Positions 1 to 64,000 of a stretch of 64,000 bases of DNA are shown in pieces. The position numbers were made by a program, and so were the translations under genes. This DNA comes from Rhizobiales bacterium 2SD (GTDB taxonomy: Bacteria; Pseudomonadota; Alphaproteobacteria; Rhizobiales; Beijerinckiaceae). Below the pieces are notes generated by a model. The model did not search any database, was not told the origin of the DNA, and saw only the letters and a program-made list of their open reading frames with translations. Position 1 is the stretch's first letter; the number at the start of each line of letters is the position of its first letter. The stretch is from assembly GCA_005502805.1 (NCBI GenBank), contig SCMY01000018.1:1-64000 (forward strand), given 5' to 3'.

Positions 1-113
1 TCAGCAAGAACCTTCGTGATCGCAGCCGTCAAAGACGTCTTGCCATGGTCGACGTGACCAATCGTACCAATGTTGCAGTGCGGCTTCGTCCGCGAAAACT
101 TCTCTTTGGCCAT
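1..113 (-). CDS. tuf: Elongation factor Tu, N-terminal fragment (runs off the window)
   Basis: The reverse strand starts at the ATG ending at 113 and encodes [20 protein letters not shown] followed by [17 protein letters not shown], then leaves the window. This is the invariant N-terminus of EF-Tu; the P-loop GHVDHGKT binds GTP. EF-Tu delivers aminoacyl-tRNA to the ribosome in the cytoplasm. Only about 37 of roughly 396 codons are present, so integrity and operon context (fusA-type or secE/nusG-type copy) cannot be judged. Confidence 0.97.
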
Positions 114-258
114 GACACCTTGTTCCTGACGACGCCCGCGCAGGGCCGGTAAAACGCGGTCGCATTAGGGGGTTTTGGGGCGGGATGCAAGCTGGAGCGC
201 GTTTCGGTGCAATTCGAGGCGATTGCGATCGAATTTTCGTTCAGCCGCCAGCGCTCAG

Positions 259-759
259 CTATCCCGCCAATTGCCCGGCATTCAACACCGCGAAACCCGC
301 AAAGCCCCAAAGCGCGAGGAGCAATTGCGTCAGCAGCAGCCCTTCCTGCCTGATCCAGAAGCCGAACCACAGGCCGGAAGTGAACATCAGCGACCAGCAC
401 AGCAGGAACGGCACGAGGCCGAGGTTGAAGATCGCGCTGATGGCAGCAGTCGCTGGCGATCCGGGCGACGCAGCCAGGAGCACCGTGCCGGCCATCAGCG
501 GGATGGCGCTGGCGGCCTGAAGGATGATCACCCCGACGAGCGCCGCCGCGTGCAGCACTGTCGATTCGACGGCGCGCTTGAGGAACGGCAAGTCGCGGAA
601 CGGCTCTTCACGCAGCAGCGTCATCGCCATCGTCAGCCCGACCGCCCCTTTCGAGGCGGTAAAGCCCTGCAGATTGTTGACCACCGCCACGATCATCCAC
701 AGCGCCAGGCCGAGCGCCGTCGCCAGCTGGAAGAGCCACAGGCTCGCGGAATAGCTCAT
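259..759 (-). CDS. DUF2165 family small integral membrane protein
   Basis: The 166-residue product is almost entirely hydrophobic, with four predicted membrane segments at about residues 5-27, 66-92, 102-128 and 138-160. The short polar link after segment one (NLQGFTASKGAVG) and the FRDLPFLKRAVES stretch fit what I know of the DUF2165 family of small inner-membrane proteins. The family's function is unknown. The start is an ATG preceded by a GGAGC-like sequence. It stands alone, upstream of tuf on the same strand but separated by 145 bases. Confidence 0.75.
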   Translation of the reverse strand: MSYSASLWLFQLATALGLALWMIVAVVNNLQGFTASKGAVGLTMAMTLLREEPFRDLPFLKRAVESTVLHAAALVGVIILQAASAIPLMAGTVLLAASPGSPATAAISAIFNLGLVPFLLCWSLMFTSGLWFGFWIRQEGLLLTQLLLALWGFAGFAVLNAGQLAG

Positions 760-967
760 CGAAAAGGCTCCAGATTCAGGACGGAGCCTTTGCTAGCTGG
801 TTGCAGAAACCGGGTGTAGCCAGCCAGGATTGAACACCCTATTGCTGAAGCAGCAACAGCAACCATTTCAGATCGGTGGCGCGGCTGGCAACACGCCCTG
901 AAAGAGGCTGGCGCACGAGGCTAGCCGCGGCTTAAGAGAGCTCACCTAATCGTTCTGGATTGCCGCC

Positions 968-1279
968 ATGACCGAACCCAAGCCCGGCCCGCGTATCGCC
1001 ATCACCTATTGCAGCATGTGCAACTGGCTGCTCCGTTCCGCCTGGATGGCGCAGGAGCTGCTGCAGACCTTCGGCCAGGATCTCGGCGAGGTCGTGCTGA
1101 TCCCGCGCACCGGCGGCATTTTCCAGATCCACTACGATGGCGAGTTGATCTGGGACCGCACCGTCGATGGCGGCTTCCCCGATGTGAAGCAGCTCAAGCA
1201 GCGCGTGCGCGACCGGCTCGATCCCGAGCGCGATCTCGGCCATCTCGACGACCACAAGAAGAAGCTCGTCGAGGGCTGA
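968..1279 (+). CDS. SelT/SelW/SelH-family (Rdx) selenoprotein-like protein, Cys form
   Basis: This 103-residue protein begins with the family redox motif C-x-x-C (YCSMCNW, residues 16-22) followed by the typical helix RSAWMAQELLQTF. Members adopt a thioredoxin-like fold and are thought to act in thiol redox chemistry. In selenoprotein W relatives the second Cys is often Sec; here both are ordinary TGC/TGT cysteines and no in-frame TGA is involved. The later GGIFQIHYDGELIWDR segment is also typical. No strong ribosome binding site is visible before the ATG. It lies alone between two minus-strand genes. Confidence 0.85.
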   Translation: MTEPKPGPRIAITYCSMCNWLLRSAWMAQELLQTFGQDLGEVVLIPRTGGIFQIHYDGELIWDRTVDGGFPDVKQLKQRVRDRLDPERDLGHLDDHKKKLVEG

Positions 1280-1330
1280 GGAGCCCTACACTCGGCAGCG
1301 TCCTGAAGCCGCCCCTGAGGCCTTCTCGAA

Positions 1331-1437
1331 AATCGCTCCAGTGAGTCGGCTGGCGGTGTTTTCGAGAACCGGAGCGCAGCGGACACTGGTCCGTGAGCAC
1401 CGGAAGCGCAGAAAACGCCGTCAGGCGGCCACTGGAG
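1331..1437. repeat. Long imperfect hairpin, likely dispersed palindromic element
   Basis: CTCCAGTG at about 1335-1342 pairs with CACTGGAG at about 1429-1436, and TGTTTTC near 1356 pairs with GAAAACG near 1412. The interior is also self-complementary around ACACTGGTCCGTG. The element lies between the SelW-like gene and the stop of cysE and could end transcription from both sides. The architecture resembles Rhizobiales palindromic intergenic elements, but its family was not identified. Confidence 0.5.
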
Positions 1438-1455
1438 TAGAGTTTCGGGATGGCC

Positions 1456-2304
1456 TCAGATACCGCCGCCGCAATCGCCGGCCAGGATCTGGTCCATCGA
1501 GCGCGAGGGCTCGGCGCAGCCGGCCTCGCCCACCACCTTGGCCGGCACGCCGGCGACCGTGGTGTTGCGCGGCACCGCCGCGAGCACGACCGAGCCGGCC
1601 GCGACACGGGCGCATTGCCCGACTTCGATATTGCCGAGGATCTTGGCGCCGGCGCCGATCAGCACGCCCTTGCGGATCTTCGGATGGCGGTCGCCGCCCT
1701 GCTTGCCGGTGCCGCCCAGCGTCACGTCCTGCAGCATCGAGACATTGTCCTCGATCACCGTGGTCTCGCCGACGACGAGGCCGGTGGCGTGGTCGAGGAA
1801 GATACCCTTGCCGATCTTCGCGGCCGGGTTGATGTCGGTCTGGAACACCTCGGAGGAGCGGCTCTGCAGGTAGAGCGCGAAGTCGCGCCGGTCCTGCCGC
1901 CACAGCCAATGCGCCAGGCGATGCGTCTGCAGCGCGTGGAAGCCCTTGAAGTAGAGCACCGGCTCGAGGAGCCGGTAGCAGGCGGGGTCGCGGTCGAGCA
2001 CGGCGAGGACGTCGGCGCGGATGCCCTGCCCGATCTCGGGATCGGCATCGATCGCCTCGTCGAAGGCCTGGGCGATCAATTCGGCCGGCACGGCGCCATG
2101 GCCGAGCCGCGCCGCGATGCGATGGCCCACCGCCGCCTCGAAGCTCGGCTGGTTCGTGACCGTCGCCAGGATGAAGCTCGCCATCGCCGGCTCGCTCGCG
2201 ATCGCCAGCTCCGCCTCGTTGCGCAGCCGCGACCAGACCGGATCGACGCGGTCGAGGCCGGTGGCGGGATCGCGGATCTCGATGTTCGGGCGCCCGGATG
2301 GCAT
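1456..2304 (-). CDS. cysE: Serine O-acetyltransferase
   Basis: The 282-residue enzyme makes O-acetylserine from serine and acetyl-CoA, the committed step of cysteine synthesis. The N-terminal helical domain (about 20-165) is followed by the left-handed beta-helix, with hexapeptide repeats such as IGKGIFLDHATGLVVGE and the signature GGDRHPKIRKGVLIGAGAK. The C-terminus ends in isoleucine (GDCGGGI), the residue that normally docks into cysteine synthase CysK. I chose the ATG at 2304 because GGAGA lies six bases upstream; the in-frame upstream TTG looks weaker. No cysK neighbour is seen. The AT-rich palindromes at 2414-2460 lie upstream. Confidence 0.96.
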   Translation of the reverse strand: MPSGRPNIEIRDPATGLDRVDPVWSRLRNEAELAIASEPAMASFILATVTNQPSFEAAVGHRIAARLGHGAVPAELIAQAFDEAIDADPEIGQGIRADVLAVLDRDPACYRLLEPVLYFKGFHALQTHRLAHWLWRQDRRDFALYLQSRSSEVFQTDINPAAKIGKGIFLDHATGLVVGETTVIEDNVSMLQDVTLGGTGKQGGDRHPKIRKGVLIGAGAKILGNIEVGQCARVAAGSVVLAAVPRNTTVAGVPAKVVGEAGCAEPSRSMDQILAGDCGGGI

Positions 2305-2413
2305 GGCGTTCTCCGCTGCGGTTCGCTCGTAGATCAATCTGGCAGGACAGGCTCGCGCCAGAGCACGTGGTGCCGCCTTCTAGCTGAATCAAGCCGCGAA
2401 GAACAAGAATCGA

Positions 2414-2460
2414 TTTGCGAGATAATAATCGCAAGCCATTGTCGTAGAATAATATTCTAC
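2414..2460. promoter_or_regulatory. AT-rich palindromes upstream of cysE (putative operator/promoter)
   Basis: Two inverted repeats stand out against the GC-rich background. One is TTGCGA-N8-TCGCAA at about 2414-2433. The other is a perfect 17-bp palindrome with arms GTAGAATA and TATTCTAC around a central A at 2444-2460. A further half site, ATTATTCTAC, follows at about 2470-2479. They sit between the 3' end of the hydrolase gene and cysE, so they could be a regulator binding site for cysE or a terminator for the hydrolase. The binding factor is unknown. Confidence 0.45.
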
Positions 2461-2477
2461 CTGAGGAGATTATTATT

Positions 2478-3245
2478 CTACGGACGGCGGGCCAGGAACT
2501 CGACCACTGCCTGCTTGTGCGAGCGATCGCCGACCGCGAGATTGTGATCGCGCCCCTCGATGGCGAAGCTTTCCGCGCCGGGGATCAGCGCCGCCAGCTC
2601 CGGCCCGGAGCCGGAGACGTCGTCCTTGGTGCCGACGCTGACCAGGGTCGGCACGGCGATGCGCCCGACCTCCTCCTTGCTCAGCGTCTGGCGCGTACCG
2701 CGAATGCAGGCCGCGAGGGCTCGCAGGTCGCTGCCGGTATTCTCGGCGAAGGCGCGGAACATGCGCTGCATCGGGTCGGTCAGATCGGCGAGCGACGGCG
2801 CCTCCATCGCGTCGGCGATGCCGAGCGGCAGCCCGACGCCCTCGACCAGATGGATGCCGAGCCCGCCGAGCAGCAGCGAGCGCACGCGTTCGGGATGGGC
2901 GAGCGTCAGATGCGAGGAGATCCGCGCGCCCATCGAGTAGCCCATGATGTCGGCGCGCTCGATCGAGAGATGGTCCAGCAGCCGGCGCGCATCCTCGGCC
3001 ATGATGTTGGAGTGATAGGCTTCGGGATCGTAGAGCTTCTGGCTGCGGCCATGGCCGCGATTGTCGTAGAGCACGACGCGCCGGCCGACATGGGTCAGCG
3101 TCTTCGTCCACTGCGTGTTGACCCAGTTCACCGCATGGCTCGAGGCGAAGCCGTGGATCAGCACGATCGGATCGCCGCTGCCTTCCCCGGTCGGGGCGAG
3201 ATCGAGATAGGCGATGGAGACGCCGTCGGAATCGAATGTCTGCAT
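2478..3245 (-). CDS. Alpha/beta hydrolase
   Basis: A 255-residue alpha/beta-hydrolase-fold protein with the oxyanion segment LIHGFASS (29-36), the DNRGHGRS strand/turn (61-68) and the nucleophile elbow GYSMG (Ser104). An Asp in GTKDD and a His in the C-terminal GRDHNLA supply a plausible triad. It probably hydrolyses an ester or related bond in the cytoplasm, as there is no signal peptide; the substrate cannot be read from sequence. The ATG at 3245 was chosen because homology-like sequence begins right there, and the longer upstream reading is antisense to the next gene. Confidence 0.85.
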   Translation of the reverse strand: MQTFDSDGVSIAYLDLAPTGEGSGDPIVLIHGFASSHAVNWVNTQWTKTLTHVGRRVVLYDNRGHGRSQKLYDPEAYHSNIMAEDARRLLDHLSIERADIMGYSMGARISSHLTLAHPERVRSLLLGGLGIHLVEGVGLPLGIADAMEAPSLADLTDPMQRMFRAFAENTGSDLRALAACIRGTRQTLSKEEVGRIAVPTLVSVGTKDDVSGSGPELAALIPGAESFAIEGRDHNLAVGDRSHKQAVVEFLARRP

Positions 3246-3377
3246 GGGCCTGCCGCCAAGCTGTTCTGATCTGAGGGCTGGTCTGCCATGGCGGCGCGGC
3301 TTTGGGTAGCAGGCTTGGCGGTTCGCGGGTGTGGGCCACCCCTTCCCCAGCCGCATCGCGCCGCTTATGACGAGACC

Positions 3378-4355
3378 ATGAGCGAGCAAGCCCAACCCTC
3401 GGCCGGCGGCCGTATCGAACTGGTCGATCTGGCCCGTGGCATCGCGCTGCTCGCGATGTTCGTCTACCACTTCGCCTATGACCTCTCCTATTTCCGGCTG
3501 ATCCGGGTCGATGTCGTCAGCGACCCCGGCTGGCGCATCTTCGCCCGGCTGATCGCCGGCTCCTTCCTGGCGATCGTCGGCTTCAGCCTTGTGCTGGCGA
3601 CGCGCAAGGGCTTCGATCGCGGCAACTATTTGCGCCGGCTCGCCCTCGTCGCCTGCGCGGCGATCCTGGTCACCTGCGCGACCTGGTTCGCCCTGCCGGA
3701 CATCTTCATCTTCTTCGGCATCCTGCACCATATCGCGCTGGCGAGCGTGCTGGCCCTGCCCTTCCTGTTCCTGCCGACCGCCGCGATCGCGCTCACGGCT
3801 GTCGTCGTCTTCGCCCTGCCCTTCATTCTGGGCCAGGACGTCTTCACCCAGGACTGGCTGTCCTTCCTCGGTTTCGGCCCCTGGCCGCTCACCGCCGATT
3901 TCGTCCCGGTCTTCCCCTGGTTCGGCTGCGTCCTTGCCGGCATGGCGCTGGCGCGGATCGCCCTGCCGAAAGCACAGAAGAGCAGCTGGGGGCGCTGGCG
4001 GGCGACCTCCGCCCCCGCCAAAGTCATCGTCCTCGGCGGCCGCAACAGCCTGTTCGTCTACCTTGTCCACCAGCCGCTCTTCATCGGCGCGCTGTTCCTG
4101 TTCATGCAGGCCACGGGGCAAATGGCCGGCACGAAGCTGCCTGACGCAGAGGCCGCGCCGTTCATGACCGCCTGCCAGCGCTCCTGCACCGGGAATGGCT
4201 CGCCAAGGGAGCTTTGCGAGCGCGTCTGTTCCTGCTCGATGGACGGGCTCAAGCAGGCCAATCTCTGGGTGAAAGCGACCGCCGATGCCTTGAGCCCGGC
4301 CGAAACCGAGCAGGCCCGCGAGATCGGCATGGCCTGCGCCCGCCGTTCCCAGTGA
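3378..4355 (+). CDS. DUF1624 / heparan-alpha-glucosaminide N-acetyltransferase-like membrane protein
   Basis: The 325-residue protein opens with the family signature R-I-E-L-V-D-L-A-R-G-I-A-L and MFVYHFAYDLSYF, typical of DUF1624 acyltransferase-like membrane proteins. About seven hydrophobic segments follow. The late motif NSLFVYLVHQPLF is also characteristic. By family it may transfer an acyl group to a periplasmic sugar or similar acceptor. The Cys-rich C-terminal tail (CQRSCTGNGSPRELCERVCSC, 260-280) may be structural or metal binding and is less usual. The start chosen is the ATG of MSEQAQP, just before the conserved region. Confidence 0.8.
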   Translation: MSEQAQPSAGGRIELVDLARGIALLAMFVYHFAYDLSYFRLIRVDVVSDPGWRIFARLIAGSFLAIVGFSLVLATRKGFDRGNYLRRLALVACAAILVTCATWFALPDIFIFFGILHHIALASVLALPFLFLPTAAIALTAVVVFALPFILGQDVFTQDWLSFLGFGPWPLTADFVPVFPWFGCVLAGMALARIALPKAQKSSWGRWRATSAPAKVIVLGGRNSLFVYLVHQPLFIGALFLFMQATGQMAGTKLPDAEAAPFMTACQRSCTGNGSPRELCERVCSCSMDGLKQANLWVKATADALSPAETEQAREIGMACARRSQ

Positions 4356-4473
4356 CGTCGCCGCGCGTAGCGGCGACAGGTCACGGCAGGATGAGTTGCG
4401 ATCTGTAAAGCGCGCACTGGCGCGCCGGCGACCGAGCGACTATCGTGCCGCCGAATTTGCAAGGACGAGAACC

Positions 4474-4728
4474 ATGGCCGATCACGGCACCCCGCATTTC
4501 CACAATGATCCCGGCGTCGCCGTGATCCATGTCGGCGCGCGCGAGTTCATGTGCATCGGCGCCAAGCCGCCCTTCGACCATCCGCATGTCTTCCTCGACA
4601 TGGGCTCGGACGGCGAGATCGTCTGCCCCTATTGCTCGACGCTGTTCAAATACGAGCCGTCGCTCGGCCACGGCCATTGCAAGCCGGCCGAGTGCGAATA
4701 CCACGACACCGCCGCCAAGGCGGCGTGA
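4474..4728 (+). CDS. CHCC-type zinc-finger domain protein
   Basis: An 84-residue protein with a Cys/His set matching the CHCC zinc finger: C27 in EFMCIG, a His-rich middle, then CPYC (50-53) in GEIVCPYCSTLFKY. Alphaproteobacterial members resemble the zinc-binding domain of mitochondrial complex I subunit NDUFS6. A role with respiratory complex I is a family inference only. It uses an ATG after AAGGACGAGAACC and lies 36 bases before the FAD monooxygenase, which may be co-transcribed. Confidence 0.88.
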   Translation: MADHGTPHFHNDPGVAVIHVGAREFMCIGAKPPFDHPHVFLDMGSDGEIVCPYCSTLFKYEPSLGHGHCKPAECEYHDTAAKAA

Positions 4729-4764
4729 GCGGCCTCCCGCCGGGGGCGCGGCGGGGCTCATTCG

Positions 4765-5961
4765 ATGGCTGATCTACCCATCCTCATCGCAGGCGCCGGC
4801 ATCGGTGGCTTGACCGCCGCGATCGCGCTCGCCCGCCGCGGCATCCCCGTCGCCATCGCCGAGAAGCGCACGCGCTTCGACGAGGCCGGCGCCGGCATCC
4901 AGGTCTCGCCCAATGCCGGGCGCGTGCTCGAATCGCTCGATCTCGGCCTCGCCTTGCGCCGCGCCGCGATCCGGCCCGAGGCGCTGGCGATCGGCCATTG
5001 GGGCGGCGGCAAACCTTTGCTCGCCATGCCCTTCGCTCCGCCGGTCGAGGGCGCGACGCCCTCGCGCTCGCTGAAGCGGGCCGACCTGCACCAGTTGTTG
5101 CTCGATTCGGCCAGGACCCTGCCGAACATCCGCTGGATCATCGGCCGTGGCCTCGTCGACGCACACGAGACCGAGGCCGGCGTTACGGTCACGCTCGGCA
5201 GCGAAAGCGGCGGCACCGAGACGGTCGAGGCGATGGCTCTGATCGGCGCCGACGGGCTCTGGTCGCGCGCCCGCGCCCTCGTCGGTGATACGGGCGAACC
5301 CGGCTTCACCGGCTGGGAGGCCTGGCGTTCGCTGATCCCGGCGGAAGGCTTGCCGGAAGCACTGCGCCGCCCGGCCGTGGCGCTCCATCTCGGCCGCGCC
5401 CGCCATGCGGTGCATTATCCCGTCTCCGGCGGCAAGGAGATCAACCTCGTCCTGATCCGAGCAGCGCGGGAAGCACGTCCCGGCTGGTCGCGTGAGGGCG
5501 AAGCTTCGCAATTGACCGAGATCGCAGCCAGCGCCGGCCCCGGCCTGCGCGAGCTGATCGAGCACGCCCCGAACTGGCGGATCTGGTCGCTCTATGATCG
5601 CGCACCGGCCCGGATGGCGAAGGGCCGCATCGCTCTGCTCGGCGACGCAGCCCATCCGATCCTGCCCTTCCTCGCCCAGGGCGCTGCGCTCGCCATCGAG
5701 GACGCCGCCGTGCTGGCGCATGAACTTGCGACGGGGCTGGGAAGCCGGGGAGCGGCTGCCGTGCCAGCGGCGCTGGCGGCCTATGCCCGGGCGCGCACCG
5801 AGCGAGCAACGCTCGTCCAGCAGGCTAGCCGCAAGAATGGCGAGGCCTATCATCTTGGCCGGCCCTGGAGCTTCGCCCGCGACTTCGCCATGCGCCGCAT
5901 GGGTCCCGACGGCATGCGCAAGCGCCATGCCTGGATCTATGACTGGCGCGCACCGTCCTGA
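4765..5961 (+). CDS. FAD-dependent monooxygenase (UbiH/salicylate hydroxylase-like)
   Basis: The 398-residue flavoprotein has the Rossmann GxGxxG (GAGIGGLTAA, 7-16) at its N-terminus, the DG motif GADGLWSRAR in the middle and the second FAD motif GDAAHPILPFLAQG near residue 293. This is the arrangement of class A aromatic hydroxylases using NAD(P)H and O2. The overall pattern is closest to salicylate hydroxylase or 6-hydroxynicotinate 3-monooxygenase-like proteins. The substrate is not deducible, and no ring-cleavage genes are nearby. It follows the zinc-finger gene closely. Confidence 0.88.
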   Translation: MADLPILIAGAGIGGLTAAIALARRGIPVAIAEKRTRFDEAGAGIQVSPNAGRVLESLDLGLALRRAAIRPEALAIGHWGGGKPLLAMPFAPPVEGATPSRSLKRADLHQLLLDSARTLPNIRWIIGRGLVDAHETEAGVTVTLGSESGGTETVEAMALIGADGLWSRARALVGDTGEPGFTGWEAWRSLIPAEGLPEALRRPAVALHLGRARHAVHYPVSGGKEINLVLIRAAREARPGWSREGEASQLTEIAASAGPGLRELIEHAPNWRIWSLYDRAPARMAKGRIALLGDAAHPILPFLAQGAALAIEDAAVLAHELATGLGSRGAAAVPAALAAYARARTERATLVQQASRKNGEAYHLGRPWSFARDFAMRRMGPDGMRKRHAWIYDWRAPS

Positions 5962-6052
5962 CGAAATCGTCATCGCCTGGGCTCGCCCGATCTCGTCAAC
6001 GCCGCATTCGCTTCCTAGATTATCGGCGGGTGACACGAAACGAAACGAGCCA

Positions 6053-6360
6053 ATGATCCGTATCGACCTCAACAACGCCGCCAGCGCCCGCCTGGTCCGC
6101 TTGCCCCGCTGGGCGAGCTGGCTAGTCATGGCCGGTGCCTTTGTCGTCGGGGTGCTGATTTTCCTGGTCGCAGCCAGCCTGGCGCTGATCCTCGTGCCGC
6201 TGGTGATCGCCGGCGGCGCCTTCGCCGCCTGGCAGATGCGCCGCCGCATGCGCGCAGCCGGCATCGACCCGCAGAACCCGTTCGAACGCAGGCCGCAGGA
6301 CGCCGCCCGCGGCGAGATCGTCGACGCCGAATACCGGGTGATCGAGCCGGGCGACCGGCG

Positions 6361-6364
<4 letters not shown>
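6053..6364 (+). CDS. Small two-helix membrane protein of unknown function
   Basis: A 103-residue protein with two adjacent hydrophobic segments (about 20-40 and 42-62), then a basic stretch QMRRRMRAAGIDP and a charged tail. I do not recognise a named family, although short proteins of this design are common in Rhizobiales. The start ATG follows a GAAACGAGCC sequence. Its stop overlaps the stop of the convergent PPOX gene by four bases. Confidence 0.7.
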
Positions 6365-6993
<629 letters not shown>

Positions 6994-7089
6994 CTCATGG
7001 GCCTCCGCCCGATGAGATGACCATTTCACTCTCAAGTCACAATCACTGCAGCCAGCAGTTCAGAATTCCAGCTGGCGCAACAATGACGA

Positions 7090-8487
7090 TCAAGCCGTCA
7101 GCCGCACCAGCACGACGCCCGCAACCGCGCAGGCGGCCAGCACCGGCGCCATGCCGAGCTTGAAGCGCAGCAGCATGATCATCGCCGCGACCGCCAATAC
7201 CGCGGCTCGCCAGTCGAGCGAGGCCAGCACCGGCAGGTCCGGCGAAAGAGGGCCGAGGACGAGCGACTCGACCGTCCTGAACAGCACATGCAGGCCGAAC
7301 CAGAGCGCCAGATTGGCGATGACGCCGACGACCGCCGCTGTGATCGCGGAGAGCGCCGCCGAGAGCGCCCTGTTGCCGCGCAGCGCCTCGATATAGGGCG
7401 CGCCGAGGAAGATCCAGAGGAAGCAGGGCGCGAAGGTGACCCAGACCGTCAGCAAACCGCCGAGGCTGCCGGCGACGAGCGGATCGAGCCCGCCATGGCC
7501 GCGCCAGGCGGCGAGGAAGCCGGTGAACTGCAACACCAGGATCAGTGGGCCGGGCGTCGTCTCGGCGAGGCCGAGCCCGTCGACCATCTCGCCGGCGACG
7601 AGCCAGCCATAGGTCTCGACCGCCGCCTGCGCGACATAGGCCAGCACGGCATAGGCGCCGCCGAAGGTGACGACCGCCATGGCGCTGAAGAAGGCGCCGA
7701 TCTGGGTGAAGACATTGCCGCTACCGAGCAGCGCCCAGAGCAGCACGACCGGGCCGAGCCAGAGCGGCAGCCAGACCGCCAGCACCTTGAGCGCCTTCCC
7801 CGCCGAGGGCTCGGCATGGGAAAGCTCACCGCGCTCGAACATCAGGTCGACCACGCCCTTGAACTCCGGCGCTCCGTCCTTGCCGGCATGGCCGCCGCCG
7901 CCGAACAGGGCGGGCGCCCAGCGATTGCCGAGCCAGCCGACGAGCCCGGCGCAGAGAATGACCAGCGGGAACGGCGCCTTGAGCAGGAAGAGCGCGAGGA
8001 AAGCGGCGATCGCGATCGCGACCATCGCCCGGTTCTTCAGCGCCCGCTTGCTGATCCTGAGGCCAGCCTCGACCACGATGGCGAGCACCGCCGCCTTGAC
8101 GCCGAAGAAGATCGCATCGACCAGCGGAACCTGGCGATAGAGCACGTAGAGCAGCGAGAGGCCCCACATCACCAGCGCGCCGGGCAGGATGAAGAGCAAG
8201 CCGGCGATCAGCCCGCCGATCGTGCGGTGCATCAGCCAGCCGATATAAGTCGCGAGCTGCTGCGCCTCGGGTCCCGGCAGCAGCATGCAGTAGTTGAGCG
8301 CGTGCAGGAACCGGCGCTCGCCGATCCAACGGCGCTCGTCGACCAGCTCCTTGTGCATCAGCGCGATCTGCCCAGCCGGCCCGCCGAAGGAAAGCAGACC
8401 GATCTTGAGCCAGACCCGCGTCGCCTCTGCAAGCGAGGGCGTGGCGGGGGCGGCGCTGGCCGCCCCTTCATTGGTCGCGATCGTCAT
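7090..8487 (-). CDS. chrA: Chromate transporter, bidomain
   Basis: A 465-residue CHR-family membrane protein with two homologous halves, the long-chain ChrA type. The N-half carries SFGGPAGQIALMH near residue 33 and EAQQLATYIGWLMHR; the C-half repeats the pattern as TFGGAYAVLAYVAQ and ETTPGPLILVLQFTGFLAA. Ten to twelve hydrophobic segments fit an inner-membrane chromate efflux protein. It lies 10 bases after the rhodanese-ChrB gene on the same strand, so the two are almost certainly co-transcribed as a chromate resistance unit. Confidence 0.94.
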   Translation of the reverse strand: MTIATNEGAASAAPATPSLAEATRVWLKIGLLSFGGPAGQIALMHKELVDERRWIGERRFLHALNYCMLLPGPEAQQLATYIGWLMHRTIGGLIAGLLFILPGALVMWGLSLLYVLYRQVPLVDAIFFGVKAAVLAIVVEAGLRISKRALKNRAMVAIAIAAFLALFLLKAPFPLVILCAGLVGWLGNRWAPALFGGGGHAGKDGAPEFKGVVDLMFERGELSHAEPSAGKALKVLAVWLPLWLGPVVLLWALLGSGNVFTQIGAFFSAMAVVTFGGAYAVLAYVAQAAVETYGWLVAGEMVDGLGLAETTPGPLILVLQFTGFLAAWRGHGGLDPLVAGSLGGLLTVWVTFAPCFLWIFLGAPYIEALRGNRALSAALSAITAAVVGVIANLALWFGLHVLFRTVESLVLGPLSPDLPVLASLDWRAAVLAVAAMIMLLRFKLGMAPVLAACAVAGVVLVRLTA

Positions 8488-8497
8488 CGTCCGCTCC

Positions 8498-9316
8498 TCA
8501 AGCCTTCACCGTCGCGGACGGCCAGTTATGGGTTTCCTCGGTTGCATCACGGCACCAGCGATAGAAGGCGTCGTAGAGCAGCATGCCGGCCTCGAGCTGT
8601 GCCAGATCGTCACGATACATCCGTGACAGGCCGAGCGATGCCGCGAGGAAACCGGCCGCCTGCGGCGCGAGATCCAGCCGCGATGTATCGGCCGCCCGCA
8701 CGATGGTGGCGAGCTGGTCGAGCGCCGGCGAGGCCAGCCCGAACTCCTCGATCATCGTATCGAAGCTGCAGCGCTCGCCGCGGTGGCTCCAGAACACGCC
8801 GTCGATATCGAACGGCGTCGCCCCGAAGCGGTCGGCGACATCAGCTACCTCCGAGGCCGAGACGAACAGGAAGACGGCGTCGCGGTCGACGAAGCGGCGG
8901 ATCAGCCAGGGGCAGGCGATGCGGTCGATCTTGGGACGCGCCCGCGTCACCCAGAGCGTGCGTCCGGCGGCATCGCGCTTCGGCAGCTTGCCGGTCTCGA
9001 CCAGCAAACCGCCAGCCTCGCGCCAGGCCTCGAATCCCCCGGCGAGATTCTCCGCCTCCACGCCTTCATGGCGCAGCCAAGCGGCGACACCCTCGCTGAG
9101 CTTCTGGCCGCGCTGGCAGATGACGACGACCTTGCGGCCGGCATAGGCGCCGGCCCAGTCGGCGACGTCGCGATGGCTGCGGCGCTCGCTTGCCGGCAGC
9201 AGGCGCGGATCGGCGGCGACGTCCTCGTCGATGCGGACATCGAGCAGGACAGGCGCATCGGGCAGGCCGACGAGCCGGGACAATTGCGCAGGCGTGATCT
9301 GGATGTTGGAAGACAT
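8498..9316 (-). CDS. Rhodanese domain fused to ChrB-type chromate resistance domain
   Basis: The 272-residue protein starts with a rhodanese-like domain (about 1-105). Its candidate active-site loop is VVICQRGQKLSEGVAAWL, with Cys in ICQRGQ. It continues as the chromate-resistance domain (about 125-265) recognised by LWVTRARPKIDRIACPWLIRRFVDRDA and the downstream FDIDGVFWSHRGERCSFD. Domains of this type occur as the C-terminal half of ChrB, the chromate-responsive regulator of chrA; here a rhodanese replaces the DNA-binding half. A sensor or sulfur-chemistry role is inferred. The start is ATG 9316 (MSSNIQITP). Confidence 0.88.
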   Translation of the reverse strand: MSSNIQITPAQLSRLVGLPDAPVLLDVRIDEDVAADPRLLPASERRSHRDVADWAGAYAGRKVVVICQRGQKLSEGVAAWLRHEGVEAENLAGGFEAWREAGGLLVETGKLPKRDAAGRTLWVTRARPKIDRIACPWLIRRFVDRDAVFLFVSASEVADVADRFGATPFDIDGVFWSHRGERCSFDTMIEEFGLASPALDQLATIVRAADTSRLDLAPQAAGFLAASLGLSRMYRDDLAQLEAGMLLYDAFYRWCRDATEETHNWPSATVKA

Positions 9317-9450
9317 GAGCGTCCATCCTTGTCTCAAGGAGAGTGGACGCGATCCTTGGGCTGACGCCTCACGGGGCGGTCGCGGTGGGCCCCTGCGGGA
9401 AGTTTAGATCACCGGGAGTTGGTGGCGTCAATCGCCGCCGGCGCACCGAA

Positions 9451-9607
9451 CCCCTCCCCCTTGTGGGGAGGGGCAGGGGTGGGGGTCGAAAAGCCGAAGC
9501 GATCGGCTACAACTGATGGCGCTGTCGCTGCTGCCAGCCTTTTTCTGCCGCGGGTCGCCAAGCGGCACCACCCCCATCCCCATACCCTTCCCCACAAGGG
9601 GGAAGGG
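9451..9607. repeat. Inverted pair of GC-rich palindromes (MITE-like)
   Basis: The region of about 370 bases before the rhodanese-ChrB gene contains no convincing gene. It holds a 23-bp palindrome of the form CCCCTCCCCC-TTG-TGGGGAGGGG at 9451-9473. An inverted, slightly diverged copy lies at 9585-9607, with flanking GGGGTGGGGG and CACCCCCATCCCC also matching. The two arms of about 40 bp enclose about 80 bp. The same 23-bp palindrome recurs at 53715-53737, so it is a dispersed family. Confidence 0.65.
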
Positions 9608-9691
9608 AGGAGTTCGGGCGATCAGCCTCTTCACAGAGCAGTCGCGCGGGAGAAGGGTTCCCCGCGCCCTTCAGCGGCCTTGAGGATCCTA

Positions 9692-10966
9692 TCAATCCAC
9701 CCGGCTGACCAAGAGCTTGTCGATCCGCCTGCCGTCGAGATCGACCACCTCGAAGCGCCAATGGCCCTTCTGGAAGCTCTCGCCGACATTGGGCAGCCGG
9801 TTCATTTCGGCGAGCACGAAGCCGGCGACGGTCTGGTAGTCGGCGTCGCGCGGTACATGGATGCCGAGCTCATGCGAGAACTCGTCGACCTGCATCCAGC
9901 CGGCGACCAGGAAGGAGCCGTCGGCGCGGGTGACGATCGCCGGCTCCTCCTCGTCCTCGTCCTGGAAGGCGCCGGTGATCGCCTCCAGCACGTCGCTCGA
10001 GGTGATGATGCCCTCGAAATGGCCGTACTCGTCGAAGACCAGCGCCATATGGACATGGGTGGCGCGGATCGCGCGCAGCACGTCGAGCGCACCGGTGGTG
10101 TCGAGCACGACCGGCGCCTCGCGGACCAGGCTGCGCAATTCGACCTTGTCGTCGGCGAGAGCCTCGAACAACTCCTTCATCTCGATGATGCCGATGATCG
10201 AATCGGCCTCGCCATCCTGCACCGGCAGGCGGTTGCGCCTTGTCGACCTGATCTGCGCGCGGATCTCGTCGAGCGTGTCGGAAAGATCGATCACCTCGAC
10301 TTCGCGGCGCGGCGTCATCAGTGCCCTTGCCGAGCGGTCAGCGAGGCGCATCACCCCGGAGATCATCTCGCGCTCGTCGCGCTCCAGCACGCCGGCATTC
10401 TCGGCCTCGGCGATGATGGTGCGGACTTCCTCCTCGGTCACCGTCTCCTCCGGCTCGCCCTTCTGGCCGAGCAGGGCCAGCACCAGCTTGCCCGACGCAT
10501 CGAGCAGCCAGACCAGTGGCGCGGCGATCTTCGCCAGGATCGCCATCGTCGGCGCGACGCGCGAGGCGACGCGCTCGGCATCGCGCAGGGCGATCTGCTT
10601 CGGCACCAGTTCGCCAACGATCAGCGAGAGATAGGTGATCAGGACGACGACGGTGCCGACGCCGAGGGCATCGGCCACGTTGTTCGAAAAGCCGTGCGTG
10701 CCGAGCCATTCCGACAGGCGCGCGCCGAGCGTCGCGCCCGAGAAGGCGCCGGAGAGCACGCCGACCAGCGTGATGCCGATCTGCACGGTCGAGAGGAAGC
10801 GGCCCGGATTTTCGGCGAGCCGGATCGCCGTCGCGGCCCCTTTGCTGCCTTGATCGCTGAGGACTTTGAGCCGTGCCGGCCGGGATGAGACGACCGCGAG
10901 TTCCGACATGGCGAGCACACCGTTGATGACGGTGAGGACGACGACGACCAAGATCTCCGTTAACAA
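9692..10966 (-). CDS. CNNM/HlyC-CorC family membrane protein with CBS domains
   Basis: The 424-residue protein begins with a DUF21 (CNNM) transmembrane domain (about 1-190; ELAVVSSRPARLK and GELVPKQIALRDAERVA are signatures). Two CBS domains follow (about 205-330, starting at ALMTPRREVEVIDL and ending near LVFDEYGHFEGIITSSDVLEA). A C-terminal CorC_HlyC domain (about 345-424; GWMQVDEFSHELG) completes it. This is the usual order. Relatives are annotated as hemolysins but are more likely cation (Mg2+/Co2+) transport proteins or regulators. Confidence 0.93.
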   Translation of the reverse strand: MLTEILVVVVLTVINGVLAMSELAVVSSRPARLKVLSDQGSKGAATAIRLAENPGRFLSTVQIGITLVGVLSGAFSGATLGARLSEWLGTHGFSNNVADALGVGTVVVLITYLSLIVGELVPKQIALRDAERVASRVAPTMAILAKIAAPLVWLLDASGKLVLALLGQKGEPEETVTEEEVRTIIAEAENAGVLERDEREMISGVMRLADRSARALMTPRREVEVIDLSDTLDEIRAQIRSTRRNRLPVQDGEADSIIGIIEMKELFEALADDKVELRSLVREAPVVLDTTGALDVLRAIRATHVHMALVFDEYGHFEGIITSSDVLEAITGAFQDEDEEEPAIVTRADGSFLVAGWMQVDEFSHELGIHVPRDADYQTVAGFVLAEMNRLPNVGESFQKGHWRFEVVDLDGRRIDKLLVSRVD

Positions 10967-11059
10967 AACCAGCTCGGGGGCTGCAGGACCGCCATCTGTA
11001 TCGGCCTGCTTCTAAGCCGCTTATAACGCATCGACGGCCGAACGCGATGGGAGAAGGCG

Positions 11060-11668
11060 ATGACCCAGGACGATTCCCGCCAACATGCTCCGGCGACGCA
11101 GCGCAACCGCGAGCCGATCCTCGCGGTATTGCGCGAGGTGCTGCCGGTGCAGGGCCTCGTGCTGGAGGTCGCCAGCGGCTCCGGCGAGCACGCCGTCCAC
11201 TTCGCAGCGGCTTTTCCGAAGCTCTCCTTCCAGCCGAGCGATCCTGATCCGGCCGCGCTCGCCAGCATCGATGCCTGGGCGCAGGAAAGCGCCCTGCCGA
11301 ACCTGCGCCCGGCCATCCGCCTCGATGCCACCGCGTCGCGCTGGCCGATCACCGAGGCGGACGCGATCCTGTGCATCAACATGATCCACATCTCGCCCTG
11401 GGCGGCGACGGAAGGGCTGATCCGGCAAGCGGCGCAGCTCCTTCCGGTCGGTGCGCCGCTCTATCTCTACGGCCCCTACCGCCAGAGCGATGTGCCGCTG
11501 GCGGCGAGCAACGCCGTCTTCGACGACAGCCTGCGCCGCCGCAACCCGAAATGGGGCCTGCGCGAACTGGAGGCCGTCACCGAGCTTGCGAAAGCTTCGG
11601 GCTTCGGCGAGCCGCAGGTCACGGCGATGCCGGCGAACAATCTCAGCGTGGTGTTCCGGAAGGCCTGA
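11060..11668 (+). CDS. DUF938 SAM-dependent methyltransferase
   Basis: A 202-residue protein with the class I methyltransferase glycine motif VLEVASGSGEHAVHFA (34-49), an acidic second strand (PSDPDPA) and the conserved segment CINMIHISPWAATEGL. NPKWGLRELEAV and the C-terminal MPANNLSVVFRK are typical of the DUF938 family. The methyl acceptor is unknown. The ATG follows GGGAGAAGGCG, a clear ribosome binding site. Confidence 0.92.
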   Translation: MTQDDSRQHAPATQRNREPILAVLREVLPVQGLVLEVASGSGEHAVHFAAAFPKLSFQPSDPDPAALASIDAWAQESALPNLRPAIRLDATASRWPITEADAILCINMIHISPWAATEGLIRQAAQLLPVGAPLYLYGPYRQSDVPLAASNAVFDDSLRRRNPKWGLRELEAVTELAKASGFGEPQVTAMPANNLSVVFRKA

Positions 11669-11672
11669 GCGC

Positions 11673-12353
11673 TCAGCCGCCGTCGCAGCTCGTCTCCTGC
11701 GTCGCGCAGATGCGGTCGACCCAGGCGCGGAAGCGGCCCGCCTCCACACCGGCCTTCGCCGCCGGCTTGATCTCGAGCCCCGGCAGGACCTCGCTGTCCG
11801 CGGGCAGGCCATAATCGACCAGCACCCATTTGCCACTGCAGCCGAGCAGGCGGCCATTCTGGACAAAGGCGTCGCCGTCGAAGCTCGCGCCGTCCTGGCC
11901 GGAGAGGACGGCCGGCGCCTTGGCATCCGGGCGCAACCGGCCGGCCGTGGCCTGCGACTTCACCGTCAGCTTGCGCCCGCTGACCCAGCCCGAGCCCTTG
12001 AACATCGGCCGTGGCGCGGCATCGGTCAGCATCTCGTTGTCGCGCGCCTTAGCGATCCTGAACCAGCCATTGGCACCGGCCGAGACCTCGACCTCGACCA
12101 TGGCGCGCACCGGCGGATCGTCGCTGCTGAGCTTCACCGGCGGCAGCGTACCCAGCACCTTGTGGGACGTACCGGGACCGGCGCGGACATTGAGCCCCTC
12201 CGGATCGGTCTCGCTGACGAAGGCTCCGAAGGAGCAGGCGACCTGCCCGGCCGGCGCCGGCGCGACGCTTTCCGACTGCGCCCGCGCCGCCGGGGCGGCA
12301 AGGAGAAGAGCCGCCGTCAGGCTAGCGGCAAGGACCTCAGGACGACGCGGCAT
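11673..12353 (-). CDS. Secreted SH3-domain protein
   Basis: The 226-residue product has a signal peptide (about 1-28; LAASLTAALLLAAPAARAQ). A bacterial SH3 domain follows (about 40-125; GLNVRAGPGTSHKVLGTLPP), then a C-terminal region with paired cysteines (LLGCSGKWV, RICATQETSCDGG). It is predicted to be periplasmic and may bind peptidoglycan or a partner protein. The ATG at 12353 overlaps the 3' end of the upstream gene by 17 bases, implying translational coupling. Its stop lies five bases from the stop of the convergent methyltransferase. Confidence 0.82.
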   Translation of the reverse strand: MPRRPEVLAASLTAALLLAAPAARAQSESVAPAPAGQVACSFGAFVSETDPEGLNVRAGPGTSHKVLGTLPPVKLSSDDPPVRAMVEVEVSAGANGWFRIAKARDNEMLTDAAPRPMFKGSGWVSGRKLTVKSQATAGRLRPDAKAPAVLSGQDGASFDGDAFVQNGRLLGCSGKWVLVDYGLPADSEVLPGLEIKPAAKAGVEAGRFRAWVDRICATQETSCDGG

Positions 12354-13284
12354 TGACCAGCACATAGTAGAAGGCGTTCGGCTTGCCGACCGCCTTGAGG
12401 AAGGTCGGGTAGCGGTTCTTCGGGACGGTCTGGCAGCCGGCCGACCAGGTGTTGGGCTCGAGCACATTGTCCTGCCCGCCGCGGTGGATGTACATGCTGG
12501 TCCCCGCCCCTGTCGGGTCGATCCGGCTCTTGTCGTCCTGGGTGAAGCGGCCGTCGCCGTCAGTGTCGCGCTCGGCCACCTGCGTGGTCTTCACCTGGAA
12601 GGCGCGATCGCCGAGGAAGCCGCCCTTCTTCTCGAAATACTGATAGGTGCCTTCGGTCAGGCGGCCTGCATCCTTGATGCCGTCCTTGTTGATGTCGACG
12701 CCATCGGCCTTCTTGAAGGCAACGCCCTTGTAGCGCTTGTCGCCGCTGCCGGCGCGCTGCGAGTACTGCGCGCCCGGCTCGGTGCAGATCGGGAAGCTCG
12801 ACAATTCGCGGAAGCGCCCGGTCCGGCGCATCACCACGACGAGGTCGTCATAGGAGCCCTTGCCGCGGTGGGCGATCGTGCTGCTTTCCTTGCGCAGCGC
12901 CAGTAGCACCAGGCGGCCGAAGCGCAGATCGAAGCGCGCTTCGGTCGAGCCGAAGCGCCAGAAGATCGCCGAATAGGAATCGAAGGCCTGCTTGGCCGTC
13001 CGGAACTGCGGACGATCGGCCGAAGGCCGGCGGAAGCGAGCGTCAAGGATCTCGCCGTAGAAGTCACGCCATTCCCGCAAGCCCCGCAGGCGCATCTCGG
13101 CGACCGGGCTGAGGTTCACCTCGACGACGCGCCAGAAGAAGTCCTGCAGTCCCGGCGGTACCCCTGCGACATTGTCGCGCCAGCGCGAGAAGGCGATGAC
13201 CTTGTCCTGGCGTAGGCAACGGTCGAACTGCCTGGCGAAATGGCCGAAATCGAGCTCGGCAAGGTCGGGACGGCGGACACTCAT
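12337..13284 (-). CDS. Unrecognised protein with EF-hand-like loops and a YkuD-like C-terminus
   Basis: The 315-residue protein has no signal peptide and an N-terminal region (1-170) I do not recognise. Two calcium-loop patterns follow: D197-x-N199-x-D201-G with D205, and D240-x-D242-x-D244-G with D250. The last 55 residues resemble the catalytic core of L,D-transpeptidases: MYIHRGG (His267), then NTWSAGC (Ser281, Gly283, Cys284). A Cys in an S-x-G-C setting downstream of a His is the YkuD signature. It is translationally coupled to the SH3 protein. A calcium-dependent wall enzyme is a guess; lack of an export signal argues against it. Confidence 0.6.
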   Translation of the reverse strand: MSVRRPDLAELDFGHFARQFDRCLRQDKVIAFSRWRDNVAGVPPGLQDFFWRVVEVNLSPVAEMRLRGLREWRDFYGEILDARFRRPSADRPQFRTAKQAFDSYSAIFWRFGSTEARFDLRFGRLVLLALRKESSTIAHRGKGSYDDLVVVMRRTGRFRELSSFPICTEPGAQYSQRAGSGDKRYKGVAFKKADGVDINKDGIKDAGRLTEGTYQYFEKKGGFLGDRAFQVKTTQVAERDTDGDGRFTQDDKSRIDPTGAGTSMYIHRGGQDNVLEPNTWSAGCQTVPKNRYPTFLKAVGKPNAFYYVLVNAASS

Positions 13285-13427
13285 GCCTCACCACCCGATC
13301 GTTGGAATGGGCGCATCGGAACCCTCCACCGCTATCCTGTCGGAGCGACCATAGGACGGCGCCGCCCGAAGGTCAGGCGGCGAGCAACCGGTCGATCAGC
13401 GCTTGCGGAGGTCTGAGGGCTTTTCGC

Positions 13428-13481
13428 TAGAGCATTTTCGAGCGAAGTGGACGCCGGTTCGCGTGAAGAAAATGCGATAGA
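13428..13481. repeat. Dispersed Rhizobiales-type palindromic element, copy 1
   Basis: TAGAGCATTTTCGAGCGAAG is followed by a spacer and then GGTTCGCGTGAAGAAAATGC, giving an interrupted palindrome (GCATTTT pairs with AAAATGC, and CGCGAA with TTCGCG). A clearly related copy is at 19772-19822. It lies just after the stop of the YqaA gene and may act as its terminator. Confidence 0.7.
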
Positions 13482-13489
13482 CCAAAAAC

Positions 13490-14071
13490 TCAGAGCACCA
13501 TCGGCAGCACGAAGAAGCCGCCGACGATGATCACGACCAGCGCCAGCGCCGTCATCGGCAGGTGCTTCTCGATGAAGATGCGGATGTCGTCGCCGTAATA
13601 GCGCAGCGCCACCGCGATCATCGCGAAGAAGGTGACGCGCGAGATCACCATGCCGACCGTGAACTTCCAGATGTCGAAATGCAGGAAGCCGGACATGATC
13701 GTGACGATCTTGAACGGGATCGGCGTCAGGCCCTTGGTCAGCAGCACCCAGAACCAGTAGTCCTGCGAGGTCGCGATCAGCGTCGCGGCCTTCTCCTGCA
13801 GGCCGTAGATGCCGATCAGCCAGGCGCCGAGCGATTCATAGAGCAGCGCGCCGATCGCATAGCCGAGATAGCCGCCGGTGACGGCGCCGAGCGAGCAGAC
13901 CCCGGCATAGAACCAGGCGCGGTCGGGCCTTGCGATGCACATCGGGATCAAGAGCGGGATCGGCGGCAGCGGGCTCACCGAGCTTTCGACAAAGGTGATG
14001 GCGAAGAGCAGCCAGGGCGCGGCAGGGTGGGACGCGTAGGAGACGCACCAGTCGTAAGCACGCTTGAGCAT
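13490..14071 (-). CDS. YqaA/DedA-family (SNARE-associated) membrane protein
   Basis: A 193-residue membrane protein matching the YqaA branch of the DedA/SNARE-associated superfamily: FVESSVSPLPPIPLLIPMCIA (28-48), then GGYLGYAIG and KGLTPIPFKIVTIMSGFLHFD. There are four to five hydrophobic segments. Related DedA proteins flip lipids across the inner membrane; the specific role of YqaA is not established. It is a single gene read away from a region of about 170 bases that separates it from phoD. Confidence 0.88.
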   Translation of the reverse strand: MLKRAYDWCVSYASHPAAPWLLFAITFVESSVSPLPPIPLLIPMCIARPDRAWFYAGVCSLGAVTGGYLGYAIGALLYESLGAWLIGIYGLQEKAATLIATSQDYWFWVLLTKGLTPIPFKIVTIMSGFLHFDIWKFTVGMVISRVTFFAMIAVALRYYGDDIRIFIEKHLPMTALALVVIIVGGFFVLPMVL

Positions 14072-14241
14072 GTAAGGGAAACCGTTCCTGGGTTCTCGCG
14101 CCGGTTGCAGGGCTGCCCTGCGTCCTATGCATTAATTCAATTGGCGCGATCAGGCCACTAATCTCTTGGGCTAGAGTCAATATGACGACAGGTTCGTGGC
14201 GACCGGGAGGCATCTCGATTGCCGTGGACCGCAACAGCCGC

Positions 14242-15870
14242 TTATGCCGGCTTCATGCTGGGCTGCCCGGCCTCCACCACGAAGCTCGCCCGGGTCGAGA
14301 CCGGCGCGCCGGCCACGGTGACCTTGTCGAGAACGCGGTAATCCGCCTGCCATCGCCCCTTCGACAGGCTGTGGCGCATATAGCCGCGCTGGTTGTTGAA
14401 GAAGCCGATATGCGGATTCTTCTTCAGCGCCACCTGCCCCGCCTTGGTCATGTCGGCGCCGTCGCCGCCCGAGGTGATCGAGGTCGAGACGAATTCGACG
14501 CCGAGCGTCCTCGACTTCGGATCGTCGAAGTCGGCCTTGAGCTCGCCGGCCCAGTTCTGGTGGATGTCGCCGGTCAGAACCACGGCATTGCCGATGCGGG
14601 CGCTCTCCAGCGTGTCGAACAGCCGCTTGCGCGCCGCGACCGCGCCATCCCACTTGTCCATGTGGTAGCCGGTCTTCTCCGGCGCCGGATCGCGGTCATG
14701 GCGCATGATCATCACCTGCTGCGCCAGCACGTTCCATGTCGCCTTCGAGGCGCGCAGCCCCTCGCCGAGCCAGGCCTCCTGCTTCTCGCCGAGCATGGTG
14801 TTCTCCGGCTTCAGCGCATCGGCGCAGGCCGCGTGCGAGCCGTCGCCGCAGGGCTGGTCGCTGCGATATTGGCGGGTGTCGAGCACGTCGATCTGGGCGA
14901 GGTCGCCAAACTGGAAGCGGCGATAGGCCTGGATCCACGGCCCGTTCGGCAACGAGCTCCGGCGCAGCGGCATGTGCTCGTACCAGGCCTGGAAGCCGGC
15001 CGCACGGCGCAGCGCGAAGATCTCCGGCGGAATCCCCTCCTCCGAGACCAGGCCGGCGAAGTTGTTGTCGACCTCGTGGTCGTCGAAGGAGACGATCCAG
15101 GGCGCCGAGGCATGAGCGAGCTGGAGATCGGGATCCATCTTGTAGATGGCGTAGCGCTGGCGGTAGTCGGCGAGCGAATAGATTTCATCGGGCTCGCCGG
15201 GCATCACCCGGGCGACCGGCAGCGGCCGCTCGTTCGGCCTGACCATCCGGTACTCGTAGATGTAGTCGCCATAGTGGAAGACGAAGTCGAAGCGCTCCTC
15301 GGCGACATGGCGGAAAGCGCTGAAGAAGCCGTCCTCGTAGCGCTGGCAGCCGAGCACGCCGAAATTGACGCGCTCGAGGCTCGCGCCCGCGGCCGGCAGC
15401 GTCCGGGCCCGGCCGATCATGGTGCGCTCGCCGCCGCAGCTGAAGCGGTAGAAATAGTCGCGGTTCGGCTCCAGCCCAGCGATCTCGACATGGACCGCAT
15501 GACCGAGTTCCGGCCGCGCCAGTGCGGTACCGCGCTGCACATTGCCGCGCATATTGGCTTCGGTCGCGATCTCGTAGGCGACCTCGACCGCCTTCATCGG
15601 CATGCCGCCATTGCGGGCGAGCGGCAGCGGCGCCAGCTTGGTCCAGATCACGAAGCCATCGGCGGCCGGGTCGCCCGAGGCGATGCCGAGGCCGAACGGA
15701 TAGGCGGCGAAGACCGGATTGGCCCAGACGCGCTGGTCGATCACGCCACCGCCCGTGAGCAGCAGGCCGGAGGCCGCGAGCCCGGTCAGGAATCGCCGCC
15801 GCGACGGCGTGCCGGCCTCGGTCAGGAAGTCATCGACGGCGAACTGACCGAAGGCGTTGCGGCGGAACAT
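14242..15870 (-). CDS. phoD: Alkaline phosphatase D, Tat-exported
   Basis: The 542-residue enzyme has a twin-arginine signal (SRRRFLTGLAASGLLL, 23-38). The PhoD N-terminal domain follows (FGLGIASGDPAADGFVIWTKL), then the metallophosphatase core with FHYGDYIYEY, FDDHEVDNNF and LTGDIHQNWAGEL. PhoD is a calcium/iron-dependent phosphodiesterase and phosphomonoesterase that releases phosphate from organic esters in the periplasm. No Pho box was confidently identified. It is a single gene, full length for the family, and the Tat signal fits folded-metalloenzyme export. Confidence 0.95.
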   Translation of the reverse strand: MFRRNAFGQFAVDDFLTEAGTPSRRRFLTGLAASGLLLTGGGVIDQRVWANPVFAAYPFGLGIASGDPAADGFVIWTKLAPLPLARNGGMPMKAVEVAYEIATEANMRGNVQRGTALARPELGHAVHVEIAGLEPNRDYFYRFSCGGERTMIGRARTLPAAGASLERVNFGVLGCQRYEDGFFSAFRHVAEERFDFVFHYGDYIYEYRMVRPNERPLPVARVMPGEPDEIYSLADYRQRYAIYKMDPDLQLAHASAPWIVSFDDHEVDNNFAGLVSEEGIPPEIFALRRAAGFQAWYEHMPLRRSSLPNGPWIQAYRRFQFGDLAQIDVLDTRQYRSDQPCGDGSHAACADALKPENTMLGEKQEAWLGEGLRASKATWNVLAQQVMIMRHDRDPAPEKTGYHMDKWDGAVAARKRLFDTLESARIGNAVVLTGDIHQNWAGELKADFDDPKSRTLGVEFVSTSITSGGDGADMTKAGQVALKKNPHIGFFNNQRGYMRHSLSKGRWQADYRVLDKVTVAGAPVSTRASFVVEAGQPSMKPA

Positions 15871-15939
15871 GGCAGGGCTCCAGGCTCATTGCCTGGAACC
15901 ATACCAAGTTTCACCTGACGCGCACGTGACAGGAGCGAC

Positions 15940-18768
15940 TCAGGCGAGCCGCTCCAAGGCCTCCGCGATCTTGAGCTTGCGCGCTTCCGCCGCCGCCTTG
16001 CGCTCGCGGTTCTCCTCGACGATCTCTTCCGGCGCGCGCGCCATGAAGTCGGGATTGCCGAGCTTGCGTTCAACCGCCGCGATATCCTGGTCGAGCTTGC
16101 CGAGTTCCTTGTTGAGGCGCGCCCGCTCGGCGTCGAGATCGATGATCCCCGCCAGCGGCAGGGCCGCGACCTCGCCGCGCACGATGATCTGGGCAGACTG
16201 GCCCGGCGCCTCATCGGCGAACTCGATCGCGGAGAGCCGCGCCAGCCGCTCGATCATCGGAGCCCAGGCCTCGACGGCGGCCCTGGTCGCCGCGCTCGCC
16301 TTGACCAGCACCAGCGGCACCTGCGTCCCGCCCGGCACATTGGTCTCCGAACGGATCGAGCGGATGTCGGAGATCAGGTCGACGACGAAGCCGATCTCGG
16401 CCTCGGCCTTCTCGTCGACCAGAGCGGACAGCTCCGGCCAGCGCGTCAGGCAGACCAGACCCGCCTCCCCGGCCGGAACCGCACGGGGCGCGCCGGCATT
16501 GGCCTTCTGCGCCCAGAGCTCCTCGGTCAGGAACGGCATGAACGGGTGCAGCAGCTGGCAGATCAGGTCGATGACATGGGCGACCGTCGCCTGCGTCTCC
16601 GCCCGCGCCGCGGTGCCGGCAGCGTCCAGCTCCTCGGCCTGCAGCACCGGCTTCGACAGTTCGAGATACCAATCGCAGAACTGGCCCCAAACGAAGCGAT
16701 AGGCTGAATCCGCCGCTTCGTTGAACTTGAAGCTCTCGATGCCGGCGGCGACCGCCTCGGCCGTGCGCGCAGCCTCGGACAGGATCCAGCGGTTGAGCGG
16801 CAGCGTCACCGCGGCCGGATCAAAGCCTTCCGCCCGCAGGCAGCCATTGATCTCGGCGAAGCGGGCCGCGTTCCAGATCTTGGTCGCGAAGTTGCGATAG
16901 CCTTCGACGCGCGAGGTCGCGAGCTTGATGTCGCGCCCCTGCGCCGCCATTGCCGACAGCGTGAAGCGCAGTGCATCCGCCCCGTATTTGTCGACGAGGA
17001 CGAGCGGGTCGATCACGTTGCCCTTCGACTTCGACATCTTCGCGCCCTTCTCGTCGCGAACGATGGCGTGGATGTAGACGTCCTTGAACGGCACCTCGCC
17101 CATGAAATTGAGGCCCATCATCATCATCCGGGCGACCCAGAAGAAGATGATGTCGAAGGCGGTGACCAGCGTCGCGGTCGGGTAGTAGCGCTTCAGCTCG
17201 GCCGTCTCCTCCGGCCAGCCGAGGGTCGAGAACGGCCACAGCGCCGAGGAGAACCAGGTGTCGAGCACGTCCTCGTCACGCTTGAGCTCGACCGGCCCGC
17301 CGTAGTGGGCAAGCGCCAGCGCCTGAGCTCCCGCCTCCGACTCGGCGACGAAGCATTCGCCATCCGGCCCATACCAGGCCGGAATCTGGTGACCCCACCA
17401 GAGCTGGCGCGAGACGCACCAGGGCTCGATGTTCTCGAGCCAGTCATTATAGGTCTTGGTCCAGCTTTCCGGCGTGATCCTGGTCTTGCCGTCCCTGACC
17501 GCCGCGAGCGCGCGCTGCGCCAGCGGCTGGACGTCGACATACCACTGGTCGGTCAGCCACGGCTCGATCACGACGTCCGAGCGGTCGCCATGCGGCACGG
17601 TATGGGTATTCGGCTCGACCTTGCGCAGCAGCCCGCGTGCCGCCATCAGCCCGACCACGGCTTTGCGTGCGGCGAAGCGGTCGAGCCCGTCGAGCGCCAG
17701 CGTCTCGGCCTCGGGGGCAGCACCTTCCAGGAAGTCGGCATTGTCCTGAATCAGAATGCGAGCTTCCCCGTCCAGGATATTGACGACCCTCAGAGAATTG
17801 CGCTTGCCGACATCATAGTCGTTGAAGTCGTGCGCCGGAGTGATCTTGACCGCGCCGGTACCCTTTTCCGGATCGGCATAGTCGTCGCCGAAGATCGGGA
17901 TGACGCGCTTGACCAGCGGCAGCACGGCGTGCCTGCCGATCAGGCCCTTGAGCTTGTCGTTCTCCGGATGCACAGCGACGCCGGTATCGCCCAGCATCGT
18001 CTCCGGCCGGGTCGTCGCGACGGTGATGTAGGTTTCGGGATTCTCCGGATCGTAGGCGGCGCCTTCGATCGGATAGTCGAAATAATAGAGGTGGCCGTTC
18101 GGGTCCTTGGCCAGCGCCTTCTCCAGCTTGGCGGCGTCAAATTCCTCTTCGCCGCCGCGCTGCCATTTGAAGGTGCCGGTCTTCTCGACCTGGAGCACCT
18201 CAAGATCCGAGATCGCGGTCTGGAATTTCGGGTCCCAGTTCACCAGCCGCTTGGCGCGATAGATCAGCCCCTGCTTGTGCAGGCCGACGAAGACCTTGAG
18301 GACGGCCGCCGAGAGCCCCTCGTCCATGGTGAAGCGCTCGCGCGACCAGTCGCAGGAGGCGCCGAGGCGCTTCAGCTGGTTGACGATCGTCCCGCCGGAC
18401 TCCTCCTTCCACTTCCAGACCTCGGCCAGGAACGCCTCGCGGCCCATGGTCCGGCGGTCGGTCTTGTTCTCGGCCGCGAGCTTGCGCTCGACCACCATCT
18501 GCGTCGCGATGCCGGCATGGTCGGTGCCGGGCTGCCAGAGCACGTCCTTGCCGCGCAGGCGCTCGAAGCGGCAGAGCACGTCCTGCAGCGTATTGTTGAG
18601 CGCGTGGCCCATATGCAGTGAGCCGGTGACGTTCGGCGGCGGGATCACGATGCAATAGGGCTCGGCCCCCGGCGCCGCTCCCCGGCCCGCCTTGAAGGCG
18701 TCCGCCTCTTCCCAGGCCTTGCTGATGCGCGCCTCGACGGAGGCCGGCTCGAATGTCTTGTCCATCAT
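15940..18768 (-). CDS. valS: Valyl-tRNA synthetase
   Basis: The 942-residue class I synthetase charges tRNA-Val. The HIGH motif is present as HMGH (52-55, GSLHMGHALNNT) and the KMSKS loop as AKMSKSKGNVIDP. The editing domain, anticodon-binding domain and a C-terminal coiled coil (LNKELGKLDQDIAAVERKL) are all in place, so it is full length. Two adjacent ATGs (18768 and 18765) are possible starts after GAGCAGAGCG. It is followed in the chromosome by popZ, tolC-like and pcm genes, an arrangement I associate with Rhizobiales. Confidence 0.97.
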   Translation of the reverse strand: MMDKTFEPASVEARISKAWEEADAFKAGRGAAPGAEPYCIVIPPPNVTGSLHMGHALNNTLQDVLCRFERLRGKDVLWQPGTDHAGIATQMVVERKLAAENKTDRRTMGREAFLAEVWKWKEESGGTIVNQLKRLGASCDWSRERFTMDEGLSAAVLKVFVGLHKQGLIYRAKRLVNWDPKFQTAISDLEVLQVEKTGTFKWQRGGEEEFDAAKLEKALAKDPNGHLYYFDYPIEGAAYDPENPETYITVATTRPETMLGDTGVAVHPENDKLKGLIGRHAVLPLVKRVIPIFGDDYADPEKGTGAVKITPAHDFNDYDVGKRNSLRVVNILDGEARILIQDNADFLEGAAPEAETLALDGLDRFAARKAVVGLMAARGLLRKVEPNTHTVPHGDRSDVVIEPWLTDQWYVDVQPLAQRALAAVRDGKTRITPESWTKTYNDWLENIEPWCVSRQLWWGHQIPAWYGPDGECFVAESEAGAQALALAHYGGPVELKRDEDVLDTWFSSALWPFSTLGWPEETAELKRYYPTATLVTAFDIIFFWVARMMMMGLNFMGEVPFKDVYIHAIVRDEKGAKMSKSKGNVIDPLVLVDKYGADALRFTLSAMAAQGRDIKLATSRVEGYRNFATKIWNAARFAEINGCLRAEGFDPAAVTLPLNRWILSEAARTAEAVAAGIESFKFNEAADSAYRFVWGQFCDWYLELSKPVLQAEELDAAGTAARAETQATVAHVIDLICQLLHPFMPFLTEELWAQKANAGAPRAVPAGEAGLVCLTRWPELSALVDEKAEAEIGFVVDLISDIRSIRSETNVPGGTQVPLVLVKASAATRAAVEAWAPMIERLARLSAIEFADEAPGQSAQIIVRGEVAALPLAGIIDLDAERARLNKELGKLDQDIAAVERKLGNPDFMARAPEEIVEENRERKAAAEARKLKIAEALERLA

Positions 18769-19062
18769 CGCTCTGCTCGAACGCCAAACGGCCGGGGAGC
18801 CTGCCCCGGCCGCGAAAACGAAAGCCAAAAGGTCTGCGGTCTTAAGAGCGCATGCGACGCCCCCGCGTCAACGCTTTCCAGATGGGGAGACGCAGCCCGT
18901 CGTGCCAGTGCGGTTGGCCAGCGCTCTCGGGCGGCCGTGGATTGGAGAGCCAGTGCGTCCGAAAGATGGTCCCCGCGACCGGGCCGCAGCCCCGCGACGG
19001 CCGGAAACGGAACCTCGCCCCCGCCTCCGCAGTTGGGAAAAGACTGCAGAAGGAGCCGCCAC

Positions 19063-19548
19063 ATGACCCGCAAAAAGGATCAAGACCGCGCCTGGGAGCT
19101 GATCGAAGAGATCGGCCTGTGCATGCTCGTCAGCCACGACGAAGGCGGCGAGGTCCTGCGCGGTCGTCCGATGAGTGCCCATCCGCGCCGCGACGAGGAT
19201 GCGATCTATTTCCTCACCGATCTGCGCTCCCACAAGGATGATGAGATCGAGATCAACGAGAATGTCTGCCTCTGTTTCGCCGGCAGCGGCTCCCATTCCT
19301 ATGTCTCGGTCTCCGGCACGGCCAATCTGCTCGACGATCGCCTTCGCGTCGCCGAGCTCTGGTCGCCGGCCGCGCGCGCCTTCTGGGAGAGCAAGGATGA
19401 TCCCAATATCCGCATCCTCAAGGTGCGCCCTGCCCTGGCGGAGTTCTGGGACAGCCCCGGCAAGATCGTGACGACGGTGAAGATGGCGGCAGCCGCGGTC
19501 ACCGGCTCGCAGCCCGAGCTCGGCAGCAATCGCAAAGTCCTGCTCTGA
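19063..19548 (+). CDS. PPOX-family stress protein (general stress protein 26-like)
   Basis: The 161-residue protein has the pyridoxamine-phosphate-oxidase-like split barrel: LCMLVSHDEGGEVLRGRPMS, then IYFLTDLRSHKDDEIEINENVCLCF and a VSVSGTANLLDD strand. This matches the general stress protein 26 group, which usually binds a flavin. The start ATG follows GAAGGAGCCGCC. It is probably co-transcribed with the 71-residue gene ten bases downstream. Confidence 0.88.
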   Translation: MTRKKDQDRAWELIEEIGLCMLVSHDEGGEVLRGRPMSAHPRRDEDAIYFLTDLRSHKDDEIEINENVCLCFAGSGSHSYVSVSGTANLLDDRLRVAELWSPAARAFWESKDDPNIRILKVRPALAEFWDSPGKIVTTVKMAAAAVTGSQPELGSNRKVLL

Positions 19549-19558
19549 GGAGGCGCCG

Positions 19559-19774
19559 ATGAAACTTCTCGTCCACCTCGTCGGCGCCTGGGTCGCCTCG
19601 GAAGCGGCGTCGGGCCGCTATCCTCGTCCCGTCTCCCTCGGCATGCAGCTTCTGGTCTCGCGGCTCGGCCCGCAGACCGCGCTGATGGCGCTCGCCGGCT
19701 ATGCGATTCAAAGCTTGAATGAAGGCGGGGCCTTCGGGCCACGCCGGGCGCCGGCCCGTAAGCGGCGGCGCTAG
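19559..19774 (+). CDS. Small hypothetical protein
   Basis: A 71-residue protein with a hydrophobic middle (SLGMQLLVSRLGPQTALMAL) and a very basic tail (RRAPARKRRR). A strong AGGAGG lies seven bases before the ATG, and it follows the PPOX gene by ten bases, which supports translation. No family was recognised. Confidence 0.6.
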   Translation: MKLLVHLVGAWVASEAASGRYPRPVSLGMQLLVSRLGPQTALMALAGYAIQSLNEGGAFGPRRAPARKRRR

Positions 19775-19822
19775 AGCATTTCCGCGCGAAGCGAGCACGG
19801 TTCGCGCGAAGAAAATGCAGTC
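19772..19822. repeat. Dispersed Rhizobiales-type palindromic element, copy 2
   Basis: TAGAGCATTTCCGCGCGAAG, a spacer, then GGTTCGCGCGAAGAAAATGC: the same family as the copy at 13428-13481. It lies between the stops of the convergent small gene and popZ and can fold as a shared terminator. Confidence 0.7.
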
Positions 19823-19837
19823 AATGTTATGGAAACC

Positions 19838-20443
19838 TCAGCGTCGCCCGCCGCGGGCGACGCGCTCGATCTCCGCCCGGACCAGCCGCTCGACCATGGC
19901 CGGCAGGTTGTCGTCGAGCCAGGTCTTGAGCATCGGTTTCAGCATCTCCTTGACCAGATCCTCGAGCGTGCGCGCATTGTTGCTGAGCACGGTGTTGGCG
20001 AGCGCGCCGAAGGCGTTCTGGACGGCTGCGCCGGTCTGGTCGGAAATCAGCGCCGCCACGTCCATCGGCGGCGCCGGCTGCGGCTGGATCGGCGGCGGCA
20101 CGAAGGCCTGGAGCTGCGGCTGAGGCGGCTCCGGTTCGGGCTCCGGCTCAGGCCGCGCCGCGGTCTGCGGCTCGGCGAAATCGACATCGTCCGCTGGCTG
20201 CGCTGCGGGGGCGGGCGGCTCTTCGATGATGCGCTCCGCCTCGGCGCCGAGGTCCAGCACGTCGTCTTCGATCAGTTCTGGTTCTGGTTCGGGTTCCGGC
20301 TCGGGCTGCGGCGCCAATGCCACCGGCTCCGGAGCGGCCTCCTCCGCTGGCGCGGCAGGCTTCTCGTCATCGGCGATGATCTTCCGGATGGAGGCGAGAA
20401 TCTCCTCCATCGAAGGTTCATTGGCCTTGGGCTGCGCGCTCAT
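19838..20443 (-). CDS. popZ: PopZ-family polar organizing protein (DUF2497)
   Basis: The 201-residue protein shows the PopZ layout. A short N-terminal helix (EPSMEEILASIRKIIADDE, about 9-27) is followed by a long Pro/Glu-rich disordered spacer with EPEPEPEPE runs (30-130). The C-terminal helical oligomerisation region includes ALANTVLSNNARTLEDLVKE and LKTWLDDNLPAMVERLVRAE. In Caulobacter PopZ forms the polar matrix that anchors parS/ParB and recruits cell-cycle kinases. The ATG at 20443 was preferred over an in-frame upstream codon. It lies downstream of the tolC-like gene on the same strand. Confidence 0.92.
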   Translation of the reverse strand: MSAQPKANEPSMEEILASIRKIIADDEKPAAPAEEAAPEPVALAPQPEPEPEPEPELIEDDVLDLGAEAERIIEEPPAPAAQPADDVDFAEPQTAARPEPEPEPEPPQPQLQAFVPPPIQPQPAPPMDVAALISDQTGAAVQNAFGALANTVLSNNARTLEDLVKEMLKPMLKTWLDDNLPAMVERLVRAEIERVARGGRR

Positions 20444-20706
20444 GCTGATTCCGGTCACTCGACTCAGAGGACGCCTATGGAATCAGTGCGCCCCGCCGCA
20501 TGAGTATTTCACCAGGAAACCGGCAGGCAAGGCGGCTGAAGGCCGTCCCACAGGAGAAATCCGGAGTGTTGCGCCGGCGCTGCGTCGCGCCGGCCTCGAC
20601 GTGCCGGCAAGCAGTGGCGGCCGGTTCGCATAACGACGATGCGACCGGGCACGCCAAAAAATGCGTCCGCGTTTCAAAGAAACACAGAAACGCTCAACCG
20701 GTCAGC

Positions 20707-22125
20707 TCAGCGCCCGTCCGGCGTCTGCGTGCCCCAGAGCAGGCCCTTGACCTGATCGTAGTGCTTGCGGGAGTCGTAGCGCTCGGCCTTCAGCCTCAGC
20801 GTATCGGCCGAAAGCTTCCCGACCGCGGATAGGACCGCATAGGAGGCGACGACGCGGTCGCGCTGCGCCGTGACCAGCGTCGAGCGGGCGCTGACCAGTT
20901 CCTGCTGGGCGTTGAGCACATCGAGCGTGGTGCGCTGGCCGACCTTGGCCTCTTCGCGCACGCCGGCGAGCGCGGTCTCGGCCGCCTGCACCTGCGCCTG
21001 CGCGGCGGTGATCTGCGCCTTGGCCGCATCATGGGCGCCCCAGGCCGAGACGACCGCGGCCCGGACGGTGTCGCGCGAGGTGTCGACCTCGATCCGCCGC
21101 TGCCCGGCCGTCTCCTTGGCCTGGCGGGTGCGCGAATAGACCTGCCCGCCCTCGTAGATCGGGATGGTCAGGGTCGCGACCGCGCTGGCGGAGGCGCGGT
21201 TGTCGCCGAAGAACTGGTTGTCATAGCGCTGCTGCACCGTGCCGCGCACGCCGAGAACAGGATAGAGATCCGCCTCGGTGACTTTGACCTGCAGTTCCGC
21301 CGCATCGACGCCGTGCAAGGCCGCGATGATGGCAGGATGGCCTTGCAGCGCCGCGTTGAGCGCGGCGGGCAGCGACTTGGGCAGCAGATTCTCGACCGGC
21401 CGGCCCGGAGCGAGTTGCTTGGGCTCGGTGCCGACGTTCTGGCGGAAGCGCGCGATCGAGGTCTTGAGATTGGATTCGGCCAGGATCGCCTGCGACTGCG
21501 CCGAAGACAGGCGCGCCTCAGCCTGGGCCACGTCGGTGCGTGTCACCTCGCCGACTTGAAATCGGTCCTTGGTCTGGCGCAACTGCTCTTCGAGAACCTC
21601 GACGTTGTTGCGGTTGAGGTTGAGGATCGCGGTGTCGCGCAGCACGTTCATATAGGACGTAGCCGCGTCGAGCAGCACGTTCTGCTCGGTGTTGCGCAAG
21701 GTGGCGCGGGCGCCGAGCACCTGCGATTCGGCCTGGCTGACGGAACTGCGGGTCTTGCCGCCGTCGAAGATGTTCTGATCGATCTGCAGCCCGGCGCCGC
21801 GCGGATTGAGACGCGAGACGTTGCGACTATGCGGGCTGCCGGTCGCCTGCGAATTGAACGGGGTATCGCTCTCGGTGATGCTGGCCCCGATATCCGCCGA
21901 TGCCGTGATGCGTGGACGGTAGCCGGAGAGCGCCTGCGGCACGTTCTCGTTGGTGGCGCGCACCGCGGCGCGCTGCGCGTTCAGCGTCGGATTGGCCGAA
22001 TAGGCACGCCCCAGCGCCGCTTCCATCGTCTGCGCCAGCACCGGTGAGCCCATCACGGCTCCCAGCATGCCGGCCAGCAGCAGCTGGCTCGCGGTCTTCT
22101 TCAAGGTCGGTCGCGTTACAATCAC
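20707..22125 (-). CDS. tolC: TolC-family outer-membrane efflux/secretion channel
   Basis: The 472-residue protein has a signal peptide (about 1-31; LLLAGMLGAVMGSPVLAQ) and two homologous outer-membrane-factor repeats rich in long helices. Typical segments are AYSANPTLNAQRAAVRATNE, then RFQVGEVTRTDVAQAEARL and its repeat KVGQRTTLDVLNAQQELV. TolC channels span the outer membrane and periplasm for type I secretion and drug efflux. The start is a GTG with AAGAGG nine bases upstream. No inner-membrane partner is adjacent. It could serve the RTX proteins 4 kb away, which is inference. Confidence 0.93.
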   Translation of the reverse strand: MIVTRPTLKKTASQLLLAGMLGAVMGSPVLAQTMEAALGRAYSANPTLNAQRAAVRATNENVPQALSGYRPRITASADIGASITESDTPFNSQATGSPHSRNVSRLNPRGAGLQIDQNIFDGGKTRSSVSQAESQVLGARATLRNTEQNVLLDAATSYMNVLRDTAILNLNRNNVEVLEEQLRQTKDRFQVGEVTRTDVAQAEARLSSAQSQAILAESNLKTSIARFRQNVGTEPKQLAPGRPVENLLPKSLPAALNAALQGHPAIIAALHGVDAAELQVKVTEADLYPVLGVRGTVQQRYDNQFFGDNRASASAVATLTIPIYEGGQVYSRTRQAKETAGQRRIEVDTSRDTVRAAVVSAWGAHDAAKAQITAAQAQVQAAETALAGVREEAKVGQRTTLDVLNAQQELVSARSTLVTAQRDRVVASYAVLSAVGKLSADTLRLKAERYDSRKHYDQVKGLLWGTQTPDGR

Positions 22126-22346
22126 TGGACGCCTCTTGTGCGGACTCTAGTCACGCCCAGGCATCGCCCCAGCCTCGGCACTCGATTTAAAATCATAAGC
22201 TTCGTAGCTCGCCGCGCCAATGTCGCGAGGCGAGCCGGTCGCTTTTCAATTCTGCACTGCCGCAAAAATGCGACACTCCCGCCGGCAAATAATACCGACG
22301 ACCTAACTCTTCTGGGGAAAACCGCCCCGAACCAGGACGCTCCCCT

Positions 22347-22988
22347 TCACAAAGCGAACACTTCCGCCTTGCGGAATTCGCGCAGCACAGGCGCCGCCGC
22401 ATCGAAGACCGGCCGGCCGGAAAGCGATTCGCCCGCCTTCCGATAGAGCATGACGCGCGCCGAGCGCCCGACACCTTCGACCACGATCAGCCGACCGCCC
22501 TCGCAGACATGGCGGAACAACGGCTCGGGCTGTGTCTCGCAGGCGCCACTGACCAGGATCGCATCGAACTTCCGGCGCTCCGGCAGATTCGCGACGATCT
22601 CGACGGCCGGGACATCGGGCGCGGCGAAAGCCGCGCGCGCCAGCGCCTGCGCGGCCTCGTCCGGCTCCAGCAGAGTCGCCTTGGCTCCCATCGCCGCCAT
22701 CAGCGCCGCGCCGTAGCCCGAGCCGCCGCCGTATTCGAGAGCTTCCTCGCCCGCCTGCAGCTCGAGTACCTGGATCATCCGCGCCGTCACCATCGGCGCC
22801 GGCAGGGCCCGGCTTGTACCGGGCAGCGGCTCTTGCCTGTCGAGATAGGCCAGATGGGACAATTCGCCCGGCAGGAACGCCTCGCGCGGCACCGTGTCGG
22901 CCGCGGCGAGCACGGCGCGATCGGTCACGTCATAGGTGCGCAACTGGCAATCGACCATCATGCGCCGCAGTTCGGCGAAGCTGCTCAT
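22347..22988 (-). CDS. pcm: Protein-L-isoaspartate O-methyltransferase family protein
   Basis: A 213-residue PCMT-family methyltransferase. N-terminal RRMMVDCQLRTYDVTDRAVL is followed by the family motif VPREAFLP, a PAPMVTARMIQVLELQAGEE segment and the SAM-binding GGGSGYGAALMA. It would repair isoaspartyl residues or act as a PCMT-like relative. In Rhizobiales a PCMT gene often precedes tolC as here, so a link to cell-envelope export has been suggested by context only. The start chosen is ATG 22988, with GGAG 11 bases upstream. Confidence 0.92.
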   Translation of the reverse strand: MSSFAELRRMMVDCQLRTYDVTDRAVLAAADTVPREAFLPGELSHLAYLDRQEPLPGTSRALPAPMVTARMIQVLELQAGEEALEYGGGSGYGAALMAAMGAKATLLEPDEAAQALARAAFAAPDVPAVEIVANLPERRKFDAILVSGACETQPEPLFRHVCEGGRLIVVEGVGRSARVMLYRKAGESLSGRPVFDAAAPVLREFRKAEVFAL

Positions 22989-23226
22989 GCTCAAAATCTC
23001 CGAAGGAAAGCGCCCGGACGGGCGCCTCGACCCTGCCCGCGGGTTTTGGGCGAGCCAGCGGCAAAAGGCAAGGCCGGGAGGCCGCGGCCTCCTGGGACAT
23101 CAGGATCATTGCTGCAGGCTCGTCTGAATGAAGGATGCGCCGAGCCAGGCCTCACCGCAATCTTCGACCGTCGACGCCGGCGGACGAGCGCGACCCGCCG
23201 TTCTCCTTCTCCGCGAGTGACGAGCC

Positions 23227-24219
23227 ATGACAGCGAAATCTCTTTTCTGGCCGGCTCTGGCGCTGGCATGCCACCTCGCCATGCCGGGCCTGGCCCAGGA
23301 TCATCCCCTGCTCGGCCGCTTCCAGGGCGCGCAGCAGGTCGGCTTCAAGGAAGCGGCGTTCGACGAGGCCCGGATCATCACCGGCCCGATCGACGAGCGC
23401 AGCTCGCGTGAGCAGAGCGGTCCGGGCTGGCAGACGGTGGAAGGCAAGGTCTTCACGCTCTACTACAAGCTGCCGCCCGGCCGCACCGGCCTGGAGGCGC
23501 TGCGCAACTATCAGGCGAGCTTGACCGGCGCCGGCTTCGAGGTGCCCTTCACCTGCTCGACGGAAGCGGGCAGCTGCTTCAGCGACGGGCGCAAATATCC
23601 CGGCCTGTTCCTCGGCCTGGCGCTCGACGGCACCACCGACCTGCCGAAGCTGCAGCTCGGCGATTTCGTCCGCAACTTCTTCGGCAACGGCACCGGCCGC
23701 TATCTCTACGCCCGGCTGAACCGGCCGGCCGGCACCGTCCATGTCAGCCTCGCCTTCTCGGAGGACGAGGGCCGTGGCGGCCGAACCGTGATCGCGCGCG
23801 TCATCGAAGCCGGCGCAATGCAGACGGGGCAGATCCAGGTGGTCGAGGCAAGCCAGCTCGGCCGTGAGATCGACCAGAACGGCCGCACCAACGTCTATGG
23901 CATCCTGTTCGACTACGACAAGGCCGACATCAAGCCGGAATCGCAGCCGCAGCTCAAGGCGATCGCCGAGCTGCTGGGCAGGAACCCGGCCCTGCGGCTG
24001 GACGTGGTCGGACACACCGACAACCAGGGCAGCGCCGCCTACAACCTCAAGCTCTCCGACATGCGGGCCTTTTCGGTCGTCGCCGAGCTGTCGACCCGCT
24101 ACGGCATCGATCGCAACAGGCTCAACGCCCTCGGCAAGGGGCTGGAGCAGCCGGTCGCCTCGAACACCGACGAGGCCGGCCGGGCGCGCAATCGCCGGGT
24201 CGAACTGGTCCGGCGCTGA
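23227..24219 (+). CDS. OmpA-family outer-membrane protein with DUF4892-like N-terminus
   Basis: The 330-residue protein has a signal peptide (1-23) and an N-terminal region with KVFTLYYKLPPGRTGLEALRNYQ, similar in outline to DUF4892. The C-terminal OmpA peptidoglycan-binding domain covers about 215-330 (GILFDYDKADIKPESQPQL, VVGHTDNQGSAAYNLKLSDMRA, RARNRRVELV). The OmpA domain anchors the outer membrane to peptidoglycan. The N-terminal half carries two cysteines (CSTEAGSC) that may pair. It is monocistronic. Confidence 0.9.
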   Translation: MTAKSLFWPALALACHLAMPGLAQDHPLLGRFQGAQQVGFKEAAFDEARIITGPIDERSSREQSGPGWQTVEGKVFTLYYKLPPGRTGLEALRNYQASLTGAGFEVPFTCSTEAGSCFSDGRKYPGLFLGLALDGTTDLPKLQLGDFVRNFFGNGTGRYLYARLNRPAGTVHVSLAFSEDEGRGGRTVIARVIEAGAMQTGQIQVVEASQLGREIDQNGRTNVYGILFDYDKADIKPESQPQLKAIAELLGRNPALRLDVVGHTDNQGSAAYNLKLSDMRAFSVVAELSTRYGIDRNRLNALGKGLEQPVASNTDEAGRARNRRVELVRR

Positions 24220-24249
24220 CCGCGGGCCTTGTGCCTCCCCCTGGCCTCG

Positions 24250-24300
24250 GACCGAAAAGTGGAATCCGTTTTTCGGACAGACCCGATGCGATAGCGCTGT
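24250..24300. repeat. Dispersed palindromic element (CCGAAAA/TTTTTCGG type)
   Basis: CCGAAAAGTGGAATCCGTTT followed by TTCGG and GCGATAGCG forms a hairpin after the OmpA gene. This resembles a repeat seen often between genes in Rhizobiales (ACCGAAAAGTGGAATCCGG type). It probably also terminates transcription. Confidence 0.6.
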
Positions 24301-24339
24301 GGTGGATCATCATGACCGCGCCGTTCGGGCGGCGGTGAT

Positions 24340-25461
24340 CTAGCGGGCGCGCACCGGTAGCTCCACAGCGCGCAGCAAGGCTGCGATCTGGCTCTGCTGA
24401 CGCGTCCCGGTCTTCGAGAACACCCGCGCGAGATGAGTGCGCACCGTCGACATCCTGATGCCCTGCTGCCGTGCGACCTCGGCCAGGGAGAGACCGGATG
24501 CCAGCCCGAGAGCCAGCCTGGCCTCGGCCTCGGTCAGGTCGAACATCTGCCTTGCTGCGGCGAGGCCGCCGGCGGCCGGCTCCAGCGGGCGCGCCACGAT
24601 CATCACGTCGTTCATCCGTCCGGACAGCGCATAGGCCGCCGGCAGCGGCGTGACGCAGAGCGAGACTTGGCGCCCTTCCCCATCATGCCTCAGCAGCATC
24701 TGTCCCCGCGCACCGGCCAGGTCGCTCGCCCGGACGACCAGGTCCTTCAGCTCGCTCTGTTCCGACAGGACACGGGCAGACAGCCTTCCGCCTCGCAGGT
24801 TGAGCGGACCGTCGGCGGCAGCCAGCAACTCGTCGGCGGCAGCATTCGCGTAGGCGAGCCGCATGGCGCGGTCGACGATGATGACGGCGAGCGAGAGCTC
24901 GTCGAGCGCCCGCCGCGTCATCTCGCGCTCGATGTTGACGCCGCCCAGCTGCTGGTGCAGCAGGGTTACGCGCCGCATCACGCCAGCCACTCGTTCGAAC
25001 AGTGCGAACTCGGATGCGTCGAACCTCTCCTGGCGGCGCCCACGCTGGATGTCGAACATCCAGAAGGAGCCATCGACATCGAGCACGCGGCTGGCCATGC
25101 CGCCATACATGTCCTGCGGCGCCATCCACTCCCGCCAGAGGCGGCTGTCGCGGAAGCCCTCGCCGAACAGAACGTGATCCCGGTAGGCCGAGCCGACCGG
25201 GGCGGACGCGACCCGCGCGCTGAAACGCACGATGTCGGACGTCAGTTCACGATAGCAGAATGCGTTGAGGTCTGGATCCGATGCGTTGGTGATGGCGTTG
25301 TCGGGATGGGAATCCGGCCCGAAATAGCCCAGGCACACCTTGGAGCCGTCGAAGAGATGGCGGACCTGCTCGATCGCCTCGGGCATGCGGCGGAAGTCGA
25401 GCGCCGCATCCAGCAGCCCGTCGACGGCGTCGGTGACCATATCGAGATTCGCCCGCGCCAT
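24340..25461 (-). CDS. LuxR-family transcriptional regulator
   Basis: The 373-residue protein has a C-terminal LuxR helix-turn-helix (about 308-365; FDLTEAEARLALGLASGLSL then VARQQGIRMSTVRTHLARVF). A central PAS-like region is suggested by LAVIIVDRAMRLAYANAAADELL (about 195-217). No acyl-homoserine-lactone-binding motif or receiver domain was seen. The ATG at 25461 was chosen. Targets are unknown. It diverges from the RTX gene cluster across 350 bases, so it might regulate it, but this is positional reasoning. Confidence 0.85.
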   Translation of the reverse strand: MARANLDMVTDAVDGLLDAALDFRRMPEAIEQVRHLFDGSKVCLGYFGPDSHPDNAITNASDPDLNAFCYRELTSDIVRFSARVASAPVGSAYRDHVLFGEGFRDSRLWREWMAPQDMYGGMASRVLDVDGSFWMFDIQRGRRQERFDASEFALFERVAGVMRRVTLLHQQLGGVNIEREMTRRALDELSLAVIIVDRAMRLAYANAAADELLAAADGPLNLRGGRLSARVLSEQSELKDLVVRASDLAGARGQMLLRHDGEGRQVSLCVTPLPAAYALSGRMNDVMIVARPLEPAAGGLAAARQMFDLTEAEARLALGLASGLSLAEVARQQGIRMSTVRTHLARVFSKTGTRQQSQIAALLRAVELPVRAR

Positions 25462-25814
25462 CTCAATCCTCGACCAGCCATGCGCCTTGCCGGCGCGGCC
25501 CGGCCTTCCCCCTCGGCCCGGCAACGTCCGCTACGGCACCGGCCGCGGAATGCAAGCCGACAAGTCAGGCTAACCTCATGATCCGTTGACGCAAAGTGCA
25601 GAATTGAGCCCCTTCCGTTCGGCCAGCTGGCCCGACAGTCGATGAAACCGCGTTCGGATCGGAAAGCTATGGCCGTGAATCGCTCATCCGATTTAGATCT
25701 CGCTGAATGCGGAAGACGAATGCCAGAACGAAACCGCTATTGACTGGGCCGTAAACTTTGATCTTCTACATCGACTAGATCATGCCGTAACGGCAAGAAT
25801 GTTCGGAGAGCCAA
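25462..25814. other. Intergenic region between luxR-like and RTX genes
   Basis: About 350 bases without a convincing gene. It should hold the divergent promoters of the LuxR regulator and the first RTX gene. The last 150 bases are AT-richer than the surroundings. CGGAGAGCC just before 25815 is a reasonable ribosome binding site. I see no strong palindrome. Confidence 0.5.
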
Positions 25815-27314
25815 ATGGCAGTCGGATTGACCCTGTTCGGCACGGATTTCGCCGACACTTTGATCGGCACGGCCGACGATGACCGCCTTGAAGGCCAGGC
25901 GGGCGACGACGTCCTCTACGGCAGCTCCGGCAACGACGTCGTGCTCGGCGGCACCGGGGTCGACTGGCTCTATGGCGAGCCCGGCGACGACCTCCTCTTC
26001 GCTGGCGAGGGCGACGACATCATCATCACCGGCGACGGCGCCAACCGCGCCTGGGGCGAGGCCGGCAACGACCTGATCTTCGGCGGCGGCGGTTTCGACA
26101 TCCTGATCGGCGAGCTCGGCGACGACCGGATCTGGGGCGGAGCCGGCGATGACGATCTCTATGGCGGCGACGGCAATGACGAGCTCCAGGGCGAACAGGG
26201 TGACGACCGGCTCTGGGGCGGTTTCGGCATCGACATGCTCTTCGGCCAGGACGGCCATGACCTCCTCCAGGGCGAGCAGGGCAATGACCGCCTCTGGGGC
26301 GGCTACGGTGGCGACCTTCTGTTCGGGCAGGATGGCGACGACGATCTCCAGGGCGAGCAGGACGACGACCGGCTGTTCGGCGGCGCCGGCGCCGACCTGC
26401 TCTTCGGCCAGGACGGCAATGACGAGTTGCAGGGCGAAGACGGCAATGACCGCCTCTTCGGCGGCAACGGCGCCGACATGCTGTTCGGGCAGGAGGGCGA
26501 CGACGAGCTCCAGGGCGAGCAGGGCGCCGACCGTCTCTTCGGCGGCGACGGCAACGACATGTTGTTTGGAGACCCCGGCGACGACGAGCTGCTGGGCGGG
26601 AGCGGCGACGATCGCCTCTTCGGCGACTTCGGAGACAACCGTCTCTACGGCCAGGACGGCAATGACGAGCTCTGGGGAGGGCCCAACGACGATGTTCTCT
26701 ATGGCGGCGCAGGCGACGATGAAATCAAAGGCGGCGCAGGGCGAGATTTTCTCGCCGGCGATGACGGCGATGACACGCTGATCGGCCATTTGGACGACGA
26801 CGAACTGCAGGGCGGGAATGGCGACGATCGCCTCTTTGGCAACTTTGGCGACGATCGCCTGTACGGCCAGGACGGCAATGACGAACTCTGGGGCAATTTC
26901 AGCCGAGATGTCCTGAGTGGCGGAGCGGGCAACGACAAACTTTATGGCGCGGCCCATGACGATTCTCTCGTCGGAGGCGCCGGCACGGACGTACTATCGG
27001 GCGGAGGCGGCAACGACAGCATCGACAGCATCGATGGGGAGATCGATTACATCCTTCTGGATACAGGCACGTTCAACGAAACAGACGGCGAAAGAACAGA
27101 TGTATCTGGAGCCGGCAGAGATACGATGCATTTTGACATAGGATCACCGATCCATGATTATTTTGTAACCCCTCATCAATATGCAAATATTAGCTTTGCT
27201 CAACACGGAAACGACGTCATCACGCTTTGGCCTGACGGATATTCGTGGACGTTCAAAAATGTGACTGTCGCACAGCTGACTTCCGACTATTTCATCACAT
27301 CTCTGCCGATTTGA
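25815..27314 (+). CDS. RTX calcium-binding repeat protein, paralog 1
   Basis: The 499-residue protein consists of RTX nonapeptides (GGxGxDxLx) from about residue 10 to 410, followed by a non-repeat C-terminal domain. Repeats are grouped in a 27-residue super-unit of the type GQDGNDELQG, EDGNDRLFG, GNGADMLF, repeated about eight times in the centre. RTX repeats fold into calcium-bound beta-rolls and such proteins usually leave the cell by type I secretion with an uncleaved C-terminal signal; none has an N-terminal signal here. The last 50 residues (ending SDYFITSLPI) are shared with the next gene. No enzymatic domain is present. Confidence 0.92.
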   Translation: MAVGLTLFGTDFADTLIGTADDDRLEGQAGDDVLYGSSGNDVVLGGTGVDWLYGEPGDDLLFAGEGDDIIITGDGANRAWGEAGNDLIFGGGGFDILIGELGDDRIWGGAGDDDLYGGDGNDELQGEQGDDRLWGGFGIDMLFGQDGHDLLQGEQGNDRLWGGYGGDLLFGQDGDDDLQGEQDDDRLFGGAGADLLFGQDGNDELQGEDGNDRLFGGNGADMLFGQEGDDELQGEQGADRLFGGDGNDMLFGDPGDDELLGGSGDDRLFGDFGDNRLYGQDGNDELWGGPNDDVLYGGAGDDEIKGGAGRDFLAGDDGDDTLIGHLDDDELQGGNGDDRLFGNFGDDRLYGQDGNDELWGNFSRDVLSGGAGNDKLYGAAHDDSLVGGAGTDVLSGGGGNDSIDSIDGEIDYILLDTGTFNETDGERTDVSGAGRDTMHFDIGSPIHDYFVTPHQYANISFAQHGNDVITLWPDGYSWTFKNVTVAQLTSDYFITSLPI

Positions 27315-27500
27315 TCCTGGGCGGGCGGTCGCCGGATGAGGCCCGCCCCCGCTATCGGAAGGTGACTGCACAAGGCGCACCCGCCCCTCACCGGCCGCGG
27401 CCCGAACGGCGCATGAGCGGTCATTGCAGCGAGGCCTCGCGTCGGATTTACTCTGCTGACCGGAGCCTGATGTCACGGCATCCGGACGGGAGCGACGCTG

Positions 27501-28694
27501 ATGGCGACTGGCCTGACCCTGATCGGCACGGACCTTGCCGACACCCTGATCGGCACGGCCGATGACGACCGGATCGAGGGTCTTGCCGGCAACGACGTGC
27601 TCTATGGCAGCTCCGGCAGCGACGTCGTGCTCGGCGGCGCCGGGCTCGACTGGCTCTATGGCGAGCTCGGCGACGACCTCCTCTTCGCTGGCGAAGGCGA
27701 CGACATCATCATCACCGGCGACGGCGCCAATCGCGCCTGGGGCGAGGCCGGCAACGACCTGATCTTCGGCGGCGGCGGCCTCGACATCCTGATCGGCGAG
27801 CTCGGCGACGACCGGATCTGGGGCGGAGCCGGCAATGACGATCTCTATGGCGGCGACGGCAGTGACGACCTCCAGGGCGAACAGGGCGACGACCGGCTCT
27901 GGGGCGGGTTCGGCGCCGACATGCTCTTCGGCCAGGACGGAGCCGACCTGCTCCAGGGCGAGCAGGACAATGACCGCCTCTTCGGCGGCTATGGCGCAGA
28001 CCTGCTCTTCGGCCAGGATGGCGACGACGAGTTGCAGGGCGAGCAGGACGACGACCGGCTGTTCGGCGGCGCCGGCGCCGACATGCTGTTCGGCCAGGAC
28101 GGCAATGACGAGCTGCAGGGCGAAGACGGCAACGACCGGCTCTTCGGGGGTGATGGCACCGACATCCTGTTCGGACAGGCCGGAGACGACGAGCTCCAGG
28201 GCGAAGCTGGCGACGATCGCCTCTTCGGCAGTTTCGGAAACGATTTTCTCTTCGGCCAGGACGGCAATGACGAGCTGGTGGGGGGCAGTGGCAACGACCA
28301 TCTCGAGGGCGGCGCTGGCGACGACCGTCTCTGGGGCGGAGCCAGCAACGATACCCTGATTGGCGGCGCGGGGACGGATGTCCTCGTCGGCGGGGGTGGC
28401 TACGACATCCTCGACACGCGCGACGGTGAGGTCGACTACATTCTTCTGCAAGGCGGAGATTTCTACGAAGATGAAGGTGGCCTGGTCGGAGCTGGACGCG
28501 ACCAGATGTATTTCGACGTCGGCTTGGGCACGCACGACTACTTTGTTACAGCTCGTGACTACGCCAGCATGAATCTCCAGCAATCCGGAAATGACGTGGT
28601 CCTTGAACTGACCCATGGATATGCGTGGATCTTCAAGAACACCACCGTCGCGGAGCTGACCTCCGACTACTTCATCACCACCCTGCCGATTTGA
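27501..28694 (+). CDS. RTX calcium-binding repeat protein, paralog 2
   Basis: A 397-residue tandem paralog of the preceding gene. The first 140 residues are nearly identical (both start MA-x-GLTL and share IITGDGANRAWGEAGNDLIF). The central 27-residue units are fewer, and the C-terminal domain (DYFVTARDYASMNLQQ to SDYFITTLPI) is more diverged. The size difference is explained mainly by loss or gain of repeat units. It has its own 186-base upstream region, so separate expression is possible. It is expected to be secreted by a type I system whose ABC and HlyD components are not in this window. Confidence 0.92.
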   Translation: MATGLTLIGTDLADTLIGTADDDRIEGLAGNDVLYGSSGSDVVLGGAGLDWLYGELGDDLLFAGEGDDIIITGDGANRAWGEAGNDLIFGGGGLDILIGELGDDRIWGGAGNDDLYGGDGSDDLQGEQGDDRLWGGFGADMLFGQDGADLLQGEQDNDRLFGGYGADLLFGQDGDDELQGEQDDDRLFGGAGADMLFGQDGNDELQGEDGNDRLFGGDGTDILFGQAGDDELQGEAGDDRLFGSFGNDFLFGQDGNDELVGGSGNDHLEGGAGDDRLWGGASNDTLIGGAGTDVLVGGGGYDILDTRDGEVDYILLQGGDFYEDEGGLVGAGRDQMYFDVGLGTHDYFVTARDYASMNLQQSGNDVVLELTHGYAWIFKNTTVAELTSDYFITTLPI

Positions 28695-28797
28695 GTGCGC
28701 GGGCGGCCATCGAAGGAATCCGGAAAGCGCTGCGGGGAGACGGCGGCACGCGGCGCACCGAGTGTCTCGCAGCTGCAATCGCGGCCGGGCGCCTCGC

Positions 28798-29898
28798 TCA
28801 GGCCGGCCGGCGGCGCGCCTTGAGCACCTCATCGGCTTCCAGCAGGGTCTCGAAGGCGTAGACGAACTTGTCGTCGAGCGTGTCGCCGTACCAGATCTCC
28901 GGCACGATCGTGCGGAAGCGGGTTTCGAGCAGGTCGGCCAGGGCTTCGTTGTCCTTCATCCACTCCAGCATGTCGGCGTAGAGGTTGAAGTTGCTCGGCG
29001 CCGGGAAGCGGGCGACGAGGTCTTCGAAGCCCTGCTTGACCAGCACGGGATCGCAGAGCGTGTCTTCGAGCTCGTGCTCGCCGACCTCGGTGTTGGCCGC
29101 CTGGATCAGGGCGTAGAAGCCGTAGCCGAAGCGGTCCTTGGTCAGCTCGGCCGCGCGCCGGGCGAAGACTTCGAGATCGTGTTCGTCGCGGCCGAGCCAG
29201 CGCGGCATGATCATCCGCGCGAAATTGCGGCAGAGGTCGATATTGTAGCGGTCGAGCGCCCACACCGCCTCGAAGCGGCGCTGATATTCGTCGAAGGAGC
29301 CGGTCTCGGCGCCGCGCCGGAAATGGCTGGCGCGCCAGGAAAAGTCCTGCGGATCGGGCTGGCTGTCGAGCACGGCATCGGCCTGGCGCAGGAATTTCCG
29401 GAACTGCCCGGCCTGGTCCATGTTGACGTCGGCAGCGCAGGCGGTGCCGCGCCAGGCATAGGCCGTCACCCGCAGCGCATCGGCATAGGTCGCGGCCGAG
29501 AACGGCGAAGACTCACGCCGGAAATAGGCGGCGAAGCCGTCGAGCAGCGCCTCGTGCCGCGGCCCGGCATCGTCGCTGTCGGGAATCGCGGTGAAGTCCT
29601 CGAGGAACCAGTCCTTGACCAGGGCATAGCGCGGCTTGCCGTTCTCGGCGAGGTCGCCTTGTGCCCGCGCCGCCTCGAAAGCGGCGCGGTAGGCCGAAAA
29701 ATCGCGCTCCTGCCAGGCTCGGCGCATCGCGTCGCGCTCGCCATAGAGGCGCGGGATCTCGTCGTGCAGGAAGAGCGAGTGCAGATCGTAGTCGCGCAGC
29801 AGGATCTGGTAATTGGTCAACTCCTCGGCCGGCTCGGACGCTGCCCGTCCGCCCAGCACCTTGTCGCGCACGCTGCGCACCAGGTCTTTCCAGCCCAT
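28798..29898 (-). CDS. Hypothetical protein of unknown function (366 residues)
   Basis: A long, well-formed gene with alphaproteobacterial codon use and an ATG after GGGGCGGGGAAGCAG. The product is soluble, rich in aromatic and charged residues, predicted mainly helical and without signal peptide or membrane segment. Segments such as HDEIPRLYGERDAMRRAWQE and YNIDLCRNFARMIMPRWLGR look like TPR-like helices, which resembles DUF4034-type proteins, but I cannot assign it firmly. It converges on the second RTX gene, ending about 100 bases from it. Confidence 0.75.
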   Translation of the reverse strand: MGWKDLVRSVRDKVLGGRAASEPAEELTNYQILLRDYDLHSLFLHDEIPRLYGERDAMRRAWQERDFSAYRAAFEAARAQGDLAENGKPRYALVKDWFLEDFTAIPDSDDAGPRHEALLDGFAAYFRRESSPFSAATYADALRVTAYAWRGTACAADVNMDQAGQFRKFLRQADAVLDSQPDPQDFSWRASHFRRGAETGSFDEYQRRFEAVWALDRYNIDLCRNFARMIMPRWLGRDEHDLEVFARRAAELTKDRFGYGFYALIQAANTEVGEHELEDTLCDPVLVKQGFEDLVARFPAPSNFNLYADMLEWMKDNEALADLLETRFRTIVPEIWYGDTLDDKFVYAFETLLEADEVLKARRRPA

Positions 29899-30100
29899 CT
29901 GCTTCCCCGCCCCCTGCCCGCCGGCGCGACATTTGGCCGCCCGGCGCTCGATCCCGCCGCCTTGCGGCTGTCAGCGCCGCTTTCGGCCCCCATTTGCTAG
30001 CTCAGCCGCAGTTGCGGGCAACAACGAGTGATCGCGCATCGCGCCAGCCGAACGATCGCGCAAGCCGCGCGTTTCCGCTGGACGACCATGACGAGGTGAC

Positions 30101-30412
30101 ATGCACTTGCCAACGGGCAGACAGGAACTGAGGGCCGCCTTCAAGCGGATCGAGGCCGAACTTCCTCCCCGGCTCGCCCGCGCGATGCGCTGGCTCCGGC
30201 ACCGCGATTCGCGCCTGATCCGAATCCCCGCCGGCCTCGCCCTCATCGTCGGCGGCGTGTTCTCGTTCCTGCCGATCCTGGGCGCCTGGATGCTGCCGCT
30301 CGGCCTGATGCTGCTCGCCGCCGACATCCCGTTCCTGCAGCGGCCGATGGCGCGCTTTGCGAACTGGTGCCTGGGGCTGGTCGAACGCGTCAGGCGTCGC
30401 CGTTCGGGTTGA
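30101..30412 (+). CDS. Small membrane protein (PGPGW-like)
   Basis: A 103-residue protein with a basic amphipathic N-terminus and one hydrophobic hairpin (about 42-76; IPAGLALIVGGVFSFLPILG then AWMLPLGLMLLAADIP). The pattern of a glycine-rich helix, FLPILG and W-M-L-P-L-G resembles short PGPGW-type transmembrane proteins. Function is unknown. ATG with GACGAGGTGAC upstream. Confidence 0.7.
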   Translation: MHLPTGRQELRAAFKRIEAELPPRLARAMRWLRHRDSRLIRIPAGLALIVGGVFSFLPILGAWMLPLGLMLLAADIPFLQRPMARFANWCLGLVERVRRRRSG

Positions 30413-30494
30413 GCCGGCTGCGGCCTGCCCGCAGCAGCGCCCTGGCGAGATAGTCTGCCGGACGGTCGCAGATGTCGGGAGATGAAGAAGAAGG

Positions 30495-30568
30495 TGGAGG
30501 CCTCGCCCGGAATCGAACCGGGGTGCAAGGATTTGCAGTCCTCTGCGTAACCACTCCGCCACGAGGCC
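30495..30568 (-). tRNA. tRNA-Cys (GCA)
   Basis: The minus strand reads GGCCTCGTGGCGGAGTGGTT, with anticodon loop CTGCAAA, T-loop GGTTCGATTCC and 3' acceptor CGAGGCC followed by discriminator T and an encoded CCA. All four arms pair and the GCA anticodon gives Cys. Confidence 0.96.
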
Positions 30569-30756
30569 ATCCGGGAGCGCCGCCGAAGCGCGCTCCTCGG
30601 CGGGCGTATAACCACATGCCGCAGCGCGCCGCAACCGAAACTCTCGCGGCACTGTGAATTGACGATGCGCAGATCGGCCGCCCACGATTTTCTCCGGCTC
30701 GATGCCAGCAAAGGGGTTGCACCCGGCCGGCAGCGTCGCTATACGCCCCCCACCGA

Positions 30757-30831
30757 TCCCGGATAGCTCAGCGGTAGAGCAATCGACTGTTAATCGATTG
30801 GTCGCAGGTTCGAATCCTGCTCCGGGAGCCA
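30757..30831 (+). tRNA. tRNA-Asn (GTT), integration target of the island
   Basis: TCCCGGATAGCTCAGCGGTA begins the cloverleaf; the anticodon loop is CTGTTAA (GTT, Asn), the T arm is GCAGGTTCGAATCCTGC and the acceptor ends TCCGGGA-G-CCA with encoded CCA. The last 17 bases plus one following base (30815-30832) form the left attachment repeat of the element, so integration leaves the tRNA intact. Confidence 0.97.
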
Positions 30832-30832
30832 G
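30815..30832. repeat. attL core, 18-bp direct repeat in tRNA-Asn 3' end
   Basis: TCCTGCTCCGGGAGCCAG occurs here and again, exactly, at 46523-46540. The flanking bases differ at both copies, so the shared core is 18 bp. This marks the two ends of the integrated element. Confidence 0.93.
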
Positions 30833-30927
30833 GCCCTCTTTTGCAAATCCCCAAATCTAATTGAAATCATTCGGCTTTCGGGCGTTTTGACCGCTTGGAA
30901 GCACCCGCATCCATTCGCCCGAACTCG

Positions 30928-30994
30928 TTGACAGCCGCCAAATCTGTTGGTCGTGATGTTGGTCAGCGAGGCCAACCAACGGGGCGAGACCAAC
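30928..30994 (+). promoter_or_regulatory. Integrase promoter region with GTTGGTC repeats
   Basis: A consensus -35 TTGACA lies at 30928-30933. GTTGGTC occurs at 30946 and 30958, and the inverted form GACCAAC at 30988, just before the integrase ATG. These could be regulator sites or integrase/excisionase arm sites. The -10 is not obvious. Confidence 0.45.
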
Positions 30995-30995
30995 A

Positions 30996-32219
30996 ATGCG
31001 TCTCACAGATGCGGCGATTCGAGGCGCGAGGCCCGGTGACGCTCGGCGAAAGCTGTCTGACGGTGGCGGTCTCCAGCTTTGGGTCGAGACCTCCGGCGCC
31101 CGGCTTTGGTCCTTGGCCTACCGTTTCGACGGCCGGCAAAAGCGGCTTGCCCTTGGCCCATATCCAGACGTCACGTTACGCGATGCCCGTGACCGTCGCG
31201 ACGATGCGAAGCGCCTCCTACGCGATGGCATCGATCCGGCGGCAAAGAAGCGCACCGATCGCGAGGCGCGCCAGGTGTCCAACGCGATCACGTTTCGCGT
31301 CGTCGGCAACGAGCTTCACGACAAGAAGCGGCTGGAGGGCAAGGCTCACCGCACGCTGGAAAAGGTTCGCTGGTTGCTCGATCTCGCCTATGTCGACCTC
31401 GGCGAGTTGCCGATTCGGGACATCAGCTCGGCTGATATCTTGGCAGCGCTGCGGACAATCGAGGCCCGCGGCCATCATGAGACAGCGCGGCGGCTGCGTG
31501 CGACGATGAGCGAGGTATTTCGGTTCGCCATCGCAACCGATCGGGCCTCGACCGACCCGACGCTGGCGCTCAGGGGAGCACTGATTGCCCCTACTGTGAC
31601 GCACAGGGCGGCCATCACCGACCGGAAGGGCTTCGGCGCACTCCTGCGGGCTCTGGACGGCTTCACAGGCCAACCCTCGACTAAGGCCGCACTCCTGCTC
31701 TCCGCCCTCCTCTATCAGCGCCCCGGCGAACTGCGGGCGGCGACGTGGGATGAATTCAATCTGGACGAGGCGGTCTGGACCATCCCGGCCGTCAGAATGA
31801 AAATGAGGAAGCCGCACGCCGTCCCCCTGCCCCGCCAGGCTATCGCCATCCTGCTCGACCTGAAGGCCATCACGGGCCGCGGTCGGCTCACCTTTCCCGG
31901 CATCGGCGCCAGGCCTCGGGAGGGGCAGCCGCTGGCGCAACGGCCGATCTCAGAGAACACGCTGAATGGCGCCCTGCGCCGGCTAGGATACGCCCAGCAC
32001 GAAATGTCGGCGCACGGCTTCCGCGCCAGCGCGAGCACCATGTTGAACGAAAGCGGACTGTGGGCAGCAGATGCGATTGAGGCGGCGCTTGCGCATCGGG
32101 ATCGCAACACCGTTCGCAGGGCCTATGCCCGCGGCGAACACTGGGATCAGCGAGTGAAAATGGCGCAGTGGTGGGCCGATCAGCTCGACGTGATGCGAGC
32201 GGAAAAGGCCGCGCAATGA
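30996..32219 (+). CDS. int: P4-type tyrosine recombinase / integrase
   Basis: The 407-residue enzyme has the N-terminal DUF4102 domain (1-90; LTDAAIRGARPG, DGGGLQLWV, GPYPDVTLRDAR). A SAM-like core-binding domain and the tyrosine recombinase catalytic domain follow. Catalytic residues are visible: R242 in QRPGELR, H340 and R343 in AHGFRAS, H367 in LAHRD and Y377 in RRAYARG. It integrates the element at the tRNA-Asn 3' end 165 bases upstream. Its stop overlaps the next ATG by four bases. Confidence 0.96.
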   Translation: MRLTDAAIRGARPGDARRKLSDGGGLQLWVETSGARLWSLAYRFDGRQKRLALGPYPDVTLRDARDRRDDAKRLLRDGIDPAAKKRTDREARQVSNAITFRVVGNELHDKKRLEGKAHRTLEKVRWLLDLAYVDLGELPIRDISSADILAALRTIEARGHHETARRLRATMSEVFRFAIATDRASTDPTLALRGALIAPTVTHRAAITDRKGFGALLRALDGFTGQPSTKAALLLSALLYQRPGELRAATWDEFNLDEAVWTIPAVRMKMRKPHAVPLPRQAIAILLDLKAITGRGRLTFPGIGARPREGQPLAQRPISENTLNGALRRLGYAQHEMSAHGFRASASTMLNESGLWAADAIEAALAHRDRNTVRRAYARGEHWDQRVKMAQWWADQLDVMRAEKAAQ

Positions 32220-32845
32220 GTCGGGTTTGGTATCTCCCAATCGAGGAAATCCACCGGAACGCTACCAAAGCTGCGCTGATCGCCCGACCGCGAAAGACGG
32301 ACAGGCATGTCGGGAGGCTATGGCTGCAGCATGCGACCGGCTCTGACCGCATCTATGAGAGTGAGCCGAAGCTGCGCGACCACCTGCGGTTCGCGTCAGA
32401 ACTCGGCCGGGAAGTTTACAGGACGCAGCTCCGGGACCACGCTTCTGCAAGAGACGTTGATCCGGAAACATACCGTCGTCACGCTCAAGCGGCGGAGGCC
32501 GCACTTAGGAAGCTGCTGGAGCACGGACCGATCGCTATCGGTGCGGAAGATCGCGACGAAGCTCTTTTTCGACACGGCAGGCTGCAGGATGCGATCGGAG
32601 AGATCGGCGCGCTAGCTGACGCCTTCCGAGGCAGGAAGAAAGGTTTGCATGACCCCGCGCTACGCGACGCGGCGGCGGCGATGTACGGTGTGCTGATTAT
32701 CGTCACGGATGACGAGGAGCAACTTCTCTCGGTATTCGAAGATGCTTGGATTGACGCCGGACTACCGGATCGAAGTGACTCTAAGGGTGGCACGAAATTC
32801 AGGACCTGGCTTCGCAAGTATCTGAAATCTAAAAAGATAATCTGA
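32216..32845 (+). CDS. Island hypothetical protein (209 residues)
   Basis: Starts at the ATGA overlapping the integrase stop, so it is translationally coupled. The product starts MSRVWYLPIEEIHRNATKAA and is mostly helical and charged, with a basic C-terminus (WLRKYLKSKKII). No family was recognised. Codon use is somewhat AT-richer towards the 3' end. Its place behind int suggests an element-specific role, for example in integration control, but nothing shows this directly. Confidence 0.7.
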   Translation: MSRVWYLPIEEIHRNATKAALIARPRKTDRHVGRLWLQHATGSDRIYESEPKLRDHLRFASELGREVYRTQLRDHASARDVDPETYRRHAQAAEAALRKLLEHGPIAIGAEDRDEALFRHGRLQDAIGEIGALADAFRGRKKGLHDPALRDAAAAMYGVLIIVTDDEEQLLSVFEDAWIDAGLPDRSDSKGGTKFRTWLRKYLKSKKII

Positions 32846-32941
32846 AAATTCCTCCCTAGAAATTGGGGACCTTTGGGTCATTGGACTAAGTCTCTTACTC
32901 GCGCATTCTCCGGACCACCCGAAACAACCCGGAGGCGCACT

Positions 32942-33199
32942 ATGAGTGCTCTAGTCTACTCTCTGAAAGATGTGGCCGATAAGCTTGGTTGCGGACTGTC
33001 GAAAATCTACACACTGATCGAGACCAAGAAGCTCGATGCCCGCAGAATGCTCGGGCGCACTGTCGTAACGAATGACGAGCTGCAGCGTTTCATCGCTGAT
33101 TTACCTCCGGTCGAGCTTGGCAAGTCTCACCTCAAGGGCAAGCCGAGGAAGGACAAGCCCCTTCGCGCGGGTGAACAACCTCGCCGAGGTGCGGCATGA
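32942..33199 (+). CDS. HTH (AlpA/excisionase-like) DNA-binding protein
   Basis: An 85-residue protein with a MerR/AlpA-type winged helix at its N-terminus: SLKDVADKLGCGLSKIYTLI, then a wing and TNDELQRFIADLP, followed by a basic tail. Such proteins act as excisionases or activators in P4-like elements. ATG follows CCCGGAGGCGC. It is the first of three genes linked by ATGA overlap or close spacing. Confidence 0.75.
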   Translation: MSALVYSLKDVADKLGCGLSKIYTLIETKKLDARRMLGRTVVTNDELQRFIADLPPVELGKSHLKGKPRKDKPLRAGEQPRRGAA

Positions 33200-33393
33200 T
33201 TGCCTCGACCGCTCCAGCGCCGCTTGCCGAGACGCTGGAGGAGATGATCGGATATCTTCGCCGTGCCGGTGTCGAGCCGACGCGGCTCGCACTAGCGTCG
33301 CTCGCGAGCGACCACGGCCTTGACGATGACGCGGTGCGCGCGCTGCTCACCGAATTCGATCGGGGGCCGCGCCATGAGCGCCGGATCGCATGA
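33196..33393 (+). CDS. Small island protein (65 residues)
   Basis: ATGA overlap with the upstream HTH gene. The product includes LAETLEEMIGYLRRAGVEPT and a LASDHGLDDDAVRALLTEFD stretch that looks like a small helical domain. Not recognised. Overlap at both ends supports expression. Confidence 0.6.
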   Translation: MIASTAPAPLAETLEEMIGYLRRAGVEPTRLALASLASDHGLDDDAVRALLTEFDRGPRHERRIA

Positions 33394-34291
33394 TGGCGGC
33401 CGGAGCAGGAAGAGGGCAAACTCGCGTCGCTCGATCGCCGCGAGGCGACGGGCGGCCCAACGTCGTTCTGAAATCATCCGGCTCGCGATGATCCGGCGCC
33501 AAAACTCAGTCTCGGTCGATTTCAGCCACTTCGCCTATGCGCTCGCATCAGCGATCGGCTCGGGGACGCCAGGGCGCTATCCGGTCGGCAGCGCGGGGCA
33601 GTGGAGAACCGCACCGGGCTTAGATGTTATGAGCCTGGCAGACGCTATGCGCGCGGCCGGTTTTCGAGGCCTTGACCTGAAAGGCGATGACGGTGACCGC
33701 CTCGCCAATGCGATCGAGGACTTCCATGCCCTCGCAGATGATCCGCGGCACTCCGGCCTAAGCGGCGCTGTGTTGGGCCGCTTGCTGCATCTCACCGCGG
33801 AAGAACGTACCCACTGCGATATCCGCTCCCTTGAAGCGACAGACGAGACGGTTGCCGATCGACGGGCGCGCGCTCGGGCGGGCAAACTGGAGCGCGACCG
33901 CGAGCGGCAGCGGGCGCGACGCGCTGGCACATCAAAGCCTCACGCTGCATCGGCGGAGCACCGAAAACCATGGGAGGCGGAAGGCATCTCGCGCTCTACA
34001 TTCTACAAGCGCCGTAGCAACGGACCACCCGCGCCGCCCGAAGTGGCAACATCGGCGACAAATCAGTCCGAAGGCAATTCGAACAAAGTGGTAAGTCGCG
34101 CGACAAAACAGTCTCGCGATCATCACGCGGCAACAACTGCGTGTCGGACTGATTTGTCGCGCACCCATGAAATAATTAGCTCAGGCGACGAAACAGTCCG
34201 AACCGTCGGACGTGTCGATCACCTGTCCGGAGTTGCAGCGGCGGGCGCCAGCCCCGCCGCCCCTCTTCCCGTCGATCGGAGATTACGATGA
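33374..34291 (+). CDS. Island protein with HTH-like C-terminal motif (305 residues)
   Basis: The ATG at 33374 lies inside the previous gene. The protein contains LTAEERTHCDIRSLEATDET followed by VADRRARARAGKLERDRERQ, then KPWEAEGISRSTFYKRR. An RRxR-rich linker followed by PWExxGISRxTxYRR is a pattern I associate with proteins common on alphaproteobacterial phage-like islands, probably DNA-binding. The central NAIEDFHALADDPRHSGLSG region is unassigned. The Ser/Thr-rich tail is likely disordered. Its stop overlaps the next ATG. Confidence 0.7.
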   Translation: MSAGSHDGGRSRKRANSRRSIAARRRAAQRRSEIIRLAMIRRQNSVSVDFSHFAYALASAIGSGTPGRYPVGSAGQWRTAPGLDVMSLADAMRAAGFRGLDLKGDDGDRLANAIEDFHALADDPRHSGLSGAVLGRLLHLTAEERTHCDIRSLEATDETVADRRARARAGKLERDRERQRARRAGTSKPHAASAEHRKPWEAEGISRSTFYKRRSNGPPAPPEVATSATNQSEGNSNKVVSRATKQSRDHHAATTACRTDLSRTHEIISSGDETVRTVGRVDHLSGVAAAGASPAAPLPVDRRLR

Positions 34292-34713
34292 GCAGCGACG
34301 TGCTCCGCTTCGAAATTGCGACGCTGACCGAGTTCGTGACGACGAGCGGCCGGCGCTATCTGCGTGGTGACATCGGCGGACTGCGGTTCACGATCGCCGA
34401 GGAGCCGGAGCGCGAGCCGGCAGCGGGTGGCGTTGCACGCTGGTCTGTCGTCGCGAGCCCTGCGCCTGGCAAAGCCCGGCATGTCATGGCGCCGGCGCCG
34501 CAAGGCGCGCCGGCTACAACCAAGGTGATCATGGCTCCGCAGATGAGCGAGGCCGCGCGCCTAGCTGCGGCTGCGGCGGATGTGATCGAGCGCAACGGCG
34601 CAATCCCGCCTCAGGGCGATCGGATCGACGATCTATTCCCGGCGCCCGCTCAGGCGGTACCGGACGATGAGCTGCAGGCCGCGATCGACTTGCTGCACCG
34701 GCCGATCACCTAA
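34288..34713 (+). CDS. Island hypothetical protein (141 residues)
   Basis: ATGA-coupled to the previous gene. The N-terminal 70 residues (VLRFEIATLTEFVTTSGRRY, LRGDIGGLRFTIAEEPE) look like a small beta domain; the rest is Ala/Pro rich. No family was recognised. It ends the first island operon; a gene-poor stretch follows. Confidence 0.6.
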   Translation: MSSDVLRFEIATLTEFVTTSGRRYLRGDIGGLRFTIAEEPEREPAAGGVARWSVVASPAPGKARHVMAPAPQGAPATTKVIMAPQMSEAARLAAAAADVIERNGAIPPQGDRIDDLFPAPAQAVPDDELQAAIDLLHRPIT

Positions 34714-35356
34714 CATCCGGCATCGGAATCCATGTGTTTGTCACGCATGCGCACGAGCACGATACGCACGAGGTGATGCGCGTTTCGATCCGATTGGAGA
34801 TCGTCACGGTTCTCTGGTTCTCGGTCACAGAATGCGCATGGCCATGTGTGCTGAGCACGGCATGCCTGGCTCAACCACTCTGCCCTTCGGGCTAGGCTGA
34901 GCGCCCTACCTTCGTGGTCAGCTGACACGCCCCGCCCTTCGGGCGGGGCGTGGCCTGATTGATCGAAGCGGCACAGGTAGGTGCTCTAGGATCGAGGTCT
35001 GCACAACGCACTGCTTCAGGCAGGCAAGGGCGGGCGTTTGATGCGAGGGCCGCTATGTGGCGCGCACTCAGCCCGTGCCCGCCATGGGGCTCGCCAGGGG
35101 CGCCTAGAGAGCGTTGGCGGGTGGGTGAACAGGGACCGTATTGCATCGCGATCGGGCGAGCGGCGCCGCGGCTCCCGGTTCATCGCCGCCGAGAAAATTC
35201 TTATGAGCGGATACGCCACTTTCGGCTTTCCAAAAAAATTTCCAATCAAATTTGAACATCAGCGAGCATCAGCGAATAAATTTGAATAACAATGGACAAT
35301 ATTCGTCTTTTTTTGACCTATTGACTCGGCGGATTATCTTCGACATCTGTCATGGC
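34714..35356. other. Gene-poor region inside the island
   Basis: About 640 bases with no convincing gene. Several short palindromes lie at 34760-34880, and an almost perfect GC hairpin at about 34927-34953 (CACGCCCCGCCC and GGGCGGGGCGTG around TTCG) looks like a strong terminator stem without a T tract. The last 130 bases are distinctly AT-rich, with AAATTTGAA-type words and a repeated CATCAGCGA at about 35259-35276. This could be a replication or packaging origin or just the promoter of the next operon. Confidence 0.45.
34927..34953. terminator. Strong GC-rich hairpin, putative terminator
   Basis: CACGCCCCGCCC, loop TTC, then GGGCGGGGCGTG: a 12-bp stem closing the first island operon. No T run follows, so it may be a processing or pausing hairpin rather than a classic terminator. 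Confidence 0.55.
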
Positions 35357-35566
35357 ATGTCAGAAATCGAACTCGCTAAAACTCCTGAACTTCTGAGAAT
35401 CGACGAAGTCGCAGAAGTGCTCGACGTGACGACGCGCACTGCTCATCGCTTAGTCGCCGAGGGCGCGATTCCAGAGACTCGGATCGGCGGTTCCGTTCGC
35501 GTCCGCCGTGACGTGCTCAACGCCTACATCGCCGACCAGACAAAACGCAGGGAGCGCGCGGCGTGA
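35357..35566 (+). CDS. HTH_17/AlpA-like excisionase-type protein
   Basis: A 69-residue DNA-binding protein: LLRIDEVAEVLDVTTRTAHR then LVAEGAIPETRIGGSVRVRR and DVLNAYIA. This is the classic short helix-turn-helix of excisionases and AlpA-like activators. It is the first gene of the 4-nt-overlapping chain that leads to the protease, and its GTGA overlap starts the next gene. Confidence 0.85.
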   Translation: MSEIELAKTPELLRIDEVAEVLDVTTRTAHRLVAEGAIPETRIGGSVRVRRDVLNAYIADQTKRRERAA

Positions 35567-35778
35567 GCGAAACTGCCTTCATCGTCGCCAAGATCGGCCG
35601 CCATCCTTCCAACCGCATGTGGTTGACGTTCCAATCGTGCGCGCCGTGCTGGACCGCAGACAAGTCCCGTGCCGCCAGGTTCGGCGATGAAGTTTCCGCC
35701 CTTGCTCTGGTCGACCGCGACACAGGTGCTGCCTACGAGGGCGGCGTCACGTTTGAAGTCGAGCCGGCCACGACATGA
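35563..35778 (+). CDS. Small island protein (71 residues)
   Basis: GTG start overlapping the upstream TGA. The product (SETAFIVAKIGRHPSNRMWL then TFQSCAPCWTADKSR) has a C-x-x-C pair (CAPC) that may bind metal or be redox active. Not recognised. Its stop overlaps the ATG of the protease gene. Confidence 0.6.
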   Translation: MSETAFIVAKIGRHPSNRMWLTFQSCAPCWTADKSRAARFGDEVSALALVDRDTGAAYEGGVTFEVEPATT

Positions 35779-37004
35779 CAGGCGAATGGCCCTCTCAGCT
35801 CGCGAATCGTCCGCAACTCATCGCCGATGCCTATGCGATGGAGTTGCGTGACGCCTGGCTCGGCGCAGAAGCTGAGGCGCAAGCCATGGCTAGCGCGAGC
35901 CGATCGTTCGACAATTCGAGGGCTCGATACACGATCATCGACGGCGTCGCGGTGATCCCGATCAGCGGCGCGCTGTTGAATCGCCACGACTTCATCGGTG
36001 ATGGCTCGCCTTACACCAGCTATCCGGCACTGACACGCGAGGTACGGCGAGCTGCGGCCGACACAGCAATCCGCGGGATCGTGCTTACGGTGAACTCCCC
36101 CGGCGGAACTGCCGACGGCACCCTAGCGCCGGCCGCGGCGATCCGTGACGCGCGGAAGGTGAAGCCGGTGACTGCTTTCGTGGGCTCAATGGCCGCATCA
36201 GGCGGCTATTGGCTCGCTGCCCAGGCCAACGAGATTGTGCTTAGCGACGACATGAGCCGGGTCGGCTCGATCGGTGTCTACACCACTTTGCTCGGCTTCA
36301 GTCGCATGCTCGACCGAGCCGGCATCGACATCTCCGTAATCTCGTCCGGCGCTCATAAGGTCGACGAACACCCCCTCACGACCCTGTCAGACGATACCCG
36401 CTCCCGCATCCAGCAGGAGGTAGACGACCTTCGGGTGATGTTCGCGCGCGAGGTCGCCGCTGGCCGCCCCTCCCTCTCTGAGAAGGCCGTACTCGCCACC
36501 GAGGCCAAGATGTTCAGGGCGGTCGATCCGAAAAGCGGCCGCCGCCCTGCGATCGAGGCGAAACTGGCCGACCGCATGGGCTCGCTTCCCTCCGTAATCG
36601 CCGGCATAGCGGCCGGCGCTGCACCCAAACCCTCAAGGATCAAAGGAGCCACCACCGTGGACGAGACCCAAATCCGCGCCAGTGAGCGCACCCGCATCAA
36701 CGAGATTCTCACCTCGCAACATGCGGCCGGTCGGGAGGGGCAGGCTTCGTACCTGGCCCTCAACACCAGCATGACGGCCGCCGAAGCCGTCGGCTTGCTC
36801 GCCGCCAGCCCGAAGGTGGATGCTACTGCTGCCACGCCCGCCCCGGCCCAAACTTACGAGCAGCGAAAGGCCCAGGCTGGCGGCCTCAGCTACGTCGACA
36901 CCGGCGCCGCCACTCCGCAGGCCAAGGCCTCCGCCGGCTGGAGCAAGGCTGTCGCCGCGGCCAACAAGGGGCTCGGTTTGAATACCATGGGTGACCGTTC
37001 GTGA
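35775..37004 (+). CDS. S49-family (SppA/protease C-like) prohead protease with C-terminal scaffold-like domain
   Basis: The 409-residue protein has an S49 peptidase domain (about 50-285) with LTVNSPGGTADG (oxyanion region) and the nucleophile motif FVGSMAASGGYWLA (Ser142), plus the MSRVGSIGVY segment. In lambdoid phages such a protease, with its scaffold, matures the prohead. A linker leads to a C-terminal helix-rich region (about 297-345; RTRINEILTSQHAAGREGQA). No capsid gene is nearby to be its substrate, which is unusual. ATGA overlap with the preceding gene; GTGA overlap with the next. Confidence 0.92.
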   Translation: MTGEWPSQLANRPQLIADAYAMELRDAWLGAEAEAQAMASASRSFDNSRARYTIIDGVAVIPISGALLNRHDFIGDGSPYTSYPALTREVRRAAADTAIRGIVLTVNSPGGTADGTLAPAAAIRDARKVKPVTAFVGSMAASGGYWLAAQANEIVLSDDMSRVGSIGVYTTLLGFSRMLDRAGIDISVISSGAHKVDEHPLTTLSDDTRSRIQQEVDDLRVMFAREVAAGRPSLSEKAVLATEAKMFRAVDPKSGRRPAIEAKLADRMGSLPSVIAGIAAGAAPKPSRIKGATTVDETQIRASERTRINEILTSQHAAGREGQASYLALNTSMTAAEAVGLLAASPKVDATAATPAPAQTYEQRKAQAGGLSYVDTGAATPQAKASAGWSKAVAAANKGLGLNTMGDRS

Positions 37005-37216
37005 CCGACGCCGAGCGCGAGCTGGCGCGCATCACCGGCATCATCGGCGCGCCAGAGGCCGCGGGCCAGGAGAGGTTCGCCGTCCATCTCGCGCTGAGCA
37101 CGCGCTTCGGCATTGATGAAGCAGTTGCGTGCATGAACGCCAACTCGGCCGCTATTCCGTCGCCGGCAATTTCCGCAGCAATGGCAGAGCGCCAGACGAT
37201 CGAGGTGTTGCAGTGA
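37001..37216 (+). CDS. Small protein resembling the S49 protease C-terminal domain
   Basis: GTG start overlapping the protease stop. The 71 residues (ELARITGIIGAPEAAGQERF, AVHLALSTRFGIDEAVACMN) follow the pattern of the C-terminal region of the protease itself (TRINEILTSQHAAGREGQAS, YLALNTSMTAAEAVGLL). It therefore appears to be a duplicated, free-standing copy of the scaffold-like domain. A free scaffold or an accessory to the protease is inferred. Confidence 0.65.
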   Translation: MTDAERELARITGIIGAPEAAGQERFAVHLALSTRFGIDEAVACMNANSAAIPSPAISAAMAERQTIEVLQ

Positions 37217-37635
37217 CCACTTTCACCGTCGATCCCGATATCGCGCGCGGCTACCGCCACCGCGCCGACGCCGCGCTTTTGGCCATCAGGAGCCTCGCCG
37301 AGGCGGCGCGAGCCGCGCGCGATGGGCGTAATGAGCTGCTAAGCACAGCGCGCCGACGGACTCATTCCGGCGCAAAGCCACAGACGAGCGGCGGCGACCC
37401 CGAGGCGCTCGACTGGCTGACCGAAACGGAACGCGCCCGCTTCGACAAGATCACCGCCGAGATTGCACGTGATGACGCGGACCTCGCGGCTGCAGAGAGG
37501 GCCGGCGCCTACGCCAGGTCGATCGGCCACGCCGTCGCCGATCACCTCAAGACACTCGAACGCGCCGAGGAGGCCAGAACCCGCGCGGAGAACGGGCGCC
37601 GTCCCGCGCTGATGGAAGGGACCGATATCCGATGA
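37213..37635 (+). CDS. Island hypothetical protein (140 residues)
   Basis: GTG start overlapping the previous TGA. The protein is helical, with FTVDPDIARGYRHRADAALL and ETERARFDKITAEIARDDAD, and has coiled-coil character. No family was recognised. Position and size could fit a head-completion or scaffold role, but there is no supporting motif. Confidence 0.6.
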   Translation: MTTFTVDPDIARGYRHRADAALLAIRSLAEAARAARDGRNELLSTARRRTHSGAKPQTSGGDPEALDWLTETERARFDKITAEIARDDADLAAAERAGAYARSIGHAVADHLKTLERAEEARTRAENGRRPALMEGTDIR

Positions 37636-38165
37636 AGCCCATCGATAGCCTTCGCGCTGTCATCAGTCGGCACCGCGTCTCAATTTCGCGCCACGTCGCC
37701 GAGCGCGCCGCCGCCCTCTCGGCTCCCGTGGACGCCGCCACGGTAACAGCCCGGATCGACGCCGAGATCGCGGCTGGCCAGGAGCGCGCCGGCAAGTTCT
37801 TTTCCTTCATCGGCTCGCCTCGAAACGAGTTCTCACCCGGCCGCTTCAATGAGCATATGAAGAACGACGCCTTCGCGTTCTTCGCCAGCTTCGACCCCGA
37901 GCGCGTCCGCGAAATGGCTTTGGAGAAGGTTGGTCCCACCGGCCTGACCGGCGAAGAGCGCGCGAAACGCCTCGCCTACGCCGAGGCCGCGCTTGCCGAG
38001 GCGGAGATCGCCGAGGAGCTGGCGCTTCGCGAGCTGGACGCGCTGGTAGGCGCCCACGAACCCCGCCGCCTTGATGCGAAGCCACCGATATTGCTGGCAC
38101 CCCTGGCGGAGCTGCAGGCCGCGAAGCCCGCGAAGATGATCGCCTTCTCTAAGAAGGCCGGATGA
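37632..38165 (+). CDS. Island hypothetical protein (177 residues)
   Basis: ATGA overlap with the previous gene. Contains GKFFSFIGSPRNEFSPGRFN and EHMKNDAFAFFASFDPERVR, then a long Ala/Glu-rich helix and a short basic tail. Not recognised. Confidence 0.6.
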   Translation: MKPIDSLRAVISRHRVSISRHVAERAAALSAPVDAATVTARIDAEIAAGQERAGKFFSFIGSPRNEFSPGRFNEHMKNDAFAFFASFDPERVREMALEKVGPTGLTGEERAKRLAYAEAALAEAEIAEELALRELDALVGAHEPRRLDAKPPILLAPLAELQAAKPAKMIAFSKKAG

Positions 38166-38351
38166 ATGCGCAGCGTCGCCCCAAGTACAGGCGACGCATT
38201 GCGAGCCGGCGGGCGGCCAGCCCCTGCCCGGCCGGCACCGTTTCCAATCGCACTGCCGCCTGAGACATCGGCCAGCGACTGTGCGAGCCCGCCGCCTCTC
38301 ATCCCGACCGGGCGGCGGGCACCCTTCCCTCACGACTGGAGCCCGCCATGA
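38166..38351 (+). CDS. Possible small ORF with a GC hairpin, low confidence
   Basis: An ATG directly after the previous stop opens a 61-codon frame ending in a TGA that overlaps the ATG of the tail-chaperone gene. The product is Pro/Ala/Arg rich and looks non-globular. The segment also contains an inverted repeat (GCCCGCCGCC ... GGCGGCGGGC, about 38285-38320). It may be untranslated leader rather than a gene. Confidence 0.3.
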   Translation: MRSVAPSTGDALRAGGRPAPARPAPFPIALPPETSASDCASPPPLIPTGRRAPFPHDWSPP

Positions 38352-38755
38352 GCAAAAAAACCGCGCCAGCCGTCGTGCTCGGCGGCAATCGAACCCGCGA
38401 CATTCCCTTGACCTATCCCGCCAAATTCGAGGGCGTGATCTACGACAAGGTCACGATCCGTCGAATGTCTCAGGACGAGATGCAGGCCTTCATCGCCGCC
38501 GCCGCAGGCGATGACGATATCCGCTTGGCGATGCACGATTTGCCCGATGTCGTGTTCGACGCACTCGATCCCGACGACGCGGACGCAGTCAACGCGGCCA
38601 TGCTCGACATGCTGCCCCGCAAGCTCAAGCGCGCCCTGGCCAACGCCGCGCCCGCCGAACTGCCGCCGGCAGACCCCTTCGTCACCGCCACCGACGCACT
38701 CAACGCCGTAGCTGACGCAGCCGCCGACCTGGCAGCGGCGCCTAAACCCGCCTGA
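38348..38755 (+). CDS. Phage tail assembly chaperone-like protein
   Basis: A 135-residue acidic protein directly before the tape measure gene, which is where tail assembly chaperones are encoded in siphophages. It begins MSKKTAPAVVLGG, has the short beta-rich NRTRDIPLTYPAKFEG and IYDKVTIRRMSQDEMQAF region, and ends in an Ala/Pro tail. The call rests on size, composition and position. A run of seven A lies at codons 3-4; no frameshift extension of the end is evident. Confidence 0.65.
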   Translation: MSKKTAPAVVLGGNRTRDIPLTYPAKFEGVIYDKVTIRRMSQDEMQAFIAAAAGDDDIRLAMHDLPDVVFDALDPDDADAVNAAMLDMLPRKLKRALANAAPAELPPADPFVTATDALNAVADAAADLAAAPKPA

Positions 38756-38785
38756 ACGGCCGCCGCGCCGTAGGAGGTCACCACC

Positions 38786-41629
38786 ATGGCCCGCAGCATC
38801 CTTGCCCAGCTCGTTGTTGCGCTTCAGGACAACGCATCCGCGCCAGCCAAGGCGCTGTCTGGCACCCTGAAGGGATTGGAGAAGAACGCCGTCGACTTCG
38901 CGAAGACTATGAGCGGCGCAAGGTGGGGTGATGCGTTCCGAAAGCAAGCCGGCCGCAGCGAGGCATTCGCGAAAGACCTAGACCGCGCCAGGACGAGCGC
39001 CCGCGACCTCGGCGCAGCGCTGGCAAATGCGTCGTGGGGCTCGAAGTTCTCAGATCAGCTCGCAAAGTTGAAGGTCGCGCCCCGCGAATTCGACGCCATC
39101 CGCCGGTCTTGGCAGCAGCTGCAACGTGAGCTGGCAACTCCGTCGGGCTGGCGCGGCGCCGCCGGCTCTTTGGGCGCAACGACCGAATGGAAAAAGCGCC
39201 AGCTCCTCGAACTTGCATCCGTTCGTGCTGAGATGCATCGCCTTCGCCAGGAAAGCGAGGCTCCTCTTCGGCTCCTACGCCGAGGTGGTCGCACCGTAGC
39301 CATGGCTGCCGGCGTTTATGGCGGTGCCCATGTCGTCAACCGAGCGGGTCGCGGCCTGGCCATCGCGGGCGCCTCAGAGAAGCGCGAAGGCTTTCGCCAG
39401 AACCTTGCCGGCCTAACCGAACCCGAGCGCAAGGCTATCGTTGCGGAATCGAACCGCTTGACGGGCCTCTACCCCTCTATTTCAAGCGTCGACCTGCAGG
39501 AATTGGCCCGCGGTGCCAGGAATCTGACCGGCGACGTGCGGCGAGGCCTTGATCTCTTGCCGGACATCGCCCGCGCGCGTGTCGCGATCCAATCGGCGAC
39601 CGGCGAGCCCGGTGACGGCGATCTTGATCGGTTGATGAAAGCCGGGGATATCGCCGGCTTGCAAGATAATCCGGATCGCTTCCGCGCCTTCCTGGAGAAC
39701 TTCACGAAGGCCGTTCAGGTCGAGGGCAAACAGCTCAACGCGTCCGACTATTTGGCATTTTTCAAGCGCGCCAAGATGGCCGGCGCCGGATTCGGCGACG
39801 ACTTCATTGCCGCCGCCATGCCAACGCTCAGCCAAGAACTTGGCGGCGCATCGGCGGGCACTGCGCTCGCCACGGCCTATCAGCAGTTCGTATCCGGCCG
39901 CGCGAAGAAAGAGGTCATCGCAGCTCACAAAGAAGCGGGCCTTCGCGACAAGAGCGGAAATCTTGTCGATCGCCAGGAATTTATTGCCAATCCGTTTGAA
40001 TGGATTCAGAAACATATCCGTCCGCTTCTGGAGAAAAGCGGCGTCGATATGAACAACAATCAGGCGATGCTCGACTTTCTGACACCGCTCACGTCTGACC
40101 GAAATGCTGCGGAGGTGGTCTCCAAATCCATCTTGCAGGCCGATCAAATCAGGCGAAATCAACGGATGTATAAGGGCGCCAGGGGCCTCGCTGGCGCCGA
40201 GGAAGCCCGCCACGAGGACCCTTTCGTCGCTGGCGCTGGCGCCATCAACGCGTTGAAGAACGCCGCCGCCGAACTCGCCGGCCCCGTCATGCCCGCCGCA
40301 ACATCCGCGCTGAACACTTTTGCCGATACCATGAACGGCCTGGCCAAGCGTCTGCGCGAGGACCCCTCGATCGCAAAGCAGGCCAGTGCGACCGCGACCG
40401 GCGCGGCAGCAGGTGGGGGGCTCGGCGGCGGCATCATGGCCCTGCGCGCCCTATGGCAGGGCCGCGGCATGGGCGGCGCCCTGGCGGGCCTGCTCAAGGG
40501 CGGGGCCATAGGCGGCCTTGGCGGAGGTATCCTCGGCTACGGCGCCAGCAAGCTCGGGGATTGGCTCTCATCGGCAGCGGGCAATGTCGGCAAGGTCGCG
40601 GCCGGCCGGCACTGGAAGCCGCAGGCTGGCGGCGAGCAAGCTGACCTCGAACGTCAGTTGCAGGATGCGCAGGCGCGTATCGCCAGCATCAAGGCGAAGA
40701 CACACCCCTCCCGAGCCAACGAGCCGAATGCTGAGGTCGATCGCCTTGAGCTTGAGGCGGCAGACCTCCGCAACAGAATCGCAGCCGGCCGCCAGACGGT
40801 ACTCCCTCGCGCTGATCATGAAGCGAGGCGCGGCCGCGGCTTCGCGGGCATCGGCCAATCGATCGAGCCCGGCCCGGATTATCAGCAAGCCGCGACTGCG
40901 GCCGCCGACGCCAAAGCCAAGCCGCGTTTCAGGATCGACAACCTTCCGGAGCGTGAGCAAGGCAGCGCGGCGTCCAACAGCCTGTTCGCTCCTCAGAAGC
41001 TCGCTGAGCAATCGCCTGACCCGCGCTTGACAAAGACTGCCGCCCCTTCCGGTCTCTTCAGTCCGGCCAGCGTACTGACACCCCCGGCAGCAGCGCCGGC
41101 GCCAACTGTCGATGCAGCTGCGGCGGCCAGTAATGGCCAGGCCGCCGGTTCGGCACTTGGCACTGGAGTCGCCGCCGGCATCGCCGCGCAAGCGCCTGCC
41201 GCAGAGGCTCAGGGCCGGTCCCTCATGGAGCGGATCAAGGCCCTGTTCGCTGGTGGTGTCACGGTGCCCGTGAACGTCCAGCAGAGCGGCGGCGCTGCGG
41301 CTCCCGCCGCGGCTTCATCTCCTGCCGTTCCCGCCCGCGCTTCCGGCGGCAGTGTCTATGCCGGTGGCCTCTACCAGATCAACGAATACGACCAAGAGTA
41401 TTTTTCCCCGGCAGAGAATGGCACGATCGTCGATCCGCGGCGCATGGGTGGAGGCGGCGGCAGCTCCGGCGGTGGACCGGTCTCGGTCAATATGGGCGGC
41501 ATCAACCTCTCGATCTCGGGTGCGTCCGATCCACAGGCAGTCGTCGAACAGGTGGTGGCTGCGATCAACGATCGCGTGCAGGAGGCCGCTCGCGCCGCGT
41601 TCTCCGACATGGGGGTCGAACTTGGTTGA
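38786..41629 (+). CDS. Phage tail tape measure protein
   Basis: The 947-residue protein has long helical and Ala-rich segments and phage-type glycine-rich hydrophobic stretches at about 540-600 (ATGAAAGGGLGGGIMALRAL, LLKGGAIGGLGGGILGYGAS). The C-terminus is GGLYQINEYDQEYFSPAENG, a hallmark of siphophage tape measure proteins from alphaproteobacteria. It sets tail length and is ejected into the host. At a typical 1.5 Angstrom per residue this would define a tail of about 140 nm. No tube, terminator or baseplate genes follow, which is odd. Confidence 0.9.
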   Translation: MARSILAQLVVALQDNASAPAKALSGTLKGLEKNAVDFAKTMSGARWGDAFRKQAGRSEAFAKDLDRARTSARDLGAALANASWGSKFSDQLAKLKVAPREFDAIRRSWQQLQRELATPSGWRGAAGSLGATTEWKKRQLLELASVRAEMHRLRQESEAPLRLLRRGGRTVAMAAGVYGGAHVVNRAGRGLAIAGASEKREGFRQNLAGLTEPERKAIVAESNRLTGLYPSISSVDLQELARGARNLTGDVRRGLDLLPDIARARVAIQSATGEPGDGDLDRLMKAGDIAGLQDNPDRFRAFLENFTKAVQVEGKQLNASDYLAFFKRAKMAGAGFGDDFIAAAMPTLSQELGGASAGTALATAYQQFVSGRAKKEVIAAHKEAGLRDKSGNLVDRQEFIANPFEWIQKHIRPLLEKSGVDMNNNQAMLDFLTPLTSDRNAAEVVSKSILQADQIRRNQRMYKGARGLAGAEEARHEDPFVAGAGAINALKNAAAELAGPVMPAATSALNTFADTMNGLAKRLREDPSIAKQASATATGAAAGGGLGGGIMALRALWQGRGMGGALAGLLKGGAIGGLGGGILGYGASKLGDWLSSAAGNVGKVAAGRHWKPQAGGEQADLERQLQDAQARIASIKAKTHPSRANEPNAEVDRLELEAADLRNRIAAGRQTVLPRADHEARRGRGFAGIGQSIEPGPDYQQAATAAADAKAKPRFRIDNLPEREQGSAASNSLFAPQKLAEQSPDPRLTKTAAPSGLFSPASVLTPPAAAPAPTVDAAAAASNGQAAGSALGTGVAAGIAAQAPAAEAQGRSLMERIKALFAGGVTVPVNVQQSGGAAAPAAASSPAVPARASGGSVYAGGLYQINEYDQEYFSPAENGTIVDPRRMGGGGGSSGGGPVSVNMGGINLSISGASDPQAVVEQVVAAINDRVQEAARAAFSDMGVELG

Positions 41630-42149
41630 CTCGCTGCGGCGTCGGACAGGCTACAAGGCGTGGCTCTTCAACGAGATCGTCAAGCGTTCGCCAGTCTCAC
41701 GCCGCGATCTCATTGCTGACGGCCGCGCCCGCGGCTTCATCGAGAGGGATGCGCTAGGCCTTCACAAATTTCACGAGGTCTTATTGCGCCTTAGCGAGAG
41801 TGGCGTCGTGCTTTTCAACACCAAGACGGTGTGGTGGACAGGCCGCGCCCTCCCACCTCGCGGCATCGGCGTGGCTGCAAGCAACCGAGCGCACTACGCC
41901 GCCAGGGGCGACCGTTCTGCCCTGGCTCGCCTTCAGGCCGAAGAGCTAGCGAAGATCGTCGCACGCCGCCAGGCCATCCTATGGGCGCTCCGGCCGGCCG
42001 ATGCGCCGCCCGTGTTTCCACTCCCGAACATCGCCGCCCGCATTCGGAGGCCGCCACGTCGCAGACTGGAGGGCACCCCGAGACTGAAGGAAATCCTTGT
42101 CCAGCTGAAGGGCGATCGTCTGCGCTCCGCAATCGAGAGAGCATCATGA
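41622..42149 (+). CDS. Island hypothetical protein (about 175 residues)
   Basis: A TTG codon inside the end of the tape measure gene begins LVDSLRRRTGYKAWLFNEIV and KRSPVSRRDLIADGRARGFI. The start is uncertain; GGGGGTCGAAC precedes it. A central helical region followed by VLFNTKTVWWTGRA and a basic tail gives the look of a winged-helix nucleic-acid protein. Not recognised. It overlaps the next gene by four bases. Confidence 0.55.
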   Translation: MVDSLRRRTGYKAWLFNEIVKRSPVSRRDLIADGRARGFIERDALGLHKFHEVLLRLSESGVVLFNTKTVWWTGRALPPRGIGVAASNRAHYAARGDRSALARLQAEELAKIVARRQAILWALRPADAPPVFPLPNIAARIRRPPRRRLEGTPRLKEILVQLKGDRLRSAIERAS

Positions 42150-42541
42150 CCGCCACTCAGGCCACGCCCGGCAAGCGCGGAAAGGCGAGGACGCCTTCCC
42201 GGAAGTATCTTGCACCCGAATTGATGAAGGCCGCCTTCCTCGCTGGCCAGGGCTACACGGCCGGCGACATCGCCTTACAGATCGGCAACACGACCGGCGC
42301 CAAGATCGCGAGTCAGCTTCATCGCCATGGCGTTCACACGCTCCGCAAAGGTGATGATGAGATTATGCAGCTTCGCTGGTCTCGACGCGACCAGCGCGCC
42401 CTCGATGCGCTCGCGGACAAGCGCAGTAGGAGCGCGGCGGACCTCGCCGTGATCACGCTTCGCATCCTGCTCGCCGAGCCGGTCCTCTTCGCCAACCTGC
42501 TCGAAGAAGTTGAGATGATCGAGGATGCGCGCCATGCTTGA
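42146..42541 (+). CDS. HTH-containing island protein (131 residues)
   Basis: ATGA overlap with the previous gene. The core PELMKAAFLAGQGYTAGDIA and LQIGNTTGAKIASQLHRHGV resembles the helix-turn-helix of GcrA-like regulators, and the basic N-terminus (KRGKARTPSRKY) would suit DNA binding. The GcrA link is a pattern-level impression only. Confidence 0.55.
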   Translation: MTATQATPGKRGKARTPSRKYLAPELMKAAFLAGQGYTAGDIALQIGNTTGAKIASQLHRHGVHTLRKGDDEIMQLRWSRRDQRALDALADKRSRSAADLAVITLRILLAEPVLFANLLEEVEMIEDARHA

Positions 42542-42770
42542 CCCCTCGCCTGCCCCGCTCTCCCCGAACTCCGCCGCAATCCGCGCCGAGGCCGCGGCGT
42601 ATGTTCAAGATCAGCTCCGGCAGGCAGAGGCGGCGTATGGAATCGCCTGCGCCGTAGACATCGTCATCGGCATGGTCGGAGCCCTGACGACTTGGTCGGA
42701 GGACGTCGTCGGTGTGAGCCTCGCCGAGGTTATGGCAAAACAGGCCAAGGGCAGCGGCTCGGAAAATTAG
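42534..42770 (+). CDS. Small island protein (78 residues)
   Basis: ATG at 42534 inside the preceding gene (an ATG at 42525 is a possible alternative). The product begins MLDPSPAPLSPNSAAIRAEA and is a helical, Ala-rich protein with a hydrophobic patch around IACAVDIVIGMVGALT. Not recognised. Confidence 0.5.
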   Translation: MLDPSPAPLSPNSAAIRAEAAAYVQDQLRQAEAAYGIACAVDIVIGMVGALTTWSEDVVGVSLAEVMAKQAKGSGSEN

Positions 42771-42787
42771 CTGCTACCGTCGTCGCG

Positions 42788-43087
42788 ATGGGCGTCCGCA
42801 GTCCAAAGCAGCCACCAGGCGACCGCAGTGTCACGACGGAAGAGGTGCGTCGGGCGCTGATCATAGCCGCGCGTCTCGTCGACCTCTATGGCGAAAGAGC
42901 ACTTCCGTTCTTCGAGCGGCTGGAACGGGAATTGATCGCCCACTACAGGCGCCAGGCCGCCAAGGAGCGGGCTTGCCTGATCGCCAAGACGGAAGACCTT
43001 TCCGCCTATGAGGAGGCCGCCAAAGGCGACCCGTTCACGATTTTCGAGACAATCGACCAGACAGCGGGCACGCGCCAGCGGTCATGA
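42788..43087 (+). CDS. Small island protein, paralog A (99 residues)
   Basis: Contains VRRALIIAARLVDLYGERAL and PFFERLERELIAHYRRQAAK. The first of these is nearly repeated in the 71-residue protein at 44109-44324 (VREALIIAAELVDLYGEKAL), so the two are paralogs. Both lie on the right half of the element, on either side of the repressor and Tat genes. Function is unknown; highly charged and helical. Confidence 0.6.
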   Translation: MGVRSPKQPPGDRSVTTEEVRRALIIAARLVDLYGERALPFFERLERELIAHYRRQAAKERACLIAKTEDLSAYEEAAKGDPFTIFETIDQTAGTRQRS

Positions 43088-43108
43088 TCTTATCGTTCGG
43101 ACCAGCGA

Positions 43109-43540
43109 TCAGTCCCGCCTTGCTTTACGCCGTGCATTCTTGATCATGGCTGGCTCCTCCGTGAGAGCGTCGCGTCGGGTGGCCTTCTCATCCTCGCTGG
43201 CGTCCACGCCTATCAAGACCCGATCGGCAGCCTTATCCGCCTTTAGGCGGGCATGGTCTGCTCCCGCTTGACGCCGCTCCTCAGAGGCCGGCGCAGCTGG
43301 CGCGGCCGTCGCGCCCTTCCGAAGCCTCACTCCCGGCCCCTCGCCATTTTCGGGGACGAAGATAACGCCAGCGGCTTCCAGCGCCTTCTGGATCGCCGTC
43401 AACGTCGATGCCTTCGGATCGGCGGCGCCACGTTCGATATTGTTGAGAGCGGTTGTTGAAATGCCCGCGGCCTCGGCTAAAGCTGCCTGGGTCATGCCGA
43501 TCATGGCGCGAGCGCCACGGATTTGAGATGGCTGTATCAT
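43109..43540 (-). CDS. XRE-family repressor-like regulator
   Basis: The 143-residue protein has an N-terminal XRE helix-turn-helix: MIQPSQIRGARAMIGMTQAA then LAEAAGISTTALNNIERGAA. A segment DPKASTLTAIQKALEAAGVI with FVPENGEGPGVRLR is common in prophage XRE regulators. The C-terminal 60 residues are Ala/Arg/Asp rich. It diverges from the Tat-signal gene, and its promoter lies in the operators at 43560-43585. The start is probably leaderless. It is the likely lysogeny repressor of the element. Confidence 0.88.
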   Translation of the reverse strand: MIQPSQIRGARAMIGMTQAALAEAAGISTTALNNIERGAADPKASTLTAIQKALEAAGVIFVPENGEGPGVRLRKGATAAPAAPASEERRQAGADHARLKADKAADRVLIGVDASEDEKATRRDALTEEPAMIKNARRKARRD

Positions 43541-43546
43541 GTCATT

Positions 43547-43575
43547 GATATAGCGTCGGCTTGAATTTTTCTCAA
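43547..43575 (-). promoter_or_regulatory. Promoter of the XRE gene (TTGAGA-17-TATATC)
   Basis: On the minus strand TTGAGA (43575-43570) is followed by a 17-base spacer and TATATC (43552-43547). Transcription would start at about 43540-43541, which is the first base of the ATG. The transcript is therefore likely leaderless, as with the cI repressor of lambda from its maintenance promoter. Operator 1 overlaps the -35 and spacer. Confidence 0.6.
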
Positions 43576-43576
43576 G
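43560..43576. promoter_or_regulatory. Operator 1 (CTTGA-N7-TCAAG)
   Basis: A perfect 5-bp inverted repeat CTTGA-N7-TCAAG. An overlapping TCAAG-CGCG-CTTGA, with arms in the opposite orientation, follows at 43572-43585. Same spacing and half sites as operator 2 at 43618-43634. It overlaps the XRE promoter, which suggests autoregulation. Confidence 0.65.
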
Positions 43577-43617
43577 CGCGCTTGACGCCATCCGCAATTA
43601 ACGTTACCACAAGCCCA

Positions 43618-43634
43618 CTTGATAATTTCTCAAG
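43618..43634. promoter_or_regulatory. Operator 2 (CTTGA-N7-TCAAG)
   Basis: Second exact-arm copy, CTTGATAATTTCTCAAG, located 13 bases before the ATG of the Tat-signal gene, about where its transcription would start if TTGACG at 43582 is the -35. Repressor bound here would block the divergent gene. Confidence 0.65.
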
Positions 43635-43646
43635 CGGAGCCCTTCA

Positions 43647-43985
43647 ATGTCGAACACTACCGTTCCGGCAGCCGCCCCCGGCTTGCCTTCAATCACCGCC
43701 GTCGATCGCCGCACATTCCTCCGCGGAGTCGCCCCCGCGGCCGCTCTTGCCGTCGCGGCGGCGCCCGTGTCTGCAGCCGTCTCACCCGAGGAACAAGCCC
43801 GCCACGCCTGGCAGGAATTCTCTGCAGCTATGCGCGCGCTGACGGTCGACGCTGATGGCTGGACGATCACCGCCTCTGAAAATCGGCAACGCGGAAACCG
43901 CATGGAACTGCGGCGTGTCGAGATGTGCGTTGATCCGCTCTTCCCGAACTTGCGCGTCGAAAACCATCGCAAGATCGAGCTGTAG
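43647..43985 (+). CDS. Small Tat-signal protein on the island (112 residues)
   Basis: The N-terminus has a consensus twin-arginine signal: DRRTFLRGVAPAAALAVAAA followed by PVSAA, with cleavage likely near residue 48. The mature part is only about 60 residues (HAWQEFSAAMRALTVDADGW, TITASENRQRGNRMELRRVE). Twin-arginine export of so small a protein on a phage-like element is unusual. It is the only gene clearly under the operator pair. Function is unknown. Confidence 0.75.
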   Translation: MSNTTVPAAAPGLPSITAVDRRTFLRGVAPAAALAVAAAPVSAAVSPEEQARHAWQEFSAAMRALTVDADGWTITASENRQRGNRMELRRVEMCVDPLFPNLRVENHRKIEL

Positions 43986-44108
43986 ATCAGCGCTCGATGC
44001 CGCGGCCCTAGACCGGCTGCAGCTCTCCGGCGATCGTGCCGACAGTGAAAGGCCAGGCCGCTCCGGAAGGGGCGGCTTTGCCTGTAGAGCAACGGGGCTG
44101 AAACCGTC

Positions 44109-44324
44109 ATGACCGCAACCAACCGACGCCCGCCCTGGCCAGACGTGACCTTGGAGAATGTCCGCGAGGCTCTGATCATCGCGGCCGAGCTGGTAGACCT
44201 CTATGGCGAGAAAGCCCTTCCGTTGTTCAAGCGGCTTGAGGCTGAATATCATGAGATGCAGCGCCGAGGCTCCGCCATGGAGCGGGTACGGCAGATTGCC
44301 CGCGGAGAGGTGGACCTTGATTGA
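44109..44324 (+). CDS. Small island protein, paralog B (71 residues)
   Basis: Shares the core VREALIIAAELVDLYGEKAL and PLFKRLEAEYHEM with the 99-residue protein at 42788. ATG follows GGGGCTGAAACCGTC. It is shorter at the C-terminus (MERVRQIARGEVDLD). Likely a duplicated element-specific gene; function unknown. Confidence 0.6.
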   Translation: MTATNRRPPWPDVTLENVREALIIAAELVDLYGEKALPLFKRLEAEYHEMQRRGSAMERVRQIARGEVDLD

Positions 44325-44629
44325 CCGCGCAAGCCAATTGCATCCGCCGGTGCAAGCCTGCGGGCCTCTCCGCTTGGAGGGCGCCCCGGCGAGCGGCATA
44401 GTCGACCGGGTCGGTGGATGACATGACGACAGAGTTTTATGCGCTGTTCGACATTGCAGAGGGGATTTCCGGAGCCTTTGCTAGGGTAGCATCGGTTGAT
44501 GGCGTTCTCCTCGTTATCAACGCTGAAGCTGGCCGGCCGCTGGCCCGCCTCTGCGAATGTGCCCCTGCTAATCCCTACGTAAGCGAGTAGACCGAGAAGG
44601 ACGAAGACACAGGCAATAGCCTCACCCAC
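44249..44629 (-). CDS. Possible third gene of the minus-strand cassette, small membrane-anchored protein
   Basis: A GTG preceded by GGGGGAG opens a 126-codon frame 27 bases after the stop of the four-helix membrane gene. It begins MGEAIACVFVLLGLLAYVGI, a strong membrane anchor, then a soluble part with several cysteines (CYPSKG, LCNVEQ, LCRHV). It overlaps the 3' part of the gene at 44109-44324 on the other strand, which weakens the case. If real, it would be the third component of the cassette. Confidence 0.3.
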   Translation of the reverse strand: MGEAIACVFVLLGLLAYVGISRGTFAEAGQRPASFSVDNEENAINRCYPSKGSGNPLCNVEQRIKLCRHVIHRPGRLCRSPGRPPSGEARRLAPADAIGLRGQSRSTSPRAICRTRSMAEPRRCIS

Positions 44630-44656
44630 TGATCTCCCCCGAGCTTGCCTTTAGCG

Positions 44657-45202
44657 CTAATCTTTGACCGCTTTACTGGAAGAGGAACGCATTGCCTCCA
44701 AACGCTGATCAGCCAGCGCCCGTTCCTTTTCCTTTTGCTCAGCTTGGCCGGCTGAATCAATAATCGTTCTCTGCAGCCTTACAATATCAAAATCCCTCCA
44801 AACGACATATGCCATTCTTGCAGCGCATAAAGCCAACAATCCACCTGCCACAGTAAGAATATTTCTGACTATATCTTCATGAAGGGCCTGCAAAGCAGGC
44901 TGCCCAGCCACTTGCAACCCAAGGAGTCCAGCCAACGCCATAGCTAAACACCCACAAATGATAACATACTCGAAGGTTACGTCCTCGATCTTCTGAGTGA
45001 GCGAAAGCCGTTGGCTAAGCTCGACGCTTTTCCAATCGAGGGTGGGCATACCTCGATTCAAGCGGACAAACACGGCCGCCATCATGATCGAAAGTACCGT
45101 GACGATCGCCTGCACATTGGGCAAAAATTGCTCAAGCGTGACGTATCGCCGGAAGATGATAGCTCCGGCCGCGATCAACACGAGCGTGCCGAGAAGCGTC
45201 AT
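44657..45202 (-). CDS. Four-helix membrane protein with C-terminal coiled coil, cassette partner
   Basis: The 181-residue protein has hydrophobic segments at about 1-19, 29-46, 78-97 and 114-133. A charged coiled-coil tail follows (RLQRTIIDSAGQAEQKEKER, ALADQRLEAMRSSSS). Between segments two and three lies a polar region (DWKSVELSQRLSLTQKIEDV). Its ATG overlaps the upstream stop by four bases, so the two are coupled. The local sequence is AT-richer than the rest of the island. A membrane effector of a two-gene defence or toxin system is a reasonable hypothesis; no known family was recognised. Confidence 0.7.
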   Translation of the reverse strand: MTLLGTLVLIAAGAIIFRRYVTLEQFLPNVQAIVTVLSIMMAAVFVRLNRGMPTLDWKSVELSQRLSLTQKIEDVTFEYVIICGCLAMALAGLLGLQVAGQPALQALHEDIVRNILTVAGGLLALCAARMAYVVWRDFDIVRLQRTIIDSAGQAEQKEKERALADQRLEAMRSSSSKAVKD

Positions 45203-46239
45203 GCTGCTGGAATCTTTCCGTCTCGAACGAAACGCGAGTACACCTCCTGTAACTGGTCCGCCACATTGTCAAAATCAAGGAAGTTACTCCCCTCCTGTGC
45301 GAGGTCGAACGGCATGCGGGTACGAAGAATCGCATCTTCGTCCGACACTTTTCCGTCCTTCCCTTCAACCTGGACTTTGCCCTCGGTCAGGTCGGCAAGC
45401 TCGTTGGCAAGGGCGCCCATTTGCTGCCGCGATTCCTGGGTCCGGCGCCCCCTGATTTTAACCGTAGCGTCGACAGCCAGGTATTCCTCAGGCCCAAGGC
45501 TCTCGACTAACGATTCGGTCCGAACCTCACCTAGAAGCGCTTTTACAACCGGCAATGCCTGAGCGAACTCGACCATTTTTTCCGACACCCGCCGCGCCGT
45601 CGAAACAGTTCGAGCACTATCCGCGGCTGCCGGCCGTACGGCCATCGGCTGGGCGGCGCGGCCACTTACTCGCAGGCTTTTGATGTCCCCGATATCACCG
45701 GCAACTTGCGATTTGTCGAACTCCGCCTGGATAGTGATGTCGGTGTCTGCCGGCAGCGCCCCACCGGCTCGCTTCAGCAGCCAATCAATATAATCTTTGA
45801 AATTGTCGGAACTCATCGACTGAGTTTTGACGAAAAGAATATGATCTCCAATCGCAAGCCAGTACAGCATTCCTTTAATAAATTGCGACCCCTTAGGTGC
45901 CGTGTTTTCTTGAAGATCATAAATTTGAGCGACAGTAATATTGGAAAGCTGGGCCTCTGAAGCCTGAAGTCGCAAAAGTGCTTGCAATCCACTACTTTGA
46001 ACTAGGCACATTTCTCCAAAAATAGCCCCTTGTAGATCAGCTATTTTGTTTAAAACAACTTGCTTACTATCATCTCCTCCAAGCGAGAAAACGCGATCCT
46101 GCGCACGCTTCCACAGCGTGATGCCCGCCCCGTCTTTACGGTCGAGTGCCGAGCGACAAAGCGCTTCAAGGTTTGATTTCGAGGGCGCGGGCTTGGCAAT
46201 GAAGCGACGGTAGTGAACCATATGATAGGCAGTCGCCAT
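45199..46239 (-). CDS. Soluble partner protein of the cassette (346 residues), unknown family
   Basis: Starts with ATG after GGGGATGGAAG, at MATAYHMVHYRRFIAKPAPS. The product is soluble, with a first part (about 1-110) rich in K/R, a middle region (GMLYWLAIGDHILFVKTQSM, SSDNFKDYIDWLL) that looks like an alpha/beta domain, and a C-terminal part containing VDATVKIRGRRTQESRQQMG. I know no close family. Coupled to the membrane protein and placed at the far end of the element, it fits cargo such as a sensor or nuclease-type component, but no catalytic motif was seen. Confidence 0.7.
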   Translation of the reverse strand: MATAYHMVHYRRFIAKPAPSKSNLEALCRSALDRKDGAGITLWKRAQDRVFSLGGDDSKQVVLNKIADLQGAIFGEMCLVQSSGLQALLRLQASEAQLSNITVAQIYDLQENTAPKGSQFIKGMLYWLAIGDHILFVKTQSMSSDNFKDYIDWLLKRAGGALPADTDITIQAEFDKSQVAGDIGDIKSLRVSGRAAQPMAVRPAAADSARTVSTARRVSEKMVEFAQALPVVKALLGEVRTESLVESLGPEEYLAVDATVKIRGRRTQESRQQMGALANELADLTEGKVQVEGKDGKVSDEDAILRTRMPFDLAQEGSNFLDFDNVADQLQEVYSRFVRDGKIPAA

Positions 46240-46522
46240 CTTCCATCCCCAGCGTCTCTTGTACAACTCTGAGTATGAGCAAGATTCTCTGCTGCGTACA
46301 AATGTTTCATCTAGGGCAGCTCAAAACTGTCAGCATTCCTGGATTAGGCGGCCGGCATTGTTAGGCGGCCTCGCATCGTGGTAGACGGCTCGCCGTGGGG
46401 GATGAGGAACCCGAGATTCACAGCCTCTCACAAAATTTGGTTGTTGGTATATTGGTGGTCAATCTGTCGCAGAGACGCGCAGATATGGCTTAAGTATCAA
46501 CTCATTAGTCCTTTATGTTGCC

Positions 46523-46540
46523 TCCTGCTCCGGGAGCCAG
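46523..46540. repeat. attR core, 18-bp copy of the tRNA-Asn 3' end
   Basis: Exact repeat of 30815-30832. It marks the right end of the element. The 280 bases to its left (46240-46520) hold no gene, but have a repeated TTAGGCGGCC at about 46344-46370 that may be arm-type integrase or excisionase sites. Confidence 0.93.
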
Positions 46541-46598
46541 CATTTTCGAGGGCTTGAGCGGCAGCCGCTTGGGCCCTTTTTGCTTTCCGGAGACGGAA

Positions 46599-47027
46599 AT
46601 GGTGCAGTCGGAGAGGCGAACGTCGGTGCTGCGGCTCTTTGGGCTCGAGCTTTCCATCCGCCGCTGGGCAGCCCTGGTCGGCTGGGCCGCGGTCGCCCTC
46701 GTCATCGTCGCGACCTTGTCCCCGATCGGCGCTCGCCCGCATATCGCGCATCTTGGACCGCAGATTGAGCGCTTCGCCGCTTATCTGGTCGCCGCGGCAG
46801 CTCTCGCCATCGCCTATCCGGGCCGCAAAGGCGTGATTCTCCTGTGCATCGTCGTCGGTGCCGCCGGGCTCGAGCTCGCCCAGCATTTCGAAGCGAGCCG
46901 GCATGCCCGCGCGCTGGACGCAGCCGTCAAGATCATGGGCGGCGTGAGCGGGCTTGCTGTCGTGACTCTGTGCGAGCGGCTCCGATCGAAGCGTGTCGCC
47001 CTTGCGGTAGCCCGTCGCCGGAACTGA
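46599..47027 (+). CDS. VanZ-like membrane protein
   Basis: The 142-residue protein has about four hydrophobic segments and the VanZ-like pattern LVIVATLSPIGARPHI and GPQIERFAAYLVAAAALAIA, then AAGLELAQHFEASRHARALD. VanZ-like proteins are small membrane proteins of uncertain role; some give low-level teicoplanin resistance. The start ATG follows GGAGACGGAA. It lies 58 bases beyond the element and was probably the original neighbour of tRNA-Asn. Confidence 0.8.
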   Translation: MVQSERRTSVLRLFGLELSIRRWAALVGWAAVALVIVATLSPIGARPHIAHLGPQIERFAAYLVAAAALAIAYPGRKGVILLCIVVGAAGLELAQHFEASRHARALDAAVKIMGGVSGLAVVTLCERLRSKRVALAVARRRN

Positions 47028-47284
47028 CCGCTCCGCGTCTCGCCCCGCCGTGGCTGTCTCGAGCAGCAGGCGGCCTAAGGGCTGAAACCGCCCGCCGTGC
47101 CCGGTATTGGGAGTGGCCGCACCGCTTCGACTCCGCGCTCCGTCACGATGCGCGTATACGCTTCGGCCAGGCACTCGTTCCGTATCGCCCGATGCCAGAG
47201 TTCCCGCCAGCTCGGCGGCGCGAGCACGATGAACATGTGCCGCCAGAGGCCGTCCTCCCGTCGGCACATGCATTCGCAAGCCCG

Positions 47285-47488
47285 CTACTGAACGATGTCG
47301 ACGGCCTGCCGACGGCAACGCTCATGCTCCTCATGGTCATTCGCGACATGTCGCCCCGCCAAATGCAGGATTCCGGTCGCGAAGATCGCGACGAACAGCA
47401 AAGGCAGACTCCAGGCGAGCCGACCCCGTCTGGGCCGAAGGCCAGGCCGATCAGATGTCTCACTCGCTGAAATCGGATCGCCGGTCAT
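47285..47488 (-). CDS. Possible small single-span membrane protein
   Basis: A 67-codon frame from the ATG at 47488 with a clear hydrophobic segment (LAWSLPLLFVAIFATGILHL) flanked by basic residues before and a His/Glu-rich tail after. No strong ribosome binding site. A further open frame at 47075-47269 on the same strand is not convincing. The rest of 47028-47525 holds nothing I can name. Confidence 0.4.
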   Translation of the reverse strand: MTGDPISASETSDRPGLRPRRGRLAWSLPLLFVAIFATGILHLAGRHVANDHEEHERCRRQAVDIVQ

Positions 47489-47525
47489 GCAACTCTGATC
47501 CCACGCATGCGACAGGTCTCAGCGC

Positions 47526-49409
47526 TCAGGCGCTGCGGCTGAGCTGCTGGAGCCGCATGACATTCAGGCGCGCCGCTGGAGCTTGCTCGCCGCCGATCTT
47601 GAAGGTCGCGACCAGACCGTTGAGGCGCTGGATCTGGTCCGAGAGCGAGGTCGCCGACGCAGCGCTCTCCTCCGCCAGCGCCGCGTTCGCTTGCGTCATC
47701 TCATCCATATGCGCGACCGTCTGGCTCATTTCGTCGATGCCGTTGGCCTGCTCGGCCGAAGCGGTCGAGATATCGGAGACCGTCGCCGAGACCCGTTTCG
47801 ACGATTCGACGATCCGGTCGAGCACCTCGCCCGCCTGCCGGACCAACGCGACGCCCTGATCGACCTTGACGCCCGATTCGCTGATCAGGGCGGTGATGTC
47901 GCGGGCCGCCTCGCCCGAGCGCTGCGCCAGGGTGCGGACTTCCGAGGCCACGACCGCGAAGCCCTTGCCGGCGTCGCCGGCGCGGGCCGCTTCGACCGCC
48001 GCGTTGAGAGCGAGCAGATTGGTCTGGAAGGCGATCTCGTCGATCACCGAGGTGATGTCGGAGATCTTCCGCGACGCCTGCTCGATCTGCGTCATCGCCG
48101 CGATCGCGTCGCCGACGATGGCCCCGCCCTGCTCGGCGATCTGCGTGGCCTCGCTGGCGAGCGTCGCGGCCTGCCGCGACGAGCCGGCCGAGGCCTTGAC
48201 CGAGGCGGCGAGTTCCTCGGTCGTCGCCGCTGTCTGCTCCAGCGAGGAGGCCTGCTCCTCGGTGCGCTTCGACAGGTCGTCGGCGCCCATATTGATCTCG
48301 CGCGCCGAGGTGCCGACCTCTGAGGCGGTGGTCTGGATCGTCCTGACCGTCTCCGCCAGCCGGTTGACGGCGCGATTGAAGTCGTCGCGCAGCTTCTGGT
48401 AGTCGGCCGCGACCTAGTCGCCGATCCGATAGGTCAGGTCGCCCTGGGCCAAGAGATCGAGCCCGTTGGCAAGCAGGGCGACGACCTGCTGCTGCTCCCT
48501 GGCCAGTTGCTCGCGCTCGGCCTCGGTGCGACGGCGCTCCGCCTCGTTCCTGTCGCGCTCGCCTGCAGCGGCCCGCTCCTGCTCGGCGCTCTGGGTTTCG
48601 AGGCGCTTCATCTCGAGTCCGTTCTCCTTGAAGACGAGCACGCTCCTGGCCATCAGCCCGACCTCGTCGCGGCGCCCCGCCCCCTCGACAGCGACCTCCA
48701 AGTCACCGCCCGCGAGCTTGTCCATGGCGCCGCGCAAGCGCGCCAAGGGACCCGTGATCGTCTTCGCCGACATCAGCAGCGCCAGGCCGACACCGAGCAG
48801 GATGCCGGCGAGGCTCAGCCCCATCATCAGCTTGGTGACGAAGGCGATCTCGGTCGACATGGCGTCGGAGCGCATATCGAGTTCCTTCAACACCGTCGTA
48901 TTGAGAGCCACGACTGCGTCGGTCAGCTGAAGCATCTGAGCATCGGCCTGCTCCATCAACGTCAGCGCCTCGTCGTTCTCGTCGCGAGCGCCAAACTCGA
49001 CGACCTTGTCGAGATTGATCTTGATTGCGTCCACGGTGGCGATCAGTCGGTCATACTCAGGCCTCTTGCCCGGCAGCTTTGCCGCTGCGTCTGCCAGGCG
49101 GGTTGCGGCCGTCTTATGAGCTTCGCCCAAGCGAGCCAGCGCGTCGGCCTGCCCCTTTGTGCCGGCCGGATAAGCGATCACCTTGTAGGCCTGCGCCAGC
49201 ATGTCGTTGACACGCCGCGCCGCACGTCCGGTCTCGAAGATTGCGGGAGGCGCCGAATCGAGCATCTCGCCATAGCTCGCATCGGCGTGATTCATTTCCC
49301 GGCTGATGAAGAAGGACGCAGCCAGGCCGATCAGGCCCACTGCGGTGACTGCTCCAGCGATCTTCGTGCCGATCCGGATATTGCTCAGATTGAAAGAAGC
49401 GATATTCAT
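47526..49409 (-). pseudogene. Methyl-accepting chemotaxis protein split by an in-frame amber codon
   Basis: One continuous frame of 628 codons: TM1 (about 14-34), a four-helix-bundle sensor region, TM2 (about 190-212), HAMP (KTITGPLARLRGAMDKLAGG), then ...GDLTYRIGD at codon 331, TAG at codon 332 (48416-48414), and [16 protein letters not shown]... into the signalling domain. The highly conserved hairpin tip [20 protein letters not shown] and [12 protein letters not shown] are present. There is no frame change, so a single base change (for example GAG to TAG) accounts for it. A downstream ATG at 48290 could restart at [13 protein letters not shown] to give a soluble 254-residue signalling module. 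Confidence 0.85.
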
Positions 49410-49978
49410 GCCTTCAGCCCCATAGTGTCATGGCGAAAGCAAATCATTACAAAGTAAATGAATGAATGATCTTGATATATGATAAAAAATACCCGCCATC
49501 AGCGCGGGGGCAGCCAATGGCAGGGCAGGTATAACTCCATTAATTTCTGTTGCAAAGACAACAAAAACTCAAAACGACTACACTTAAGCTTGACAATCGG
49601 CGCGCGACGGGAGGAATCGCAAAGCCGAATGCCCAACGGAGCTACCTTGGCAAACTGGGTAAATCCCTGCCTTGTGCGTCGCCCACGCTTTGGGAAGGGA
49701 CCGCCCCAGTTTGCCGATTCGATCATCGGGGAATGGCAAGGCACGCGCTATCCGGAAAGCGAAGACAGGTTATCCAGAAAACGAAATCCGTGCATTGTCA
49801 GACGATTATGCTTCACCGCTGAGACACGGACGAGGCGCCTCGTCCACCGCGCACCACAGCCAAAGCTTCCAAACGCCCCGATTTCGCCACATTTATTGCG
49901 AGATACGACTAAAGTCGTTCGCCCCGACATTCTTGATTCTCCGCACCGACCGTGCGGCATGGAAGCAGCGAAGGTTGC
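49410..49978. other. Intergenic region, 570 bases
   Basis: No convincing gene. The first 160 bases are AT-rich, with several TTGATA and ATGATAA-type words, and should hold the MCP promoter. The remainder shows short open frames with poor codon use. The final GAAGG precedes the AraC gene ATG. Confidence 0.5.
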
Positions 49979-50986
49979 ATGACGCAGCGTGCGGGCGCGC
50001 ACTATCCTGGCGACGACGAACAAGACGACTTGCTGGCGCGTCATAATCAGTTCGAGACCGACAATGCGGCCGCCGCCTGCCGGCAGACCATTCTCTTCGA
50101 GCGCCAGGATTTCCTCGAACCACTCGACCGGGAGCAGCCATTCAGCATGTCGATCAACTCCGTGTTGCTCGACGACGTCCGCATCAGCGCCGTGAGGACC
50201 AGCGGCCACCGTGTCCGCCTCGTCGAGGACCAGAACATCAGCCTGCTGCTGCCCTGGACCAAGACAATCGAAACCGACGATATCGGCCGCCGCATCGCGG
50301 CGAATACGGAGTCGATGCTGATCCCGACGCCGGGGCCGCGCACGACCATGTGCGAATCCGGCTATCTCGGGCTGGTGGTCCAACTCCCGCTGACGCGGCT
50401 GCGCAGCGCAGCGGCCGTCAACCCTGACGATCGCTGGCGCCCGGACGGGCAGGCTCCGGGCGTGGTGAGCGTCACCACCGGGCAAGGCGCGGCGCTCGGC
50501 CGTTATCTTCGCCATCTCGCCTACGAGCTCGACCAGTCGGATGCGCTGCTCGTCGCGCGTGGCGCCGCCAATGCCGCGGCGATGATGGTGACCGAGCTGC
50601 TCGGCTCCGCCTGGCAGGAGGCGATGGCGGGTGACGAGGCGCGCATCAGGTCGGCGGGCCTGTTCCAGGTCAAGCTCGCCGAAGAGATCATGCGCGCGAC
50701 ATCCGACGAGGCGCTCTCGATCGCGGCGCTCGCCGCCAGGGTCGGTGTCAGCACCCGCTCGCTGCAGCTCGCCTTCCGCCAGTATCGTGGTGCCGGGCCA
50801 CGCCAGATACTGGAGGAAGTCCGGCTCGACGCCGCCCATGCCAGGCTGCTCTCCGCCCTTCCGGGCGACAATGTCACCCGGATCGCACTCGACTGCGGCG
50901 TCACGCATCTTGGCCGCTTCTCCGCGCGCTATCGCTCCCGCTTCGGCGAGTCTCCCCTCTCGACCCTGCGCCGCCGCCGGAGCTGA
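49979..50986 (+). CDS. AraC-family transcriptional regulator
   Basis: A 335-residue protein with an N-terminal sensor half of the AraC-binding-like type (RISAVRTSGHRVRLVEDQNI, SLLLPWTKTIE) and a C-terminal AraC DNA-binding domain. The first HTH is LSIAALAARVGVSTRSLQLA; the second includes NVTRIALDCGVTHLGRFSAR and YRSRFGESPLSTLRRR. It converges on a GST gene 15 bases away. Effector and targets are unknown. Confidence 0.9.
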   Translation: MTQRAGAHYPGDDEQDDLLARHNQFETDNAAAACRQTILFERQDFLEPLDREQPFSMSINSVLLDDVRISAVRTSGHRVRLVEDQNISLLLPWTKTIETDDIGRRIAANTESMLIPTPGPRTTMCESGYLGLVVQLPLTRLRSAAAVNPDDRWRPDGQAPGVVSVTTGQGAALGRYLRHLAYELDQSDALLVARGAANAAAMMVTELLGSAWQEAMAGDEARIRSAGLFQVKLAEEIMRATSDEALSIAALAARVGVSTRSLQLAFRQYRGAGPRQILEEVRLDAAHARLLSALPGDNVTRIALDCGVTHLGRFSARYRSRFGESPLSTLRRRRS

Positions 50987-51000
50987 GACCGGCAGGCGCG

Positions 51001-51630
51001 CTATTGCGGCTGCACGCTGGCGAAGGCCTCGGCGATCCGCTGCGGCGCCGTCGGACGGGCATACATGCGCTCAAGATAGGCGTTGAGGCGCGGGAAGCCG
51101 CCGAGCAGTCCCTCCTCGTTCGCCCAGTCCATCAGATAGGCGGTGACGCAGTCGGTCGCCCCCATCCGGTTGCCGACGATGAAGTCGCGCCCTTCCATAT
51201 GGGCTTCCAGCACGGCCGCCATGGTCCGGAACTCCTCGCTGGCCAGCACGATGTCCTGCGGTAGCCGCTGCTCTTCGGGATACAGGAAGCTGTGCTTGGT
51301 GATGCGCCAGAGCGGCTGCTCCAGCTCGGTCATCGCGAACAGGATCCAGCGATAGGCTTGCGCTCGCTCGTCGAGATCATCGGGCAGCAGGCGCTTTTCC
51401 GGAAACTTCTCGGCGAGATAGAGGATGATCGCCGCCGATTCCGGCAGGACCTTGTCGCCGTCGACCAGCACGGGCAGCTTGCCGGCCGGGTTGAGTTTCA
51501 GGAACTCCGGCGTCTGCGCCTCGCCGCCGAGCAGATCGACATGGATGTAGTCGAACGGCACGCCGAGCTCGTTCAGCCCCCACATCGCCCGCAAGGTCCG
51601 CGTCGGCCCGAATCCGTAGAGCTTCATCAT
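51001..51630 (-). CDS. Glutathione S-transferase
   Basis: A 209-residue GST: N-terminal thioredoxin-like domain with LYGFGPTRTLRAMWGLNELG, the cis-Pro segment NPAGKLPVLVDGD and the glutathione-binding ESAAIILYLAEKF; helical C-terminal domain ending in the usual FPRLNAYLERMYARPT. It conjugates or reduces electrophilic substrates with glutathione. Two adjacent ATGs follow GGAGGAGGCG, a strong ribosome binding site. A palindromic operator lies 12 bases upstream. Confidence 0.93.
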   Translation of the reverse strand: MMKLYGFGPTRTLRAMWGLNELGVPFDYIHVDLLGGEAQTPEFLKLNPAGKLPVLVDGDKVLPESAAIILYLAEKFPEKRLLPDDLDERAQAYRWILFAMTELEQPLWRITKHSFLYPEEQRLPQDIVLASEEFRTMAAVLEAHMEGRDFIVGNRMGATDCVTAYLMDWANEEGLLGGFPRLNAYLERMYARPTAPQRIAEAFASVQPQ

Positions 51631-51641
51631 CGCCTCCTCCT

Positions 51642-51663
51642 ATACATACCAATTGGTTTGTAT
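51642..51663. promoter_or_regulatory. Palindromic operator upstream of the GST gene
   Basis: A 22-bp near-perfect palindrome centred on ACCAATTGGT with outer arms ATACA and TGTAT. This is a common TetR-family operator form. No tetR-type gene is adjacent, so the regulator must act from elsewhere, or the assignment is wrong. Confidence 0.55.
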
Positions 51664-51817
51664 TGACGACAGCGCGGCTGACAGCCTCTGTCAGCATTCT
51701 CGTTCGCGGCCTGCCGCAGCGCCATGATCGCGCCACCATCGCACCTAGCTTGACGTTTCCCGAACGGCGCCGCCGCTAGCCGTTGCGGTGCGCGCCCGTC
51801 CCTGGAGAACCGATCCG

Positions 51818-52993
51818 ATGCTCGCCCGTTCCGCGCTCGTGACGCCGCTGCTGCTGGTGCTCGCCAGCCCCACCATCGCCCAGACGGCGACGACAGCCAC
51901 TTCGCCCGCTTCGGAGCCGGCCGCAGCGACCAAGGCCCCTGATGCCTGCCGGCTGCTGCCGCAGGCCGATCTGGAGGCGCTCTTCCCCGGCCGCCCGATC
52001 ACCGCCAAGGGCCCGACGCTGAGCCCGATCCATCGCGGCCCGCAATACGCCGAGAGCTGCATGTACGCGGTGAAACTGCCGAGCCCGACCTCGAAGATGG
52101 ACCATGCCCGCTTCGCCTCGGTCACCGTGATCCGCTGGGACGGCATCACCAGGGACCGCGAGACGCCGGCGCAGGCCTTCGCCTCGATCAGGGCAACGCG
52201 CGAGAAGGTCGCCGCCGACCCCAAGCTCACGCTCAAGCTCGCGCCGCTCACGGGCATCGCCGACGAGGCTTTCCAAGAGACCAACTCGTCCAGCGTGGTG
52301 ATCCGCGCCCGCAAGGACGATCTGATCTATGCCGTCTCGCTCGATCTCTATTCCGAGCAGACCGCGCCGAACGCGCTCGCTCTGACGAAACAGGCGGCGG
52401 CGCGCTGGCAGGGTGGCGTCGGCATGGTCGAAGCGCCCAGGCAGATCGCTACGAACAGCGCCGTGACCGTACCGGCTGACACCCGCCCCTCCTCCGTCGC
52501 TCCGGTCGAGCAGTGGCCGGATGCCTGCGCCCTGCTGACCCCGGCCGAGGTCAAGGCCGCCTTCCCCGACATGATGGTGAGCGAGCCGCGCAAGCTGATG
52601 GGCAAGATCACCCATGAGAGCCGCGAGAACCGCCAGGAGGCGCTGCCGAACCCGATCGGTTGTCAGTTCGAGGCCAAGCGCACCGTCGAGAAGGACGGCA
52701 AGCGCACGGTCGAGCTGAACCAGATCCAGGTCAGCGTCCGCAATGTCGCCGCCACCGAGGATTTGTCGAAGCGCTGGTTCCAGAGCGCCGTCAAGGTCTC
52801 CGAGGCCAAGACGCCGGTCGCAGGGCTAGGCGACGAGGCGGCGCTCGACATCATGAACCGCATCCACATCCGAAAAGGCCTGACCACGGTCGATGTCCGC
52901 GTCTCCGGCGGCGAGCGCGACCAGGCGCTGCACGATCAGGCCAAGGCGCGCGTCGGCGAGCTGGCGAAGATCGTGGCCGGACGCTTGAAATAG
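51818..52993 (+). CDS. Secreted protein with two internal homologous domains
   Basis: The 391-residue protein has a signal peptide (1-22; LVTPLLLVLASPTIAQ). It has two related halves, each starting with a Pro-Asp-Ala-Cys segment: PDACRLLPQADLEALFPGRP at about 41 and PDACALLTPAEVKAAFPDMM at about 227. Each has a second Cys further on (ESCMY and IGCQFEA), so one disulfide per domain is likely. This resembles DUF3558-like periplasmic proteins. No function can be assigned. Single gene. Confidence 0.75.
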   Translation: MLARSALVTPLLLVLASPTIAQTATTATSPASEPAAATKAPDACRLLPQADLEALFPGRPITAKGPTLSPIHRGPQYAESCMYAVKLPSPTSKMDHARFASVTVIRWDGITRDRETPAQAFASIRATREKVAADPKLTLKLAPLTGIADEAFQETNSSSVVIRARKDDLIYAVSLDLYSEQTAPNALALTKQAAARWQGGVGMVEAPRQIATNSAVTVPADTRPSSVAPVEQWPDACALLTPAEVKAAFPDMMVSEPRKLMGKITHESRENRQEALPNPIGCQFEAKRTVEKDGKRTVELNQIQVSVRNVAATEDLSKRWFQSAVKVSEAKTPVAGLGDEAALDIMNRIHIRKGLTTVDVRVSGGERDQALHDQAKARVGELAKIVAGRLK

Positions 52994-53214
52994 CCTGAGA
53001 CTCCGAGGCGGCCGTGGCCGTCCCTGCCCATGCTGACACGGACGAGCGCTGCCTGCGGCGATCCTGTCGTTCGCGAGCGCGCCGACAGGGGAGGAACAAC
53101 GGAAGGATTCGACACAGGCAAGCCACACAACGTTGATATCAACTAAATTGAAGCCGGCCTGCGGTGGCCGGTCTGCGCACCGCAACCGAAACCAGAACGC
53201 GAGAGGAGACGACC

Positions 53215-53667
53215 ATGAAGATCGTGACCAGCCTGAGTTTCCGCGGCCAGTGCCGCGAGGCCTTCGAGTTCTACGCCAAGGTCCTCGGCGGCAAGATCAC
53301 AGCCGCCATGCCCTATGGCGATGCACCGCCCGGCATGGGCATGCCGGACACCGACGGCAAGTACAAGAACTGGCTGATGCATTGCTGGCTCGATGTCGGC
53401 GATCAGGCGCTGATGGGCGCCGACATGGACGTCGCCTGGGCGCCCAATGTCGACAAGCCCAAGAACGGCTTCGACGTCACCCTGCACACCAACGACAAGG
53501 CGGAGGGCCAGCGCTGGTTCGACCAGCTCTCCGAGGGCGGCAAGGCGATCATGCCGTTCAGCGAGACCTTCTGGTCGCCCGGTTTCGGCTCGCTGGTCGA
53601 CAAATTCGGCGTGCCCTGGATGGTGAACACCATTCCCACCGGCGACTGGAAGCCGCCGCAGGGCTGA
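53215..53667 (+). CDS. VOC-superfamily protein (PhnB-like)
   Basis: A 150-residue protein of the glyoxalase/bleomycin resistance fold, PhnB branch: LSFRGQCREAFEFYAKVLGG then GADMDVAWAP and FDVTLHTNDKAEGQRWFDQL and SPGFGSLVDKFGVPWMV. Members usually bind metal or a small ligand, and PhnB-type proteins lack a known reaction. GAGAGGAGACGACC precedes the ATG. Confidence 0.9.
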   Translation: MKIVTSLSFRGQCREAFEFYAKVLGGKITAAMPYGDAPPGMGMPDTDGKYKNWLMHCWLDVGDQALMGADMDVAWAPNVDKPKNGFDVTLHTNDKAEGQRWFDQLSEGGKAIMPFSETFWSPGFGSLVDKFGVPWMVNTIPTGDWKPPQG

Positions 53668-53714
53668 GCTTTGGGCTGACAGGCCTCTTCGACGAAGCCA
53701 GCCGGCACAGGAAA

Positions 53715-53737
53715 CCCCTCCCCCTTGTGGGGAGGGG
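53715..53737. repeat. Third copy of the CCCCTCCCCC/GGGGAGGGG palindrome
   Basis: Identical to the palindrome at 9451-9473. It follows the VOC gene and may act as its terminator. Confidence 0.65.
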
Positions 53738-53812
53738 CATCGGATCCGGCCGCCGGTTCCGATGCGGCGCCGCTGCTGATAGGGAGAGCCCGATCAGCAG
53801 AAGGCGACGACC

Positions 53813-54457
53813 ATGACCACCCGCTTCACCGAGACCCTTCGCCAGGCCAGCCAACCGGCCTGGTCGCAATCCGTCGGTCACTGCTTCGTCCGCGAATTGC
53901 TCGACGGATCGGTGTCCGACGCGGTCATGGTCCGTTACCTCGTCCAGGATCATCGCTTCATCGACAGCTTCCTGACCCTGCTCGGCGGCGCGCTCGCCAG
54001 CGCCGACAGCTTCGAGGCCCGCATCCGTTTCGGCCGCTTCATCGGCATGGTCAGCGGCGAGGAGAACACCTATTTCCTGCGCGCCTTCGAGGCGCTCGGC
54101 GTCAGCGAGCAGAACCGCACCGCCCCGCCCGACAGCAAGGCCACCGCCGGCTTCAAGGCGCTGATGCGCGAGGCCGCCGCGACACGCTCCTACGCCGCCC
54201 TCTCCGTGCTCACCGTCGCCGAATGGCTCTATCTCGACTGGGCGCAGCAGGCCTCGCAGCCGCTGCCGGCGAATTTCGTCCATGCCGAATGGATCACGTT
54301 GCACGACAATCCCGACTTCCGCGATTTCGTCGGTTTCCTGCGCAGCGAGCTCGACCGTGTCGGCCCAAGCGAGGCGGAAACGAGCCGCGACTTCTTCCTG
54401 CGCGCGGTCGCGCTGGAGAAGGCGTTCTTCGATTCGGCCTATGCGGACGAAGCCTGA
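53813..54457 (+). CDS. tenA: TenA-family thiaminase II / aminopyrimidine aminohydrolase
   Basis: A 214-residue TenA/PQQC-fold helical protein. Sequence features include WSQSVGHCFVRELLDGSVSD, VRYLVQDHRFIDSF and EENTYFLRAFEAL. TenA hydrolyses thiamin breakdown products such as formylaminopyrimidine to recover HMP for thiamin synthesis. The usual Cys and Glu of the active site (Glu near the C-terminus, in VALEKAFFD) are plausible. It lies directly upstream of a TPP riboswitch and thiamin-type transport genes, which supports a salvage role. Confidence 0.9.
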   Translation: MTTRFTETLRQASQPAWSQSVGHCFVRELLDGSVSDAVMVRYLVQDHRFIDSFLTLLGGALASADSFEARIRFGRFIGMVSGEENTYFLRAFEALGVSEQNRTAPPDSKATAGFKALMREAAATRSYAALSVLTVAEWLYLDWAQQASQPLPANFVHAEWITLHDNPDFRDFVGFLRSELDRVGPSEAETSRDFFLRAVALEKAFFDSAYADEA

Positions 54458-54519
54458 CCCCCGCCATCTGACCTGAGGCAGGCGTGACAGCCGCCGGCCG
54501 CTCTGTCACAAGAGCGGTC

Positions 54520-54600
54520 GAGAGACGGGGGCGTTCGCCGCGAGGCGAGCTGAGAAGCACCCTTCGAACCTGAACCAGATCATGCTGGCGGAGGGAGTCG
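54520..54600 (+). ncRNA. TPP riboswitch (THI element)
   Basis: Conserved THI-box words are visible: CTGAGA at 54550-54555, then ACCTGAACC at 54568-54576 leading into CAGATCATGCTGGCGGAGGG. The 5' part, GACGGGGGCG with GCCGCGAGGCGAG, supplies P2/P3. It precedes the permease gene. A hairpin CCGCCTTCC/GGAAAGGCGG at about 54639-54659 may be the expression platform. Confidence 0.93.
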
Positions 54601-54707
54601 CTCGGGGCAGCCTGCTCAGCGCTTTTCCCCGTGCCCGCCTTCCACCGGAAAGGCGGACCTTGACGACGCAGGACGCGACAGAGCGAAGCTCGGCTTCCGC
54701 GAGGCCT

Positions 54708-55454
54708 ATGATGGCCCCGCTCGCCGCTGCTCTGCGCACGATTCTCGTCCTGCTCCTAGCCTGGCAGGGCGCGGTCCTTCTGTTCCAGCCGCCGCGCTAC
54801 ATCCTGCCCTCGCCGCTCGACGTGGCCCTGGCCTTCCAGCGCCAGCCCGGCTTCCTCTTCAGCCATAGCCTGACCACCATCGCCGAGATGGCGCTCGGCT
54901 TCGTGCTCGGCTCAGCGTTCGGGGCGCTGACGGCGCTCGCCATCGTGGCGCTGCCGCGGCTCGGGCGCCTCATCTGGCCGATCCTCCTCGTGCTGCAGTC
55001 ATTCCCGGTCTTCGTCATCGCGCCGCTGCTGGTGGTCTGGTTCGGCTTCGGCATGGGCTCGAAGGTGATCATGGCAACGATCATCATCTTCTTCCCGGTC
55101 GCCTCTGCCTTCACCGACGGCCTGCGCCGGACCGATCCCGAGCTGATCGACGCCACCGCACTGACCACGGCGACACATTGGCAGACGCTGCGTTACGTCC
55201 GCCTGCCGCTCGCCATGCCCGCTTTGCTCACCGGCCTCAGGGTCGCGGCCCCGCTCGCGCCGCTCGGCGCGGTGATCGGCGAATGGGTCGGCGCCTCCGC
55301 CGGGCTCGGCTTCGTCATGGTCCAGGCCAATGCCCGCATGCAGACCGACACGGTCTTCGCCGCGATGACGGTGCTCGCCGTGCTCAGCCTCGTCCTGCGC
55401 CATCTCGTCGACGCGCTCGGCCCGCGCCTCCTCCCCTGGGCCAGTGAGCCGTGA
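54708..55454 (+). CDS. thiX: ABC transporter permease (ThiX-like, thiamin precursor uptake)
   Basis: About 248 residues with six hydrophobic segments and the EAA-type cytoplasmic loop of binding-protein-dependent permeases (DATALTTATHWQTLRYVRLP). Family NitT/TauT type (SsuC/ThiX-like). The TPP riboswitch upstream and a binding protein of the NMT1/THI5 class downstream point to uptake of the pyrimidine HMP or its formyl form. Start uncertain: ATG 54708 is preferred, ATG 54711 or TTG 54660 are alternatives. No ATPase gene is in the window. Confidence 0.86.
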   Translation: MMAPLAAALRTILVLLLAWQGAVLLFQPPRYILPSPLDVALAFQRQPGFLFSHSLTTIAEMALGFVLGSAFGALTALAIVALPRLGRLIWPILLVLQSFPVFVIAPLLVVWFGFGMGSKVIMATIIIFFPVASAFTDGLRRTDPELIDATALTTATHWQTLRYVRLPLAMPALLTGLRVAAPLAPLGAVIGEWVGASAGLGFVMVQANARMQTDTVFAAMTVLAVLSLVLRHLVDALGPRLLPWASEP

Positions 55455-55497
55455 CGCCACTCCGCTTCGAATCGATCACGCAGAAGGATTTCGCCTG

Positions 55498-56457
55498 ATG
55501 ACCCTCAGCGCCCTGACCAGACGCGCCCTCCTCGCCACCGGCCTCGTCCTGGCCGCCGGTCTCGCCAGCCCGGCCCGCGCCTCCGACAAGCTGACCGTGA
55601 TGCTCGAATGGTTCGTCAACCCGGACCATGCGCCGCTGGTCGTCGCCGACAAGCTCGGCCTGTTCAAGGAGGCGGGGCTCGAGGTCACCATGGTGCCGCC
55701 TTCCGACCCCTCGGCCGTGCCGCGCCTCGTCGCCGCCGGCCAGGCCGATATCGGCATCCACTACCAGCCCAATCTCTATCTCGACCACGCCGCCGGCATC
55801 CCGATCGTCCGTATCGGCACGCTGGTCGAGACCCCGCTCAACAGCGTCATCGTCAAGGCCGACGGGCCGATCAAGTCGCTCGCCGACCTCAAAGGCAAGA
55901 CAATCGGCTATGCCGTCTCCGGCACCGAGACCACGCTGCTTGGCCAGATGCTGGCCAAGGCCGGCCTCAAGCTCGACGACGTCAAGCTGGTCAACGTCAA
56001 CTTCGCGCTCTCGGCCGCGCTGATCGGCGGCAAGGTCGACGCCACCATCGGCGGCTACCGCAATTTCGAGCTGACGCAGCTCAAGCTCGAAGGCCATCCC
56101 GGCACGGCCTTCTACCCCGAGGAGCACGGCGTTCCCGCCTATGACGAACTGATCCTGGTCACCCGCCGCGACGCCGTCGCCGACAGCCGCCTGCCCCGTT
56201 TCCTCGACGCGATCGAGAAGGCGGCGCTCTACCTGACCAACCACCCGCAGGAAGCCTGGAAGCTCTTCATCGCCGCCCACCCGAATCTCGACGACGCGCT
56301 CAACCGCCAGGCCTGGACCGACACGCTGCCGCGCTTCGCCAAGCGCCCCCGCGCCCTCGACCAAGGCCGCTATGAGCGCTTCGGCGCTTTCCTGGTCGAG
56401 CGCGGCCTGATCAAGAAGGCTCCGGCGCTCGCGGAGATCGCAGGCGAAGTGAAATAG
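55498..56457 (+). CDS. thiY: ABC substrate-binding protein (ThiY-like, NMT1/THI5 family)
   Basis: A 319-residue periplasmic protein with a signal peptide (1-28; ALLATGLVLAAGLASPARAS). The NMT1/THI5 core shows LTVMLEWFVNPDHAPLVVAD, GLEVTMVPPSDPSA and the AAGQADIGIHYQP segment. ThiY binds formylaminopyrimidine (HMP precursor) for the ThiXYZ transporter. Located 43 bases after the permease, with GAAGGATTTCGCCTG before the ATG, so it is in the same TPP-controlled unit. Confidence 0.92.
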   Translation: MTLSALTRRALLATGLVLAAGLASPARASDKLTVMLEWFVNPDHAPLVVADKLGLFKEAGLEVTMVPPSDPSAVPRLVAAGQADIGIHYQPNLYLDHAAGIPIVRIGTLVETPLNSVIVKADGPIKSLADLKGKTIGYAVSGTETTLLGQMLAKAGLKLDDVKLVNVNFALSAALIGGKVDATIGGYRNFELTQLKLEGHPGTAFYPEEHGVPAYDELILVTRRDAVADSRLPRFLDAIEKAALYLTNHPQEAWKLFIAAHPNLDDALNRQAWTDTLPRFAKRPRALDQGRYERFGAFLVERGLIKKAPALAEIAGEVK

Positions 56458-56623
56458 CCAGCGAATGGGCGGCCGCCCCTCGCTGCCGCCGCCCATCCCG
56501 CGTCCACATCAGGGCGGCTCTGTGCCGATGGCTCTGGGTTTTCAGCCGAGCGCGATGCTATGAGCCGGCTCCGCAGCCAGCCGGCGGGCCGTCGCCGGAA
56601 CTGCGTCCGGATCAATCATCCGC

Positions 56624-57841
56624 ATGAACGCCAGCCAGCCGATCGCCTCCACTCGCCGCGCCGACCTGCCGGTGCTGTTCGCGCTCAGCGCGACGCATCT
56701 GCTCAACGACATGATCCAGTCGCTGATTCCGGCGATCTACCCGATCATCAAGACGGCTTACGCACTGGATTTCGGCCAGATCGGCCTGATCACGCTGACT
56801 TTCCAGATCACCGCCTCGCTGCTGCAGCCGGTCGTCGGCGCCTATACCGACAAGAACCCGATGCCCTATTCGATGGTCGTCGGCATGGGCTGCACGCTGA
56901 CCGGGCTGATCGGCCTCGCCTATGCCGGCAGCTATGCGCTGCTGCTGATCTCGGCGGCCTGCGTCGGACTGGGTTCCTCGATCTTCCATCCCGAGGCGAC
57001 CCGCATGGCCCGCAACGCCTCGGGCGGACAGCAGGGGCTGGCGCAGGGCATCTTCCAGGTCGGCGGCCAGAGCGGCGGCGCGCTCGGCCCGCTGCTCGCC
57101 GCCTTCATCATCGTGCCGCGCGGCCAGACCAGCGTCGCCTGGTTCTCGGCCGCGGCCCTGCTCGCCATGATCCTGATGGTCTGGACGGCGCGCCGCTATG
57201 CCGAGCTGAGCAAGGCGGCCGCAGCCGCGGCGAAGCCCGCGAAGGTCGCAGCCCCCGCGCCCGCCGCCCCAACGCATTCGAAGGCCCAGATCGCCTTCGC
57301 GATCACCATCCTAGTGATCCTGCTGTTCTCGAAGAACGCCTATTCCCAGAGCTTCAGCTCCTATTACACCTTCTACCTGATCGGGAAGTTCGGCATCTCG
57401 GTGCAGGGCTCGCAGCTGATGCTGTTCCTGTTCCTCGCGGCCGCCGCCGTCGGAGCGCTCGCCGGCGGCATCATCGGCGACAGGATCGGCCGCAACCGTA
57501 TCCTCTGGTTCTCGATCCTCGGCGCCCTGCCCTTCTCGCTGATCCTGCCCTTCGCCGACCTGTTCTGGACCGGCGTCCTGACGGTGGTGATCAACCTGAT
57601 CATGGCGAGTTCCTTCGCCGCGATCCTGATCTATGCGATGGAGCTGATGCCGGGCCGGATCGGCCTGATCGGCGGGCTGTTCTACGGACTCTCCTTCGGT
57701 CTCGGCGGGCTCGCGGCGGCGCTCCTCGGCGAAGTCGCCGACTGGATCGGCATCGAGGCGGTCTACCGCCTCTGCGCCTTCCTACCGGCGATCGGGCTGC
57801 TCGCCTGGTTCCTGCCGAAGGTCGAGCATCGACGGGGATAG
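56624..57841 (+). CDS. fsr: MFS exporter, fosmidomycin-resistance (Fsr) family
   Basis: A 405-residue 12-segment MFS protein. The N-terminal ALSATHLLNDMIQSLIPAIY and IKTAYALDFGQIGLITLTFQ are hallmarks of Fsr transporters, as are GMGCTLTGLIGLAYAGSYAL, SSIFHPEATRMARNA and QGIFQVGGQSGGALGPLLAA. Fsr exports fosmidomycin and possibly sugar-phosphate-like compounds. An Ala-rich inter-domain linker is present (about 194-222). The gene lies 166 bases after the ThiY gene and is probably separate from it. Confidence 0.93.
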   Translation: MNASQPIASTRRADLPVLFALSATHLLNDMIQSLIPAIYPIIKTAYALDFGQIGLITLTFQITASLLQPVVGAYTDKNPMPYSMVVGMGCTLTGLIGLAYAGSYALLLISAACVGLGSSIFHPEATRMARNASGGQQGLAQGIFQVGGQSGGALGPLLAAFIIVPRGQTSVAWFSAAALLAMILMVWTARRYAELSKAAAAAAKPAKVAAPAPAAPTHSKAQIAFAITILVILLFSKNAYSQSFSSYYTFYLIGKFGISVQGSQLMLFLFLAAAAVGALAGGIIGDRIGRNRILWFSILGALPFSLILPFADLFWTGVLTVVINLIMASSFAAILIYAMELMPGRIGLIGGLFYGLSFGLGGLAAALLGEVADWIGIEAVYRLCAFLPAIGLLAWFLPKVEHRRG

Positions 57842-57913
57842 AGCCCCGATGAGCGCCGTCGGCGAGGACTTCGGCGACGTCTCCGCGTCCAAGCGGCATT
57901 TCGATGGTGGTCG

Positions 57914-59017
57914 TCAGCTGACCCGATAGCGTGCGACGACGTCCGGATCGGGCTCCAGGCCGAGCCCAGGCCCGGTCGGCAGATCGATATGGCCATCGCG
58001 CGGCCGCAGGGCACCGCCATAAAGATCTGCCTCCATATCGAAGTATCGCCACTCGACCATCGCCTGATCGTCACCGAGCGCGGCAGTGGCGTGAACGCTG
58101 GCGAGCAGGCCGGGGCCGTCATAGAAGGTGTGGACCATCACGGCGACGTTGTGGGCATCGGCCAGCGCCATGACTTTCCGCAGGGCGGTGATGCCGCCCA
58201 TCTTGGCCGGGCTCGGCTGCACGAAGTCGACCGCCCCGCAAGCGAGCATGTGCTGGAACTCGATCAGCGAGGACGCATTCTCTCCGGCCGCGATTGGAAT
58301 CGCAGACACGCTGCGCAAGGCCGCCAATCCCTCGAAGTTCTCGGGCGGCCAGACGGGCTCTTCCAGCCAGCGCAAGCGCATCGGCTCAAGTTTGTCGGCC
58401 ATGTCGATCGCCTCTCGCAGCGACCACGGGCAGTTCACGTCGAGCGTGATCTCGATGTCGGGACCGGCAGCCTCGCGCGCCGCCGCGATCACCGCCAGGT
58501 CGACTTCGTGCAGCTTGAGCGACCGGTATCCCTCGGCCAGCGCGCGGCGGGCATTGGCCGCGATCGCCTCGGCATCTGCATAGCGGATCAGGCTGGCATA
58601 GGCCTGCAACCGCTTGCGCCTGGCGCCTCCCAGCATCGCGTGGACGGGCACGCCCGCAGCTTTGCCGGCAATGTCCCAGAGTGCGATGTCGAGCGCCGAA
58701 AGGGCGAACATGACGGCGCCGCTGCGTCCGAAGATGTGGAAGCGCCGTTGGAGATCTTCCGCGATGGCTTCGATCCGGCCGGCCTCCATGCCGATGCAGG
58801 CCGGCGCGATCATCGCGTCGAGCGCAGCCCTCACCGCCGGGATCGCGGTGAAGCCGAACGATTCTCCCCATCCAATCAGGCCGGCATCCGTGGTCACCTT
58901 CACCAGCAGCGAATCCGCCGCCTGAAGGCCGCCCTTGCCCCAGGCGCCGGCGGCCGACTTGCCTCCGACCGTGAACGGGATGCGTAAAGGGATCGCTTCG
59001 ACGCTTGCGATCTTCAT
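57914..59017 (-). CDS. Mandelate racemase/muconate lactonizing-type enolase-superfamily enzyme
   Basis: A 367-residue enolase-superfamily protein: an N-terminal capping domain (VEAIPLRIPFTV) and a (beta/alpha)7-beta barrel. The catalytic Lys region is GYRSLKLHEVD, the metal ligands are in DVNCPWSLREA (Asp), LRWLEEPVWP (Glu) and AAGENASS (Glu). A final DFVQPSPAKMGGITALRKVM is typical. It probably abstracts a proton alpha to a carboxylate; the substrate cannot be deduced. RBS GGGAGGGAATGTC. Confidence 0.9.
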   Translation of the reverse strand: MKIASVEAIPLRIPFTVGGKSAAGAWGKGGLQAADSLLVKVTTDAGLIGWGESFGFTAIPAVRAALDAMIAPACIGMEAGRIEAIAEDLQRRFHIFGRSGAVMFALSALDIALWDIAGKAAGVPVHAMLGGARRKRLQAYASLIRYADAEAIAANARRALAEGYRSLKLHEVDLAVIAAAREAAGPDIEITLDVNCPWSLREAIDMADKLEPMRLRWLEEPVWPPENFEGLAALRSVSAIPIAAGENASSLIEFQHMLACGAVDFVQPSPAKMGGITALRKVMALADAHNVAVMVHTFYDGPGLLASVHATAALGDDQAMVEWRYFDMEADLYGGALRPRDGHIDLPTGPGLGLEPDPDVVARYRVS

Positions 59018-59264
59018 GACATTCCCTCCCATTCTCTATGGGCAGCCGGCAGAGCCACAGGGAAAGCCGAATGTTACGAGGGCTTCCCCACCATGCGCAT
59101 ACCAGCATGAGCCGCGACAGATATGCCGTCAGGCAAGGAGCAAGTCAGGCGCTCTATGACCTTAGGTAATGCTACGGCATTTTTCACAAGTTTGCATGAG
59201 AGATTCGCATCCTGGCCGTCGGCTCGGACCAGAGATGGAAGAGCCTGTCGGGAGCGACAGATCT

Positions 59265-59351
59265 TGGTGCGGACGGCGGGGATCGAACCCGCATGCCGTT
59301 TCCGGCGAGGCATTTTAAGTGCCTTGCGTCTACCAGTTTCGCCACGTCCGC
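59265..59351 (-). tRNA. tRNA-Leu (TAA)
   Basis: The minus strand starts GCGGACGTGGCGAAACTGGT, has anticodon loop ACTTAAAAT with TAA, an extended variable arm as in type II tRNAs, GGTTCGATCC in the T arm and CGTCCGC-A-CCA at the 3' end with encoded CCA. The 87-nt length is right for Leu. Confidence 0.96.
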
Positions 59352-59411
59352 ACGGCGAAACTGGTTAGCGACAGGAGCGTCCGGCGACAAGCGCCGGTTG
59401 CGCCCTCATAC

Positions 59412-60065
59412 TCAGCGCCGCCGCGCCGGCTTGTACCATTCGACCCCGTCGGGATCGACATAAAGCCCGGGCGCCACGTCGGCGCCGATCTTCTTCTGCT
59501 CCATCGGCACGCGCACCGTGTCGTCGCGATCGCCGCGACGGATATAGGGGCCGCTCGCCTGCTGGCTGTGCTGGCCGCGCCCGCCGCCATCGCCGCCGCC
59601 CATCACCGCCCGGCGTCCAGCGACCTTATCGTCGAGCGCCGCGACCTGGCGAGCCGCGAAGGCGACCTTGGCCGTGCCTTCGATGATCGGCATGGCCTTG
59701 CCCGCGGCGCCCTCTCCGGTCACCCGGATGCCGACGAAGCGCGGCACATAGGACTGCCCGCCGCCGCCGCGCGCCAGCGCGTCCCAGCCGCCTGTGGTCG
59801 ATATCTGCGCACCGCAGCGCTTATGGGCCCGCTCGCAGGCGGCGCGCGAGGCGTAGCGCGGCGCCTTCTGCTCGAATTCGGCGCGGGCGTTGCGGTAGGC
59901 GTGCTCGCACTGCTCGGCCGAGAGCTTGCCGGCCTCGATGCATTCGTCGCGGCGGACATAGGTCTGGCCCGCCGCCTGGGCGACGACGTCGGCAGGCGTC
60001 AGGGCGAGCCCCGCAACGGCAAAAGCCGCCGCACGGGCGAGGACGAGAGGGAGAAGCGCGATCAT
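59412..60065 (-). CDS. DUF1190 (YgiB-like) secreted protein
   Basis: A 217-residue protein with a signal peptide (1-28; LLPLVLARAAAFAVAGLALT). The mature part begins QTYVRRDECIEAGKLSAEQC followed by EHAYRNARAEFEQKAPRYAS and CERAHKRCG, with the paired Cys pattern of the DUF1190 family. A Gly-rich segment and GLYVDPDGVEWYKPARRR end it. Function is unknown. ATG at 60065 selected for the signal peptide. Confidence 0.82.
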   Translation of the reverse strand: MIALLPLVLARAAAFAVAGLALTPADVVAQAAGQTYVRRDECIEAGKLSAEQCEHAYRNARAEFEQKAPRYASRAACERAHKRCGAQISTTGGWDALARGGGGQSYVPRFVGIRVTGEGAAGKAMPIIEGTAKVAFAARQVAALDDKVAGRRAVMGGGDGGGRGQHSQQASGPYIRRGDRDDTVRVPMEQKKIGADVAPGLYVDPDGVEWYKPARRR

Positions 60066-60094
60066 GCGGCTTCCCTGATCATGCGATTGTGGCG

Positions 60095-61675
60095 TCACAG
60101 CAGCGGCCTCATCGTGATGGCGAGCTCGCGCGTGCCACCATAATCGATTTTTCCATTGCCGAGGACGGGAATCACCGCAGTGACCAGGATCGCCTTGGGC
60201 AGCCACAATTCCGGGAAACCCTGGCGTTTGGCCTCGTCCTGCAGGGCTTTCTTCTCGGCATCGGGTTTTTCGGTGACGAGAACGAGCTGCTCGCCCTTGC
60301 GCGCATCCGGCAGCGCCACGACCACGTGATTGTGACCGGGCCAGAGCCCTGCGACCATCGATTCGACCGCCGCCAGCGAGACCATCTCGCCGCCGAGCTT
60401 GGCGAAGCGCCGCGCCCTGCCCTTGATGGTGACGAAGCCGTCATCGATCGAAACGATGTCGCCGGTGTCGTGCCAGCCGCCCTCCGGCGGCACGATCGAG
60501 CCGGGATTGTCGGCGTTGAGATAGCCCAGCATCACGTTCGGCCCCTTGACGCAGAGCCGCCCGCCCTCGCTGATGCCCTCGACCGGTTCGAGCTTCGCCG
60601 TGATGCCGGGTAGCAGCCGCCCGACGCTGCCATCCTTCATCGCCACCGGCGTGTTGCAGGCCAGGACCGGCGAGCATTCGGTGCAGCCATAGCCCTCGAG
60701 GATGGTGGTGCCGTAGGGCGCCCAGAGCTTGCGCGTCTCCGGCTTCACCCGCTCGGCCCCGGCCACGACATAGCGCACGCTTTTGAGGTCGCCCTCATCG
60801 GCGGCGCGGGCATAGCCCTGGAGAAAGGTGTCGGTGGCGAACAGGAAGGTCGCAGCCGTTTCGCCGATCAGCTTCGGCACCTGCTTGTAGTGCAGCGGGC
60901 TCGGATAGAGCACGACCTTCATGCCGTGGATCAGCGGCATCAGCAGTCCTGCCGTCAGGCCGAAGGAGTGGAAGGCCGGCAGCGGGTTCATGACGATGTC
61001 GCGCTCGCTGAGGAAGCCGGCGGCGAGCTGGAAGATCTGGTTGGCGTTGGAGACGAGGTTGGCATGGCTCAGCACCACGCCCTTGGGCTTGCCCTCGGTG
61101 CCGGAGGTGAAGAGCACGACGGCGGGATCGTCCGGCTTGGCGGCATGGCGCGCATGCACCGTTCCGGGCACCAGGGAGGCGAGCGCGCCGATCGCCTTGT
61201 CGAGACTGGTCAGCTCCTTGCGGACATCCTCAAGATAGATCACCCGCCGCCCGGGCGCGAGCGCCTCGACGATGTCGTCGAGCTTGGCCTGGTCGATGAA
61301 GCGGCGCGAGGTGACGATGGTCGAGATCGGCCCGATCTCGCAAGCCGCCGCCAGGTTCTTCAGGCCGGCGGTGAAATTCAGCAGCGCCGGCACGCGGCCA
61401 TAAGCCGAGAGCCCGAACAGTGTCACCGCCATGCCTTGCACATTGGGCAGCATCAGCCCGATCGTCTCGCCAGGCTTCGTCAACGCCGAAAGCTTGCGGC
61501 CGAGCACCAGCGCGCCCAGCACCAGATTGCCATAGCTGAGCGGCTTGCGTTCCGGGTCCTCCAGCGCGACGCGGCCTTTGCCATGCCGCGCGATCGCTGA
61601 CAGCAGCGCCTGGAACAACGTCATCCGGGCGCCTTCGACGTCAAAGGGCTGTGCCGGCAGTTCGATCGCAGCCAT
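60095..61675 (-). CDS. AMP-dependent acyl-CoA/acyl-ACP synthetase
   Basis: A 526-residue adenylating enzyme. The AMP-binding motif is VLFTSGTEGKPKGVVLSHAN; EGYGCTECSPVLA and the hinge GWHDTGDIVSIDDGFVTIKG with RARRFAKLGGEMVSLAAVES are also present; the catalytic Lys lies in NGKIDYGGTRELA. The sequence resembles the acyl-ACP synthetase half of Aas, without the acyltransferase half. It activates a fatty acid as acyl-AMP and then loads CoA or ACP. The start is ATG 61675; an upstream reading is not supported. Confidence 0.92.
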   Translation of the reverse strand: MAAIELPAQPFDVEGARMTLFQALLSAIARHGKGRVALEDPERKPLSYGNLVLGALVLGRKLSALTKPGETIGLMLPNVQGMAVTLFGLSAYGRVPALLNFTAGLKNLAAACEIGPISTIVTSRRFIDQAKLDDIVEALAPGRRVIYLEDVRKELTSLDKAIGALASLVPGTVHARHAAKPDDPAVVLFTSGTEGKPKGVVLSHANLVSNANQIFQLAAGFLSERDIVMNPLPAFHSFGLTAGLLMPLIHGMKVVLYPSPLHYKQVPKLIGETAATFLFATDTFLQGYARAADEGDLKSVRYVVAGAERVKPETRKLWAPYGTTILEGYGCTECSPVLACNTPVAMKDGSVGRLLPGITAKLEPVEGISEGGRLCVKGPNVMLGYLNADNPGSIVPPEGGWHDTGDIVSIDDGFVTIKGRARRFAKLGGEMVSLAAVESMVAGLWPGHNHVVVALPDARKGEQLVLVTEKPDAEKKALQDEAKRQGFPELWLPKAILVTAVIPVLGNGKIDYGGTRELAITMRPLL

Positions 61676-61934
61676 CGCGCCTTGCGCTCCCGGTTCGTCT
61701 CTCTCCACAGCGGAAGGTAGCGATCCGGTGCATGGTTGCAATGCGCCTGGCGCGGCAGCCATGCTGCGGCGCAGCAAAAATCACCTCGAAACCGCCGTCA
61801 TCTCAACGATCCTCAAATGGCGGCGATGCAATCGCCGAAATTTTACGAAGAAGCCGTTCATCACGTCGCGCCATCGTCATTGAGATCGGGCATACTTGTC
61901 GCTATCTCCGGTTGCGGAGCTGGGGACTGCAGCC

Positions 61935-62459
61935 GTGCCGACCGTTTCGAAACAGATCATCGCCATCGTCGCCCTGGCGGCGGCTTCAGTGGCGGCCTCG
62001 CCGGCCAGCGCAGCCGGCTTCTGGGAGACGCTGTTCGGCGTCCCGCAGCGCCGCGCCGTCGCCCCGATGCCCGAAGACAATCCGCTGCACATGACGGTAC
62101 GGCCGAAGCGCAAGAAGGCCGCGACCACGCTCGACGCCGGCAAGGACGGGCCGAAGCCGAAGCTCGTCAAGCCGATGGAGTATGCCAACGACCCGTTCTG
62201 GTACCTCAAGGACGAGACGCTGAAGAAGGGCGATATCATCGTCCTGAAGGACCGCGTCGTGGTCTTCGACGGCGGCGCCCGCGCCTATGCCAACTTCGCC
62301 AGCTTCCAGACCAGCAAGCTGCTCTCGGCCAAGGCCAAGAGCCAGCTCAAATACCTGGTCTCGACGCCGCGCGACAATTACACGGTCTGGGAGCCGGTCC
62401 AGTCGATTTCGGACCGCAACACCAGCGCCTCGGCCGAGTTGTCGGAGCGCGTGCGCTGA
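61935..62459 (+). CDS. Secreted protein of unknown function (174 residues)
   Basis: A GTG (61935) starts MPTVSKQIIAIVALAAASVA, a signal peptide ending near ASAAG. The mature part has FWETLFGVPQRRAV and then KPMEYANDPFWYLKDETLKK and GDIIVLKDRVVVFDGGARAY, ending in SISDRNTSASAELSERVR. It is similar in outline to small periplasmic proteins that occur in Rhizobiales. Not recognised further. Confidence 0.72.
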   Translation: MPTVSKQIIAIVALAAASVAASPASAAGFWETLFGVPQRRAVAPMPEDNPLHMTVRPKRKKAATTLDAGKDGPKPKLVKPMEYANDPFWYLKDETLKKGDIIVLKDRVVVFDGGARAYANFASFQTSKLLSAKAKSQLKYLVSTPRDNYTVWEPVQSISDRNTSASAELSERVR

Positions 62460-62608
62460 GCAGAGCATGGCGCCTGCGCCATCGCATTCCCGTCGCATTG
62501 ATACCTTCGAACGGTCAGACCGGCGACAGAGGCTGACCGGATTTCCCATCTAGCGTCGCTCCGCATCGGGCATTCGCCCCTCCCTCCAGCCGTGGAAAGG
62601 AGCAGACG

Positions 62609-62968
62609 ATGCGTGAGCTCGCCAGAGCCATAGGCCTGTCCTTCACGCTGTTCGCCGTGGCCGCCGCGGCGCAAGATCTGTCGCCGTCCCGCCCCGGCTA
62701 CGACAGTCCGGGCTTGCAGGATCCCTCCGCGATCCGCAACGCCACGGTGATCGAACGCCGCTCCTTGCCGCCGCAATTGCGCGTCCAGGTCGACAGCGCC
62801 GTTGCGCAGGCCAGTCCCGACGATCTGTATCAGCTCCGGCAAACGATCGAGGCCATCCCCGTCGCCACCAGGGCCTTGCAGGCCAAAGGCATGAATTCGG
62901 CTGCGATCATCGCTGCAGCGCTCGATGAGGACGGCGACCTGACCCTGATCGCCGAAGAGTCGATCTGA
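62609..62968 (+). CDS. Small secreted hypothetical protein (119 residues)
   Basis: A signal peptide (1-22; IGLSFTLFAVAAAAQ) is followed by a short polar protein with PQLRVQVDSAVAQASPDDLY and a C-terminal acidic end. AAAGGAG lies six bases before the ATG, so translation is likely. No family was recognised. Confidence 0.7.
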   Translation: MRELARAIGLSFTLFAVAAAAQDLSPSRPGYDSPGLQDPSAIRNATVIERRSLPPQLRVQVDSAVAQASPDDLYQLRQTIEAIPVATRALQAKGMNSAAIIAAALDEDGDLTLIAEESI

Positions 62969-63054
62969 GGGACGACCGCGTGCCCGTCCCGAACCACGGG
63001 CAGTTGGGCGCTCCTGCCCCATCCGAGAGCAGCGCCACATCGAAAGGATCGATC

Positions 63055-63345
63055 ATGAAGCTGACCGAAGAGCGTATCGACCGCGCCTTGCACCAGATCG
63101 AAGCTCAGGCCGTGCCTGAGAATCATCCGGTGACGTTCCAGCTCAGCGAACTGTTCGGCGAGCACACCTTCTTCCTCGATGCCGGTGGACTGGCCATCAT
63201 CGAGCCGGTGAAGGCCGACGGCAACGCCAACATCACGGGGCGCGTGGTCAAGCTCGCCAGATGGGGCGACGAAAGCCGCAGAAATCTCGCACCGCACGAG
63301 CCCGAGTTCACCGACATCGTCGTAGCGCTCGACAAGGCGGCTTGA
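63055..63345 (+). CDS. Small cytosolic hypothetical protein (96 residues)
   Basis: ATG after CGAAAGGATCGATC. The product is a small alpha/beta protein (IDRALHQIEAQAVPENHPVT, FQLSELFGEHTFFLDAGGLA) with no signal or membrane segment. Not recognised. It lies 86 bases after the 119-residue gene and may be co-transcribed. Confidence 0.7.
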   Translation: MKLTEERIDRALHQIEAQAVPENHPVTFQLSELFGEHTFFLDAGGLAIIEPVKADGNANITGRVVKLARWGDESRRNLAPHEPEFTDIVVALDKAA

Positions 63346-63359
63346 GGGCGCGCCGTTGA

Positions 63360-63394
63360 TGCCCCCCAGCCCCTCTCCTTCCAGGAAAGGGGCT
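63360..63394. terminator. Hairpin after the 96-residue gene, putative bidirectional terminator
   Basis: CAGCCCCTCTCCTT and AGGAAAGGGGCTG pair across a short loop at about 63365-63394. It lies between two convergent genes. Confidence 0.6.
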
Positions 63395-63433
63395 GGCCTG
63401 GGCGGTCCGCTAGGCGGCATCGGCGCCGGCGGC

Positions 63434-64000
63434 TCAGGCCAGCCCCAGCACGAGGCCGACCAGTTCCGGTTGGCTGGAGGTCTGCGTCTTGGCGAAGATA
63501 TGGTGCAGATGCGTCTGCGCCGTTGCGTAACCGATGCCGACGACCCTCGCCGCCGCTTGCAGTCCCTTGCCGTCCAGCACGGCCTTGAGCAGCCGCGTCT
63601 CCGCCGGGGTGAACTGATAGACCTTGGCGGCACGCTCGGCTGCCTGCTGCCTGTCGGCCGCTGCCGGCACCCGGATGGTCACCATGCAACCGAGATTCTC
63701 GGCAAGCGGCAGCACCGCGCCGATGCCGGGGCGAAGCGGAACCACCGTCGCGCATAGCGGCCGTTCGTTGTCCCGGACGACACCGACATCGATGGCCGGC
63801 GCGACCGCTCCCTTCGCCAGCACGCGCTGAATGGCCTCCTGCAGCGCTGGCCGGCCAGTATCGCGCCGTGCCGCAAGGCCATTCGGCGTCAGGCGCAGCA
63901 CGCCCTCGGCAAAGAGCCGATCAGCCGGAGCGCTGGTATAGGCGACCCTGCCAGCTTCGTTCAGCAGGATGACCGCGGCGCCGAGCCGGTTCGCCAGCGC
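63434..64000 (-). CDS. LuxR-family transcriptional regulator, C-terminal part (truncated by window)
   Basis: About 188 codons ending at the TGA at 63434, with the N-terminal part outside the window. The C-terminal LuxR domain is clear (YQFTPAETRLLKAVLDGKGL, QAAARVVGIGYATAQTHLHH, IFAKTQTSSQPELVG). The region before it (LANRLGAAVILLNEAGRVAY) looks like a PAS domain, as in the LuxR protein at 24340-25461. Full architecture cannot be seen. Confidence 0.85.
   Translation of the reverse strand, partial: ALANRLGAAVILLNEAGRVAYTSAPADRLFAEGVLRLTPNGLAARRDTGRPALQEAIQRVLAKGAVAPAIDVGVVRDNERPLCATVVPLRPGIGAVLPLAENLGCMVTIRVPAAADRQQAAERAAKVYQFTPAETRLLKAVLDGKGLQAAARVVGIGYATAQTHLHHIFAKTQTSSQPELVGLVLGLA

What the first reader, a model, noticed from the sequence alone, without database searches (positions are those of the whole stretch)
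30833..46540. Compact tRNA-Asn island with phage protease and tape measure but no capsid, portal or terminase
Seen: exact 18-bp att repeats, P4-type integrase, S49 prohead-type protease, tail-chaperone-like gene, 947-residue tape measure and an XRE repressor, with most genes overlapping by 4 nt and intact. Known: a siphophage needs terminase, portal, capsid, tube and baseplate, and none is recognisable here. Inference: this is a phage satellite that borrows a helper's particle and imposes its own tail length and protease, or a prophage stripped while its remaining genes stayed under selection. A tape measure without tail genes is the striking point.
Basis: partly seen in the sequence, partly recalled or inferred. 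Interest (0 to 1): 0.75.

Follow-up and report, generated by a model that had tools for sequence, protein, structure and literature searches.

The report
Phage satellite with own tail ruler
A 15.7-kb mobile island in a Bosea bacterium looks like a parasite of phages that carries its own tail-length ruler and head-building protease but no recognisable shell or packaging motor, and it belongs to a wider, apparently undescribed family of such islands.

Summary
An island at 30833-46540 sits at a tRNA-Asn gene between exact 18-bp repeats. It carries an integrase, an S49 head protease with a scaffold-like tail, a tail-assembly chaperone, a 947-aa tape measure protein (TMP) and a repressor. No large terminase, portal, capsid, sheath or tube was found. 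All ten Bosea loci with a long flank match have the empty site.

It is not a decaying prophage: another Bosea carries most of the cassette in nearly the same order at 39-59% identity, dN/dS 0.23-0.52.

Gene g12 (37632-38165) is a hallmark. Its profile led to integrase-bearing islands in the same order and beyond; of 20 examined, 13 carry a TMP and 13 a head protease or scaffold-like gene. Their TMPs fall into several sequence groups, some shared with complete prophages. The TMP/chaperone pair here is P2-like (contractile), not siphophage.

Best reading: a phage satellite that borrows a helper's particle but supplies its own assembly proteins for tail length and head. Vibrio PLE satellites do this for tails (PMC12987554, 2026); cf-PICIs carry putative tmp genes. 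This family looks unrelated and adds head proteases or scaffolds. Helper, mobilisation and particle composition are untested.

The parts
30757..30831 (+). tRNA-Asn(gtt), integration site
   Evidence: ARAGORN; intact and directly followed by the right flank in all ten long-match Bosea loci
30815..30832 (+). attL, 18-bp core
46523..46540 (+). attR, 18-bp core
   Evidence: empty sites
30996..32219 (+). P4-type tyrosine integrase, 407 aa
   Evidence: PF13356/PF22022/PF00589; phrog_1
32216..32845 (+). g2, unknown, 209 aa
   Evidence: no family
32942..33199 (+). g3, AlpA/excisionase-like HTH_17
   Evidence: PF12728 2e-7, phrog_66 2e-6
33196..33393 (+). g4, unknown, 65 aa
   Evidence: nothing above cut-off
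33374..34291 (+). g5, unknown, 305 aa; no recognised replication gene in this member
34288..34713 (+). g6, unknown, 141 aa
35357..35566 (+). g7, second HTH_17/excise-type protein; faint similarity to small terminases (phrog_57 E=0.0015), not counted as one
35563..35778 (+). g8, unknown, 71 aa
35775..37004 (+). S49 head maturation protease with C-terminal scaffold-like domain, 409 aa
   Evidence: phrog_53 1.2e-79; C-terminus matches phrog_17040, phrog_8399, phrog_8940
37001..37216 (+). g10, 71 aa, second copy of the protease's scaffold-like piece
   Evidence: phrog_17040 7.5e-8; 40% identity over 42 aa to the S49 C-terminus
37213..37635 (+). g11, family protein paired with g12
   Evidence: 44% identity to L018/L035 g11; remote copies before g12 in L033, L041, L042
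37632..38165 (+). g12, hallmark gene of the satellite family, 177 aa, helical model
   Evidence: profiles A1/A4/A6/A11; model pLDDT 72, pTM 0.45, no fold match at E 0.001
38348..38755 (+). tail assembly chaperone (P2 gpE-like), 135 aa
   Evidence: PF10109 5e-4; E=1e-9 to the ORF before the TMP of prophage L019
38786..41629 (+). tape measure protein, 947 aa
   Evidence: phmmer 5.6e-57 to the TMP of prophage L019; phrog_10574; 56% identity to the L018/L035 TMP
41622..42149 (+). g16, unknown, conserved in L035; start TTG uncertain
42146..42541 (+). g17, unknown; relatives near a TMP-like gene in loci L028 and L029; not seen in L035
42525..42770 (+). g18, conserved in L035
42788..43087 (+). g19, conserved in L035 (57% over 72 aa)
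43109..43540 (-). XRE/CI-like repressor
   Evidence: PF01381, phrog_3
43647..44590 (+). g21 (43647-43985), g22 (44109-44324), g23 (44414-44590), small genes; g22 and g19 match the same L035 gene
44657..45202 (-). g24, 181 aa, looks membrane-associated (by eye), operon with g25, possible cargo
   Evidence: no family
45199..46239 (-). g25, 346 aa, possible anti-phage cargo
   Evidence: phrog_3482 2e-60 (unknown function); 25% match over half its length to a gene labelled 'DefenseFinder protein' in Acinetobacter phage phi1_092021; no PADLOC hit

Best explanation
The island is an intact phage satellite of an apparently undescribed family in Alphaproteobacteria. It integrates at tRNA-Asn with its own integrase and is held by an XRE repressor (shown: sequence and empty sites; inferred: function). 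When a contractile-tailed helper grows in the cell, it excises and is packaged with the helper's terminase, portal, capsid, tube, sheath and baseplate (inferred). It supplies its own TMP with its chaperone, so that particles carrying it get a tail built on its own ruler, and its own protease-scaffold plus an extra scaffold-like piece (g10), which steers or resizes the helper's head (inferred). In the family g12, with g11 where recognised, stays while the TMP and the protease or scaffold are swapped, presumably to match different helpers.
For: Discrete insertion with 18-bp att and ten empty sites. Same cassette in another Bosea at 39-59% identity, dN/dS 0.23-0.52 for 9 of 9 genes compared (S49 only its C-terminal 121 codons), TMP 0.24. 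g12 islands: integrase in 19 of 20, TMP in 13, head protease or scaffold-like gene in 13, both in 10 (recount). L142, found last by g12 alone in another order of the class, again has 44-bp repeats, an integrase and a TMP-like gene. Satellite TMPs fall into seven clusters at phmmer 1e-20 and four at 1e-10; the window's clusters with that of complete prophage L019 and L042's is 56% identical over 312 aa to that of a complete Bosea prophage in G061. Proteases differ likewise: S49, ClpP-type, scaffold-like only. Small-terminase profile hits in L042 and L095 (phrog_57 4e-16, 1.6e-18) and homologues in L082, L083, L084 suggest redirected packaging. Defence genes in or beside members: PtuA-like pair in L033, type II R-M in L083. 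Precedent: PLE TMP replaces the helper's in PLE virions and deleting tmp lowers transduction (PMC12987554 sections 8-9).
Against: No excision, induction, particle or helper shown. The window has no recognised replication protein and no clear small terminase. Its genome shows no GpA-type large terminase and no relative of the L019 sheath, so no resident helper of that type is visible; the assembly is in 29 contigs and other terminase types were not searched. The window TMP is only about 29% identical to the nearest prophage TMP found. 7 of 20 g12 islands show no TMP and 7 no protease or scaffold, so neither is obligatory; several scaffold calls are weak (E 1e-4 to 1e-6). A chaperone gene was recognised only in the window and L035. 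L087 has its own portal and L041 a tail-fibre-like gene. In L088 the TMP and S49 lie up to 6 kb from g12 with no integrase in view. The role of g11/g12 is unknown.
Confidence: 0.7

Rival explanations
1. Remnant of a P2-like prophage that lost head, packaging and most tail genes; what remains is drifting or kept for other reasons.
For: S49, TAC and TMP occur in the same order in a complete prophage (L048+L019: terminase, portal, S49, decoration, capsid, sheath, TAC, TMP).
Against: All 24 called genes open, exact att and empty sites, dN/dS well below 1 against a relative with the same gene set, though with dS near saturation, similar partial sets with different TMPs and proteases in other bounded islands, no g12 match in 50,697 phage records with two g12 queries.
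Confidence: 0.08
2. Anti-phage decoy: the TMP/TAC and the protease-scaffold poison an infecting phage's tail and head assembly, and the island spreads by other means.
For: Tail assembly is a known defence target (Rta in PMC12987554, sections read; PMC11364771 and PMC10884400, seen only as listing and start of abstract); defence genes lie in or beside two members.
Against: Small terminases, integrase, AlpA-like and replication genes in members point to own transfer; a full-length TMP with a paired chaperone is more than a decoy needs (inference). Both functions can coexist, as in PLE11.
Confidence: 0.12
3. Satellite that forms its own particle with unrecognised capsid genes among g2, g5, g6, g8, g11, g12.
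For: Several island genes have no family; cf-PICIs make own capsids (recalled); L087 has a portal; two TMP loci (L021, L022) may carry a capsid fusion (by eye).
Against: The longest of these unknown genes is 305 aa; g12 is helical in a moderate-confidence model; no terminase or portal recognised in the window; the same library recognises them in a control prophage.
Confidence: 0.06

Closest known systems
PLE satellites of Vibrio cholerae (PMC12987554; passages plus sections 8 and 9 read)
   Same: Integrated satellites with tmp and tac genes that borrow most other virion parts; TMP shown in PLE virions, tails about 10 nm shorter, tmp deletion cuts transduction
   Different: Different hosts; here an S49/ClpP protease or scaffold is often paired with the TMP, and g12 is the hallmark; no PLE gene was compared directly
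cf-PICIs and PLE-like elements with putative tmp (legend of Extended Data Fig. 10 of PMC12987554, seen as a passage)
   Same: Putative TMP in a satellite
   Different: cf-PICIs encode own capsid and packaging genes (recalled); none recognised in the window
P4-like satellites and PICIs
   Same: P4-type integrase, AlpA-like HTH, tRNA site, about 15 kb, use of helper particles (inferred)
   Different: No P4/PICI packaging gene recognised; TMP and head protease instead (their gene lists recalled)
AH14b of Pseudomonas ANT_H14 (PMC4936722; passages read)
   Same: 16.8-kb satellite packaged with a helper; carries one tail-assembly gene
   Different: No TMP or protease of AH14b appears in the passages read
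Prophages of Bosea and kin: L048+L019 (G084), L131/L132 (G061), L136 (G018, cut)
   Same: Source type of S49/ClpP, TAC and TMP
   Different: They have terminase and portal, the first two also capsid and sheath; g12 not seen in 50,697 phage records

Membership tests
Phage satellite (general) | Discrete integrated element with own integrase and regulation | tested here: met
Phage satellite (general) | Lacks genes for a complete virion | tested here: met
   control
Phage satellite (general) | Mobilised by a helper phage | not testable with these tools
   no induction data
PLE | tmp and tac genes in the satellite | tested here: met
PLE | Homology to PLE genes / ICP1 dependence | not tested
   no PLE sequence fetched; hosts unrelated
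cf-PICI | Own capsid, portal and terminase genes (recalled) | tested here: not met
P4-like | P4-type integrase and AlpA-like regulator (recalled) | tested here: met
P4-like | Primase-helicase; Sid/Psu-type capsid genes (recalled) | tested here: not met
   no primase and no such capsid gene recognised in the window; primases or helicases do occur in other members
Decayed prophage | Broken genes or relaxed selection | tested here: not met
g12 satellites (this report) | g12 in an integrase-bearing island | tested here: met
   19 of 20 loci
g12 satellites (this report) | g11 directly before g12 | tested here: met
   window, L035, L033, L041, L042 by alignment and L082 by profile; not recognised in the other 14 of 20 loci

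The most novel reading that the evidence does not exclude
A widespread family of alphaproteobacterial satellites, marked by g12, tends to carry both size rulers of a tailed virion, the head scaffold/protease and the tail tape measure, and little else of it; the rulers were captured repeatedly from different phages so that each satellite builds chimeric heads and tails to its own dimensions from a helper's parts.
Probability: 0.5. Interest if true: 0.85.

Novelty: new variant of a known kind. Interest (0 to 1): 0.76.

Why it matters
Satellites were thought to take whole tails from their helpers; the first shown exception (PLEs) was published in March 2026 with the mechanism that favours the satellite's TMP left open. 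A second, apparently unrelated family in which TMP carriage is common and TMPs are swapped between lineages would make this a broader strategy and gives a natural series (g12 islands with and without TMP, with S49, ClpP or free scaffold) for asking why a satellite needs its own ruler. It also gives a profile (g12) for finding satellites in an order for which two literature searches returned no paper.

Tried and rejected
Siphophage origin: rejected, tail relatives are P2-like. Hidden capsid/portal/terminase: 124 proteins from eight bounded islands were scanned together (61 families at 1e-4, only 25 listed), then 104 of them again without likely DNA-metabolism, regulator and toxin genes (27 families at 1e-3, 25 listed); none of those listed is a large terminase, portal, capsid, sheath, tube or baseplate; the two unlisted are single-member at about 7e-4 or worse. 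Integrases, TMPs, main replication genes and a few others were left out of these sets; most were scanned elsewhere, but L084 6708-8474 (588 aa) never was: it matches no reference gene of mine, terminases included, and no PDB chain. Genes were picked by a codon-position rule, so some may be missed. Islands not bounded by repeats were tested only against terminase, portal, capsid, sheath, tube and gpD of my own prophage loci (only L087's portal matched). Resident helper: no GpA terminase and no L019-type sheath in the own genome. Viral contigs with g12: nothing. Genome contigs with the TMP pair: 2 loci only, because of the strict pattern step. g12 fold search: uninformative. PADLOC and NCBIfam on island unknowns: nothing useful. 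L020-L022 (other TMP loci) were read only in part and are not counted as members. L094 dropped (weak hit, no integrase); L043 dropped (3.4-kb contig).

Counting rule: the 20 g12 loci are window, L033, L035, L041, L042, L082-L093, L095, L142, L143. Not looked at: four more G082 copies, a second G469 copy, G285, G518. TMP seen in window, L035, L041, L042, L083-L088, L093, L095, L142. Protease or scaffold-like: S49 in window, L035, L082, L083, L087, L088, L095; ClpP-type in L041, L092; scaffold-like only in L033, L042, L084, L093. Integrase not seen in L088; that of L086 is in two short ORFs. L087 carries a portal and is still counted.
Full report
What is there. The window is contig C9 of a 6.27-Mb genome. 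The genus is taken to be Bosea, because the same-genus genome G018 holds the contig titled 'MAG: Bosea sp.' (same length and genes); the order name Hyphomicrobiales is recalled. The island runs from the 3' end of tRNA-Asn (30757-30831) to 46540, with an exact 18-bp repeat at 30815 and 46523 and GC 0.626 against 0.66-0.67 around it. A search with the right flank matched 36 of 67 Bosea genomes, own included; the ten other loci with long matches each have the intact tRNA-Asn directly before the flank; the short matches were not examined. So the island is a discrete insertion.

Gene content: P4-type integrase; g3, AlpA-like; unknown g2, g4-g6, g8; g7, a second HTH_17 protein; S49 head protease whose C-terminus matches scaffold profiles; g10, a second copy of that scaffold-like piece; g11; g12; a gpE-like chaperone; a 947-aa TMP; g16-g19; XRE repressor; small genes; and a two-gene operon on the other strand that may be defence cargo. 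All 24 called genes are open and 10 of 23 neighbours overlap by 4 nt. ASGG at residue 141 and a lysine in SGAHK at 191 of the S49 protein fit a Ser-Lys dyad (motif recalled).

Is the TMP a TMP? Its profile scores are modest, but the TMP of the complete prophage L019, which lies between a chaperone and gpU/gpD-position genes, has no PHROG hit at all at 1e-3. The window TMP matches it over 614 residues at 29% (phmmer 5.6e-57), and the chaperones match too (33%, E 1e-9). The 7 phage records matched are Burkholderia phages KS5, Mana, AP3 and Carl1 at 22-24% (P2-like recalled). L019 has a sheath gene (phrog_23), so the tail type is contractile.

What is missing. PHROG scans covering the 24 genes found no large terminase, portal, capsid, sheath, tube or baseplate (limits of the lists under Tried and rejected). 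As control, 10 proteins of prophage L048/L019 gave terminase (7e-181), portal (1e-90), S49 protease, decoration, capsid (6e-60), sheath (2e-47) and a gpD-like tail protein (4e-62); its tube-position protein is labelled head closure by PHROGs and its TMP is missed, so a divergent tube could also be missed.

Not decay. In Bosea MAG SCN18 (L018/L035) the end of the contig holds S49 (partial), g10, g11, g12, TAC, TMP, g18, g16, g19 and XRE, in nearly the window's order (g16 and g18 are exchanged, g17 not seen), with another integrase. dN/dS by NG86 is 0.23-0.52 for nine of nine genes, 0.24 for the TMP, with dS 1.2-2.0, i.e. near saturation, so the ratios are rough.

A family. The g12 alignment was widened in steps, own genome always among the counts: A1 found 2 of 397 genomes of the order, A4 2 of 385 of the class and 4 of 67 Bosea genomes, A6 17 of 397 of the order, A11 5 of 372 of the class. 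g12 has no Pfam or PHROG family (best E 0.075) and no match in 50,697 phage records with two members as queries. Fourteen regions from the A6 search were fetched; 12 of 14 have an integrase hit (not L094, a weak hit, and not L088, whose contig ends nearby). Long direct repeats bound L084 (54 bp), L085 (45), L086 (44), L089 (23), L090 (50), L093 (55) and L142 (44); all but L142 lie at a tRNA gene. L041 has only a 15-bp repeat, at a tRNA-SeC, which is weaker evidence. No bounding repeat was found for the other g12 loci.

Of the 20 g12 loci counted, 13 hold a TMP: seven confirmed by PHROGs (L083-L088, L093), L041 and L042, L095 and L142 by phmmer only, window and L035 as above. Thirteen hold a head protease or scaffold-like gene (the scaffold-only cases rest on E 1e-4 to 1e-6). 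Ten have both. Seven show no TMP: L033, L082, L089-L092, L143. Two bounded TMP islands without a recognised g12 were also found: L036 (Bradyrhizobium, 50-bp repeat at tRNA-Pro, helicase, S49 directly before the TMP) and L023 (45-bp repeat at tRNA-Arg).

Repeated capture. Phmmer clustering of 23 TMPs at 1e-20 gives nine clusters, seven of them with satellite TMPs: window, L035, L036, L023, L041, L095 with L019/L029; L042 with L025; L083/L084/L087; L085; L086; L088 with L030; L093. At 1e-10 there are five clusters, four with satellite TMPs, so the deeper number of origins is uncertain (L142 not included). Of these partners only L019 is shown here to be in a complete prophage; L025 lies about 12 kb from a GpA terminase; L029 and L030 were not resolved, and L030 has a relative of g5 and may itself be a satellite. 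L042's TMP is 56% identical over 312 residues to that of a complete Bosea prophage in G061 (terminase, portal, ClpP-type protease, capsid, sheath, tube, gpD). L041's ClpP is 52% identical over 201 residues to that prophage's, and L036's S49 60% over 296 to one beside a terminase and portal in G018. So g12 stays while the borrowed parts change.

Mechanism. Best reading: a satellite with a partly own assembly programme. TMP plus chaperone set the tail; protease-scaffold and g10 act on the helper's head; small terminases in several members (phrog_57 in L042 and L095; homologues in L082-L084) would redirect packaging. Shown: gene content, insertion, selection in one pair, recurrence. Inferred: excision, helper use, incorporation of the TMP, head effect. 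Suitable phages occur in the genus: L019-type sheaths in 8 of 67 and GpA terminases in 17 of 67 Bosea genomes (a few weak hits in each), neither in the window's genome.

Known context. PMC12987554 (Nature, March 2026; [quoted passage not shown] Eight searches with satellite terms plus tape measure, chimeric tail, cf-PICI, Rhizobiales, Hyphomicrobiales or rhizobial genera listed no other title or abstract start on TMP-bearing satellites or on satellites of this order; most listed papers were not opened. PMC11080155 on Hyphomicrobiales prophages mentions 'satellite' once in another sense and no tape measure. The library lacks bioRxiv and most subscription papers. Hence: new variant of a known kind.

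Limits. Gene calls in relatives are mechanical; some g12 hits are remote (20-30% identity) and rest partly on context; many assemblies are drafts; no experiment was possible.

Noticed in passing
L087 (G229:C1), 7810-9387: g12 island that also encodes a full portal protein (phrog_21 4e-94) beside S49 and TMP; no terminase or capsid recognised among the genes tested.
   Followed up: partly
L022/L045 (G042:C30) and L021/L046 (G050:C13): Two Bosea loci with 66-73% identical TMPs next to a primase-like gene and, about 3 kb on, a 625-aa gene that looks by eye like a prohead protease-capsid fusion; perhaps capsid-forming satellites.
   Followed up: no
L020 (G101:C3), 391-10963: By eye a Cas9 and Cas1 gene pair and a CRISPR-like array lie directly beside a window-type TMP and an integrase.
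   Followed up: no
L033 (G141:C7), 634-2993; L083 (G322:C1), 16114-18212: Defence genes in or beside g12 islands: a PtuA-like ATPase plus partner (PADLOC PDC-M01), and a type II restriction-modification pair.
   Followed up: partly
L082 (G226:C1), 12640-15113: Genes that look by eye like an IS66-type insertion sit directly after the small-terminase-like gene of a g12 island, where other members have the TMP.
   Followed up: no
L026 (G000:C5): The window's own genome holds another TMP-like gene (814 aa) of a different group, perhaps in a prophage; a candidate helper not examined.
   Followed up: no
L030 (G049:C1), 5297-12648: A relative of island gene g5 (36%, E 4e-10) lies upstream of a TMP-like gene in another Bosea; possibly a further satellite.
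   Followed up: no
window 44657-46239: Two-gene operon at the lower-GC right end of the island; g25 belongs to an uncharacterised phage family (phrog_3482).
   Followed up: partly
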